From assembly GCA_963969395.1 (NCBI GenBank), contig OZ017801.1, positions 4,590,501 through 4,654,500 of the forward strand: a stretch of DNA of 64,000 nt. The letters are read 5' to 3'. Source of the DNA: Pseudoscleropodium purum. Lineage: Eukaryota > Streptophyta > Bryopsida > Hypnales > Brachytheciaceae. This document shows, piece by piece, positions 1 to 64,000 of this stretch (positions are counted from its first letter, which is position 1; every line of letters starts with the position of its first letter). The position numbers and the translations under genes are program-made. Under the pieces are notes generated by a model. That model was not told the DNA's origin. It saw only the letters and a program-made list of their open reading frames with translations, and searched no databases.

Positions 1-237
1 TTTCCATAATTCCTCAACCAACTATGAGAAGTCGAGGTTGCTATGGACATCCTTGCACAAAAATTTTGAATAGAAAAATCATATTCAATCATTTTTCTAA
101 ATCAAATTCTTGATGCTAGACTATAAAAATAATTTTTCAAAAATATAAATTGCTAAATATAATAGCAACTTGGTTAGGTTTTATTTAACTTCAAAGTATT
201 GTCAACTCTAAAATTTGGTGCCTTAGACATTTAGAGG
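1..237 (+). mobile_element. Right-hand fragment of a TTAA-ended element
   Basis: The stretch ends in a degraded terminus (TTTAGAGG followed by TTAA at 238-241). It matches the right part of the copy at 49054-49704: both contain GGACA-C-CTTGCACAAAA, a block around AATAGAAAAATCATA, and AACTTCAAAGTATTGT close to the end. The left part lies outside the window. No coding capacity is seen. Confidence 0.55.
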
Positions 238-241
238 TTAA

Positions 242-832
242 AAATATGCAAAAGCACTAATTGGAAGTCAAACTAATGTAGAAGAATTCCCCTTTACACA
301 CAAAATTCCAAAGAATGATGAATAGTTGCACTCTTGTCATACAACATAGAAAGATTATTTGAGATTCAATGGGCAAAAAACGTCTAGCTTATTGTTTATG
401 GGTTAAGCCTTGAGTATAATCATTAAGAAAGCGGTCCTAGAGGAAGCCAATGTAGATCTAGAAATTCAAAGGCAAAATAAATTTTGGATGGACAAATTCT
501 TAGACAAAAAAATCTTTAACATTGCAATTGAAGTTCTATTGTGAATTCATCTCCACATTCATTAATTTAATACACATACTCCAAAAATTAAAAGGCTAGA
601 GGTCATTCAACAAGTTGAATTATAGCATGGTTACCATGGAGGGTACTTTTTTCAATAACCAACAAGTTATTTAGTCAGCTGTATTACAACACAACATGGC
701 TTCTATAAAGGGGCCAAGTCTTTTTTCATTTACCTACAAGTCATGCAACAAGTGCCATCATAAGATGGTTAACAACAAAAATTATTTCTAGTTGGTTGAT
801 TTTAGTAAAATATAGTTATAGAATTTTAGGGG
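242..832 (+). mobile_element. Probable TTAA-ended element fragment
   Basis: Only the right terminus is clear: TTTTAGGGG at 824-832 followed by TTAA at 833-836, the end shared by the whole family. The preceding bases resemble the matching end of the copy at 45150-45622 (ATAGTxATAGAAxTTTAGGGG). The left limit is not recognisable and the interior is weakly similar, so the start given is only the end of the neighbouring fragment. Confidence 0.35.
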
Positions 833-836
833 TTAA

Positions 837-2234
837 ATTCCTAGGTTTTATATTTCTTCCTTGGTTGTGAATGTACTTTAAAGGAACAAAGTTGCTTTGG
901 TGAGCAATTAGAAGCAATTTCCAATGAAAAATTTGAACCAAATCTTTGAAGTTTACTATCACCACTTAGATATTCATTGCTATGTTTTGGTCAAATCTTG
1001 CATCTTCACTTGAAAAGATATAAAAAAAATTGAAGTGTAGATAAATAATGGTGCCTTTGCACCTAGCACACAAGGTACTCTTGTAGGACATTTATACGGC
1101 ACTCACCAAGAAGGCTTCTACAAGAGCGCTAACTTAAGAATGTTGAACTTACAATAGGTGTTTATTAAAGTGGTGGATGCAAAGAGCAGTTCTATAGTAC
1201 ATCAATGGCCGCTCTTTTTTAATAAGCAAAAGCATATTGGGCAACAATTAATTAGGAGGGCATCATTAGAAATGTAGATTGGGAAGCATTTTAAGCAAGT
1301 GTCCTTGTTTAAGTGGCTTATTACACACAATTCATAAAAATTGGTTGTAATTAGATAAAAAAAAAAAAAAAAAATTAGACAATTAGTATTGTTCATGAAA
1401 CTAGGCTCCATTATTCTTTGCCCTATCATTGGTGTACATTGAAAATTTTGTGAAAATTTTGTATGCTAGAATTTTACAATCACATATTTCAAAATCACAA
1501 ATTTCAAAGAAAATAAATTGTTAAATTGTAATTTCTTTTTAAACTCATAAAGCTATAACTTGTAAATTTATGTATTTGAGAACTTTATATTTTGTAAAAT
1601 TAAAGTGTTTATACTTTTCCAAAATACCATTAAGAAAAATTGTTTAAAGAGTTAACTCAATCATGCAAGTTAATTCAATCATTGAACCCTACAGTAATAA
1701 CACTACCTCATATTGATTTACAAATTTTGCAAATTTGAAAAGCACGCTAATATAGAAGTATACAAATGAATATTTTATATGAATTCTATATAAGTGGTTC
1801 TTCAATTTCATAATATTTGAAATTTATGTGAAAGACATTCAACTTTCATCTAAAATCCATCCAAATGTCTACACTAATTAGACTAAAGTCATACAACATT
1901 GATTCAAGTTAGTCTAAGGAAATTTTATACTTTTCAAACTCTCACACTAACTAGTATAACTTGTAAATTTTATAGAATATATGTACATCTACATTGAAAA
2001 TTTTCATTGATTTCATTTGAATTAAGGATGTACAAGTAGGAAGAATTTAATTTTTCAAACAATTAGAACAATTAGAATATTTTTTTTCTAACTTCAAGCC
2101 TTATTATCTTGCAATTTGTGAAGTTAAAGTTCTTGAAATTTTTTCCACATACTTCAAATAAGTCACTCTTACTTTTCACTATTGGGATTTCAAATAAAAT
2201 TTTACTCATTGCATATTTGCATATAAAATTCAAC
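837..2234. other. AT-rich intergenic DNA
   Basis: No gene, hairpin or repeat that I can define. There is a long A/T homopolymer near 1357-1374. Open frames here are short and have no recognisable protein pattern. Confidence 0.6.
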
Positions 2235-3258
2235 AAAAAATAACTAGTATGTTGCTAGTTTATTAATCATATTACCATGCTACTTGTTAGTGACCTATTA
2301 GAAAATGAGAAAAACCCTATTTTTTTAACTATATTATGATACTACATGCTAAATGACTTGTTTGTAGATGCAAAAGATTCTCCACGCTAACTATGTTATA
2401 ATACAACTTATTGAATGGTTTGTTGGAAAATAAAAAAAGATACCATGTTAACTTTGTTATAACACCATTTATTGAATGACTTGTTGAAAAATGAAAAATC
2501 CCTCCCTTATTAATCCCATTATGATATAACTTGTTCAATGACAATCATGTTTGTAAATGAGATAGGACCCCACTATTATCTATGCTACGATGCAAATTGT
2601 TAAATGATCTATTTGAAAATTAGAAAAATACTTCCCTACAAACTATGGTATGATGGGACTTGTTGAATGACCTATTGAAAAATGAAAAAGAACGTTCCAT
2701 GTTTTCCATGTTATAATATGACTTATATTGAATGGTATATTAGAAAGGGAAAAAATTCCCTTCTTAACTATGTTATAGACTTATGATAGGACTTGTAGTA
2801 TGACCTATTAATAAATAAATAAATGTTTTGTCTATAAACCATATTATAATGCAAGGCATATTGGGAGATGGTAAAAGACTTTTTCTTCTAACCATGTTAT
2901 AATACAACTTGTTGGATGACCAATTGGTAATTGGAAAAGAACCCCCTTTGTTAACCATATTATGATGCAACTTCTAGAATGACCCATTAGAATATATAAA
3001 AAGGGCCATCACAATTTAGCTATGCTTTAATGTGACATGCTAAATGACTATTATTAAATGAAAATGGATTACAACCTATTAACTATGCTTTACTACAATT
3101 AATTAAATGATTTGTTGGAAAATGAGAAGGAAAAAAAAAATCTTAACGATGTTATAATGCAACTTGTTGAAAATTGAGAAAGAAACACCTTTTTTAACTA
3201 TATTATGATGCAACTTATTGAATGGCATGTTGATAAATGAAAAATAGGACTCCCTTTT
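2235..3258. repeat. Degenerate tandem array, unit about 70 bases
   Basis: About fourteen diverged copies of one unit follow each other. Each carries AACTATGTTATAATGCAACT, then TTGTTGAATGACCTGTTGG, then AAAATGAAAAA and a short C/T-rich joint. Units differ from each other by many substitutions and small indels, so the array is old. The short reading frames are products of the repeat. The array stops just before a TTAA-ended element at 3263. Confidence 0.8.
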
Positions 3259-3262
3259 TTAA

Positions 3263-4140
3263 CCCTAAAGTCCCATTGTCCCTCAGGAGACAAATTTGAT
3301 TTTGGACAAGTCCTTGTAACCTCAATTTTTTATAAAACTTATTGAAAGTTTCTCATAATATAAAAAAATTGATTAGTTGTGTAGGAATATAATTTTTGTT
3401 TCAATTGGTGACCAGGAGTAAAAGTTATACAACAAAAAGCCTAGAACAACATTTGGTAGGGAGGAAAAAAATCTACAAAAATTCAAAATATATATATTTT
3501 TTTTCCTAAAATATTATATTTTTATCTACGTGTGAAGCTTTTATTCATTCTATTTGGACTAATAATGAGAAGTTAAGGACAATCTTGTTTTATTGGGCAA
3601 TCTAAGCATTTACTTGAAAAAATAGTTTGTAGGATTTATTTCTGAATGCAATTTTCACAATTGTTTAAACAATCTCACCATTGGAATTATTGTCTTTTAA
3701 TCCCAACTTGGAGCTATTAATGATTTAGTTGTTTTTTCATTCTTGGACCTACTTCTCCTTAACAATTTTTTAAAGAATGAAAATCAAGTGTGTGTTTTTT
3801 GAATTTTTTTCTTAGACTTTCAATAGAATTCTTCAACATGATTTTTTTTTAATTCAAAGTCTATATTGTAAAAAAATTCTACAAATGGCAATCAAAGTCC
3901 TTTGAAATTGCAAATCAATGTTCAAAAAAACTTTCTTTTTCAACTTTGAATGCTAATATCTTCCAATCTATACGGTCAAACTTCATGAAGTTTTTATCAC
4001 ACGAGCTAAGACAAGTAAAATACAAGCTATTGTGGTTAGATTCTAGAAAAATGGCTTGTTTTTGTTTTTTTGGATGAATGCAGCAAAAAAGGCAATTTTG
4101 AGTGATTTTTGATAGAATAATGGCCTTGGAACTTTAGGGG
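3263..4140. mobile_element. TTAA-ended element, 878 bases
   Basis: Flanked by TTAA at 3259-3262 and 4141-4144. The left terminus reads CCCTAAAG and the right reads CTTTAGGGG. Internally, AATGCTAATATCTTCCAATCTA matches the copy at 32112-33066, where the same place reads AATGCTAATATCTTGCAATCTA. It lies in the same orientation as that copy. No transposase frame. Confidence 0.7.
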
Positions 4141-4144
4141 TTAA

Positions 4145-6759
4145 GATCACCTCATGTATCAAAATATCTACCCCAAAGTTATCATTATGAAAAGGAATTT
4201 ACTTTGTTCATGAGATTAGTATAAGCTAAAAGCCTATTAAAATGAAGACCCATATTTAATTGCTATTTAAAAAATGAGTGAGGCCAATAATATATACATC
4301 TTTTAAGACTAAATTTTATAAATTAGCTATTATTATCATTATTTATAAAGTATTGAATATTATCTACAAATGCTAGATTGTGGAAGGTGTCTATGCGTCT
4401 TGATAATTTGTATTTGAATGTAAAAGGACATGTGTGTAAAGGGATGACAACAAAAGGAGGGGTAGGTGTAAGGTAAGGACTTGGTAGTTTTTGAACCTTG
4501 TAAATTTTCATCATTGATATAAAATTTTAATTGAACTTGAGAAAAAATGACTACATAAAACCATATGCTTTTCTATACTTATTCATATCCTTGTATGATT
4601 TTTCAAATTATAGATTCATTTTGGTGCAACCATAGCACTTTCTCTATTGACATTTCAAACATTTGTCCCTAAATTAAAGTTACAGTGGATGAAAAAAATG
4701 GGGAAATGCAAAAGAAGGAAGATGGCATTTGCTAGGCATTGAAATTAGAAAATGTATTTTTCAATAAGTGAAGTAAGAATGATGTTTGATATTTATAATA
4801 CTCATGCCAAAGTTGATTATAAAAATTTAAGTTCTCAATGCTAACAAAAATACCAACAAAAATGCCAACAAAAACACCAATAAAATGTGCAATCATTTAA
4901 TTAGAATGGTATGTCTTTTCTTGGATGAATGTAGTCACTTTTGGTTGAAGGGATAAATTTCCATCTATTCTTTAGATGATTGTAGGAAACTGTGAACGCT
5001 TATTTACTCACCTTTGATAAATTCACGAATACAACCAAGTTCTTAATTCTTTAGCTAATTTTGTCCTATAGGGTGCCTAATGTTGGTCCATTGTGCCTTT
5101 TAAGCAATGAATCTTTTTTCAACTCCTACTTATGCTGAATCTTGAAATTAACTAATAAGACCAAGCTTCAAAAGAAATTGCTCTACTAAGTCTAATGGCT
5201 ATGCTACTATTATTTTGAATGGAAGGAGAGATGTTTTAAATTTAGACACTTAAGGTTAAAGATCAACTCTTGCCATCCCTAAAAATATAAAGTATATTTT
5301 CATCCAACTTTCCTAGCCAAAGTTATGGACGGATGAAGTTTAGCCTTAAAAAGACTATCTAAACTTCATCCTTTAAATTGATCTTGTTCCTTAATTCCAA
5401 TTCCTTTGAAATTTGACCTCTAGACCAACCTACATGACTTCTACTTTCTTTCCAAATTTGGCCTTAGATGGATTTTTTTTCTACTCTATTTCATCCAATT
5501 TCCACCCTAAATTTCATCTGGCTCTATCTTCTTCATTTTGTGTTTTATTTTTAAATGTAATTCACTTGTAGAATCTCCTTGATTAACTCTAAGTGTTCAT
5601 AGTCTTAAATTTGTTATCTAAACTATCTTCTAAATCTTTAATGGAAGTTCCTTTAATATTTAAGTCTCAGACCAACTTCTGTCAGCTTACTAATTTTAGA
5701 ATTTGATTATTTTTCCTTGTAGATAATAATTTTAGCTTTCTAGATTGATAAGACACTTTCTAATTGGACTCTCCTACTAAAAGTTATTAGTGGATGAAGT
5801 TTGTTCATTATTTGGTGTGTAAAACTTCATTCGTCGATTATTTCCATCCCACGTTTTGAAATTGACTTTTAATTTCACTCATGAATTCTATATTTTTACC
5901 AATTTTTTTAGTTTCCATTCTTGTTCCATTTGGATGAGTTTGTTTAATTTTCATCCAATATGACTCCTAACTTCATTTGCTAATATCTTTTTCAATATAA
6001 CTTGAAATTCTAAGTGTAATATAGTTTTGAAAACACCTAAACAAGACCTATGCAATTATTTACCCGAATTTTGGAAAAACTCAATCTTGAGACCCTGACT
6101 TGCCCTTGAAGTTTGGCTATGTGTAGAAATAGCCAATCTTAGAATTCAAATAACAATTGGAGTAATTAGTGTCTTACCCCAAAATTTGCTTCTTTTACAA
6201 GGTGTTTGAATACTTCATCAAGCTCTTTGTTGTTGGTTATGGTGGAGTTTGTCTTGGATTTTTACTGGCAACTTGAAATAGAGTAAAAATTATAAATTCA
6301 AAGTGTTCAAAAGGCTACCTCATCTTTCCCTTCTCTTTCTTTCCCTTGAATACTATTTAAACTCCATTATTGTAGTGTCAAAGGATTGACTTCAACTACA
6401 AAATAATTGCCACAGCTTTCTAAATAATAATTGACTCTTCTTATCTTACAATCAATTATTATCTTATTTAAGTTTAAATGGTTCTAAATGAATTTCAAGG
6501 ATTTCTCAATTTCTCTTCACTTATCAATTGGACTCTTCATCTTCTTCTCTTACAATTTGAATTTGACACTTCTATCTCTTGGGTTTGAAGAGTTGAAAAT
6601 TATGAGAATTATGAGAAGGTGCTAAATTTCTATTCTATTCTTCTTCTAATTCTTAGTTTTTAGTCACTGAAGGATTTTGTAAACTTTAATCTTACTTCCT
6701 CCTTTCTAATTCTATACCACTTTATATCTACTCCTATCCTAATAATTTTTTTTCACGTT
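4145..6759. other. Intergenic DNA with one dispersed repeat
   Basis: No gene found. It holds the repeat copy at 4590-5010. From 5300 to 6000 the short word GGATGAAGTTT and its complement recur several times on both strands without forming a clean tandem array. The 4323-4514 minus open frame has no recognisable features. Confidence 0.5.
4590..5010 (+). repeat. Dispersed repeat, copy 1 of 3
   Basis: Shares an ordered series of blocks with 43430-43800 and 44190-44560: a G/T-rich GATT block, a block with ACTTTCTCTATTGA followed by ATTTCAAACATTT, then a GTGGATGAAAAAAATGGGG-type block and GGATGAATGTAG. Internal similarity is moderate. No terminal repeats could be defined, so its class is unknown. 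Confidence 0.5.
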
Positions 6760-6777
6760 TTGCTTTCAAAAGGAAAT

Positions 6778-6965
6778 CAAAGTTTTGTGGAGAGGTTGGA
6801 GAGGCATTGCAGCAATTTGTTGAGGCCCTACGGTAATTCGAACAGGTCCAAAGGGAGTGCGGAGAAGTTTCGGGAAGGCCCTGCGGAATTCAAGAGGCTC
6901 TGTGGGAGCTTGAAAGGTTCTATGAGGGAGCTTGGGAAGCCCAGAGGTAGCTCGAGGAAGCTTGC
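6778..6965 (+). pseudogene. Remnant of a Glu/Arg/Ala-rich coiled-coil coding region
   Basis: This purine-rich patch is far richer in G and C than its surroundings. One plus-strand frame reads like a repetitive helix: EALQQFVEALR, then FEQVQREC, then QEALWELERFYEGAWEAQR and LEEAC. In-frame stops break it, so it is a dead fragment. A different frame stays open (6760-7014) but is Ser/Arg-rich with no family match. Such heptad-like repeats occur in gag-type or filament-type proteins. I cannot assign it. Confidence 0.35.
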
Positions 6966-7014
6966 TATTGTTTTATTTTTTATTTTTAAAAAGTTAAGCC
7001 ACATCAAGCATTAA

Positions 7015-10000
7015 AAAAATTGAAATTCCTTTTGGTACTACCACTCTAATACCATGCTTGGAATACTAGGCTAGGACTTTTGATACTTTAAACATTTTGA
7101 ATGCTAAACTTTAAAAATGCCAAATATCAATAACACTCAATTTGTATAAAAATCCCACCGAATATTTGAGATCAAGGCTACATCGTATATTTGAAAACGC
7201 TCTAAAATTTTACAAACTTAAAAAGACCAAAGCTAAAGCTTCGCCACTATTTTAGAAATCAACAAAGTCAAAGCTTCGCTGTGTTTTTGACAAATGCAAC
7301 AATTTAAACAACTTTTCAAGTTCTTGAAGTCAAAGCTTTGCCATCCCAAATGGGATAAGGGAAATATGGGAAACAAAACGTTGCTAATACAAAACAAAGC
7401 TACACACATGTGTTAGTACAAAATTAGTACAATTAGAAATGAAGTCACAAATTAGTATATGTATATTAGTACTAGAAATCACTCAAACAAATACTAAAAG
7501 TCTTCCTTAAGTGGCATCGCTAGTCATAAGGGAAGAAAATTCTCTAAAATTAGTACAATGTTAGTACAAAACATCAAAAAAAAATTCAACAAAATATCAA
7601 AACTTCAATAAAATATCAACTAAGACTCAAATAATTCAACAAAATCACCACAAAAAAATAGCTAAGCTTGAAGGGATCCCCAAGTCTTTTAAGAGAGCTA
7701 AAAAAAAAGAAACTTGAAATGTTCCAAAAACACGAAAATTTAGCAACGTAGCCTAAATAGCCAAAATTCTACTAAATGGATCCAAATAAAATAAGGCGGC
7801 TCAAAATAAACGTAAGGGGTGTTTTGAAAGAGAAATGAGAGACCCTATATACTTTTTTAAGGGCCTCACTCCCCTTCAATTCCTACAAGGTAATCTTATC
7901 ATCTAAGATTTTTATCCTAATTCTAAGATTTTTTACTTTCTACGTTGATCCTATTCTCTAACCTTTATAGAAATGCTCCAAATCACAAACGGATTGCACT
8001 AATGGCTTCAAAAGGCCATTTTCGGGCTATAGGTCTTCAACCCCTCTTCCAACTTCAAAAACCCAAAGAATTCTAATAGCAACTAGAAGCTCAAAACGGG
8101 ATAAAAACTTAAGTTTTGGAGTTTACACTTTCATTCAAAAGTAACTATCCTAGGCTTATAGGTAGATTCAAGGGAGTAAGAAAAGACCCTAAGTTTGTTT
8201 TATTTTGGCATCATATGCTTCTAATATGTCGATCAACTTTGCATTTGATCTTTAATTTCGTCGATTTTAGAGGATGTTGCTAATTTTGGCACCTACTGCT
8301 ATCAAAATGTTATGAAACTTGTTGGAGCATTTCATAAATAATAAAGAAGTTATATTAATTTTTCGTAAAATTTTACCACACTCATGGTAATTTCTACGAA
8401 TTTATCATATCGGATTTTGATGGTTGACCGCTTAGAAAAAGATATGGGATGATCTAAAAAAACCGAGATTCTTTTAAGAACCTCTCATGAAGTTTCTCAA
8501 GAGATGTGCAAGTTTACATTCTTACCTTGCACATGTGGGTAAGGAGTACAAATTCTCATATCTCCTTATATTTTAGTAAACTTGGAATCTTTTACAAAAA
8601 GGGACATCTTGGCAAAACGATTGTGCCATTGGAGTTGGCATAACTCTTACTCCAAATCAAAATATTTATGTTGTAGATGCCTTTCGTTACTCCAGTTTGA
8701 GTTTCTACACAACAATTGGAGTTTCCACTATTTCGTCAATAGGATGAAAAAACTGAAATCTCTCTTGGAAATTTTACCTTAGAGTTCTCATAAGATTCTT
8801 TTGAAACAATTTAGCCAATTTATGTCTCATTATACAAATAGATGTAGACAATCAAGCAATTTATACTAATATGCTTACTATTTACAATATGTGGCTTTCT
8901 ACCCTATTTACATGTAGGATTCAGATGTATTTAGGAAAAAATAGGTATAAAGTGACTAAGGGCCGTATTAGCATGTGCAGCATTGATTCTAGTTTAATAC
9001 ACTCTTAGGTCTTTTAACACCTAAAACTATACTCAAAAACATATAAAAAAATAAAAAAATAAAAATCTTGAGCCTTAGATGATGAAATTGGGACTTACAA
9101 AAACACAAATTGTTTTAGGTAGTATTTTGTATAATTGCAATTATCCTCTGCTATAGCTTTTGAAGCATGAATTTAATGAACTTGAATTTATTTTTTGTTT
9201 GTATATATGTCTCTATTGTAATTGTATTCCTTATATTTTCAAAAAACTTTTAAAAATCATTATATATTTTAAAATAGATTTTGATAATTTGTCATACTTT
9301 TGAGATCAAGGAGTTGACAACTATCAAGTACTTTAAATTAATAATTTAGAGTTAAAATTTCTATGGTTTATTCCTACAAATAGATAGGCATGTTTCTACC
9401 AAAGGGCATCTAAAAATATGTCCTATACATTCATGTAAATAGGGCTCATTAGTGTGTACTTCTAAACATTGAAGATGGTTTTGACCTTATTCTTTTGGTG
9501 AAATCTCATCACCATCAAGTCCTCATAAATGACTAATTTTAAATTTGCAACATTTTCACCATGATTGATTTATTATAAATTAAAACTTTGACATATCCAC
9601 CACTTGTGGTTGGCACTCTTATTCTCTTTTTTTTTCTACAATGAAATCTTTTTCATTTGTTTAAAAAACAAACAAACTTTGACATATCCCTTTTCTACCC
9701 ACTAAACTAGGTCCGAGATTATGTCACAAGAAAAGGGTCTAGGTTGAATGTTATTGTTTGTTGGCATATTAAGAGTAATTCAAAATGTTGTTTATTTGTG
9801 TTAGCAAATATTGTTCAACAAATTGTAAACTATGTATCTTAACAAATCTTAGTAACTGAACTTATTACATTAATGAAATAAAATTTGTATACATATGATT
9901 TTTATAATATGGAGTAAGGTAGATGGTTGTAAAAGCGACCCTCTCCTTGCAACTACCCCAAAGCTGGTTGTAAAATGGATGGGAGTTGATCTTTAAATGG

Positions 10001-10451
10001 ACCACTATTGCTATTGAATGAATCAAGAAAAATTTATTTATTTTATTCCAAGAGCCAATCATTTCCTCCATGGTTCATAAATCACTTTAGAAGTTGCAAG
10101 AGGACAAATTTTAGAAGACCTATGGTCACAAATAGGTACCTACTACAAAAATCTTTGAAAATTCATAACTAATTCAAAAATGTTTTGAAAAATATGAAAC
10201 CACTTGTGTTACGTTCAGCATCTATTTTTCTTTCTCTGAAAAATGAGCTAAGAATATTTTTGTTTATGAAAACCTATGAAAAAGGCGGATCAGCCCTTAA
10301 AGGGTTGCTTTTACACCCATCTACCTTAATACTTTGTCATTCCAAGTATTGCAAGTCAAACTTACATTAAGAAAAATTTAGGATTTGCAAGACTGAGAAA
10401 GTTGATTTATAATCTCTTCAAATTTGACAAATTTCTTGTGTTTTAACCTAA
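7015..10451. other. AT-rich intergenic DNA
   Basis: No gene recognised. 7190-7340 repeats the word AAAGCTTCGCC or AAAGCTTTGCC three or four times. The open frames at 8582-8782 and 9865-10071 look random. Simple T and A runs are common. Confidence 0.5.
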
Positions 10452-10604
10452 TCTACATAACATTCAGTAGTTCTACAATGATAGTGTGGTATATTCCACA
10501 CCCCAATAGTGCTATCGGTGAAGCATTGTTGGGGTGTGGAATATACTACACTATCATTGTAGAACCAAAGCAACATCAAGACATGCTACTAAATGTTATA
10601 GAAG
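10452..10604 (+). ncRNA. Long near-perfect RNA hairpin, candidate small-RNA precursor
   Basis: Bases 10470-10513 pair with 10522-10565 across an 8-base loop: 44 pairs. The three departures from identity (10488 with 10547, 10507 with 10528, 10509 with 10526) are all G:U pairs when the plus strand is transcribed, but would be A-C mismatches from the other strand. After a ~20-base bulge on the 3' side, 10457-10470 pairs again with 10586-10599 (13 of 14). This is what a young plant microRNA or siRNA hairpin looks like. No known microRNA is recognised. A foldback transposon is the alternative, but no target duplication is seen. Confidence 0.55.
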
Positions 10605-11219
10605 AAGAATGGGCCTATGATCACTAATTTTAAACCTTATTGAATATTACTTTATTGGTTGTTATTTGACAATTACACAATTAGATATGAATGAAAAGTT
10701 TTGTTTTCATTTTTCAAAGGTGGTATCATTATCTATTGTAAGTCAAAAAGTTTTCAATAATTTTGGAAAACTTATAATTACCATGATTTTCTATAAATAA
10801 AAAAAAATCATATCAAATTTTAAATATAGTCTAAAATTTTGAAATTTTGATACATTATACATCTATAATGAAAATGATTTATAAAAAATCATGATGTATA
10901 TAAAATCATCATAAAATCAAGGATACTATATCATTCCAAAAGTAGAAAAACTCTAAACCATAGTTTTAGGCACAACATTTGTAGTGCTATAAAATAATGA
11001 AATTTACAAATTTTTCAAAATTTCCAATTTGAATAAAAACTGCACTTGATAAGCTTCATTTCATTAATAGGACTCCAATTCAGAAAATATCATTGTTATG
11101 GCTAAAATTCACATCAAGAGTAAGTAGCAAGAAATTAGCAAGAAATGGCCAAAATACACCACAACCACAAATCGTGGAAAAGTTATATGATACCATAAAG
11201 ACAGAATTTGCAATACTAT
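10605..11219. other. AT-rich intergenic DNA
   Basis: Nothing recognisable. It separates the hairpin from the 3' side of TIM13. Confidence 0.5.
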
Positions 11220-11725
11220 TCACTGCAAATGTACTCAAGCAACTTTAAGAGAAAATATTGAATGAATGAACTTTTTTTCCATGTTACAGTATCAGGTGAA
11301 GTAATCCACCGGACAAAAAACGTCCTCAGCGTCCTCAGAGTTAAAGGGTTTAAGTATAGGTTAACATCAAAAGTCACAATGCAAAGTATTATTCTGGATA
11401 AGCACAATGCTGGGGCATATCCAAAGCTTCATATCAAGCTCTTGAATTTACACGGTAACAGAGCTTATACCTCCTACATACTTCATGATCCTCGTGTCTA
11501 GATGATTTGAAACGAGGAAAAGTGACAAGAAAGTGAGGAAATGTCACAAAAACTAAGAAGATACATCTCATGTGAAGCGAAGCTTTTACCAGATCTGCAA
11601 GGAAAAAACGCGGACCCCAACACAGACAAAAGCCCAGGCCTCCCTTTATAATGAATGAACACAAAACCTCCAAATGAATGAAGTGATGTCTGTCTTAGTG
11701 AATCGGAACCTCTCACAGATCGAAG
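11220..11725 (-). other. TIM13: Probable 3' untranslated region of TIM13
   Basis: Immediately after the TIM13 stop on the minus strand, about 500 bases keep the more mixed base composition of the gene before the sequence turns strongly AT-rich at about 11220. Open frames here overlap on both strands and resemble no protein. I see no single convincing poly(A) signal, so the end is an estimate from composition. Confidence 0.4.
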
Positions 11726-11878
11726 CTATCGAGGGAGAGCAGTTATTACAGCTCGGCTAACTATACCGGTGGCCTCAATGTAGCGTTCAACACACCTCGA
11801 AATACAGCTGCTTTCACCCCCACTCAAGCTGGAGCTTGGTTTTGTCACGCACTTGCTGAAACATTTGTCCCTGACAGT
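11726..11878 (-). CDS. TIM13: TIM13 exon 2
   Basis: 50 codons plus TAG. Begins TVRDKC directly after the ATTCAG acceptor and holds all four cysteines. The open frame continues upstream into the intron to 11974 by chance. Confidence 0.92.
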   Translation of the reverse strand, partial: TVRDKCFSKCVTKPSSSLSGGESSCISRCVERYIEATGIVSRAVITALPR

Positions 11879-13091
11879 CTGAATGCACACACATGCCAAA
11901 CCATGCTCTTTGTTAGTGCCAGAATAAATTCCAAAATACAGATATGTGACAAAACGATTTGATTTAAACTTCATCAGTCCAACTCACCCACAATGACTTG
12001 CAAGCACATCATTCAGATATATCACGTGCTCAATTGATTAAGAAAAATTTAATAAAGTCGTCCAGCTTGTAAAGTCTCATAACTTAATACCCTCTTCCCA
12101 TTCACACCGTGCTTAGACTCAATAGCTTTTGACCCACTCGTTGACAAGAATTGCAATTTAGTGTTCTCCAAGCTTACATAAGATCTTCCCAACTCGCTAT
12201 AGCAACTGACAGGGATTTCAGCAGAACAGGAATGTCACAGGAATATCTCAGGAACTTTAAGACAGCTTCCTGAAATGAACATTCCCCATAACTCATGAGC
12301 ACATCTCTCAATGATCACAGTGATCATACTGAAATCTCCCTATGTATCATGGAGAGGCCCCTATATGATCATTGTGCCATAAGGAGACCTCTCCATGAAT
12401 CACTCTCTCCAAGTTTCTCTTTAAGATGTGGTCTTCAAGCTTTTGAAACGATTTTATTTTACTTCGTCATAAACTTTCAAGTTGATACTCTAGTTAATAC
12501 AGTCTGGAGACAGGATCAATCCATGAAGTGAAATTTAATCAAGAAAATTCTAACAGCAACATCAATTTCGATTCGTTACCACAACGATTGTCGTCGAGAA
12601 CACAACAAGGATAACCCTTCAAAGCCCAGAGAATCAATCCTGCAACTTTGACTACGATATCTAGAAGACGCAGAAAGCTCCACCGGTCGGAATTACCACA
12701 GCAGAGAAATAACATAGTGGTCCTGAAATTGAGTTCCCCGAAAAGTATTCAAGTATTATTTAGGGGGCTATCCCCACGACCAGTAGACAAATATGGCTTT
12801 AGAGTTAAGTATGAACTATTAGTGCAAGTGCATAAGTTAAGCTAAAGGTCAGCCTTACAATAATGAAAGGACAATCAGCAGAAGCAATTCAATTTGCCTT
12901 GCTCATAGGTTTAATATTGTCTCCAAGGATGCAGGCAACAGGTTCATACGAAAACCAGCAATTCTTACCCCAAAAAATTCTTCCGCATACGCTTGTGCAA
13001 GCTGCTGCTTCACTTGGCCCATCATCATCTCATTTGATACTCCTAATCCTGATCCCGATCCCGACGGCGATGGCGAAGAAAAGGGATCCAT
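11726..13091 (-). CDS. TIM13: Small TIM chaperone Tim13, two exons
   Basis: Tim13 works with Tim8 in the mitochondrial intermembrane space, where the hexamer carries hydrophobic inner-membrane precursors. Joining 13091-12969 to 11878-11726 gives 41 plus 50 residues (91), close to plant Tim13 size (about 87). Exon 1 gives a Pro/Ser/Gly-rich start and then VKQQLAQAYAEEFF. Exon 2 gives the twin CX3C motif, KCFSKC and SCISRC, 15 residues apart, then VERYIEATGIVSR, hallmarks of the family. Splice sites are GGG|GTAAGA and ATTCAG|ACT, phase 0. An in-frame GTG three codons upstream is not the start; ATG at 13091 is. No signal peptide is expected. Nothing looks broken. Confidence 0.93.
11879..12968 (-). 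other. TIM13: TIM13 intron
   Basis: 1090 bases, GTAAGA to ATTCAG, phase 0. It is the largest intron in the window. It contains an 11-base inverted repeat (12348-12358 with 12388-12398, TCATGGAGAGG) and the palindrome GATCACAGTGATC at 12313. The plus-strand frames inside it look random. Confidence 0.85.
12969..13091 (-). CDS. TIM13: TIM13 exon 1
   Basis: 41 codons from ATG at 13091 to GGG at 12969, followed by a GTAAGA donor at 12968. It encodes the variable Pro/Ser/Gly N-terminus and the conserved helix QLAQAYAEEFF that precedes the first CX3C. Confidence 0.9.
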
Positions 13092-13460
13092 TACTTCCAC
13101 TCTTCAGCAGCCTAGCCTGTGCAATTACTCCCCGAAGCTAATCAAAAAACACATTCGACAGCTTACGTGCTCAAACAGACCTAATCGGAAGTAATTTCTA
13201 GTACACAATTTCCATACTTTCACATTAATTCTGGCGAGAAAACAAATGCCGCATCCAAGATCGACGAAACGTCACATGAGAAAATGGGATTCGGCCAAAC
13301 ACTGCAAGTAGCGGAGCAGGTGATGTCTAACCTGACACTGAAAATTGGGGCAGAAGAGACAACGGTGCCGTAATGTGCACAAGGACAGCGGAAGATTTTG
13401 GGAATGGCGATGGACAGGGGTTTCGAAGATCAAACCCTAACTTCTGAAAATGCGAACAGA
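13092..13460 (-). other. TIM13: TIM13 5' untranslated region (approximate)
   Basis: Lies between the start codon and the TATA-like box. Composition is mixed, unlike the AT-rich DNA beyond 13560. It also contains CAAACCCTAA at 13431-13440. The transcription start is not determined; 13460 is inferred from the TATA position. Confidence 0.4.
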
Positions 13461-13483
13461 AGGGACTTCAGTTCTGTATTGAC

Positions 13484-13504
13484 AGGGTTTAGGGTTTATA
13501 AGAA
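13484..13504 (-). promoter_or_regulatory. TIM13: TATA-like box followed by telobox, TIM13 promoter
   Basis: On the minus strand the order is CTTATAAA, then AAACCCTAAACCCT. The telobox (AAACCCTA) next to a TATA-like element is common in plant promoters of translation and organelle housekeeping genes, which suits a mitochondrial import chaperone. A second telobox copy in the opposite orientation is at 13431-13440. Confidence 0.6.
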
Positions 13505-13560
13505 ACCGCGCATATTACTGTAGCTCGCGATTGATACCCGGCAGGGTACTACAAGGTTAA

Positions 13561-16500
13561 CTTCATTTTGAAGCCCTTAGTTTTATTTATTTTTGGAGAC
13601 AATGGCAATCACTTATGATTCTGTGCAATATATTTCCACATCCATGCCTCTTTTGAACCAAACACCCCTTTAAAATTATATTCTTTTTTTCCATCCGAAA
13701 TTGGCAACTTTATCCGTATTTAAAATAGATATATGAAACAAAATTAGCAAGAAAATAACTATAACCACACACACACACACACACACATGTGGCAAAAAAT
13801 TGAGATTTGTCTTCCTACAACAACTTGCCAAATTGGTCAAATTTGAATAGTTGATGGAAGCTTCATACATATTTTCAGTGAGTTTATGAATAGGAATCAA
13901 CAAATGCAAGTAACTATGAATTGTTGTAGCAAACTATAAATGAGTACATTTAAAAAAAATTTGTTGTAGCAAAAGGAGAAATCAAAAAGCACTTTTTGTA
14001 TTACAAGTAGTCGATAAAAATATTAAAGCCATTCAATATTAAAGAGAATCATATTCAATTAACTTGATAACTAAGAAGACGTATCAACCCTTGAAAATAT
14101 TGAATCCATTGTGTACATGATTGTTTGAAGAAGTAGCAAGTACAAGGTGCCTCATATAGGCAAGGCTAGGCTTGATATAAGAGGGGTACTCCCTAATCAC
14201 TTGCAACTTACCCCCACTAAGTCATTCAACACAACCATTCAACACAACCAATGTTTACACAATGGTCAAAATAAAAAAATAGAGCTTTTAAGAGGGACAA
14301 AATTGTGCTTGATTTGGAGGTTTTTAGTGGGATAGAGGGAGTAATTACTTCATAGATTCCACATTATGCAAAGTCTTTGAATGGTATAAATTGAAATCAT
14401 GTATTTTTTTATCTCCTAACTATGTTGTATGATAGGGATAGTAAGGTAGAAGGCTCAGAAAACATCCATTTAAGGGAAAAAAGCCCCTCTTGCGAAAATG
14501 GGTGAACCCAAAGATTTTTTATATTTTTTTGGATAAAAGAGAAATAAAGGATACACTAGTGGAAATTTTAATTTTAAATTTCAGACTTGAGGTGAATAAG
14601 ATCTAATTTTTCAAAGTCAAAAGGTGCTTAGGTCCCTATAAATGCTCATAAATGCAATTGTAATCAATCAAAACATGTCATGGAACGAAGCAAGTGAGTT
14701 TATGAATGATCCTAAGCATACCCTTGAATGGAGTTAGTGAATCTAAAAATGATCCACTATACATTTTCATTTAATTCAAATGTAATTGTAAATCAAAATT
14801 TATTGCAAGTGCTAAACACCCTAGGGGGTCCTCATATAGTTGCAAGCTCAATTCAAAGTTCTGTATATTTGGCATCCAATGTCCGAATTCAATAAAATTT
14901 ATTAAGAAATTTGCGTTTTATTTTCTATATGTGGTAAAAATTTCAGATCAATCCAAGATTTACAAATTTTTTGTAAGTCAATCAAAGTTTACTGGTTCAA
15001 TTTGAGTCCACTGAACTATATTTGATGACTGCTACTTTGGGGGCTTGTATCTCCTTCATCCAATGTTCATTTTCAAAAAAAATTGTTGTGTTATGTTTCC
15101 CTTGTAGTATAATTATTGTGATTGAATTTTCATGTCAATCCACATTGTTTTGAATGTTTGGGAGCAATTCAAAGTTTAAAATCCCCACATTTTTTAATTA
15201 TAGTAAACTTTGATGACTTGTTTCATCTTCATATAATTTTCATTTCTAATACAAATTTTTGAAAAAGTTGTGCATACTAGTCTAGTTTGTATGATTAAAA
15301 TTTCACATCAATCTAAGAAAATTTGAGTGACTGAGAAGCATTTTAGTAGAAGGAGGTTCAACCTCATATGTGTTTTTTTCAGATTTTCTTGCTATCAATT
15401 TTTGCATTTTAAAGTCTTTTTACAAATCTCACGAACTTCAAGCCATTATAATGAGTAAAATCACACATGATGGTCAACCATGTCACCTGATCAATAGCCT
15501 AAAATTGCACACATGGGATGGCAGTTTGTCACTACATAAACTCATTTTCATTTCTACATCCCTGTGCACTCTTTTAGACACTTCTACAGAGGCAATTCTT
15601 AATGCCCTAACTGTTTTCAAGCCTCCTCCTATAGGTCATTTGTCAATGCAAGGCGGTTTTTCCTTCAATTTGAAGCCTTTAAAACTCCATTCATTTTATT
15701 ATATACTCAGATCTCCATTTTGTGTTATCTTAATGAATTTGGGATTCAAATTTTATCTATTGAATCAAAGATGATCTGTTGCATAGCGAGATCCTAGACC
15801 ACCAATAGAAAAGTTTTTGTTCCAACTTTTGTTTGCAGCAAATCAAAAATCATAGTTAGATAAACTATTGCAATCCATTTCTTGAAGCTAAAACCTTGAC
15901 TGAAGAAGTAACAAGCACTCAAAATACACAACAAATTCTCAACCCTGAATTCTATTAACCACTTATTATTATACCATTGATGGTAGGAAACACAACAATC
16001 TAAGTGGGCTGTTGCTGGGAGCCAAGTTCAGAAGGTTATCATGTACTACAAGCTGCGGAGAACTTGATTGCCAAATGTCAAAATAAGAAAAATCCATGAA
16101 CAGCAGTAACTTAGTTGATATTTAATTAGCAAGGAAAACACAATATTCCCAGTCGCACATCCAACCTGTATGTCACCACCATCATCAGAATTATTGCCCT
16201 ATTATTGCCGGAGATTTTATCCTTGTTAATCTGCAAATCATCACCGCATTCAGAGTTCAAGTATGCCTAGCTTGGATATAATAAAAACTCATCAACTGAA
16301 AAAAGGATTATTATTATAAAAATACTTAGATATCACAAAGACAGACTGCACTAGAAAATTGGTCAAGTAAAGAGTAAACAAATACTTCAATCTCACCAAT
16401 CACATTCATCTCAAAACTGAGCACTTCACTTATGAAAAAATCAACAAGATTTCTCAATAATGCAAAGAAGGCATACCTACCATGCTTCAAATGTAGTCAG

Positions 16501-18890
16501 CCCATTCTTTGTCAAGATAATGGGGCCACTCCTTGAAAAACTGCACTCGATATTAAAAATATTCGAAATCTCAAAAATAAACTTACCGTGATGAGTCAAT
16601 TTTTTTTGGCTACATCAACTCTCTTTTCTGAACTTGAAACATCACAAACAACTTATTCAACTAGAGAATTGAATCACATATCACCATTACAAACAATAAA
16701 TCACAAACAATGTCAAGACTGCAATTCACATACCCGATCATCATTTTGCTTGTAAAACAAGTCCCAGTTCTTGCCAGTTTCATTTGCACATTTATTTGCC
16801 GTAGGTCACAGGAATCAGTCAACAGAAACCCAAAACCTTTGTGACTCATTAGATGTAAGATATGAACAATTGTTAGGCCCTCCAAACCACTTGCATTGTA
16901 AGCACAGCTAGTTAAATCTTCTAAAGTAGTGTCTTTCTAACATTCAAATCACAGAACTAAGCCACTTATTTCATGACTTGCAATCACCCGAGGTCGGCAT
17001 GTACTAATCTAGTGCCAGATGTTATATAGGATAGACATGCCATTGGCCACAAACTTCCCTTTCACCACAAAAGCAACCAACGGATGGCTACAACTTCTAC
17101 AAGATATTTTCAATCAAACTATGAAAAAGCCATTTTTATTCTTGAGCACTTTATTGACATATTCATTGATTGTAGAATTGCAATAAACCGCATTGGATGG
17201 GGAACTTTTACTTACTTTTCAGGCAATTGAAATTTTTTGCATTGTGTAGTAGATCTACAGTGACGGTGAACACCTTACAAACATTTTAATGAGATTTTGG
17301 ACACTTGATACTAAATGCATCATATATCACAAGATACATATGATCCTACAACCATTTTTCTTGTAGATGACTCAAGACTCAATCGTCAATCCTAGTAAAA
17401 AGCTTCAACATATTAAGCACAATTTTGCACAACCATTTCCTAAGGCTTATTTATTGTGTAGCCTACAAAATGGTACCTCTCTATGCTTTGTAAAGTCAAG
17501 ACAAACAAATTCAAAAGAAAGCGCACCAACATGATTTAGCTTTTTAGGGTTTCATAGAAAACCTACTTTAGAGTTTTGGACTCAAGATCAAGACAAAGAG
17601 AATTCTACTATCATTAAGTTCTTGATGGTCAAATTATGCAAATGTGCAAGATCATTGATAGTACTCAACTAAATTTCTATCACACGTGCATTTCAATAAT
17701 CTCAAAAGAAATTTCTAGATAAGATCGGAAAAATGAATGTAAGAAAGGAAGTGCACCTTCCAAGTACGGCAACACACAACTAGATTCACCACAAGATGAT
17801 GCAAAAATACCAATTAACAAGCAATTATTAAGGATCCCATACCCACCTACACAAGCCAAATAATGCATGGAGCCATTGAATTTAAATCTGGACCGCTTCA
17901 AACCTTAAGGACAAGAAAAATATTAAGTTTTATCCATTTAAGTAAAATAAAAAGAGGGTGAAATGAATGACTTTGGAAGGGAACTCTATCTTTTGGATGA
18001 CGTTTTTTTATCTCTATCAAGTACAAAAATAATGTCCCATGGGAGCTTCCCTCCCATTAATTAAAGGCACTTTTAGTCAATCAACTATAATGAGCAATCC
18101 ATTCATAGACTAGGAAGTCTATATAGATATTTGTAATTGTGAAGCATCTAAACTTCATCCTTGTTTCCTTGGCACAATAAATGAAGGGCTAGGGAGCAAA
18201 CTTTATTATAATCTTCATGCAAACTATTTTATTACCAATGTTCAATGAACTATATTTCAACCATTTTGTGAAAAACACAAATGGGATGGCAATCCGAAAG
18301 CCACATCTCCTTTCACTAATAAGGGGAATAGAAGAGTGACCAACCTTGAATTCCTTGATTGATTAACAATTGAATCTAGGGAAAATAGCTGCCCCATCCT
18401 GGCACATTTCCATTTGTTGCTCGTGTCATCCACGTGAACACTAGTACTTGAGAAAAATTCAATTGAACATAGCTTTGTTAGACTTAGCACTTTGACAATG
18501 AATTAGACACACAAATATTCCTCTCTAAACTCCATGAAATTTGTTTCTTTCCAATCACCAAAATTAGCCAATCTCTTTCTAAAACCTAAACATTCATTAG
18601 CCTTTGTAACCGAGTACAATTAGAGTGATGTATTTGGTTTTTAAAGAGCATACAAAGGTGTTTCTAAAGAATGTTATGAAAGCTTGCACTTAAATTACAT
18701 TCTTTTGAGTAGTAATAGCATGGAATGTTTGGAAACAATGCACATTGAGTGAAGCTAAAGTTGTGACTTCAACTCACACGTTATGATTGAACCAAGAAAT
18801 TGGGAAGGAGCTCTTTAAGTGACAAGTTTATAGCATCCAACCTCAAGTATTGACAAAGAAGGAAGGACCATAAACTAACCTCAAACTGCA
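13561..18890. other. Intergenic DNA, no gene recognised
   Basis: The longest open frame is plus 15370-15774 (134 codons). It is Leu/Phe/Ser-rich with no family pattern. 15780-18800 has a more balanced composition than the flanks, which may mean old gene or transposon remains, but no motif is readable. Confidence 0.45.
13766..13787. repeat. (CA)n microsatellite
   Basis: Eleven uninterrupted CA units. Confidence 0.95.
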
Positions 18891-18896
18891 CCTCTA

Positions 18897-19140
18897 AATG
18901 CCCCTCTGGACAGCATAGTGGTAAGCAAATTGGTTAGCAAGTGTGGATGCAAGAAACCCCTATAAATACACCCTAAAGAGGGAAAGTCTTGTAAATGGGA
19001 TCTTTTGGTTTGAATCCATGCAGTCCATATGTGCCTATAGCAATAGCTGCAACAATCCTGCCTGATCCTAAAAGAACCATGTAAACAGGAAACTTGCGGA
19101 TTGGATGAAAGGCGAAGGGGTCTATGCACCTAAGGCCTCA
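18897..19140 (+). mobile_element. Candidate tRNA-derived SINE
   Basis: GGTTTGAATCC at 19008-19018 matches the RNA polymerase III B-box (GGTTCGANNCC) with one change. Upstream, CATAGTGGTAAGCA at 18917 resembles the A-box region of plant Au-type SINEs. The spacing, about 90 bases, is wider than usual, and no poly-A or T tail or target duplication is obvious. Composition differs from the flanks. Confidence 0.35.
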
Positions 19141-19777
19141 TACGGCTCTTCTCATAATGCTTGTACAAGTTTAATTATGTATAATTGATAAAATGAACGC
19201 TCAAAGCTCTTAGAAATAGCTCAAGGTCCCTTCTGATTTGATTGATTACAAAAATTCTACAAGATCAAAAAATATACAAATATTTTGATCACGCTCAAAC
19301 AAATTCCCTAATGAAGAAGGGTATTAGGATTAGCCATCTCTCGTTCCCTGTCCCACATAACTTGACAAAGTTTCCAATGAAGGGTTCATAAGCTTCTTTT
19401 GAAGAGCCTTTAAATATACTTGCACCAAAAAATATTAAAAATTAAAAATTATGAAATTATAAACTTTGCTAATATAAAATTATAGAATTTAATAATACAA
19501 AATTAACAAACTATGCATTTTGAATTTACTAATTTACAACTTATTAAGTTTTAGATTTCAAAATTTCAATTCTTTTTAAACTCCAACTTAACTCTTGTGT
19601 TAGTCCAAATTTTTAAAATTTGAATATTTATAAAAAAAATTCATAATTTACATAGTGGAGTATGAAATCAATAGGTACATTTTGTCAATATTAAATCATA
19701 AAATTGAGGTATTATTCAATCTACCTTCTATTTTTTAGAAATCATTTTGCACATCTTCATCTAAATAATGGATATTT

Positions 19778-19972
19778 CACTATAAGAAATCTGTATTTTA
19801 GGTAACGGATTTTAGGTGACATTGAATTTAACAGCCTTTGTTTTCATATCAACAATAACTTCCACCATAAATTTTGAACGTCATAGCAGACATTATTGTT
19901 GACATAAAAACAAAGATTGTTACATTCCATGTCACTTAAAATCAATCACCTAAACAAGAATTTTTTCTAGTG
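19778..19972. mobile_element. CACTA-like foldback miniature element, copy 1
   Basis: Starts CACTATAAGAAA and ends TTTTTTCTAGTG, the CACTA-superfamily terminal signature. Most of the 195 bases fold back on themselves: GATTTTAGGTGACATTG near the left pairs with a CATGTCACTTAAAATC block near the right, and further in CAACAATAA pairs with TTATTGTTG. No 3-base target duplication is conserved. A close relative lies at 21044-21228. Confidence 0.7.
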
Positions 19973-21043
19973 TCAAGTATAATACAACTCCCATAGCAAG
20001 CACCAAAGCTTGAAGTTAGGGCTTTCTTTTCACCCACCTCTTCTCACATAGACTTCTAAAACTCTAACTCATTCTCAAAGATAAGTTAAAAATCTACAAA
20101 ACAAAAAAGTCAAACACCTCACTTTGTCGCTTGCAACTCCAATGCCGCCGCCGAGATGTAGCTCTTCATTCCATCAATGAGATGCAATTCTTCACTCCGT
20201 TACAAGCACAATGACTAGTTCACTTTTTTTTTAATGTGTAGAAAGGAATGTATAGGGAGGAAGGACAAAATCTCACTACAAAAGCACTGCATACTATGAA
20301 AAATCCTGAATTAGACAGAACATAACAAACAACTATTGGTCCAAGATGTACAAACTATATGCACAATACAAACAAATACAATAGGCAAACCCTAAAATGA
20401 AAAATCAGATTCAAATTGGAAATTGGAGAAGAGATCTCTGATAGAGAAATTAGAAGCCAAAACATCATTTTTTTTAAAATTCAATTTTGGGCCATCTTAT
20501 CCATAATGCTTTCTATTAGACAATCCACAAAAAATTTAAACAATTTAAGGTCAAAATTTGGCCTTCATTTGGAAATCAATCATTTGCTAGGATATTTTTT
20601 TGCCACAAATCACATAAAATAGCTAAATACACCAAACTGAAGATGGCGGTGAAAACTAGAAGGACAAAAAGGGTGCCTATCTTAGACCATGCAATCAACT
20701 TAATGGACTCTTCTTTAGTGGTCTTGAGCTTGAAATATTAAAAGTTTGGTCCTACTAAGTTAAATTCATGTGCTATCCTTCCTAGGTCTTAAATAGCATT
20801 CAACATAATGAGATTTTTTTCACACACAAATGAAATGACCTCTTCAAGAACTACACAACTACTAAATGAAACGTACCACAAAAGTTTGCCCATATGCAAC
20901 CACCTCAACTTTCAAATATTTCAGCATTCAAAACTCTTTTACAAAACTAAAACCATGATGACAAAGGTAGATATTACCATCAACAAATTAAAAACTAAAC
21001 TTTCTAACACTGCAAAATATAATTGTAGGCCAACTGTGAAGAC
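19973..21043. other. Intergenic DNA between two related foldback elements
   Basis: No gene. The open frames at 20416-20622 and 20808-21071 have no recognisable features. The second overlaps the left end of the next foldback element. Confidence 0.5.
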
Positions 21044-21228
21044 CACTAAAAGAAATTCATCCCTTAGGTGATGGATTTTAGGTGACATTGATGTACAATC
21101 TTTGTTTTTATGTCAATAATAATGTCCGACATAACTTTTTGATGTTATGACAGACGTTATTATTGTTATAGGTTGTTACATTCAATGTCACCTAAAATCC
21201 ATCACCTAAATACAGATTTCTTATAGTA
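21044..21228. mobile_element. CACTA-like foldback miniature element, copy 2
   Basis: Begins CACTAAAAGAAATTC and ends TTTCTTATAGTA (one terminal base changed from TAGTG). Its arms are cleaner than copy 1: GGTGATGGATTTTAGGTGAC at 21067-21086 is exactly complementary to GTCACCTAAAATCCATCACC at 21187-21206. Same family as 19778-19972. Confidence 0.75.
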
Positions 21229-21349
21229 TTTGCATGGTTGAAAACAAGATTGTGAAAATGAAACCATAAATTGGGTGTATTGTTCAATATTATAGAAATT
21301 GTTAAATTCATTAGCTAATTACTTTTTACATTTATGTAATCATACTAGA

Positions 21350-22800
21350 CCATTCACTAGAACAAGTAATCTTGTCTAAATGATTATAAAATCACCATTT
21401 GCCAACACCTGATGCAAATTGAATAATATTCAAATTCATACATGCATCACATGATTTGCTTTACCAAACTATATATTGCAATTTCTAGTCTCAACGATCA
21501 AGAAAAATACCATAAACAATTTGCAAAGAAAATAGTGTTCACAATTTCTAGCAAATTATACAACAATTTGCCCTTCTACTTGATATAAACAATTGTCACA
21601 AACTCTTACACATTTATATAATCAACCTTCCATAAACCATTTGTTAACTAGCCCAATCTAGTTTCAAATAGTAATTTGCAAATCATAAATTTCTATTAGC
21701 AAATTTGCAATTTGTAATGAACATGTCTATAATCTGTCTATAAACTCATACTCAACAACAATGTCACAACACAATCACATGACTTCTTATCTAATCACTC
21801 CTAGCAAATTGCTAACTTCATACTTAAACATATCACCAACAATTTGCACTATTTCAAATACACTAGCTATTAATAAGATTCAAAAATATAACAATAACTT
21901 CTTGCAATTGATCAAGTTTCCAATATATCTACTATCCACAACAAGTTGCTAATTTACTTGCATAACAACTTGCATAATCAATTTACTCAAAATGAAAATT
22001 TCTACTTCAACAATTGCAAACTAATGGACTTAACCAAGAACAATGACCAATGGTCAATTTGGTAATTCAAATAACTTTTTGAACAACACAATAAGTTTAG
22101 TTTGTGACTCTAATTCCTACAATCGTTTCCTTAAGTTACAACAATTAGTGTTGCAAATTGACACAATTCTATCACCTTTGTTACCTTCAATTAAACATCA
22201 ATTGCCTCATTTAATTTCTATTACAACACTTATACATTCACTTAGAATACTTACAATTTTTAACAAACAAGATTGCAAGTCAATTGGCTAATTTACCAAT
22301 CTCAAAATATCACAACAAAGCTAATTACAAATCTATCTACAAATGCAAGCAAAAAAAAATTGGCCAATTCAAATAATAGAATTTACAAACATTTCTTCAA
22401 TCATTTCTGCAACATTTAATCACAATTCATTTGAAATTCGCAATTTGCTTGACTCCACATCCACCCAGGGCTCCTCTTATTTTGACCCAATTAATTCCTG
22501 CTCATTGCCAACTTGCCAGTTGATTTGCCAGATCAACTTACAATGCCATGCAACTCAACTACGCACTATCTCCTAGAATTCTCACAAACTAGTGGCCTTT
22601 AACAATTTTAATTGACAATTTTTCAAAATAGGAATATACATATTCACAAGGTGTAATAGCCACAACAAATTTGTCATCTCTCACAAAGCAATTTGCAAAT
22701 ACAAAATCAAAATCACAATCACATCTACAACTCACAGCATTGAAATTATCAAAACAATTGAAAGAATTTACTATTTTCATAGAAAATTGCCAATGGGCCA
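21350..22800. repeat. G-poor, C/A-rich tract dense in CAATTTGC words
   Basis: For about 1.4 kb the plus strand has many more C than G. The words GCAAATT, CAATTTGC, TTGCAAATT and AACTTGC recur dozens of times at irregular spacing. No fixed period is seen. The open frames (for example 22043-22291 and 22343-22576) are Asn/Leu/Ser-rich by-products. It may be a very degraded satellite. No function is visible. Confidence 0.45.
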
Positions 22801-23089
22801 TGTACATGAATTTTAATATTGATATGAATTAAAGAGAAAAAGAAAATTCACCCCAAGCTAAATAGCCTCAAGAAACCACATGACAATTTTTTATATATTT
22901 GATATTAAAAGGCACAAAGCTAAATTGCCACCTATCCTATTATGTTAATTTGCCCTTTTTATATCTTCAAATTGTCTATTTCACACTCATATAAGTTTTT
23001 TAGCAAATTAACATAACCAAACGGAAACAAATCCTCAAGTCTAGTGTAAACACAATACAAAGAGTGAACAAGGCAATTCACTCAAAAAT

Positions 23090-23420
23090 TTTAAGATTAC
23101 AAGGGGTAGCAAAAATACAAATATGAAAACAATGAACATATAAATAATAAGAAGTGACAAAAATATAAATATGGAGGTTAATGAAAGTATAGATATAGAA
23201 GGTTATTAATTCACTCATATATTAAGTAAGAACTAGGTGACATTCCCTCTGTCACTATTGGACTCTCAAAAGAGACTATATACATGATACTATACAATGA
23301 TCTAAGAAAAATGTTGTCGCATTGTAAATACATACATAGTGTAAAAACATGTATTAATATGTTATTTTGATAGATTTGATTATAATAACATAGAGAAAAG
23401 GATGATATCATTTTAAATAG
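23090..23420 (+). repeat. Dispersed repeat with short internal units, copy 1
   Basis: Contains several units of the type AAAAATATAAATATGGAGG, followed by a unique tail with GATACTATACAATGA. The same order, units then TTCACTCA-ATATTAA, GGTGACATT-CCTC and TATACAATRA, is found at 33160-33420. Confidence 0.55.
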
Positions 23421-24066
23421 ATTCAAGGTGACACTTTTTTTGTTATGGTGTAGTCTATTTATTTAAAAGGAGGTGATTGCCTATGAGCTTCATTATTTTA
23501 GTGTAGTTTTTCTTTATTTTTATCTGCCAAAGCAACCTTGTGTAGAACAACAATGACATAGGGACCTTTAGAGCAATGCTTGAGCGTTGGTGATCTTGTT
23601 GTAAGTTAGATGTGTTGAGCTCAACAACTAAGAAGTGATATTTGAAAGGTATTTTGAAGGTCTAAACGATAATTGATACTATTGTATGGTCAAGTCTATA
23701 AAAGAGAATCGTGGCTATCAATGTTGGTTAAAAGGGCCAATGAATCAAAAACTAAGGCGGATTGTACATAATACATTACAGCAACCGTCAAACGCATCCT
23801 CAAGTTCTTATAGATGGAGTGATAGTTTTATTGAAATTCTAATGTTTTTTATTTCTATTATGTATATGTTAGTTTTTAATTCTTCATTCTATACTTGGCG
23901 TATTTTTTTAAAAATAATTTTATGTTTGTGAAGTTGTATGAAGAAAATATTTAAATAATTTACCTTCTAGTAATTTTGGATTGATTTATCTCTTAGCAAA
24001 GGATTTGAACTTAATGTTATGGTCAAATTAAATAATTTTTTATTGATAAGAGAATCACTTAGTTAA

Positions 24067-24970
24067 CCCCTCAAGGCCTAACAATGTTTTCACAATGGAG
24101 GTTTTTAATGAATTGGCCCACTTTAATATTCTTTTGCACATGGATGTGTTTGAAATTCTTAATTTTAATTGTACAAAAGTGAAGGATACTTTGTCTAGTA
24201 CACATGGAATTAATTGCAGAAAATATTGTCTGTTGGATTTTTAGATTGTAACAATTTTGGATGATCAACTCTTTAGGCAAAAAACGCAAGTTTTGGAGAA
24301 GAAAAATTATAAGAAGATGAAAAATGATTTTTTGCCCTCCCAAAAAATTGTTTTAGAATCTAAAGCAAATGAAGTATTTTTTTTATTGAAAAAATTGAAA
24401 AATAAAAAACTTTCCCGAATTGTAGGAATTCTCAAACTAAAAGAATAGAAAGCTAAAACTAACCAAATTGGATCCTAAAAAATTTTAAAAAATTTATGTA
24501 TGCATTATTTTTTTTAATTTAACAATTTATATTATTAGCATATTTTTCGGAACACCTTCAAATTTTTTGGAATCATTTTAATTATTTTTGTATTTTTAAT
24601 CACTCTAGATTGAATTTTGTATTTTTAAAATTGCTAAAAATACAAATTTGAATTTTTTCTCCAAACCTAATTTGTTTGTATGAAGTAAAAACTAGAAATG
24701 TCGAAGGAAATAATTTTTTCCATCCCTACTATTTCTTTTATTGTAAATATATTATATTTGCTCCTTTTTTCTATTAGACGACATTTCCTAAATAAATTTT
24801 TAAATATTTCCTACATTGAAAATTTGAAAATCAGAGAATGCAACAAGTATGTGAACTTGTTACTCTATAAGTCTCAAGTTTACAAAATATTAAAATTTGT
24901 TTCACCCTACTAGGAATTTACTATTGAAAATTTGAAGAGGGCACATTGTGTTCCCTTAGTCCTTGAGGGG
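24067..24970. mobile_element. TTAA-ended element, 904 bases, diverged subfamily
   Basis: Flanked by TTAA at 24063-24066 and 24971-24974. The termini CCCCTCAAGGCCTAA and its complement TTAGTCCTTGAGGGG match at 14 of 15 positions, the best-kept inverted repeat of the family here. ATGTTTTCAC near the left end is shared with the copy at 59465, but the middle is strongly diverged. It encodes no transposase; the longest frames are about 90 Lys/Phe/Ile-rich codons. Confidence 0.75.
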
Positions 24971-24974
24971 TTAA

Positions 24975-25910
24975 GCTCTAAGCTAAAATCCACTTGACTT
25001 ATGAGGTTTAACTGGAAGATAAGGTGGAGGGAAAAAGGGGCATTATTTATCATCTTTCTTGTTGTTGCTTGTAAAGCTCAAAGGTTTAGGAGGCCATTGT
25101 ATGTTATATTTGAAGAATTTTGAAATGAAATTTAGAGCAATTTTGGTATCATGATGTATTTTCAAATTGTTCTCATTTGCTTAATTTGAAGTTCTCAATC
25201 AAAAATTGTATTAGTTTGAGTGAAACAAAATCTACTGCCTTTTATGAAAAAGGACAAAGACTTTGACCAGCCATTAAAAACAAACAAGTCTTTATTTGCA
25301 ATGAAATTTAGTGAGAGTGTGGAAAATTATATTGGCTTTCTATAAAGCTATAATTCATTCTATTTGGAATTTGTATGAGTGAGTTATGAATGATAAAGTG
25401 AAGAAAGGTTTGTTGCCATGTTTTCTTAAAGCTAAAACCTTTGGATGGCATTAAAATAAATTGAAGTTTGAAGGAGAAGAAGAAAATTTTATTGGCTTTT
25501 CAAAAACCATCATTTATCTCATTTGAATTTTGAACAAAATTACAACATCAATTCAAAGTTCAACAAAGGAGTTGGAGTTGGGAAGTTGGAATTGGGAGTT
25601 GGAGAGTTGGAGAGTTGGAGTTGGGAAGAAACTTTAAAGGCTTGTGTATTGCAGCTTGTGGCTTGTTTTTTTTGTAAACTTGTTGTAGTAAGCGACATGG
25701 TTGAAACCATTATTTAGCCTTTTTTTGTATCATGGATACAAAAAAATGGGATTAATTGCCTACATGGTTGTACCTTTTTGTTGTTCCCATTGATGAGGCT
25801 CAATTAATGGCCACTGTTGATTTGAAGTTGAAGAGCCAATCTCTCGTATGGTTCAACTTGTGGTCTAACTGTCCCATTTTATCCGTCCAAAGTAGTCATT
25901 TTTTAACCCT
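24975..25910. other. Intergenic DNA with a GGAGTT minisatellite
   Basis: No gene. 25568-25627 is a short tandem tract of GGAGTTGG and GGAGAGTT units. The Trp/Glu/Gly-rich frame over it (25523-25717) is a product of the repeat. Confidence 0.6.
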
Positions 25911-25915
25911 ACCTT

Positions 25916-26332
25916 TGTCACGACTACGTTGCTCCAAGTTGGACAAGGTTCCATGATGGACGGGGAGCGGTTACTCCTAATGGGAGAGGAAGCGGTTATT
26001 CCTAGTTGGTTAACGAAGCATGAATAAAAGCTCGGTGAAGGAGCAATGTCCCTCACTTGACATACGTTAATATAAGAACTATTTCAAATGAAGAGTCCTT
26101 GGTACCAATGCTTCTTTGAATTGATTCTATGGTTGGTTCTTGATTGGCATGTGTGTTCTTGTGTTCTTTACGTATCATGATTGGTCATATGCATATTACT
26201 ATTGTTTCATAGATTGAATTTTGTTGAGGAAGATATGGGTTTGGGATAGTTGCATTAGAGAGTAGAAACCGGATTGGAAATTCACTGGGAAGCATTAGTA
26301 GGATGCCCGCTTTGGGTTTTTCAGTCTTAACA
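25916..26332 (+). repeat. 5' LTR
   Basis: 417 bases, TGTCAC to TTAACA. Pairs with 31305-31720. AATATAAG near 26070 is a TATA-like candidate for the element's promoter. Minus-strand open frames here and in the 3' LTR are the same antisense by-product. Confidence 0.95.
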
Positions 26333-26459
26333 TTATGTCAAGTCCTGACTGCCCCTGCTTCTATGGTGGAGGGTATCCTATTGAACATGATTGGCAATTG
26401 GGAGTCAATCGATCCATGGAAGTGGTTGAATTTTGTTGAGAGAATTATTTTGCTTTAAT

Positions 26460-27580
26460 TATGGTTCAAAAAAAATCCAATGAGGAAGCAGCACAGTCCT
26501 TGCCGGAGGGGCTTGGATCAGAGTGGGTGAATTTCATTCAACAACAAGTGTAGGCGGTGTTCTAGACTGCCATTTCTCATATTGTCCACCAAATTTCAGA
26601 GTGCGCCGTAGGCCGGCTTGATCTGGTATCTCCATCTGCCTCCATAAGAGTGAATGATCATATGCAGTTGAGGTTGGAAGGATGTGATGGTGAAGACTTT
26701 GAAGGACGAGATTCCGAGGTTGCGACACCGGACAAATTTGCGGGGAAGAAAGGCGGAGAAATGTAGAAGTGGTTTGCGCAACTTCACTTGGTGTTCTGAG
26801 GTAAGCCAAGTGCCTACCACTGTGATGAAGATAAAGTTGCATATGCACTCTCCTATATGAGCGGTGTAGCGTAGAATTGGGCAATGCCGATTCTTCAAGC
26901 ATTGGACAAAGGGCAGCCTCACGATTTATTAGTAGATTATAATGCTTTCTGCGAAGCAGTCATTGTTGTGTATGGAAATATTGATCGCAAGGGTACGGCA
27001 ACGGATCGGCTCGAAAGAATCCGATAGATGGGATGAGTTGCAAATTGGAACGAGCCAAGTCTAGTAGCGCAGTTTCATGGGGGATTAAAGGAAGAAATTC
27101 TTGATTCAATAGCCACTATAGAAAATCAACCGCATCAATTGAATGAGTGGATATCCATGACCTCTTGGATTGATGAGCACTTATGGTCTCGACACCAAAA
27201 TTGACGTCTACCGGTCCTAGCTTCGCACCCACGAGATCAAGCTGGCCAATTTCAAGCTAACTCAGGGAGTTTTGGCCCAGTACCAATGGAGATTGATGCA
27301 GCCTCGACGTCAATGACTATGGCAAAGACCATAGTGGACCGAATAGAATACCAGAAATAAGGGAGGTGTTGGGGTTGCAGATTGCATGGGCATGTGTGAG
27401 CCAAGTGCCCTACCAATCCTTCCAAACCCTACTCCCTTGCAGTTATTGGAGGAGAGGAAGATGGATCAATTGGACCGGGAAAAGGTCGGGCCCGAGACTG
27501 AAGCCCTTCATTTGATACCTAGGTGTGCATCAAACGACGGCGAGCACAATTTCAAAAGGGGACTTGGTTGATGATTCTAC
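26460..27580 (+). pseudogene. Retrotransposon gag, degenerate
   Basis: The frame is recoverable only through several stops. The capsid-like part includes KWFAQLHLVF and YALSYMSGVA followed by NWAMPILQ, typical of plant Ty3 gag. Near 27370-27410 a CCHC zinc knuckle is legible (CWGCRLHGH, then a stop, then AKC). This protein would package the element's RNA. In its present form it cannot be translated in full. Confidence 0.75.
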
Positions 27581-27599
27581 GCTTTGGCAATCATAGCAG

Positions 27600-27915
27600 T
27601 CCACCAAAGTTGTGTCACCACATTACTTGCATGCCACTACAAAGCCAAGAGCACATCTGACTATGGATGTTCTTATCAACTCAATTGCAACAACTTTAAT
27701 TGATTTGGGTGCTACCGACATCTTTATGCATCAAGATTTTGCTCAACATTGCAGAGAAAAAATACAATCTAAATTAATTCCACAAAAAGTTTGAGTTATA
27801 GATGGGAGAGTAATTAACTCTAGACTTATTACCCATGAAGCAACATTTGAATTGGAAGTGGAAAATCACCAAGAAATGATTGTGGTGGATCTCACAAACA
27901 CTGGCTGATATCATT
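27600..27915 (+). pseudogene. Retrotransposon aspartic protease, degenerate
   Basis: LIDLGATDIFMHQDFA corresponds to the retroviral-type protease active site, usually D-S/T-GAT. Here the serine or threonine is leucine, which should abolish catalysis, and a stop follows at 27793. Downstream ILETPWLICHDPTIRW fits the conserved stretch before reverse transcriptase. Confidence 0.75.
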
Positions 27916-28249
27916 GCATTTTGGAAACACCATGGCTTATTTGTCATGACCCCACCATTCGTTGGCCTCAACATCAAGTGATTTTTGACTCGAAGTATTG
28001 TCAACATCATTGCATAGATGCAAATATGGAAAAAAAACATCAAATGGTAAACAGGGCCTTGTGTTCTAGCAAATTGTACCGGGCTCTGCGTTCCAGCAAC
28101 CTGTGCCCTAGGCTCCTTCGCCTCCGTAGGCAAGACGGCAAGGCGACTTTGAAGCCAAAGGTAGAATTAAAGCCAGTGGGCAGTTAGGGTACCTGATTAG
28201 CACGGGGCCGAAACATACTTTTGTGTCAGGTCTAGCATTCCATCTTTCA

Positions 28250-29130
28250 GCAAAGGAAGTTGAACTATATATTTTAGAGATATCAGAATTGGACAAGAAT
28301 AAGACTATGGGACAACTGGATTCCCAAGTCCCAAAAGAATATCAAGATTTATAAGAGGCGTTTAGTGAAAAAGCCTCCAATGATTTACTCAATTACAATG
28401 GGTCAGATATAAAGATAGAGTTTAAAGAGGGACAGGAGCCCTATAACATGGAATTGCGGCCTATGTCCCCCGTAGAACTCAAAGAACTTCGATGATACTT
28501 TGAAGAAAATTTAGACAAAGGGTGGATTTGCCGATCCAAATCTCTGGTCTTGGCTCCCATCATATTTGCTCGAAAGAAGGATGGATCCATCCGTATTTGT
28601 ATCGATTACAGGAACCTAAACAAAGTCACAATAAGGAATCGATACCCTCTTCCTTTAATTCCTGACTTAACTAACCGATTGGCTGGAGCCAAAATTTTCA
28701 CAAAGCTTGATATAAGACAAGCTTATCATCGAGTGCGAATGGCAAGAGCCCATGAATTTAAGACGACATTTAAAACACGTTATGGATTATTTGAGTATTT
28801 GGTAATGCCATTTGGTTTAACCAATGCTCCTACTCAGTTCCGAGCGCACATGTAGAGTATTTTTCATGATTTACTCGATATTTCTGTTGTGATTTATTTG
28901 GATGACATTCTCATTTTTTCAAAAACTTTGGAGGAGCATAGGGCAATTGTACGAGAAGTACTTCAACGTTTGCTTCATCATGGTCTTTTTACTAAAACTT
29001 CTAAGTGTCAATTTCACCAAAGTTGTATGGAATTTTTTGGAATAATGGTTTTGGAAAAGGGATTAGAAATGTGTCACGATAAGGTGCAAGCAATTCAAGA
29101 ATGGTCCACTCCGAAATCGGTAAGGAAATT
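28250..29130 (+). pseudogene. Retrotransposon reverse transcriptase, degenerate
   Basis: Clear Ty3 reverse transcriptase blocks: [33 protein letters not shown], the block ending [13 protein letters not shown], and VIYLDDILIFSKT with the catalytic YLDD. Stops occur near 28352, 28494 and 28855, and the frame shifts near 29120 into the RNase H frame. Catalytic aspartates are still present. Confidence 0.9.
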
Positions 29131-29775
29131 CAAGCTTTCCTAGGGTTTGTTAATTTTTACCGACGCTTTATCAATGATTATTCAAGAATTATTATTCCTC
29201 TTGCTTTGTTGACACAGAAAGATCAACGGTTTGAATGGACCTCTTCAACGGATGAGGCATTTTGGGAACTCAGGTCTCAGTTCACTAAGACCCCGGTGCT
29301 AGTTCACCCTGATTTTCAACTTCCTTTTGTGGTGGAAACAAATGCCTCAGACAATGCTACAAAAGCTATTTTATCACAACGTGGGGAGGATGGGCATCTA
29401 CATCCATGCGCCTATCAGAGCTCTAAAATGCAACCGGCTGAGAGGAACTATGACATATATGATAAAGAATTGTTGAGTATTGTACTTGCATTTCATGAAT
29501 GGCAAGTCTACCTGGAGGGATCTCCACACCAAATTCGGATGATTTTTGACCATAAAAATCTTAAACACTTCCTAACAACTAAACAACTAAACCGATAACA
29601 AGCACGGTGGTCCGAACAACTCTCGGCATTCAACTTCAAAATCCACCATTGGCCGGGGGCGTTGACTGGGTGTGCCAATATGCTTTCAAGACTGCCCGAC
29701 ATACTAGAAGATTCATCAGAAGAACCCAAGCCACTTTTATGGTTAGCAGCCATGGAGGCATGTAAGCCCGTTTGA
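29120..29775 (+). pseudogene. Retrotransposon RNase H, degenerate
   Basis: AFLGFVNFYRRFI marks the junction after reverse transcriptase. FVVETNASDNATKAILSQ is the RNase H start, where the usual T-D-A-S has Asn for the first catalytic Asp. AERNYDIYDKELLSIV follows with the conserved Glu. A stop occurs at 29596. Confidence 0.88.
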
Positions 29776-29929
29776 ACTAATGCTAAAATTATTCAACACA
29801 TAAAAATAGCCATGGGAGAGGATATCTCACTTAAGCCAATATTGCCATTCTTTATGAATAATCTTGATCGGGCTCTAGTGATTATTTGTCGGCGATTTCA
29901 AGATTACAAGATTTGTAACAGGATACTTT

Positions 29930-30950
29930 ATTTTCGGGGTGCAATTTTTGTACCGGATGATGATGAGATATAAAGACAAATATTATGCTCAAGACATGAC
30001 GCACCAACGGCGGGACATCAAGGTCGGGCAAAGACTGTGGATTTGGTGTCTAGAACTTTCTATTGGCCCACATTTCGAAAATACGTGCACTAGTATGTTG
30101 ATGGTTGTGACTTGTGCCAACATTTGAAACCCACTCATCATGCTCAACATGGGTTATTGCAACCCATTCCAACGGCAAAGGCACCATGGAAATGGGTCAC
30201 AAATGATTTCATTGTCAAATTGCTAAATAGCAATGGATCCGACTCTATTTTGGTTGTTGTGGACAAAAATACCAATTTAGCACATTTTATTTCAACGAAT
30301 GAAACAATTGATTCTTCGGTGACCGCCACTTTATACCTCCATCACATATGGAAACATCACGGGATTCTAGAGGAAATTATATCCGACTATGGACCAGTAT
30401 TCATTTCCAGATTTATAAAATGCCTACACAAACTTCTTCGCATTCAATCTGCTTCGACAATGGCTTTTCACCCCACAGTTTAACGGTTAGATAGAAAAGG
30501 TGAATCAAGTTCTAGAGCAATTTCTTCGCATGTTTACAACTCGACGATAGGATGATTGGTTGAACCTCCTTCCAATAGTGGAGTTTGCTTACAACAATTC
30601 AATCCACTCAGCAACAGGTCTTTTGCCATTTTATACCACTTATGAGTACCACCCGCCGTTATCAATTGCTACACCTACAACTTCAAGTGTTCCGGCAATA
30701 GAGGATAGGATTTGACTTCTAAAAGAAATACATGAAGAAGTAAAGACTATGATCAAAATAGCAAAAGACCAAGCAAAGTTCAACTATGACCAAGGGGTGC
30801 AGTTGCAACCGTCATTTCAGATAGGTGACAAAGTCTTACTTCAACACGATAATATTTTTATGATTGTGCCCACTAAAAAATTGGCATCCAAGTTTTTGGA
30901 ACCATTTCCCATTATTGCTAAACTATCTAATTTGGTTTGTTGACTTCGAC
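29930..30950 (+). pseudogene. Retrotransposon integrase, degenerate
   Basis: The zinc-binding HHCC is legible (two His in the block before FYWPTFRKYV, then CDLCQHLK). The catalytic core has Asp in WVTNDFIV, Asp in IISDYGPVF and Glu in IEKVNQVLEQFLR. Stops interrupt at about 29971, 30091 and twice at 30481-30491. NFLAYNN-type residues and the FQIGDKVLL block lead to the C-terminal domain. Confidence 0.88.
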
Positions 30951-31079
30951 TACCAAAGGCTCTTCGTATACACAATGTTCTCCATCTATCATTGCTAGAG
31001 AGGTATCGACCTGATAACATCTTAGATCGACAACAAAGACTACTACCACCTATTGTGACCCCGGAAGGCAATATTGAAT

Positions 31080-31345
31080 GGGAAGTGAACAGAATTCTGG
31101 ATTCTTGACATATAGGACAATGGAAAAAACTCTAGTACTTGGTTGCTTGGGAGGAATATGGGCCTGAGGAGAATTCATGGGAACCGGCTCGAAACTTGCA
31201 CAATGCTCCAGATGTTGTAGCTGACTTCCATAGGCGTCATCCACAAGCAGCCGAACAAGACGATTCAATGATGCACGAACTTCATGCGTTGACAGAGGAG
31301 GTAATGTCACAACTATGTCGCTCCAAGTTGGACAAGGTTCCATGA
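31080..31345 (+). pseudogene. Retrotransposon chromodomain, degenerate
   Basis: [20 protein letters not shown] followed by [16 protein letters not shown] is a chromodomain with aromatic cage-type residues. Stops just upstream (near 31107 and 31135) separate it from integrase. The frame runs into the 3' LTR and stops there. Confidence 0.88.
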
Positions 31346-31720
31346 TGGACAGGGAGCGGTTACTCCTAATGGGAGAGGAAGCGGTTATTCCTAGTTGGTT
31401 AACAAAGCATGAATTAAAGCTCGGTGAGGGAGCAATGTCCCTCACTTGACATACGTTAATATAAGAACTATTTCAAATGACGAGTCCTTGGTATCAATGC
31501 CTCCTTGAATTGATTTTATGGTTTCTTCTTAATTGGCATGTGTGTTCTTGTGTTCTTTACGTATCATGATTGATCGTATGCATATTACTATTGTTTCATA
31601 GATTGAATTTTGTTGAGGGAGACATGGGTTTGGGATAGTTGTATTAGAGAATAGAAACTGGATTGGAAATCCACTGGGAAGCATTAGCAGGATGCCCGCT
31701 TTGGATCCCGATTCTTAACA
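31305..31720 (+). repeat. 3' LTR
   Basis: 416 bases, TGTCAC to TTAACA, preceded by a purine-rich tract (ACAGAGGAGGTAA). The largest difference from the 5' LTR is in the last 20 bases before TTAACA. Confidence 0.95.
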
Positions 31721-32111
31721 ACCTTCATCCCAAAAATCAACCTAGAGCTATACAACATAGGTCAACGGGGAACAATTTTACGGCAGTGTAGAAAATTCAA
31801 CAATTGAATTTGAAGAATCTATATAACTACGACTTCTTTAATTCTCAAGGCATTTTAATTTGATTGGTGAATTTGCAATGACAAACTTACTTTTCTTCAT
31901 CTTCTTTATTACATTATGGGCTGTTAGTAGGATGAATTTGTAGATGAGAATCTCTCTTGCTTTTATCATTCTACAACTTCCTTCATTCCTAAGCCATTTT
32001 TTATTGTTGCCAAAATCCTCGTGATTTTTCAACACTCTTAATTATTATTGATCTAGAGATAAATTCAAAATTTTATCCCCGTAATGTATTGTACACCAGT
32101 CCATATCTTAA

Positions 32112-33066
32112 CCCCTAAAAGACTAAATTATGTAAGGACCAAGTTAAATTTTTTTGGCAACATGGACATTTAGGGCAACTCACTATAAATGGAATTTTTC
32201 CTTTTTTTCTTTAAAACCCTTACATAACATATAGACCAAGTTTTTCTTTTAAGGCCCAAAAATCTTCACAACTTTTAACTACATGGTTAAAAAGGTATTG
32301 TATAATATGTAGTTTTTTTTTTATATATTTTGGTAAAGCAATTTGGACATATGAGAAAAAATCACTTTTTCATTAAAAAAAAAAAACAAACTTTGAGATT
32401 GGTCTTCTAAATTTGTATATACTTAGAAAGATTAAATTCATTTGGACATTTTGATTAATGAGGTGAAAGTTATGAGCAGTTTTAGTTTGAAATAGTTGTA
32501 AATTCTTTACTCTAAAATAAACTTTAAAGTCATTTATTAAACTCAATTTTCAATACTTTTTGAAAATAAATAAAATCATAGGATATAGATTGTTATTATA
32601 ACATTACAACCACTAGAATTGGCATTCTTCAATTCCATAACTAAATTCTAACAACTTAGTATTTTGAATCATTCTCTATTTCTTTCAACTTACTATTTTT
32701 TTCTTATATGTGTACAATTCCAAATGATCTAAATTTTTTCAAGCATGTATCTAACTGGCCTTGAAGAATGAATCAAAATAAGTACCATCATTTTAGACAT
32801 TTTTTCATACAAATGTGACCTTGTAAAGTTTGGATTTTCATAGAGGCAAAAAAATGATTTTTGTCAATTCAAATGCTAATATCTTGCAATCTACATAGTG
32901 AAAATTTCTGAATTTTTTTTCACATCTTTTCCAACCAACATATATATACTACAAGATCCTATATCTACATATGTCCAAAAATGTTTTTCCTAAAATTTGG
33001 TACTATTATTAGAAATAGCAATTGTGGAGAGTTTTGGGTAAAAAATTAATCAAAAACCTTTAGGGG
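32112..33066. mobile_element. TTAA-ended element, 955 bases
   Basis: Flanked by TTAA at 32108-32111 and 33067-33070, with termini CCCCTAAAAG and CCTTTAGGGG. It lies opposite to the copies at 36770, 59465 and 62540: the reverse complement of its right end carries the block AATTGCTATTTCTAATA then AAATTTTAGG, and its left end carries GGCAACATGGACATTT, both shared with those copies. No transposase. Confidence 0.85.
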
Positions 33067-33159
33067 TTAACCAAAACAATGATATGGTATATCATACAAA
33101 TACATGTATAAAATATGGAATATGATTTTTAATTCCATAATTATCAATTGCAATCTAGC

Positions 33160-33420
33160 ATGTTCATAAAAAATATAGATATAAAAGATATTGAAAATAC
33201 AAATATAGAGGGTCACAAAAACACAAATGTAGGAATAATAAAAATATAGATTATGAAGGGTAGTAAAAATATAAATACACGCGCTAATGAAAATATAAAT
33301 ATGGTAGATTATTAGTTCACTCACATATTAAATGAGTTGGTGACATTTCCTCACTATTAGACTCTTAAAAGGCACTACATATGGGATAGTATACAATAAC
33401 ATGAGAAAAACACATTGAAC
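33160..33420 (+). repeat. Dispersed repeat with short internal units, copy 2
   Basis: Five or so units of the AAAAATAYAAATATRG type, then a tail shared with 23210-23310 (TTAGTTCACTCA, GGTGACATTTCCTC, TATACAATAAC). The 33067-33324 minus open frame (Tyr/Ile/Phe-rich) is only the translated repeat. Confidence 0.55.
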
Positions 33421-33477
33421 TAGAGATAAATGCAAAAATCTATCCTATAATGTATTGTATATCAATCATCAATCAAT

Positions 33478-33680
33478 ACTCTTAAGATGAGTTGTTTGTT
33501 TTGTTTGATACATTGGGATCTAATAAACAAGTAGGCATCATGTGGCATTCTTGGAACCACTCAAAAGCTTTTTGCAAGGAGGGGTGCATGCACTTTGTTT
33601 CATGGCATTTAGATTTATGGTTTGAAAGTTATTAAATTTCAAAGTTTTTATGAATTTAGAAATTGAATGAAATGATCCAT
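33478..33680 (+). repeat. Direct repeat copy 1 (empty hAT site)
   Basis: About 200 bases: CTTAAGATGAGTTGTTTG, GATACATTGGGATCTAA, ACTCAAAAGCTTTTTGCAAG, GGAGGGGTGCATGCACTTTG, then GGTTTGAAAGTTATT. The same order recurs at 33896, 35440 and 35700. CTCAAAAG occurs once here, which shows the state before the hAT insertion in copy 2. Confidence 0.75.
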
Positions 33681-33895
33681 TAATTTTGAAAATTGTTTTG
33701 AAAGACCACGAAACAAACCAAGAAAAGTTTCCAAACCGTACGAAATGAAGCCTTTCTATTCATATAAAAAATTAAGTTTTTTTGTACAACCTCTTATACT
33801 GCAAACATTGTGTTTGAAGTCCTTCATGCCAAAACTTTTCTATTCAAATAAAAAATGGTAAGAATTTTAATATTTCAATAAATTATAATAAAAAT

Positions 33896-34440
33896 CAATA
33901 TCCTTAAGATGGATTGTTTTGTTTGATACATTGAGATCTAACAAACCGGAAGGCGCCTCGCGGTGTTCTTAGAATTGCTCAAAAGCAGGGTTGACGAATC
34001 TCTACGTCCGCCCGAAAAAGGCGTCCGTAACCCGGACGTCCGTCCGCACGGACGCAACGTCCTTTCCGCCGTCGAAAAGCGGACGCCTCAGCCGCGGTAG
34101 ATGGGCGGGGCAGACAAGATGGGCGGACGGGATGGGCGGGGCAGACGAGCGACCGCGGGACGGTTGGAATAGGGCGGTCGGGGAAACGGACGGGGGAGAT
34201 GGTCAGCGGTCAGAGCAGTCAAGCGGTCAAGGCGGATGGCAACGTCGGGCGCAGCGGACGCTGCGTCTGCGTCCGGACGTCCCGGACGTCCGACCGTCCT
34301 GTCAACCCTGCTCAAAAGCTCTTGGCAAGGAGGGGTGCATACACTTTATTTCGTGGCTTTTAGACTTACGATTTGAAAGTTATTGAATTTCAAAGTATTT
34401 ATTAATTGAAAAATAGAATTAAATTATCCTTTATTTTGGG
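33896..34440 (+). repeat. Direct repeat copy 2, split by a hAT-type element
   Basis: Same order of blocks as copy 1, interrupted at CTCAAAAG by the 325-base GC-rich insertion and resuming with CTCAAAAGCTCTTGGCAAGG. Confidence 0.75.
33986..34310. mobile_element. GC-rich hAT-type miniature element
   Basis: 325 bases with terminal inverted repeats CAGGGTTGAC and GTCAACCCTG. It is flanked by the 8-base duplication CTCAAAAG (33978-33985 and 34311-34318). CAGGG ends plus an 8-base duplication are diagnostic of the hAT superfamily. The interior is mostly G and C with repeated GGACGTCC palindromes near both ends. It encodes no transposase; the 131-codon frame across it is Arg/Gly-rich and a composition effect. 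It contrasts sharply with the AT-rich host. Confidence 0.88.
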
Positions 34441-35439
34441 AAATCCATAACTTTTGCACTATATGTCCAAACACCACAAAAGAAAGTCTTTGCACTCTTT
34501 TGTAGATAAAGCTTTCTATTCATACTAATTTCGTGGCGTTTGGACCTATCTTGTAAAAACTATGGATTCTTTAAATTAAAAAATTGAATTATTGATTTTT
34601 AAAGTTTTAATTAGTGATTTAAAATCATAATAATAAAATGACTTTTACTTTGGTCGTGGCAATAGTACTATTTCCTTCCTGTCCAAAGTGGAAAAAAAAA
34701 TTAGCTTTCAGATTAGATTTTAAAAACTTAAGATTACCGTCTTTTACTGTGTGATGTGGACTAAGAAAAAAAAATGTTGTTGAAGTTGCACCAACTGGGG
34801 TAATTTGTAATGAAAATAATAATTCCTTTTGAAAAGTTAAGAGCGGTACAATTTGGTTGTATAATATATGAATGTAGTAGTGACAATAGGACTTTGTTTA
34901 TGCTTCTTCATATAAACTTTTAATATGTAAATCACATGTTCAAATTAATTAATTTCATTGATTTATGAATTTTATTATAATTGACTTTAAGAAATGTAAT
35001 TGGTTGTGGAAAATTAAGTGAAACTAAATTTATTGAAGGATTTAATTAAATTTTGTACAATTAATTTCAAAGAAGTAACTCAAATTATTTCATTTCATAG
35101 ACTGAATTCAAATGAATTCATATGAAACAACTTTAGCAAAATGAAGGAGATAAAAGAAGAGAAAGAGACATGAGATTGAAGAAAAAATGTTGAAGAGATT
35201 GGGGTTTAGGATTGAATCTAAAAGTTTTACATGAAATGAAAAATCAAATTTTTTAGTGTAATTTAGGGTTTGTTGCACAAAAAAAGCAATTGAGGAGGAA
35301 GGAAGTGAATTCGGAGATTGAGTGTTTTGATGTAGGGAAGTGAAAATGGTTTTTTTTCAATGGTTGCATTCCACATGTACAAAAAATTATTCACTGAGTA
35401 CCTTACTATTAGGCTTGTATATAGTTTTACACAAAGCAT

Positions 35440-35640
35440 ACTAGTCGATATCCTTAAGATAAGTTGTTTGTTTTGTTTCATATGTGGAGATTTAACAATT
35501 CAAAAGTTGTTTGGTAGTGTCCTTCATATTGCTCAAAAGTTGTTTCTTCAAAGGGGTGCATGGACTTTGTTTCTTGGCATTTTGACTTACGGTACTGAAT
35601 TTCAAAATTCAATTATTGAATTTTAAAATTTTAATGGGTT
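35440..35640 (+). repeat. Direct repeat copy 3
   Basis: CTTAAGATAAGTTGTTTGTT, then a diverged block with GCTCAAAAGTTGTTTCTTC, GGGGTGCATGGACTTTGTTT and GACTTACGGTA. Diverged from copies 1 and 2. Confidence 0.65.
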
Positions 35641-35699
35641 AAAAAAAATCAAAAATGACTTTCACTTTTATTTTGGTTAGGGCAACGGCATAAAGCACA

Positions 35700-35905
35700 A
35701 GTCAATACCCTTAAAGACAATTTGTTTTGTTTTATTTTGTATGGTGAAAACTCTGAGATTGTACATCCATCCATCATGTTTTTGATACTATTGGAAAGCC
35801 TTCAATTAAGAAGGATGCATGGACTTTGTTTCGTGGCGTTTGAACCTGTAGTGCAAAAGTTATTGAATTTCAAAGTTTTTATGAATTAAAAAATTAAAAA
35901 ATTAC
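35700..35905 (+). repeat. Direct repeat copy 4
   Basis: CTTAAAGACAATTTGTTTTG, later AAGGATGCATGGACTTTG, TTTCGTGGCGTTTGAACC, then AAAAGTTATTGAATTTCAAA. A fifth partial match (TTTCGTGGCGTTTGGACC) lies near 34530-34548. Confidence 0.65.
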
Positions 35906-35989
35906 TTTGACTTTGTCTTTGATTGTGGTAACAACACATGACATACTAGTAAACTTGAAAAGGACAATTTGCAAGGGATGTGTAGCCTT

Positions 35990-36222
35990 CCAGGGAGGAT
36001 TGATCCCTCTATTGCCCCACCACAGAGTAAATGTCAAAAATTGCCCCCTATTTTGTGCCGCTTAAATTTTGTCTTTCATCACATCCCCTTGCTAATTAGG
36101 GGTCTTTGATTGCAAATATGAATTCATAATTTGCAAATTTTATCATATGTGGAAAATTAAAAAAATTCAGGATTTTCTACAAGGGGAAAACATGAGGCAA
36201 TAGAGGGGACAATCCTCCCTGG
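35990..36222. mobile_element. Foldback miniature element with 27-base arms
   Basis: 35990-36016 (CCAGGGAGGATTGATCCCTC then TATTGCC) is complementary to 36196-36222 with two mismatches. The 180-base middle is AT-rich with CCCC runs near the left arm. CAGGG at the ends suggests hAT affinity, but the flanking 8 bases do not match, so the class is unsure. Confidence 0.6.
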
Positions 36223-36765
36223 CCATCAATCCACCCTGGCAGAATTGTATCCCCAAAGTAATATTAATATTTTACATCTGAGGGGTAATTCTAAGTTCAA
36301 CTGAAGTTAAGTGGACCATTGAGGGTCCTCATGGCAGCCAGCTGGCATTGACATAAAATCCATGTTATATGTGTGACAAGATAAGTTAAGTTAGTGTTGA
36401 GAGTCATGATTTCAAATCAGGACAGCTCTCATTTGGTCTGAGTGAGTGTATTGATTTGAAATAATGAAGCGAAGCTTAAGGTAGGAAGGTCAATAAATGG
36501 ACCATAAAAGGGCTGAAACTGAATTTTGGGGAGGCTAAACATCTTTAAAAATTTTTAAAAATCAGTAAATTTTCCTTGAAAGACAAGTGGGATTGACATC
36601 TAACCCAAGTTGTTATATATTTTTTGGACCTTTGTGGAATCAGTTACAAATTTTTGAAGTTGGAAAAAAGTAATCATTTGTGGTCATCAGAAGCGACCAC
36701 CTCCTGAAATGTGCATAGGTGGTACATTGAAAAAAGAAAAATGTACCTTTGAGTCATGTTTGCTT
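36223..36765. other. Intergenic DNA
   Basis: No gene. GATTTCAAATCAGG near 36409 is a weak B-box look-alike without a convincing A-box. Confidence 0.4.
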
Positions 36766-36769
36766 TTAA

Positions 36770-37707
36770 TCCCTAAATGAATTTGACTATGTTTTCACCA
36801 GAAACGCTTTCAAACTGCCATTTCTAGTACATGTACCAAATTTTAGAAAAAAAACACTTTATTGGACACATGTAACCATAGGATCTTGTAGTAAGCTTAT
36901 TTGAGAACATGTGGAAAAAATTTCAGAAATTTCCACAATGTAGATTGCAAGATATTAGCATTTGAAGTGACAAAAATCCTTTTGAAGGCCCTACAAAAAT
37001 CCAGGCAGCTGCACTTCACAAGGTCACATTTGTATGAAAAAATATCCAAAATGGTGGTTATTCATTGAATTCATTTTTCAAGTCAAGTTGGCTACATGCT
37101 TGAAAAATTTCACATCATTTGGAATCGTACAACATATAGGAATAAAATAGTAAGGAGAAAGGAGTAGAAAATGATTCAAAATACTAAGTTGTTAACAACT
37201 TATTTAAGGAATTGAAAAATGCAAATTTCGATGGTTGTAATAAATAATTTACACCCAGTGTTTATATTTTTTTTCAAAATATTGAAAATTGAATTAAATA
37301 AAGGACTTCAAAGTTAGTCTTAGAGTAGAGATTCAATAGCAACCTACAAACTCCCACAAACTAAAATTCTTCATTATTTTTGACTCATTGATCAAATTGG
37401 AATGATTCAAAGCTTTCCAAGCATATATAAATGTGAGAAATCAATTTCTCTTTTTAATTTATTAAAAAAATTATTTTTAAAGAAGTTTTTTTAGCTGCCC
37501 AGGCTACTCCTCGAGCAATGAAAAGTACATATCATACAATAACTTTTTAACCATGAAGTCAAAAGTTATGAAAATTGTTGGGCCTTGAGCTATTCCATGG
37601 GCACATTCGTGTTAAAATTTCAGCAAAAAATAAAATAAAATCTCCATTTGTAGTGAGCTATTCAAAATTTCTATGTTGCCAAAAAACATAGTTTAGACGT
37701 TTAGGGG
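36770..37707. mobile_element. TTAA-ended element, 938 bases
   Basis: TTAA at 36766-36769 and 37708-37711. Termini TCCCTAAATG and CGTTTAGGGG. Full-length relative of 59465-60377 and 62540-63461 in the same orientation, sharing AACTGCCATTTCTAGTACA, AACCATAGGATCTTG, TTTCAGAAATTTCCA, AGATTGCAAGATATTA, AAAAGTTATGAAAATTGTTG and GTAGTGAGCTA in order. No open frame of note. Confidence 0.88.
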
Positions 37708-37711
37708 TTAA

Positions 37712-38267
37712 TGCCCAGTTGGAGTTTGAGCCTGCCAACTTATTACTACCCACATGAAAAGAAGAGAAGGATAAGGTATGCAATGTGTTATTTCCAACAA
37801 TGTTAAGTGGTTTAGCATATGTATGTTCAATTGAGTTTTGATAGTGGGGAAATTTTTTTTGGTCATGAAATTGAAAAATGATGAAAATAGCACTACTTTT
37901 TGCTAATTTTCTTTTGAACTAGTTTGGAATTAGTAGAAATTATTGAGAACTTAGAAGTGTAGATTATAGTCCAACTTGTTCTTAATGTACAAGTGAACCC
38001 ATTTTCAAGAAGCATGAAACTAAAAAACTAGTCTTTGCAACTTCATTAACTAAGTGTCAATGTGTTATTCATTATACAACAATGAAGGCTTTGGTCCACA
38101 TTATATTCCTCTCATTTATGAAAACAAGCCACCCTATCTTGCACAAATGGGGCATTGGTAGGAAACAAGTGATATACCATAATTCTCATTCAAAAGACCA
38201 GTGTGAATGAAACATTTGTTGGGAATGACTCAACTAAGCTTATCTAAACTTCATAGACTTAGGGCCA
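37712..38267. other. Intergenic DNA
   Basis: Nothing recognisable between the TTAA-ended element and the hairpin at 38268. Confidence 0.5.
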
Positions 38268-38393
38268 ACTTTCATGTGGAGTCGCCAACAATGAAGTTGA
38301 TTGATCAATAGTGGAATGGGGCTTCTAAAAAAACCAAACACCCATTCTACCATTGATCAGTAGGCTTCACCAACCTTGATTCTACATGAAAGT
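38268..38393 (+). ncRNA. Long imperfect hairpin, candidate small-RNA precursor or foldback
   Basis: 38268-38320 and 38341-38393 are inverted copies (about 53 bases each) around a 20-base loop. Well-paired parts are ACTTTCATGT at the base and TGATCAAT plus GAATGGG near the loop, with a poorly matched middle. Differences include both G:U pairs and true mismatches, so no strand is clearly preferred. No flanking target duplication is seen. Confidence 0.4.
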
Positions 38394-38439
38394 CTATTTG
38401 TTAGATGGTAAATTTCATCCTTGATGCCTATGTTAGAAG

Positions 38440-38640
38440 GTAGACCCTATAATAAAGAACCGACATGTTCCTTCCTCCAAGAAATCCTCAAGTCCCCATA
38501 TGATGAGAAGGCAATTATTATACTAACCACTATAGTGGAATAGACTATGGTGGTAAATCCCTCACCAACACTTGGGTTTGAATTTATAATAACCTCACCA
38601 ATGTACCAAGGCCAAAGCCACCGAGCCAAGGTGCCTTACA
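38440..38640 (-). mobile_element. Candidate tRNA-derived SINE
   Basis: On the minus strand GGCACCTTGGCTCGGTGGC is followed by a tRNA-like A-box (TGGCTCGGTGG). About 45 bases later ATTCAAACCC resembles the B-box. Spacing and order fit a tRNA-derived polymerase III promoter at the head of a SINE. A tail and target duplication could not be fixed, so the downstream limit is a guess. Confidence 0.45.
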
Positions 38641-41600
38641 TGAATCTCTTATCACCTTCAATATCTTCAATATCCTATAAAATGACTTCACCTAACAATT
38701 TCATGAACACTTACTTAAATCTAATTTGTTTTTTTTTCTAACTACATTTGAAAGTTAGGTTTGAGAGAACATGAAAGAGAAGAAGTTCTATAAACATTGG
38801 AACAAAATAGATAGCCAAATGTCAACTACTTAGCCCATAAAAATTCTAGACATTTGAGCCCCCCAAACACAACAAATAGTCACTCAGGGATCAAAATATT
38901 TGTAATACATAAAAATTGTAATTGAGAAGATCTTAATTTTATTTTCATGAAAGAGTGAAAGCCCAAAACAATACATTATTTGGGTGGACATCATACATTT
39001 AGTTCCAATATAAAATGGAGCTTTAGGGATTGTGCTTGTTACATTTTAAATCTATACCAAAGGTGAATGATACATTGTGACTTCAAGAAATATATATGTT
39101 TGTGTGATTTCTAAATTAAAAAATACTACTTATTATTTAATTCTTTTAATTTGTCACACTTTAAATTTTGGGGGAAGAATATTATAAAAAATTCAAAATG
39201 ATGATCCTCACTTAGAAATTTGGAGGGCATGTTCCTCTATGTAGATTGCACAAATTTGTAAAAGGATCCAAAAACAATTAATCCCTTTTCTTCTATATAA
39301 AAATTGTTAGGAATATATTATTTGTAGTTTTCTACTCATTTTCCAAATTTTATTTTATTTTAAAATATTTTTTCCAAAATTTCATAGTACTACAAGTGTT
39401 GTTCCAAAATGCAACAAAATCAACAAGCATTTCATGCATTCATTCTATTAAAGTGCACACAAAATGTTGCAATTTCAAATTTTGTATCTTTTGTGAGATC
39501 TATGCCATCAAAGTGCAATGTCTTTTGTCCACTTTGTACCCTCTAATATATCTCAATTTCAAAATTCACCAAAAATAAGAGGAGGTAAAATTTAGTTTGT
39601 ACATTTTAGAATGATTTAGATGCGTGTGTTGAAAATTACCACATCAAAAATGAGAGCTTGAAACCACTTTGTAAAAGACTTATATCCCTTGCACTATGTG
39701 AATTCCTTTGAAAAGCACAAAACACCAAGAAATACACATACATTCACTGAAATTTCTTAAACAACTTATACTAAATAAACCCTAAACTCTAAACTCTTAA
39801 ACTTGAAAAAGAAATTTAAAAATCGATTTCATTATTTTTTAGTTGATAAATTTGTGCTTTAAAAATTCAAAACTTTCAAATTTTATTGACCCTAGTATAT
39901 AATAAATACTTGCATTTTCTCCTAGGTCTACAAGACTTTATGAGGTCTTGCAATGGCTTCAAATCTCAATGCACTTTGTAATAGATATTGAATTTCAAAA
40001 TATTTATTATCCTTAAATTAAAGATGTATTGACAAAAGAAATACATTTCTATCTTTATAAATTTATTACTATTTATTTTTCAATTTTTTCATTTGTCACA
40101 AGCTTAAAGGTTTAAAGTCATTAGTAGGAACTAGCATTGTAAGCAATTTTGCATACTTTGAGGTGGAATGAATGCATGAAATAGTATTTTCAATAGATTG
40201 GCAATTGAAAATCGCGAATTCAAAGTAATAAAAATTGATCATTTTTTAATATATTTGAATATGCTATGTTTGTAAAGTTCAAATACATGGTGTATCCTAA
40301 ATCATTTTGGGGATTCATGCCAAAGCTAGACTAGCTACATAGTTGAACCGCTAGTCAAGCTATGGGTAAAATGTATTTTTATAAACTTAAGAGACAACTA
40401 AAGCCATCATTGCAGTGAAGTTTTTTGAATAAAATTCAATAGGGTTGATTCTCCAATTCAACACCAAAGTGCATTTGGTGATTGTGAAAATGGAAAAATT
40501 GTTGATTCAAGATATTGACTATGTTACTAATTGAAAAAAGATAAAATATCTTGAATGAGAGGACCAATTTTTAATGGATTAATTTATCTAATCAATGTGG
40601 TAGTTTGTTTTCAATCTAATGTGGCGAAAACTTCATTTATGCAAGCAATATATTTGGGACTTCATATATTTACATATTTTCAATATTGGTTTAGGGCGCA
40701 AAGTTAGAAATAGGTGCTTCTACCCAAAACAATTATTCTCACTTGGAATTTTGGAGAATACATTTGTCCATACGATTGGTAGAAACTTTTTCCAAAAAAG
40801 GTAATTTCCTTGTTGTCCACATAGGGGCAATGAAGGCTCTCTTGTATTTTCCATTCTAGACACTAGGAAATAAACATTCTCTAACTATTTCTTTTATGAC
40901 ATTTCCTTTCTATCAAGTTGTCAAAAAATGCATTATTTTTTAAAAATTTTATTACATTTCTACTTTTATAAAACAATCAAAAACCAAATCATCTATTTCA
41001 ATGAAATTCTTCATTATCTTTTTTGCATAACTATTGCAAGAAGGTTTTTTTATACTTAAATATTTATATGAGTCCACTAATTTCCTATATTTTTTTATAT
41101 TGAAACTTTTTTTCCAAACACTCAATTACTCTTAGTGATACTTAGGTACCTCTAAATACAAGAAATTCAATAAATTTTCATGTTCTCACCCTCATAATGA
41201 TTTGTTGATGTGAAAAAAATATTTTATCATTTTTTCTTGCACCTCCATCGTATTGCTATATAGAATGATTATTTGAGCAATTTCTTATTTATTTACTTCT
41301 AGTTATATAAATAAGACTTTTAGAATTCATAATCTCAATGGTTAATGAGATCATTTATAAATCCATTATTTTTCAAATTCCTTATTTATATAAAGCATAT
41401 CATTAGATGTTTTTTTAGCTTGTGTAAAAGGCTGTAAGTTTTTTGAGATTCCCAAATTGTAGAAACTTAGCCTAGCAGCTACTTGACATGGCACAATGAC
41501 TACCATGTTAGATATCAATAAAATATTATTTTTGTCATATAAAATAATAATAATTTCTTCAATATTTTCAATATTTTTAATTATTAAGAAAATATGATAA

Positions 41601-42469
41601 TTCATAGCAAAAGGAACAGGCCTAAAAAGGCCCTTTCCTTGCTAAAATTCTTTCTAATGAAGTCTTCATCCTAAGATGGGCCTTTATACTAGAAAGTATG
41701 CAAAGCTTTAGAACATTGGGATTGAAGGAGATGAGACTTCAAGTTCACTTTCCAACAAGCCTTATAAATGAAGATTGACCACTTGAAGTTGAGACTTGAA
41801 ATGGAGGATAAACCCTAATGTCCAAATATAATAATGTCTTGATGTAAATAAGGATTCATGGTTGACCTTATACATTTTGCCTTCTAAGTGCTACATCAAT
41901 TGTTAATTCGATAATAATTTTTAAAATTTTAAAATGAAATGAAATCTAGTTTGTTAAAGATATAATTTTTCAATTGAGGTCAAAAAAATTTTAATAAAAA
42001 ATTATGAGAAATTCAATACTTGTCTTTGAAAATGTTCCTTGCATTAGCAATGTTGTTTAAAAAATAAGAACCCAAAAGTAGTCAAAATCTCAAAAATATA
42101 ATAATGTCTTGTAAAGCACAACTTTGAATAAAGCCTAGTATGGTAATGAGTTATAGTAATGAATTTTCAACCAAAGTTGTAAATTATGACCCATAGATCT
42201 TATTTAGACATATGGTTAGATCTACTAGTGTACTAACCAATGACTATTAATAAATTTTGAATCAAATAATTCAAAATTCTTTCTAAAATAGATTTTCAAT
42301 TTGTATTTTTGTGATTTTTATAAAGATTGTATTGTTATAAGCTTAAAAATTAATAGTTTTAATTAATATAGTCATATTTGAAGATTAATATCATACTTAT
42401 TTATTGAAAATTACTTTACAAGGTTTGATTTAAAGTAGATAACTAAATTTTTGGAGTGAAACACATCCA
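38641..42469. other. AT-rich intergenic DNA
   Basis: No gene, clear transposon end or hairpin found. All open frames are under 80 codons and rich in Phe, Ile, Asn and Lys. Confidence 0.5.
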
Positions 42470-42610
42470 TGCACTTCCTAGGAACTCACAGCCCTCTTGG
42501 GGGTGAAAATTTTTTCTAATGTCCTTGGGCACATATGTGAAATTTTCAACAAAAAAAAACTCCATTCATAGTGAGCTTCCCAAAATTGCTATGATTTTGA
42601 CCTTGAGGGG
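42470..42610. mobile_element. Right end of a TTAA-ended element
   Basis: Ends CCTTGAGGGG followed by TTAA (42611-42614). Immediately inside, CATAGTGAGCTTCCC then AAAATTGCTATG match the right parts of 36770-37707 and 59465-60377. The left limit is not found; it may begin near 41810 (TAAACCCTAATG). Confidence 0.6.
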
Positions 42611-43429
42611 TTAATGAATTCAAAACCCAATTTTTATGACCAAAATTTTGAATTTTTTAGTCATTGCCCTCAAGGAACAATACAACTGTCATGGCTTCAA
42701 ATGCCAAAAAAAAATGTCCAGTTGCAATTCTTCACTAATTCTTCTATGATTACAAAAGTTAAAATTTTGAAGCCATTACACTCTATAATTTATAGGAAAT
42801 CCATCTTCACTTGTATGGACAAGCAAATTGCAATTCAAGATTCTCAATATTAATGAGCATCTCAGAATTTAATTTGCATATGAGAAAAAGTCAAATCATG
42901 GTCAACAACCAAAAATTCAAAGACCACCAATTTGTTTCAATAGAAATGTAGAAGTTAAAGTTTGAATGGATGTCAATAAAAAGTCCTAGTGCACATTAAA
43001 CATATTCAATTTATCCATCAACCCAATTTAGGATTGTTAGTTCATAACTCACTATCTAGAGGGATACCATACTTGTAAGACAAGGTTGGTGGAATATCAT
43101 TCTGAAAATTGATTAAAAATATTTTGGAAAGTTATTTTTGGAAAAAAATTGTATAGATAAAAGAAAAATCTAATACAATATTTATTATTTTAGCATCTAT
43201 CAAACCTTATTTTTTAAAAACAATTAAATATTTGGTAGAAGAATGCCAATCTTGCCCTATACACACAATAGCATGTTAGGACCAAAGAATGCAAATTTCA
43301 AATGTCTAATAGAATTTTCATAACTACTTATAGAAATTCATGTATATGTATATATATAAAATAAAAATATATGTGATTTCTACAAGTATCATAAATGAAT
43401 GATTTTGAATTTTCTTTGACATGATCATA

Positions 43430-43800
43430 CATATTTTTGGATGATTGTTTGAATTGTAGATTCATAGTGATGCTAACCATAACATTTCTTCAATTGATAT
43501 CTCAAACATTTGAAGTCATGGCGAATGAAAAGAAAGGAGGCAATCTAGAAAAATGAAGAAGACATTTCACTCATAAGTTGTTTTTTCCACATACATCAAG
43601 TAAGAATGATGTTCAGTATTTGGAGCAAGAGTGACAAATACATATACAAAATATTTGGTTCTTATTGTCAATAGAACACCTTTCTTCACTTGATTGAGAT
43701 GCTATTTGCTTTTATTGGATGAATGTAGATTTTTAGATGATGGGGTGAGTTTTCATTCGTAGTTGTTATTTTGTGTTTGTGTTTGTGCTTAGAATTACTT
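43430..43800 (+). repeat. Dispersed repeat, copy 2 of 3
   Basis: Same ordered blocks as 4590-5010 and 44190-44560, including GATGCTAACCATAACATTTC, TTGATATCTCAAACATTTG and TTGGATGAATGTAG. Confidence 0.5.
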
Positions 43801-44189
43801 TCATCAATCTAGTACATATTGCTTTTTGCATTCTTCCAAATGAATGCTAAATTTGGTTGTATTGTGCCATCACTTCAAATTGATCAACATCTCCTCAAAA
43901 TCAATTCATATGCCATGATTTCTACCTACACATTTATTAGTGTCAAAATATTTGTATTCCAACATCATGTTGTTGATAGAAATGTCTTGACATCTTTTTT
44001 GAAAGAGAAAAAAATCCCTCCAATTGTATTATTTTCTATGTAAATAATTTGTACTATTCATAATGTAATATCTACTATTTGTATTAATAATAAAATTGAT
44101 ATTATGAATGAAAATTGAGTGTGTGTTTACTTTGTAGAGAGTTTATATATGAAGGTTATGGTACTGGTTTGTGATAGCCAAATCAAATG

Positions 44190-44560
44190 TGTTCTTTTAT
44201 ATGCTCACACATGTTTTTGGAATGATTGTTTGGATAGTAGGTTCAATTATTGTGATGCTACTATAACATTTTCTCTATTGATATCTCAAACATTTTCTCT
44301 AATTAAAGTGAAGTCAAAGGTGAATAAAAAAAAGGGGGAAAATCTAGAGGAATGAAAAAGGTGTTTGTAAGGAATTGACTTTATAAAATATCTTTTTCAC
44401 ATGCATGTAGAAACTATGACATTTGGTGTGAAAATACTTCTTATAAAAATGAGTACAAAAAATTTAATTGGCATGCTATTGCTTTAATTCAATGATTGTT
44501 GACAATTTTGGATGAATGAATGAGTTTTCAACATTAGTTTTCATTTTTCGTTTGTACCCA
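44190..44560 (+). repeat. Dispersed repeat, copy 3 of 3
   Basis: Closest to copy 2: GGAATGATTGTTTGGAT, GTGATGCTACTATAACATTT, TTGATATCTCAAACATTT, then a run of A and G before AATCTAGAGGAATG. Confidence 0.5.
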
Positions 44561-45149
44561 TCTATGCACATAGTTTCATCAATCAAATGAAGATTGCTTT
44601 TGGATTTCCTAAACCAAATATCATTAAAGAAATTGTATTGCAACATTGCCTTAATTGCTCATCTCTAAAACATCGCTTCAATGAATGTAATAGCTACTCC
44701 AATATCATTTCTTGTACCATGAATTCTTGCCCAATATTACTTTAGTTTCAAAATACAAGTACCCCAACATTGTATCATCAATGAAAATTTCATATCATTG
44801 TCCTTAATAAAAACACACATGGCAAAATTTTGATTTGTTAAGAGAATTGGCATAAATGAAGAGCAAACACATACAAGGTCCCTTAATGGTCCCTTATATA
44901 GGCACAAGTGACTAAATGTGGACTCATATATTACATACTTCATTTAAAAAAAAAGAGTCTCTTCATATAAATTATTAATATTATTCATAAAATAATGTCT
45001 ACTATATATGCAAATAATAAAATTACTTTATGAATGGACAAAGTTATCATTTTACATTTCTTTTCATTTTTATAATTTTTCAATAAAAAAATAAGGTTTC
45101 AAATACTTCTTTAAATTTCAACGCTTATGAAGTTATCAATTTTTTTTAA

Positions 45150-45622
45150 GTTACTAAAATTTTGGGATTGTCATTTTTGAATTCCATATTTTTATTCTTA
45201 ATAATTTAGTATTTTGAATCATTGTCTACTACTACCTACTTACTATTTTTTTCCTATATGTTGTACAATTCCAAATGATCTGAAATTTTTCAAGCATGTG
45301 AAAAACTTATCTAGGAAAAAGAATACAAAGAAGCACCATCATTTTGGTCATTTTTTCATAGAAAAGTGAGCTTGTGAAGTGCAGCTGCCCGGCTCTTTGC
45401 AGGGCAAAAAAAATGATTTTAGTGAATTTGAATGCTTATATCTTGCAATCCACATAGTGGAAATGTTTGAAATTTTTACCACATGTTATTGATACTACAT
45501 AGTAAAAGATCCTACAATTACATATGTCAGAAAAAGTTTTTTTTCAAAAAATTTGCCACTTGTACTAAAAATGGCAATTTTCGAGCTTTTTTGGTGAAGA
45601 CATAGTCATAGAACTTTAGGGG
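45150..45622. mobile_element. Left-truncated TTAA-ended element
   Basis: Ends ACTTTAGGGG and TTAA at 45623-45626. The reverse complement carries the family's shared blocks (GCCATTTTTAGTACAAGT, GACATATGTAATTGTAGGAT, AGATATAAGCATTC, TTGAAAAATTTCAGATCATT). Same orientation as 32112-33066. No left terminus is found. Confidence 0.7.
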
Positions 45623-45626
45623 TTAA

Positions 45627-46630
45627 ATTACCCCTCTACATTCCATATTTATATTTTTTAGAAGCACTTGAGATTGCATTTAATATAGAATATATAGAAT
45701 TGTTATATGTATTTCATATCAAGTATGAGTTTTATCCATATTTTGTATGAATTCTTATGTATTTCCATAAGACTTTCGTGTATTTCAAAGTTTACAGATG
45801 CATTCAAATTGGTATCACCCTCTTTTTCCAAGAATGTGGTTGACATGGGCCATGAATCATATTCAACAAGTGAAGATTTTTATTTTTGAGAATCTAATTT
45901 AGAAGTTGAGGAATGCGAAAGTGAGGATAATATTGACGAGGAATTTTATATATTTTTGTATATATTCCATAATTGTATTTATAGTCATATCCATGTCAAG
46001 ATCAACAATAAGGGATAGGGGTATGGTCCCAATTTTTCTACTTTGAGACCCATGGCTCAAGATTTCTAAGAGGAAATTAAACCAAGGGTTGGAGGGATTA
46101 ACAAGGGGGAGGGGGAATTTTCTCTTGCTAGATTATTGTGGATTTTTTTATGGTGGGACCAAGCATCTTTTAATTATATGGATGTGTTCACCTCTTTAGA
46201 GCTCATTGTCATTGTCATTTTCATTATAATGCATGTATTTACCAAGTCCATTGCAAATATTATTGGAATAGTCAAAACTATGAAGACAAAAAGTTTGTAC
46301 ATTAGAGGTATACAAAATTTGAAATTGAAGGAATGAAGATGTTTAATTAAATTTTTTTTGTACATATTAATAATTAGAAATTGGTCAAAGAATAAGACTT
46401 GAATATTGATTAGGTCATTGTTGTTGTTTAGAAGTTAGCAACACTATAAAAAATCTATTACTCAAGGTGTAACTTTTGCTTTGTTTTATTTATTCTATTA
46501 TAAAATCTTTCTACATATTTCTATAATTATGGAAGTTAGGATGATGTCTTTAATAATATTGGAAAGCCCTTGAGAAGATCAAGTGCATATTGGTTGTTTT
46601 AAAAAAAGCATACCTATAAGGTAAGATATA
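45627..46630. other. Intergenic DNA
   Basis: Two overlapping frames of about 60 codons (45707-45889, 46136-46336) have no family features. No repeats defined. Confidence 0.45.
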
Positions 46631-46634
46631 TTAA

Positions 46635-47892
46635 CCCGTAAAGGATGGAGGCTTATTTTGGAAAGAAATTGTCAAAAACTAGTAGTATTTAGGGCAACAA
46701 TTTTAAATTTCTTTTTTTTTTCTTCAAAATTCAACCATACAAATTTGTATGAGACTTATTCAGGAAAGTGTCGAAAATTTTTTAGAAACTTTGACTGCAC
46801 AAATCATTAGAAGATTTTGGGAGGCTTTGGAAGCCTACAAGTTATCTGTTGTGGGAACTCGACTGTGCAGTGACAATGAAGTGGTTTGATATGGGCAACA
46901 CCTTGCCACATCATTGTCCAAAGGGTTTTTTTTCAACTTTTTTTTTCATCTAAAGAATTTAAATTTTTTTAAAATTTTTTTTTTTTTTTCTAACAACGGG
47001 CCATTCCCTTCACTTCGGGGAACATGCCTAAAACAGACTTTCGGAGCCCCCCCAAATCTTCTAATGTGAAAGATTATAACATTTGAAGTTAGTAGAGTTT
47101 TTTTTTACCTTGCTCAACAAGGCTAGTGGGCTTTAACTCCTCCTAAAGTGAGAATTTTACACTATACATGGTTATTTTTTTGACATTTGCATCTAATATC
47201 ATATAAGTTATAGTACTCACTATCCACTCAAAAATAACTTACATTTTTGGATTTTAAAGATTTTAAAATTTTCATTTGCAACCCCCTTCTCCTCCCCCCT
47301 CTTTTAATTTTCAAAAACCAACATAGTGACAATCAATATCATGGGATAATTCTTCCCTCATATGTATCTAGTACTATATTTGTATCTTGTACCTATATTC
47401 AATATTCATCTTGTATTTGGTACTATGTATGTATCCGATATTTATTTCATATTTCATATTTGGACAGCTTAGATTAAATCTCACAAGATCAACGGCTTGT
47501 GATTTTTTGAGAAATCAATGGCAATTTCGAAGATAAGCATTTTTTGAAAAATGCTTAGCTTGTAAATTTTTTGAGAAGGGGGGACAACTAATGCAAACTA
47601 GGAGGAGAGCCATCTTTTGAGAGGATAGTTACATACTTGCCAAATTTCAAAATAATTTGAGGACTTTTGCACATGTTGCGTGAAGCTTCTTGAGTTGCTT
47701 CCAAGCTTTAGGGCAACATAATTTTTCATCCGGGCACTAGATTGGAAAAAAAAATCATACTTCCACTAAATGGGTACATATTTGCACCTTTGTGTCAAAA
47801 ACTTAAGATTGACATCCATTAAAAAATAACTTCATACACACCTATCTAATATTGCTTGCGTATGTTCAACGGTCATTTGGATCCTTTCAAGG
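46635..47892. mobile_element. TTAA-ended element enlarged by an internal insertion
   Basis: The left end is clear: TTAA at 46631-46634 then CCCGTAAAGG. CTTTAACTCCTCCTAAAGTGAG, TTACACTATACATGG and CCACTAAATGGGTACA match the middle of 59465-60377. About 350 bases between 47220 and 47570 have no counterpart there, so this copy seems to carry a second insertion. The right end is degraded (CCTTTCAAGGTTAA near 47884-47897). Confidence 0.55.
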
Positions 47893-47897
47893 TTAAA

Positions 47898-49049
47898 CTT
47901 TAAATTAACTTTGAACACAAAATTTGTCAATTTTAAAAATTCAAAATATTGAATATTAATATAAATTAGAATGTTGTAGTTCTAACAATACTATAATCAA
48001 TATTAGCCTTGAAAGACACACATCAGGAAAAGAATGGGGCCTCAATAAAGCTAGCACTTCTTGACCAACAATGAATAGCAAATAATGGAAATTTAAAAAT
48101 TGAATATTATTTATTTTCTATTCAAACTAATTGTTGGTCATAACTTTTCAAAGGAGGCGGCCTTCTCTAGGCTCCATTTTCTTACTAATGAAGGTTCCTA
48201 TGAGGTTCAAGTTCAAAGTATTTTGTATGAAATTTTGAGTAAAATAAAGATCAAAGATTTAGTTGTTTAAAGTATTTATTGTTGACAAATTTTAGGCAAA
48301 ATATTTTATGGAAAATTAAAGTCACTTCTTATAATTGATTATTATAACATTTTTTCTTAAATTTATTTTAGAAGATGCAGATTTAAATTCCAAAACAATT
48401 GATTATTATAGAAAATATGATATATAGTAAATTTTTCAAATTTGTAGTAGCTTGTGTTATTCTACTTTTCATTATTTTGTGTTTTATTTTTATATATTCC
48501 AATTCTCAATGAAGAAAATAATCTATAGAATGAGTGTCATATGCTTTGTAAATTCAAATTTATTTTCATACTTTGCATCATAGAAAACTCCTTCATAGAA
48601 CTTATATTGGTTCTATGATCATAGAGGTCTTCACAGGGTGTTAAAATAAACAAACAAAAATCAATAAGAAGAAAATGTCAACAAAGTAATCTACAAATAT
48701 AACAAAACTATAAGCATAAATTATGCTAGATCTTTATAAATATGACAATTACAAAGGTCCATTCTACATTTATTGGCCCTGAGCTTAAAAGGGAAGAGAT
48801 TGTCAATTGATTAAAGCCCCATGGCATTGTGTATATTTGAGTAGAAATTAATTCAAGAATGGAGGTGAAGCTACCGTAATAAAACTTCAACTAGACCAAT
48901 TCCTTATTTCAATTACTGCAATAATTATTTTATATTGCATTTTTATATTAGACTAGATATATTTTAATTAAAAAATTTAATGACTTAAGAACTTGCTTTT
49001 ATTTATTTTTCCTAAAATTTATAAAAGTAAATTAATAAAAATCATTTTA
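47898..49049. other. AT-rich intergenic DNA
   Basis: No gene or defined repeat. Confidence 0.5.
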
Positions 49050-49053
49050 TTAA

Positions 49054-49704
49054 TCCCTAAATGCCCAAGGTTTTTTTTAGCTTCTTAGAAGTTGTTCCAA
49101 ATTGAACAAAAAGTCAACATTTTGATAAGTATTATCAATTTTTTTGAATGGTAACCATACTAATTCAAACTAGACATGTTAGACATTACATAGGAAAAGG
49201 AACACAACAATATCACTTATGGATTGAAAGATTATAATTGTGCTTGATCATAAGGGTGTTAAAACTAAGAAAATGATTTGAAGTCTTTTAATCTTTTTTT
49301 CACATGTCAAATCTAAAAATTTGGTCATAAAAAAAAATGAGGTTAAAGAGAAAAACATGCACAACTCTAATTAATTTACAGCTTTCCAAAATCTACCCTA
49401 ATTTTTTAAAAATAAATTTCTAATGTGATTTTTTTCACTAATATCTAGTGTATTGAAACTCATTTTCAATAGCTCTCAACACTAATAATCAAGATTTGCA
49501 ATGGACACCCTTGCACAAAATCTTCAATAGAAAAATCATAATCATTCATTTTCAAAATTAGATATGTGAGGCTAAAACTAGACTTCAAAGATAATTTTTC
49601 AAAAATATGAACTATAAAAAATAGTAACTTATTTAGGTTTTACTCTGTATTTAACTTCAAAGTATTGTGGACACTTGAAATTTGGTGTAGTAGGCATTTA
49701 GGGG
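49054..49704. mobile_element. TTAA-ended element, short subfamily
   Basis: Left end TTAA at 49050-49053 then TCCCTAAATG. Right end CATTTAGGGG then TGAA, a mutated TTAA. Its right 220 bases match window bases 1-237. At 651 bases it is shorter than the others and shares little interior with them. Confidence 0.6.
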
Positions 49705-50053
49705 TGAAAAATTATGATATACAACAATTAGTAAGTTCTTGCAATAATTGAAATGAATAGTGTAGTATTTTCTATATTCCTTACGGGAAGATTATTTTGC
49801 TTGAATATAGCCTAGATGCCCGAGTTCTGCCCGGATTTCTGCCCGAGAAGTGCCGGTAAGCAAAATGATTTATTACAGGCTGTGCCGGTGGGCCGGTGGT
49901 CCTTATAGGAAATGCTAAATTTAGTTATGGGGACTAATGGACAAGGTGAAGGAACTGGTCGGACAGGGACTGAGTAGTCGGGGGGTCTGGGCATCAATTT
50001 GTGCACATTTCGGTTGGTTTCTTGCAGATTGTGCTCAGGGATTGCCGTTCGCA

Positions 50054-50656
50054 CTATCGCAGGCTTGCGACGTGCATTCCGGTCTTCAATTTGATTCTCT
50101 TCTTGTCGCTTTTGATGGCCTGAGCAGGGAGAAAAAGGCTGCTGTGGATGAGTGCGACTCTGTATTTCAATGTTCCCAATGGAGCTTCGTGGCACGAAGC
50201 TCTGTGGAATCTTGTAGATTGATTCTTGGATTTCTTGTGATTTTTGGAAGGGGAGGAGTACACTGTGTAATGGCTTGAGTTCTTGCAAGCGAGAGGCGGA
50301 GCTCTATGGCTGGAAGAAGGAGCGGCGGAAACAATGTATGCGGATTTGAGAGGTTTCAAGTGTTTTTTTGTTTCCAATAGCCGTTTATTATGGGTGCTGA
50401 AGAATTCTGTGAAGCGGAGTTGGAGTTCGTGACATTTTTCAGCTACGCAGGCAAGAGGGAGGTCGACATGCGGCTCTAACATCCGTCTCGGACTGTAAGT
50501 GAATGTCTCTTCCTTGGTCAATGTGGCTGATATTGTGTCAAGAAGCCAGAGCATATATAATCTTCTGGGAGAAGCTTTCTTTTTCTTGATTCTTTCCTTG
50601 TAGGCTTTGACTATACTGACGACCATCTGCTGGAAATATACCTCTTGCGACTTCGT
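50054..50656 (-). CDS. Unrecognised open frame divergent from CLSY
   Basis: ATG at 50626 opens 190 codons to TAG at 50054, and the frame stays open upstream to about 50656. The first ~85 residues look protein-like: a basic amphipathic stretch (AYKERIKKKK), LYMLWLLDTISATLTKEE, then LEPHVDLPLACVAEKCHELQ and LRFTEFF. The second half is Ser/His/Lys-rich and looks less coding, so a splice donor may cut it short. I do not recognise the family. Composition is richer in GC than intergenic DNA here. It may be one exon of a longer minus-strand gene sharing a promoter region with CLSY, or a gene fragment. A plus-strand 113-codon frame overlaps it. Confidence 0.35.
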   Translation of the reverse strand, partial: TKSQEVYFQQMVVSIVKAYKERIKKKKASPRRLYMLWLLDTISATLTKEETFTYSPRRMLEPHVDLPLACVAEKCHELQLRFTEFFSTHNKRLLETKKHLKPLKSAYIVSAAPSSSHRAPPLACKNSSHYTVYSSPSKNHKKSKNQSTRFHRASCHEAPLGTLKYRVALIHSSLFLPAQAIKSDKKRIKLKTGMHVASLR

Positions 50657-51236
50657 TTAGGTCTTTCACGTGATCTCGGTCAGTATGCCTGTGTTGTCAT
50701 TTTCTCTGACGTTGTAATTTGGGACGGGAACTCCATTTTTCTGGTGCAATAATCAATCTGTCTGCCATTCTTTTTCCGAGAGTATTTCGTGTTGTGCATG
50801 TGGAGTTCAATAGTCTCAGAGAGTCGAAAGATGATGACTTGATACCCTGAACCGCAAGTACTTCAGGAGTGTTTGTAGCAGCACTTTAAATGAACCGAAA
50901 GTCACTGACCTTCTAGTGACTTACGACTTCAAGAACTTTAGCTTTCAATTTTTTACTCTGGAAATTGACGAGGCAATGTACATTTGCTGAAGGTTCTCTA
51001 CGATTTCTTGTTTTTTGCTCTCATGTATCATGAGGACTAGTGATTAATTACAGCTTAATTGTTTCATAGACAGTAAGCATTGTAAGCATATATTTATCTG
51101 CCCCCTGTTGTTGAAAAACTCGACAACCCTCTTTTCTATTCATTTATATTTTTATCCAGGATTCCTTTACCAATCCCATAAATGGAAAAATCCAAGTCTA
51201 AAGCTTTGGGTGTAATCCTTCTCTGGCAGGTTAGCT
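50657..51236. promoter_or_regulatory. Upstream region of CLSY
   Basis: About 580 bases between the divergent frame and the CLSY start codon. TTTATATTTTTA at 51145 is a possible TATA box. Alternatively, TTCTCTGGCAG just before 51230 could be an acceptor closing a 5' untranslated intron. The transcription start cannot be settled from sequence alone. Confidence 0.35.
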
Positions 51237-51510
51237 ATGACAAGAGGCAAAGGGATAGGAAGGGAGAGGCCTTTGTCTAGGCAGAGACGAGGCAGTGGTG
51301 AGTGTTCTACATCTGTGGAGTCTTCCTCGCGAGTCTCTCAAGAGATGCAATTCCCAGCTGCCTCTGCAATGTTTACATCCACACGGAGGAGGGGAGCGAA
51401 CCAAACTGCCAAGCAGTATGACTCTGACGATTTCAGCCTTGGCAATGATGATTACTATGCTGGAGAAGGGAAAGAAGACACACCGGACGACACCGCTGCT
51501 GAGAAGCCGG
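51237..51510 (+). CDS. CLSY: CLSY exon 1: basic N-terminal extension
   Basis: ATG in GTTAGCTATGACA; ends CCG G before GTAAGA, phase 1. Arg/Ser-rich, then an acidic patch (DDFSLGNDDYYAGEGKED). This part has no counterpart in Arabidopsis CLSY1, so the start is the least certain point of the model. Confidence 0.75.
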
Positions 51511-54500
51511 GTAAGAAGCCGCATAAGAAGAGATTGACAAAACTAGTCCCTGTTTTCGTTCACTAACCTCATACATTGTGTAAGTGGATTTTTTTTGAAA
51601 CTAGAGGCCCAATCGTTAGCCCTTGTACATCTGTTTACAAGTTGTAAGATTGAAAAAGGATGTGTACATCACGTTGATCGTTGTCAGCTGTATTGCTTCT
51701 GGTGGACTTGCGCTTGTTTGTCTCAGACTTAAAATCACTTACCGTGTTTACTAATTAGGATTTTATGGCTCCAAAATGAATTCCTGAAACAGAATTGGAA
51801 GCATATTGCGATGGTTCGTGGTGGGATGTTACGATTTTGAAGAGGAATCGTGATAAATACTACGTTCATTATCAAAGGTTTACCGATCAAAGCGACCAGT
51901 GGGTACCTTTAAATCATCTCCGGATACGCTGTAGGACCTCAAATTTAAGTGACTGCCATAAGATTCTTCCTGGGATCGATGTGTGCGTGATGACTCGGCA
52001 CCCGCATTCAGACGACAAGCCTCCAGTACGACTCACCCCACCCCTTGTCCTTCATCTTTCTTCCTATTGTCATCCTGCCAGTGAACTTATCGACGCTCCT
52101 ATTCTAAATTCATTGAGTGCATAGCTGTGTGGAAGAGTCAATATCAATAGTCTTTGTCGTAAAACATGTAATTCAGTGTTAATATTTTTTTTCCCGTTCT
52201 TTGACCTGAGAATTGTGGGTTTGTCTTCTTATATCGGGTGATAATGGTTGGGGAAATTAGGCATGGTACGATGCACAAATAATCGACCATGAGAGAGGGA
52301 CACACACTCCAAAAGCGTGCAAGTGCTGGTTCCGGATAGCTCTCTACACTATTCCAGATGCCCTTCCATCAAATGCCAGTCGAAGAGGGCGTTTGCCAAT
52401 CTCCGCCAATATTGTGGCTCTGAGAAAAATGAGTATTATGAGAGAAGCACGAGACATGTCATTTCAACAAGTTGTAGCCGCCTCTTTACCTGGCGTGACC
52501 AATCCTCCGAGGATTTGGGGGAAAGATGGATCGCGTTGGTATTCCTCTTTAGATCCCACCAGCATATCCCGGGACCCCAGCTTCTCCTTTGAGAGCAGAG
52601 TAGCTGGAGGAAGCTTGGACCGTTCACTTTCTGAGGGCCATCGTGGGGAAGATATGAGCCCAGAATTGAGATCATTTGACACTTTCCTGGAGGAGGAAGG
52701 ATTTGAGGATCCGTCGAGTTTAAGTCCTGATGTGAGGGATGAAGATGTTGATATTCCTGTTGTTTCTCGTTTCCAGCAACCCATTGTTAGTAACGCGGAT
52801 GATGTTGCACTTTGTGAGAACGATCAAATGCCTGATGACGATATCAGGCATCTAGACAGATACTCCAGCGATGAAAGCGAGGAAAGGACAATAAGGCCCG
52901 AGAGGGCAGATGTTATTTGGGTTAACCCGAATCCAACGTCGAGGTCGGAGAGTTTAGAAAATCCTGAAGAAGCTCTGGATGAAGCTCTGGATGAAGTGGT
53001 TGTCTCCGATCTTCATTCATTGAAACCAACTGACCGATGCCCATTGGAGCCAATTTCTGTGACGCCAGATATAGTATCTCCCTCACCTTCTGTTCAGACT
53101 ATCCCTTCAGTTCCAGTGACTGTTCGGATCGTTGAACTAGCTGCGTCTTCTGAGGATTCGGACGTGGACTTTGCCGAACATCTAGAACAAAGCATTGATG
53201 TCCTAGTGACTGCTCCGACTGACGAGCCAGCTACATTGTCTCAGAATTCAGATGGAGATGAGTTCGCGGCTTACCTTAAACAAAGTATTGCTAAAAGTTA
53301 TTGTGCCAAGCCATTAATCGCCAAAAACCACGTTGCGAAACGAAGTCTTACTGAAATGCGTGGTGCCAAACGAAGGACTGCTAAAAATCTTGGTGGGAAA
53401 CGACGTCGATTAAGTCCATTTTCTTTTCCAGATATCCTCGGTAAAGGAAGTTCGAAAACGAAACCTTTTCCTCGGCAACGCACAGAACAGCCTCGCCTGA
53501 AGAAGGCTGTGAAGGAGAAAGCAAAAATCTATCCATTCGAAAATCTGAAAACAGTTCGAGCGACTCTTGCCGGTAATCCTGTCAAAGGCGGCAAAAATCT
53601 TGGTAGAATTGCCAAGGCTAAGTCGGAGGAATTTGCTGGTGAATTGGAGGAGCTGCTCATAGATGAGAGGCCCGATGTGTCTGTGCAGGAAAAACTAGCA
53701 CACTCAAAGGAAACATCCAAGACTGGGCTTCCTCCACAGGTCAAAAAGTCAAAGAAAGTGGTGAAAGAGATAGCTGCTGTCCCAAAATTTGTTGAGAAAG
53801 AGATCACCTACGCTGAATTATTCGAAACCGTGGAAGCGGTCCAACTGGACATCCCGTCCGAGGAGCAAGGGTTCGCAGAGGAGTCAGGCTTGTTGCCGTC
53901 ATGGAATCCCTTCATGGAATCAGTGAATCCAGCACTTCCTGAGGAGGTGAAAGATGACCCACTTGCTGATATTTGGGAGGTCATGCGTGTTGCACAGGAA
54001 AATGAAAAAGAGGTGAGTAATAAGGTGTATAATTTTCCATAGATCACTGTCCGGTTTGAAAATCCTGGTTTTTTGTTTGCTGCATTTTGTTAGTTGTTAC
54101 CTTCAATGGTATAACTCGATTATGGACATGATTAGTGTATTGATTGCCTTGCTAGTACGAATTTGATGAATAGAACTTATGGCATTCTGACGTTGACTTG
54201 TTTCTCTGAATAAGGTCGATGAATGGGTGAAGGAAATAGAAATAGAGTGTACCGGCTTAGTTGGTACATGTGAACATCCCGATGGAAGTCAACATCCGAA
54301 GCATGGCGCTCTCAAATTTGATCAAGAAGTTGGTGAAGTCTGTGAAGTGTGTGGTGTCATTGTGAATGATATAAAGGATATTTGGGCGCGTGATGTAAGA
54401 TCATCTTGCTCTTCCGGCATGCTTGATTGTGGTTGAACTTTTTGATTCAATCTCATTGATGTTTACAGGAAGGTAAAGAGAGGCGCATTGGTACATGCCA

Positions 54501-57500
54501 CATGCTGTCCAGGGGATATTTGCTGTCGCTCTGGTGTGCCCAATGCTCGAGTTTTAATGTGGCTCCGGGCACGTTTCTCTAGCAAATGATGTTTGTTACA
54601 TGGGATCCTCTTTTGAACGTGGTGCTCACATCTGAATCACAATTCATATGAAGGATTTCACTCTCTTTTGTCTCCTTACTATGTGGTGTGGGGCTTCAGA
54701 ATGCCAAAAGGACCGCAGTAACGAAGGAAGGCAATGACAGCGATGGTTGTGATCAAGATGTACTTGCCTTCTGGGATCCAGATGATGAAAATCACATACA
54801 GCAGAAAGATATCGAAGGAGGCTCAAATTTTGATCTCATTCCTGATCTTGTCACGGAAATGAAAGCACATCAGAAACAAGGATTCCAATTCTTATGGCGT
54901 AACTTGGATGGGCTAGGTTCTAATGGAAATACTTGTTTTGAGAAAGGAGGATGTGTTCTTTCTCACGCTCCCGGCACAGGAAAGACTTTTCTCATCATCA
55001 GTTTTCTATGCAGCTACATGAAGGTCAGATTCTAATCCTTTCTCTTGGTCCAATATTAGGGACATGTTTCTTTGAAGGGCATGCGAAGTACCCAACCATA
55101 CAACTGTCAATCTTGCGAAGTGAGAATAGTTTGAACCATGCTAGTGCTCCTTGAGCTTTCTTTTTCGACTCTACAGTATGGGTTCCTATATATCTGTGCC
55201 AAAGATCTTATCTTAGTGATTTTGCTGACGGAACCTATAAATTCAGAGAGAAATTTCTTGTCTTTTTAGCCTGTGTTCACTCACTTCCATTGTTCTCTTT
55301 CTGTTGCATTCAACTTAGTTTCTCCTCTTCAATGTTGTATTGAAGCTGATGTCTAAGACATTCTGTCAGATCTCTGATCGTTGGGTAGTTTTTCACCGCA
55401 AAAACCTCCTTACAATACGCCGTCTTTTTTCATTTCACGCTATTTGTCTGCGGTAAATTGAGTTTTTGTTATCTCTAACCATAGGGAGAGATATAGCAAT
55501 GTGCAATGGTTCAAAAGTTATGTAGGCAAATGAAAGTGAAACACGTATTAAACTCAATAGTGGCATGTTGGGCCCATCATTCTTAAGAATTCATTTCTTA
55601 TGCATAGTAAATCGAATTGTGTCATGTGGATACTTAGGAGTAGTAGCATTCTACAATTGTCACATGGTTATTTTATATAATAATCAAATAGAGGAGTGTA
55701 CTAAAAATTGAAAAGAGACGTACAAAAGTAACACATTTATTTGAGTAGAGATACTTGCGATTTGCCGCATGTTTAACAAACGCGAACGTCCAGTTTCGAA
55801 ATTGTTCGTCTATACTTTCTGAGCGGACTATGGTTCTAAGAGCATGCCTGGACTTGTCTCCGTTCGGTGTTTGTGTTGCTACGAGAGCTGATGATGCGTG
55901 GTTACTGTTTTCTGCTTTCAGAAGTATCCTAATACTCGACCGATTATTCTTGCACCAAAAATTATGCTACAACCGTGGGCGAAGGAATTTTTGAAATGGA
56001 ATGTGAATATTCCCGTTTACAACTTCAATCAAGCAGGTGAACAAGGACGATTACTTCACCAAAAGCACGTGGATGCTGGAATTGTTCGATTAAATCACAG
56101 CGGAAAACCACAAGGGAAGAAGCTGCTCGTCGGCCGCGAGGTATTTAAGTACTTAACGTTGCTTATTGCTTTACTAATGTGTTGCAGTTGTCCAGCACTA
56201 GCATGACTCAGTGCTCTGTTTATTTAACTCTTCTTTTATTGTGAAATATATGGCAGGCCATGATGTTGGAATGGATCCGAACACAAAGTGTGCTGATCAT
56301 CAGTTACCCGATGTTTAACAACCTATACAAAACATCTCCTTCAGATACCAGGATGTTTACTATAAGGAAGTTACTCTTAGAGAGTCCTACCATCATGATA
56401 CTTGATGAAGGGCATATTGTTCGAAACAAGAAAGCTCAAGTTCTGAAGCAACTGAATGCTGTCAAGACTCCATTGCGAGTAATGTTGTCAGGTTCGACAC
56501 AAAATCTTCTTGTTCTTTTTCTGAAGAGAGAATTTGAACTGTGCAAGGAGGTTTCTCCTATGAACTTCTGTATTTTGCGTAGTAACGGGAAGTTTTGTTG
56601 TGATTGTAATAAGTGCTTCCAGCTCATAGAGGACTGAACTTCCTTCTGATCAGGAAATGAGAACTTACTTCAGTCTTTAAGAATTATGTACAACTTGGCA
56701 ACGATATCTTTAATGAAGATGATCGACTGTACCAGAAAGGCATAACCAGTCACAACCAAGTTACTTTTGTATATGAAGCACCATTTTACTCACAATATTT
56801 CGGACATATCAAATGTACTCTTCATCCTAGATTTATCAATTTGTATTTATCTTGTCAACAACTTCGAGGGTCTTGGGCTGCTTTTCGTAGGAAAAGACCG
56901 TCATGGGAAAATGCAGGGTTTGCAAATTATTAAGAATTGAAAAGAGTTTTCACCGAGGAGAGGAAATACTCCCTAAGCAGAAGACATCGATACATGTCGA
57001 ATAGAAGTAAATTCCTCGGCAGAGAGAGAGAGCTTGATGCTCCTCACACGATTTTTCAATGTAACTGTTTCTCGTATATCTAAGTCCTTTGTTCTGACAG
57101 TGCACTTACTGTGTCAGGTACTCTATTTCAAAACAACTTCGAGGAGCTCTATACGTGTCTCAATGTTGTGCGCCCTGGATTTGTAAAAACATTTGCTGAG
57201 GCTGCTGGTTTAAATTTCAACATCCAGAAGGTACTATTCTTGGTTTCCTGAGGGTTTCAGATCGTTTATTATTATGTGTGTCACTTAATATTCAGGTTTC
57301 GGTGCAACCTCACATCCTTGAAGCACAGTTTCTCCATTTAGCTTTCGTTTTAGAGGTTACTGGTCAAGGAAGCGACAGGCAGTTGCATTTATTCATCGAT
57401 AAAGAAGCAAAAATTGTTGTGGCTGAGCTGTTTTGTGATACCGTATACACTTCATTCGAAGTACAATGACGTGAAGGGCTATAATTATCGTTTGCAGGAA

Positions 57501-59185
57501 CTTGAATCTCAGAGTGACGTCGAGAGTGAGCAGTTGGCAACCGAACGTAAGGAAAAAGCTTATAAACTTACAGAATCACAAGCAAGGCGATTATTCATAG
57601 AGGAGATTGGCAACAAGATTGACAAGGGACAAAAGACCAAGTCTTCTTCAGAGTCATTGGCTGAGGGTCTTGCACAGCTAAGCCGATTGACTAGTCTCTT
57701 TATACATCATTACACAGGAGGTGTTTTGAAGAAAAATCTTCTTCCTCTGCGAGACTTTGCCATAATGTTCCAACCTACAGACTTACAAGAAAGAATGATT
57801 CAGAACTTATCAATGAGAATGGGAGAGAAGACCATGCTGGAAAGAGAGTGTTTATTGTCATTGGTTTGCATCCATCCTACACTTTTCTCGCAGCATAATG
57901 TTGGGAAAACTCACACTGACCTACTATCACCGGAGGTATCGTTATCTCCGAATTCTAAGATCTCTTCATATGGTTTGCATTCTGTAGTAATAATGAGCGT
58001 ATATTCTACTGAAACAGATCGATAGAATGACCAGTGCGTTCGCCTCGTTTGTTGGGATGCTGTCTCTTGACTGGCATTATTTCTCTATCAATTAAACTTC
58101 GGTCATGTAATTACATGGGTGGAAAACATCTTTCGTGCAGGAGATGATTCAAGTGGCCTCTAATCGAGACCCAGCCGTAGGAGTGAAGACACGATTCGTG
58201 ATAAATCTACTCAAGCACTTACGACTTGGACAGGAGAAAATTCTCATTTTTTGTCAGAATTTAGATCCTCTTCTACTTCTGGAAGAGATGCTAGGGAAAC
58301 AATTTGACTGGATTCGGGAACGAGAAATTTTGCAAATTGACGGAAAGGTCCAACCGGACGAGAGGCAAAGTATTATCGAACGATTCAACGATAAAAACAA
58401 CAGGGTCCGGGTCTTGCTGGCATCAACAAAAGCTTGCGGGGAGGGTGTCACTCTTACTGGAGCTTCTCGTGTTGTCTTTATGGACGTTCTTTGGAATCCT
58501 GCCGTAATACGACAGGCCATTCATCGTGCATACCGCATTGGACAGGAGAAAGTTGTGCATGTGTACAGACTGGTATTTTCAGGTATTTCTTTCAAGAATT
58601 CTCTTGGTCTAAGCATTCAGTAAGATAAGGATTATCACTAAGCACCCGAGTTGAATTGAATGTACAGTAAAAAATAGTTCACTTTATCGTAGACCTACTA
58701 GTTTGACTGAAACTGAAGTCGATTTCAAGTGATTCATTTGGTTTTAATCTCCATAGGCGTCTTCTAATTTATCAGTTTGATTGCCAGGAACGTTTGAAGA
58801 AGGCAAGTACCGACGGATGGTCTGGAAGGACCACAAATCCCAAGCTATTTTCTTTGAGAGTCAAGAGGATGTGGAGAAGAACAATAGCGCCCAACCAGGT
58901 TTCTGGGAGATTCCGAAACAATGTAGCAAGGACCCCGTACTGAACGAGCTTTGTCGACAAGATTCTGAATTAAACCAACCCGCTTTCAAACATATTTTCA
59001 GGCATGGTGGTCTTTTTGATGACGACTATGAGGGTGATTCGGAGGGCAAGGGCACAGATGCAATAGACTGGCTGCGAGGCATCGAGGGTGTTGAATCTTT
59101 TGATTTAGAGACTGATGATAGTAGTGGTGAGTCTGGTGACGATGGCGACACTGAAGACTTCGATGGCTTTGACGACGATGTATAG
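51237..59185 (+). CDS. CLSY: CLASSY-type (CLSY1/2-like) SNF2 chromatin remodeller, eleven exons
   Basis: CLSY proteins are plant-only nuclear SNF2 ATPases that bring RNA polymerase IV to chromatin for 24-nucleotide siRNA production and DNA methylation. Exons: 51237-51510, 51793-52025, 52261-54012, 54215-54394, 54700-55023, 55922-56140, 56257-56491, 57118-57230, 57498-57935, 58141-58582, 58788-59185; all GT-AG, phases agree, 1535 residues (Arabidopsis CLSY1 about 1256). The N-terminal LRIRCRTSNLSDC and PGIDVCVMTR follow CLSY1. Helicase motifs: GTGKT (905-909), ILAPK, LDEGH (1043-1047), SGTLFQNN, ILIFCQN, CGEGVTLTGASRV, QAIHRAYRIGQ (1381-1391). DEGH instead of DEAH is normal for the CLSY/DRD1/ATRX group. 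Unusual: a 91-residue basic N-terminal extension, a 584-codon third exon, and a very acidic C-terminus. The gene looks functional. Confidence 0.93.
51793..52025 (+). CDS. CLSY: CLSY exon 2: conserved N-terminal domain
   Basis: Acceptor GAAACAG. Encodes ELEAYCDGSWWDVTILKRN, YYVHYQRF, LRIRCRTSNLSDCHK and PGIDVCVMTR, aligning with the start of CLSY1 (EVFCWGTWKAVEYLR and QRLRIRSRK). Donor CCA|GTACGA, phase 0. Confidence 0.85.
52261..54012 (+). CDS. CLSY: CLSY exon 3: 584-codon linker
   Basis: The first codons (AWYDAQIIDHERGTH) complete the N-terminal domain. The rest is acidic and serine-rich and likely disordered. It holds a 31-residue tandem duplication (about residues 458-519, ending in HLEQSI and YLKQSI), EEALDEALDE, and a basic tract (GAKRRTAKNLGGKRRRLSP) that should act as a nuclear localisation signal. 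It ends ENEKE at a strong GTGAGT donor. Confidence 0.88.
54215..54394 (+). CDS. CLSY: CLSY exon 4: cysteine-rich domain
   Basis: 60 codons. CEHP is followed after about 23 residues by GEVCEVCGVI, the C-H-C-C zinc-type pattern that precedes the ATPase in CLSY and DRD1 proteins. Acceptor GAATAAG; donor GAT|GTAAGA. Confidence 0.85.
54700..55023 (+). CDS. CLSY: CLSY exon 5: start of ATPase, Walker A
   Basis: DLIPDLVTEMKAHQKQGFQF corresponds to the conserved Q-motif-like entry, then HAPGTGKTFLIISFLCSY is Walker A. A small extra exon between exons 4 and 5 (after TTTACAG at 54469) cannot be excluded, but direct joining keeps phase and fits CLSY1. Confidence 0.88.
55922..56140 (+). CDS. CLSY: CLSY exon 6: motif Ia
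   Basis: KYPNTRPIILAPKIMLQPWA then KEFLKWNVNIPVYNF, matching CLSY1 RPLVLAPKTTLYTWYKEF. Follows the longest CLSY intron (898 bases, 55024-55921). Confidence 0.9.
56257..56491 (+). CDS. CLSY: CLSY exon 7: motif II DEGH
   Basis: SVLIISYPMF, then LLLESPTIMILDEGHIVRNK with the Mg-ATP binding DEGH, and LRVMLSG up to a phase-1 donor (TCAG|GTTCGA). Reading through this donor would lose the conserved GTLFQNN that starts exon 8. Confidence 0.9.
57118..57230 (+). CDS. CLSY: CLSY exon 8: motif III
   Basis: GTLFQNNFEELYTCLNVVRP, the canonical SNF2 motif III followed by helical residues. The preceding intron is 626 bases. After the AAG|GTACTA donor, a phase-0 cassette of 20 codons (57296-57355) is possible but absent from CLSY1. 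Confidence 0.88.
57498..57935 (+). CDS. CLSY: CLSY exon 9: linker between ATPase lobes
   Basis: 146 codons: charged helix (ATERKEKAYKLTESQARRLF), ITSxFIHHY-like block (LTSLFIHHYTGGVLKKNLLP), and LLSLVCIHPTLFS, which matches CLSY1 LLITLAAIHPWLV. Confidence 0.9.
58141..58582 (+). CDS. CLSY: CLSY exon 10: helicase C-terminal lobe
   Basis: KILIFCQNLDPL (motif IV), VRVLLASTKACGEGVTLTGA (V), VLWNPAVIRQAIHRAYRIGQ (VI, with both arginine-finger residues). Donor TCAG|GTATTT in phase 1 joins to GA in exon 11 to rebuild SGTFEEGKYRR. Confidence 0.92.
58788..59185 (+). CDS. CLSY: CLSY exon 11: C-terminus
   Basis: TFEEGKYRRMVWKDHKSQAI matches CLSY1 TLEEDKYRRTTWKEW. The last ~55 residues are dominated by Asp, Glu, Gly and Ser (for example ESGDDGDTEDFDGFDDDV), ending at TAG. 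Confidence 0.9.
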
Positions 59186-59464
59186 CGTACACTTACTCTT
59201 TATTTAGGAGAAGATTGGGAGAAAGACTTCGGCAATGGTAACTTGTGGGCAATTGACATTCTGATTGCATGCAAACATGTATATGTTGAAGCTGTTGCGC
59301 AATCAAACCTACAGCGCCACACAAGTTGGGAATTGCATAACCCTGTTCTCGTAATCCTATATAAATTCTGTTGTATTTTTTTCCCTTTTCTTTGCCCTTT
59401 CATCCAAAATTTAGCTCATATGTATTTTTTATAGCATACTGCAGTATTCAATAGGAAACTTTAA

Positions 59465-60377
59465 CCCCTGAAGGTTTTTTATGATGTTTTCACCAGAAGT
59501 GCTCCAAAACTGCCATTTCTAGTACAAGTATAATTTTAGAAAAAAAATACATTTTTGGACACATGTAACCATAGGATCTTGAGTGTGTTGGTTTGAGAAG
59601 ATGTGGTAAAAATTTCAGAAATTTCCATTGCATAGATTGCAAGATATTAATGTTTTGAATTGACAAAAATCCTTTTTTTTTGGCCGTCTGAGAAACCAAG
59701 TAGGTGCACTTCACAAAATTTACATTTAAGGGCTAGCAGCCTTTAACTCCTTTTGGAATGAGATTTTTACACTATACATGGAATTTTTTTAAATTTGCAT
59801 CTTGTATCATGTAAGTTATGTACTTGCCAAATTTCAAAAGTGAAAGTTTTTCAAAGCTGCCTTAGCTATCAAAAAAGTTTGAGACACTATGACTTTTGAT
59901 CTAAGCACCTAGTTAGGAAAAAAATATATATCCACTAAATAAATACACCTTCACATCTTGTATCAAAATTTTGTGAACATGTGCCTAAAATTGACTTCAT
60001 AGGAATCTACCGAGCTTTTCAATTGTTTGTTCCATGAACAATTATCCTTTAGGGATTAATCAAAATGAAATGATTCAAAGCTTTTTACATATATATTCAT
60101 GTAGAAAAACAATTTCAAAATTTTTATCCTTAAAAAAGTGATTTAAAAAGATTTATTTTGGTGTTGCCTAGCTTGTCTGTTGAGTAATGAAAATTAGATA
60201 TCATACAATAACAATTTAACCATCTAATCAAAAGTTATGAAAGTTGTTGGGCCTTAGAGCTACTCTTTGGGCACATGCTGTGTCAAATTTTTTTTTTAAA
60301 AGAATCAATATTCTGTTTGTAGTAAGTTGCCTAAAATTGCTATGTTGCCATGAAATGACAATTTGGTGCTTTAGGGG
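59465..60377. mobile_element. TTAA-ended element, 913 bases, just 3' of CLSY
   Basis: TTAA at 59461-59464 and 60378-60381. Termini CCCCTGAAGG and GCTTTAGGGG. It begins 280 bases after the CLSY stop, so it may lie within or just past the transcript end. Shares all internal blocks with 36770-37707. Its right end and right flank are duplicated at 61953 onward. Confidence 0.88.
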
Positions 60378-61889
60378 TTAAAGAAACTATAGTGAAAAAA
60401 AATTGCCAAAATCCTAAAATTGATTTTGACTTGTGGTAAGCTAGTATTAGTTTGTGACCTATTATACTATAAGTGTATGAAAATACTCAATACAAATTGA
60501 TTGTATAATATACCACTAGAAAGTCATTATTAAGAACACTAGTATGTCAATTACCAAATTGGTCTAGAACTTATTACAAGGAATTTTATTAAATTATTAA
60601 TGGCAATTGATTCAAATATCAATATGTTTTAGTTGAAATTCTATCAACAACAAAACAAACCTATTATTTTGTTTGTTGCTCACACTATGCACTGAAAAGA
60701 GGCTACACACTTATGTTCCTCCATTATCTCCCTCCCTAGGCTTGAAAATGTGGCTTCCCCGCCCCCCCCCCCTTACCAATGATCTTGACTATAAATATGG
60801 TACAAATATAGGTACAGATACGTTATGGATACAAATACAAATATAGGATACAAGATACATATATAGGATATATCCCATATCAATTGCTAGTCCCACTCAA
60901 ATTGGAAATTACAAAGGTGTAGGAAGGTAAATTTTAAAAAGAAATTGTTTGAATGAAATGGAAGAAGAGAGGGGGTTAATTGAAAGTTAAATGAAAATGG
61001 ATTTGAGTGCATAAAAATTTGTCACTATGCACTCAAAAAAGGTAATTACTGATTGCCTATTTAATTTTTCCAAGTTGTGAAGACAACATTTATCATTTCC
61101 AAGTTGATGATCATACAATTTCATATATATATATATTATTATTATCACTACCACTATAAATTTGGAATAAAAATTCAACTCCTGTAATAGTACTTTGTAA
61201 TTTATTATTTCCTTGTAAATAATTAAGCTCTCAAATTGTATTCATACATGATTAGATATCTACCTAGAAATGATCAAGACTGTCTTCTTAGCTTTCCCAA
61301 GTTGAAAAGACATACTTGATTGGACCTTTACCAAATTTGTCATGAATAGGAGTAAGGTTTGATGGTGCTAAAATAAAGAAACAAATGGGTTTCTAAAGCA
61401 CTTCTACATATGTTTTGAACTTAAAATGTGGAAGCTGTATGTCCAATCAAGTATATATACAATTTGAGAGTTTAATTGCATACAAGGATATGATAGATTA
61501 TAGAGTACTATAGAGGGGTTGAACTTTTATTGCAAATTTATAGTAATAGTGATAATAATAATAAATATCAATTATAATAAATCCCCTCCAATCCATAATA
61601 GATAACAAATTTAGGTGGAAAATATCCTAATTTAGATAATTGAAGCAAAGAATATGATGGTTGCATGAAAAGTTCTCTTTGTAGCTTTACACAATGGAGG
61701 GCAAGGTTTCAATCAAATAGTGCTATGTATTTACCACCAATATTATATATTTCAATTACTTTATTAGAATATGTAGTTAATCAATTTTTTGAAGTGAAAT
61801 ATGAAAATAAATTGATAAATGTGACCAGAAAAATTCCAATTAAGGTGGAATTTCAAAAATCTTGATGGAAATAAACAAGTGATTGTGTG
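60303..61889 (+). repeat. Segmental duplication, unit 1
   Basis: 60303-60670 matches 61953-62310 (for example TTGACTTGTGGTAAGCTAG and GTGACCTATTATACTA). 61050-61889 matches 62380-62539 and then 63462 to the window end. 60680-61040 is extra to unit 1; it holds a C run, GATACAAATA-type repeats and a CACTATGCACT word at both edges (60691, 61023). Unit 1 includes the right end of the TTAA-ended element, so duplication followed that insertion. Confidence 0.8.
61223..61226. other. Empty TTAA insertion site
   Basis: Unit 1 reads CCTTGTAAATAATTAAGCTC with a single TTAA. The same place in unit 2 reads GTAATTAA, element, TTAAACTC. This shows that TTAA was the target and was duplicated. Confidence 0.85.
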
Positions 61890-61952
61890 TTTATTAAGTG
61901 AAAAATGTATATAATATTACATCAGTTATTATATATATATTATAATGTTAAA

Positions 61953-64000
61953 ATTTTCCGTTTGTAGTGAGCTACCCAAAATCGCTATGTTGCCAAAAAA
62001 AACACTCAATTTGGTGCTTTAGGAGTTAAAGAAACTATAATGAAAAAAATTGCCAAAATCCTAAAATTGATTTGACTTGTGGTAAGCTAGTATTAGTTTG
62101 TGACCTATTATACTACAAGTGTATGAAAGTACTCAATACAAATTGATTGTATAATATACCATTAGAAAGTCATTGTTAAGAACATTAGTATGTCAATTAC
62201 CAAATTGGTCTAAAACTTACTGCGAGGAATTTTATTAAAGGATTAATGGCAACTAATTCAAATATCAATACGTTTTAGCTAAAATTCTAACAACAATAAA
62301 ATAAACCTATTATTTTACTTGGTTCTCCCTAGTTACATGGAAGTGATTAAAGAAACTTTGGATTGTTGATATGGTAAGATACTTTTCTAAGTTGAGAAGA
62401 CAACAATTATCATTTCCAAATTAATGATCATACAATTTCATGCATATATTGTTATTATCACTATTGCTATAAATTTGGAATAATAGTTCAGCGTGTTTAG
62501 TAGTACTTTGTAATTTATTATTTCCTTGTAAGTAATTAACCCCTATAGTTCCTTGACTCTGTTTTTGCCAAAAACACTCCAAAACTGCCATTTCTTGGAC
62601 AAGTTTCAAAATTTAGAAAAAAAACATTTTTGGGCACAAGTAACCGTAGGATCTACTAGTGAACTGGTTTGAAAAGATGAAAAAAAAATTTCAGAAATTT
62701 CCACCGAGTAGATTGCAAGATATTTGCATTTGAAGTGATAAAAATCATTTTTTTGTCCCTACAAAAAACCGGGCAGTTGAACTTCACAAGGTCAAATTTG
62801 TACGAAAAAATGTTCAAAATGATTGAAACTCTTTGAATTCAATCTTCAAGGCATGTTGGATGCATACTTGAAAAATTTCAAATTATTTAGAATTGTACAA
62901 CATATAGGAAAAAAATAGTAAGTAGGTAGTAGTAGAGAATGATTCAAAATACTAAATTATTAAGAATTTAAATATGGAATTGAAAAATGTCAATCCCAAT
63001 GGTTGAAATGTTGTAATGAGAAATTTACATCCTAGGATTTTTTTTTTTCAAAAATATTGAAAATTGGATAAGATAAAGGATTTCAAAATTTATTTTTGAA
63101 TAGGAAATCCATAACTACCTGCAAACAAAAAATCCTCATAACTTTTGACTTGTTGACCAAAATTGAATGATTGAAAGATTTCCTTGTATATATAAGTCTA
63201 GAAAACAAATTTCAAATTTTGGTGGTTGAAAAAAATGCTTTTTTAGATCTGCCTGGATTGTCCGAGTTGAGAAACAAACTATATATTAGGCTATAACTTT
63301 TGAATCTAATTTCCAAATGTCATGAAATTTGTTGCATATGAAAGATATTCCTTGTCTACACCTTCTCTTACAACTTCAGCCTTAAATATTCAAATTTATG
63401 GTCACAATGGCCAACCCAAAATTTCTATACAGCCAAAAAACGCAGTCCGGTCCTTTAGGGGTTAAACTCTCAAATTGTATTCATATTTGATTAGACGTCT
63501 ATCTAGAAATGCTATCAAGACTGTCTTCTCAGCTTTTCCAAGTTGAGAAGACATACATGATTGAACTTTTACCAAATTTGTCATAAATAGGAGTAAGGTT
63601 TGATGGTGCTGGTTAAACAAACAAATGGGTTTCTAAAAGCACTTCTACATGTATTTTGAACTTAAAATGTAGAACTTGTACATCCAACTAGATATGTATA
63701 TAATTGGAAAGTTTCATTGTATACAAAGAAATGATAGATTATAGATAGCTATTAGAGGGGTTGAACTTTTATTCCAAATTTATAGTGATAGTGATAGTGA
63801 TAATAATAAATATCAATTTTAATAAATCCTCTCCAAACTATAATAGACAATAAATTCAAGTGGGAAATATACTAATTTAGAAAACTAAAGCAAAGAATAT
63901 GATGGTTGTATGAAAAATGCTCCTTGTAGCTTGATACAATGGATAGCAAGATTTCAATCAAATAGTGCTATATATTTACCACCAATATTGAATATTTCAT
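61953..64000 (+). repeat. Segmental duplication, unit 2 (runs off the window)
   Basis: Starts with the copied tail of the TTAA-ended element (GTAGTGAGCTACCC to GGAG at 62025, TTAA at 62026-62029) and then follows unit 1 with about one difference per 10 to 15 bases. It is interrupted at 62540-63461 by a later insertion. Confidence 0.8.
62540..63461. mobile_element. TTAA-ended element, 922 bases, with matching empty site
   Basis: TTAA at 62536-62539 and 63462-63465. Termini CCCCTATAGTT and GTCCTTTAGGGG. Internal blocks as in 36770-37707. It is absent from the paralogous position 61223-61226, so its exact limits are defined by comparison. No transposase frame. Confidence 0.92.

Follow-up and report, generated by a model that had tools for sequence, protein, structure and literature searches.

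The 64,000-nucleotide stretch of the genome of Pseudoscleropodium purum analyzed here (the window) carries several families of old, non-coding DNA transposons of the cut-and-paste type that were very probably moved by transposases of the piggyBac superfamily. The elements have a TTAA target, a characteristic end structure that is common to several families, and a high abundance in the genome, where piggyBac transposase sequences are also present. Together these features suggest that piggyBac transposases, rather than another enzyme, moved the elements.

Termini and flanking tetramers

The terminal motif TTAACCCCTAAAGG, allowing up to 3 mismatches, matched the window 25 times against 6.93 expected, a count reached in 0 of 100 shuffles. 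The decamer CCCCTAAAGG, searched at up to 1 mismatch with no requirement for TTAA, gave 15 matches against 2.12 expected, 13 of which were immediately preceded by an exact TTAA (TTAA makes up 0.82% of tetramers; binomial p ~8e-26); the remaining two followed TTCA, at the right end of 49054-49704, and TCAG, at an unpaired match at 10294. At up to 2 mismatches, TTAA preceded 19 of 53 matches in the window. Ends of the form TTAA-CCCCTAAAGG are thus far over-represented, and the observation of TTAA elements in the sequence-only reading is confirmed.

All eight complete elements end where that reading had placed their borders, and most flanks are TTAA, including those of ends located by homology rather than by TTAA. 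When the flanks were tabulated, no predominance of other tetramers appeared, and NTA was rare; by eye, no longer target duplication hidden outside the TTAA was seen. The termini mostly begin with 5'-CC and some with TC, AC or CA; one C is missing from the left end at 3263, and the right end of 46635-47892, CCTTGAAAGG, shows 3 differences from the 10-base motif. Further ends, absent from the initial reading, lie at 832, 60055 and 62025. The intervals of the initial reading sum to 8,270 bp, or 12.9% of the window, slightly below the one seventh first estimated.

Family structure and nesting

Pairwise comparison replaced the single family originally proposed by several families that have a common 10-14-nt end. 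The ordered internal blocks attributed to all elements are shared by the members of what we call family A, and are lacking in 49054-49704 and 1-237, in 46635-47892 and in 24067-24970. Within the window, these blocks in order are found only in a divergent complete element at 3263-4140 (minus strand), complete elements of subfamily A1 at 32112-33066 (minus strand), 36770-37707 and 62540-63461 (both plus strand), a left half at 45150-45622 (minus strand, TTAA outside its end) and a complete element at 59465-60377 (plus strand) in which the middle has been replaced; 3263-4140, 32112-33066, 36770-37707 and 59465-60377 each have TTAA on both sides. Fragments with common blocks are a right end at 42501-42610 (plus strand, TTAA outside; shared part at 42521-42608), an internal piece at 2083-2153 (minus strand) and the segment at 61951-62025 (plus strand; shared part at 61951-62023), which arose when a block duplication copied the right end of 59465-60377 and is thus not an independent occurrence. 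A short end at 800-832 (minus strand, TTAA outside) resembles the family A left end by eye; the family A profile gave no match there.

The second family in the window consists of a complete 651-bp element at 49054-49704 (plus strand), flanked by TTAA on the left and TGAA on the right, and a right part at 1-237 (plus strand), cut by the window edge and with TTAA outside. The third comprises the element at 46635-47892 (plus strand), enlarged by an unrelated high-copy repeat of ~420 bp at about 47213-47632 (borders approximate) so that its own part is probably ~840 bp, and a 339-bp right part at 59717-60055 (plus strand) that lies within 59465-60377. A search with this family returned 41 non-self matches, all confined to the inner ~420-bp repeat. 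The complete 904-bp element at 24067-24970 (plus strand) represents a separate family that has no match elsewhere in the window; genome-wide, 39 further copies were scored, 83-91% identical and nearly all matching end to end. Most elements are close to 0.9 kb long (mostly 0.84-0.96 kb), and the A1 and A2 consensus sequences measure 925 and 923 bp, the latter with a perfect 14-bp inverted repeat and a CCC start. Searches of the window for Rfam families and tRNA genes returned nothing.

Two arrangements fit insertion at TTAA. The third-family fragment borders a TTAA inside the older family A element at 59465-60377, and the A1 element at 32112-33066 keeps that TTAA, unoccupied. In the duplicated block, 62540-63461 occupies, in the second copy, a site that in the first copy is a single TTAA at 61223-61226, with 75 of 84 surrounding bases identical between the copies; this empty site is clean, as precise excision of the piggyBac kind, leaving no footprint, would make it, but it may never have held an element.

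Genome-wide counts

The exact 14-mer TTAA-CCCCTAAAGG occurs 4,237 times in the 313-Mb genome, against 4 copies of the reversed control, and the 19-mer TTAACCCCTAAAGGACCAA 1,292 times, against 0 when reversed. Ends placed by the family A profile, and hence not anchored on TTAA, had TTAA outside in 23 of 31 cases among the fetched loci. In a 200-kb even sample the corresponding count was 17 of 25, or 16 of 24 once a site that had been read twice is counted once; of the 8 exceptions, 7 differed from TTAA by one base. In this sample, taken outside the window, TTAA preceded 11 of 20 matches to CCCCTAAAGG at up to 1 mismatch, a weaker association than in the window. Two of the families together make up 8.9% of a 200-kb sample from one chromosome.

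Coding capacity and piggyBac-type domains

All elements and consensus sequences examined are non-coding, in agreement with the non-autonomous nature initially ascribed to them. The A1 and A2 consensus sequences contain no open stretch longer than 93 codons, and those in single elements are no longer than in shuffles, except for 93 codons in 24067-24970, a length attained in 1 of 100 shuffles and without a Pfam match above the cut-off; a Pfam search with ten of the listed open stretches likewise gave nothing above the cut-off. With their inverted ends, target duplication, lack of coding capacity and high copy number, the elements are MITEs in the wide sense, and at ~0.9 kb they are long by the usual MITE size rule. 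Longer copies encoding another superfamily, raised earlier as a possible counterindication, were not recognized in the five wide loci examined (L009, L010, L011, L019 and L027), where the longest open stretch was 140 codons; in the wide +/- end pairs on C1 (L009, L010 and L011), the ends come from different family A copies or fragments.

The transposase that had been postulated as unseen has a counterpart in the genome, where PF13843, the piggyBac transposase domain, has at least 117 matches above the cut-off (best E 2.2e-66), with stop codons in all but two; a first look had given 512 candidates. No transposase gene was seen between TTAA-CCCCTAAAGG ends in the places read. The piggyBac-like character of the elements is supported; as no transposase gene was seen between their ends there, the assignment to piggyBac is based on shared features and co-occurrence.

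Sequence beside four of the 117 domain matches (751, 451, 471 and 451 bp), reaching ~290-760 bp beyond the domain for three of them and covering the first 746 bp for one, revealed no clear element end in these 3' flanks. L050 held the only two end-like matches (14 positions, up to 4 mismatches), one of them correctly oriented; this number is about what chance predicts over the four flanks (~1.3). Three of the flanks are single-copy except for one 35-bp match; for the remaining one there were 16 other matches, of which 14 stop short of the stop codon and two, both short, lie past it. On C1, none of the 11 transposase matches below 25.46 Mb lay within 10 kb of an exact 19-nt end, and none of the three below 8.42 Mb lay within 5 kb of an exact 14-nt end; both comparisons have low power for old copies. 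Two ends preceded by [ACG]TAA lie near transposase copies on C40, one at 35194926, 1.4 kb beyond the C-terminal match and in the right orientation, the other at 36318188, 1.9 kb away and in the wrong orientation; we draw nothing from them, because chance alone would place ~0.45 ends of this kind at most 3 kb from one of the 117 matches. A Cys/His-rich tail in L049 looks, by eye, like the piggyBac C-terminal Cys-rich domain, and a Pfam search with it gave no significant match. The 14 control genomes of the PF13843 search are uninformative on plants because the plant families NAM and WRKY were likewise found in 0 of 14.

Discussion

A transposase supplied from elsewhere would bind the common end 5'-TTAA-CCCCTAAAGG, excise the element and join it to a TTAA, which would be duplicated in the process; the cutting and joining steps are inferred, and the enzyme would most likely belong to the piggyBac superfamily. 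The decayed piggyBac-type transposase genes of this genome could once have mobilized these elements.

Several other sources of the mobilizing activity have to be weighed. Sola3 inserts at TTAA, so that a Sola3 transposase acting on elements of the same anatomy would account for the target, and Sola3 has been named among the MITE superfamilies of insects; we consider this source quite unlikely, given that the genome holds a piggyBac transposase complement. Even less credible is a Tc1/mariner origin with TA duplication and ACCCC ends. The empty site alone is as compatible with TA as with TTAA, because both models give an identical empty sequence, but if the target were TA, any base could precede it, whereas 4,237 of the 4,440 exact TAA-CCCCTAAAGG ends (95.4%) have T at that position; with 4,237 copies of CCCCTAAAGG behind TTAA and 203 behind [ACG]TAA, the target is therefore TTAA, and TA is rejected.

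Kolobok is likewise known for TTAA duplications and has been reported from chlorophytes and rhodophytes (PMC9587614), and the Kolobok T2-MITEs of Xenopus resemble the present elements in their TTAA target and many non-autonomous copies (PMC6004289). Kolobok ends, however, are described as 5'-RR and YY-3' (PMC9587614; PMC6004289), whereas the consensus here, as in most copies, is 5'-CC, and because of this difference we regard a Kolobok source as very improbable. There is a slim chance that the elements belong to an undescribed superfamily that targets TTAA and has CCCC ends, with the piggyBac relics as unrelated bystanders. The absence of a transposase-to-end link in the places read would fit such a superfamily, but the link comparisons had little power, and the target and, apart from the fourth base, the ends fit piggyBac.

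TTAA insertion is best known from animal piggyBac elements. The ends of piggyBac are described as carrying a CC[C/T]T motif and a 12-19-bp inverted repeat (PMC2872659) and vary in beetles among CCCT, CCCTTT, CCCATT and CACGTT (PMC12732532); the CCC start and perfect 14-bp repeat of A2 fit these descriptions, whereas the fourth base, generally T in the former account, is usually C here. The closest parallel in these sources is the non-autonomous piggyBac/TTAA MITEs, such as the coral CMITEs, which likewise duplicate TTAA, have CCC ends and a short inverted repeat, are non-coding, form several families with one end type and coexist with a piggyBac transposase domain in the genome, but are ~0.1 kb long (PMC2872659), in contrast to mostly ~0.9 kb here, in a land plant.

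The host is indeed a land plant, as first supposed, and its small NAC and WRKY sets point to a non-seed plant. As to the accompanying view that piggyBac is unusual in land plants, a survey of 257 species tabulates PiggyBac in every group studied, land plants included (PMC4438587), so its presence alone is not new. For the fern Ceratopteris, 1,230 PiggyBac entries amount to 122,417 bp, or 0.00% (PMC6890710). In the portions of these two sources available to us, PiggyBac appears as a class label without analysis of ends, target or copies, whereas here two families alone account for a sizeable share of the chromosome sample. The notable part is accordingly the abundance of the TTAA elements, not the presence of piggyBac. 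The main text of the Sphagnum and Fontinalis genome papers does not mention piggyBac, and we found no comparable case in the full-text literature searched, which excludes Repbase and most subscription journals, and one may be recorded elsewhere; among the matches listed in a search of published texts for the end letters, the titles look unrelated.

With ~9% of a chromosome sample contributed by two families and more than 100 relics, the piggyBac superfamily would be a major component of this genome. It is conceivable, though on balance we doubt it, that TTAA elements are a leading class of DNA transposons here, reaching at least one tenth of the genome over all families, through a long succession of piggyBac lineages, or through an undescribed TTAA superfamily, that kept the 10-14-nt end and ~0.9-kb length while the interior was turned over. 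For annotators, TTAACCCCTAAAGGACCAA provides a diagnostic end, and the TTAA families offer a record of repeated activity.

Element ends and target site

With one mismatch allowed, the decamer CCCCTAAAGG has 15 matches in the window against 2.12 expected, and TTAA, which was not part of the query, directly precedes 13 of them; in a 200-kb sample elsewhere, 11 of 20 such matches are preceded by TTAA. The motif or a variant of it lies in inverted orientation at both ends of all eight complete elements in the window, the weakest case being the right end of 46635-47892, where 3 of 10 bases are altered. The ends placed by the sequence-only reading are therefore genuine. The element end TTAACCCCTAAAGG (for example, 3259-3275) includes, possibly by chance, CCCTAAA, the plant telomere unit.

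The TTAA target proposed in the same reading holds for most flanks in two samples of ends placed by the profile of family A (0.9-kb non-coding elements sharing ordered internal blocks). Exact TTAA lies outside 23 of 31 ends at loci picked by motif, a count that omits two overlapping loci and 31 ends where the motif is exact. In 200 kb drawn evenly from contig C1, the proportion is 17 of 25, with one site entered twice, once per strand. Over the whole genome, TTAA precedes 4,237 exact ends and [ACG]TAA 203, excluding a plain TA target. Within the window, block 60307-61754 has a second copy at 61952-63999 that carries element 62540-63461; the first has a single TTAA at 61223, and 75 of 84 bases around that site are identical between the copies. 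Hence, either TTAA was duplicated or one TTAA arrived with the element, and either insertion followed the block duplication or the element was lost tracelessly from the first copy. A third-family fragment inside 59465-60377 borders a TTAA that is still unoccupied in the 32112-33066 copy.

Families with shared ends and different interiors

A single family with ordered internal blocks had been envisaged; this stands for family A, represented in the window by 3263-4140, 32112-33066, 36770-37707, 45150-45622, 59465-60377, 62540-63461 and three fragments, but not for 24067-24970, 46635-47892 and 49054-49704, whose interiors differ. By similarity within the window, 49054-49704 pairs with 1-237 (second family, 644-651 bp) and 46635-47892 with the fragment inside 59465-60377 (third family, inferred to measure ~840 bp once an insert is removed), and 24067-24970 has no relative elsewhere in the window.

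The window and 46 loci from the same genome, with two overlapping loci dropped, yielded 31 full-length copies, 22 falling in consensus group A1 (925 bp) and 8 in A2 (923 bp), with 59465-60377 in neither. The two consensus sequences, which contain no open stretch longer than 93 codons, are alignable with each other in two internal blocks only (67-73% identity). Neither the 24067-24970 nor the 49054-49704 element shows similarity to either consensus or to the other, and that of 46635-47892 is limited to 47 bp of A2; thus, what these families have in common is their end and target rather than their interior. Among 113 ends with TTAA (at most 2 mismatches) in the window and the 46 loci, 28 lie outside both groups; these include second-family copies at two loci (L011 and L042), and the others suggest additional families. 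For the family of 24067-24970 (904 bp), 38 of 40 matches scored out of 589 candidates genome-wide (self included) span from at most 6 bases from one end to at most 2 from the other, an independent confirmation of the ends. The similar lengths of A1, A2 and this family possibly reflect an optimum for the transposition complex.

The elements are old: divergence from the consensus is 13-21% among A1 copies (median 15.8, n = 22) and 7-12% among A2 copies (median 10.2, n = 8). Together, the two profiles cover 8.0% of the window and 17,845 of 200,000 sampled bases (8.9%), which extrapolates to ~28 Mb of the 313-Mb genome if C1 is representative.

piggyBac-type transposase sequences in the genome

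The transposase, unseen in the sequence-only reading, was sought with PF13843 (DDE_Tnp_1_7), which we take to be the piggyBac transposase domain. With 116 of 512 candidates scored, the genome has at least 117 matches above the cut-off (best E 2.2e-66), many covering nearly the whole domain; among the matches listed, all but two contain stop codons, so the genome did carry the superfamily, most of whose scored copies are now dead. PF13843 had no match in 14 control genomes, and because the plant families NAM and WRKY gave no match there either, this control carries no information on plants. Four 3' flanks of PF13843 matches contain no clear CCCCTAAAGG end, and the exact 19-nt end occurs within 10 kb of 0 of 11 matches on C1; as no such end was found beside the matches in the places read, we infer the link between the piggyBac enzyme and these ends from target, end sequence and co-occurrence. 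On contig C41 (18516768-18531333), two piggyBac matches with identical scores lie 13 kb apart in opposite orientation, suggesting an inverted segmental duplication.

Sola3 also uses TTAA. This target is likewise common to piggyBac, Kolobok and the window elements, but the RR termini described for Kolobok (PMC9587614) are unlike the ends here and count against it. The features of piggyBac agree with these elements except at the fourth base of the end. On piggyBac in plants, published sources include a survey table covering land plants (PMC4438587), a mention of red algae (PMC12732532), one repeat-table line for a fern (PMC6890710) and a plant review (PMC10794571) whose passages on the subject list PiggyBac as a superfamily of plants but give no example.

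Neighbouring genes and other repeats

The gene at 51780-59185, which encodes SAWADEE and Agenet (51780-52124), SNF2 (56245-56637) and Helicase_C (58111-58623) domains, is a chromatin gene that we name CLASSY-like; TTAA elements start at 59461, immediately downstream of it. The genome has 29 NAM and 39 WRKY exon-level matches, which we read as ~16 NAC and ~20 WRKY genes, and four WRKY genes cluster on one strand at 24.48-24.58 Mb of C1. Flowering plants have several times more NAC and WRKY genes, which makes a moss, liverwort or lycophyte the more probable host.

A gypsy-like LTR element occupies 25916-31604; its reverse transcriptase/RNase H stretches lie between a pair of direct repeats of 300 nt that share 94% identity and are 5.4 kb apart. 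The insert in the third-family element is a ~420-bp repeat (47213-47632) with 3,041 first-look candidates genome-wide; by eye, its ends (about ATCC[AT]CTCAAAA) and a possible ~9-bp target duplication are perhaps Mutator-like. A diverged tandem array of ~63-bp units (2293-3244) adjoins the element at 3263 and has inverted relatives at about 600-775. Repeats at 19778-21210 begin with CACTATAAGAAAT and CACTAAAAGAAAT, which resemble CACTA-transposon ends.
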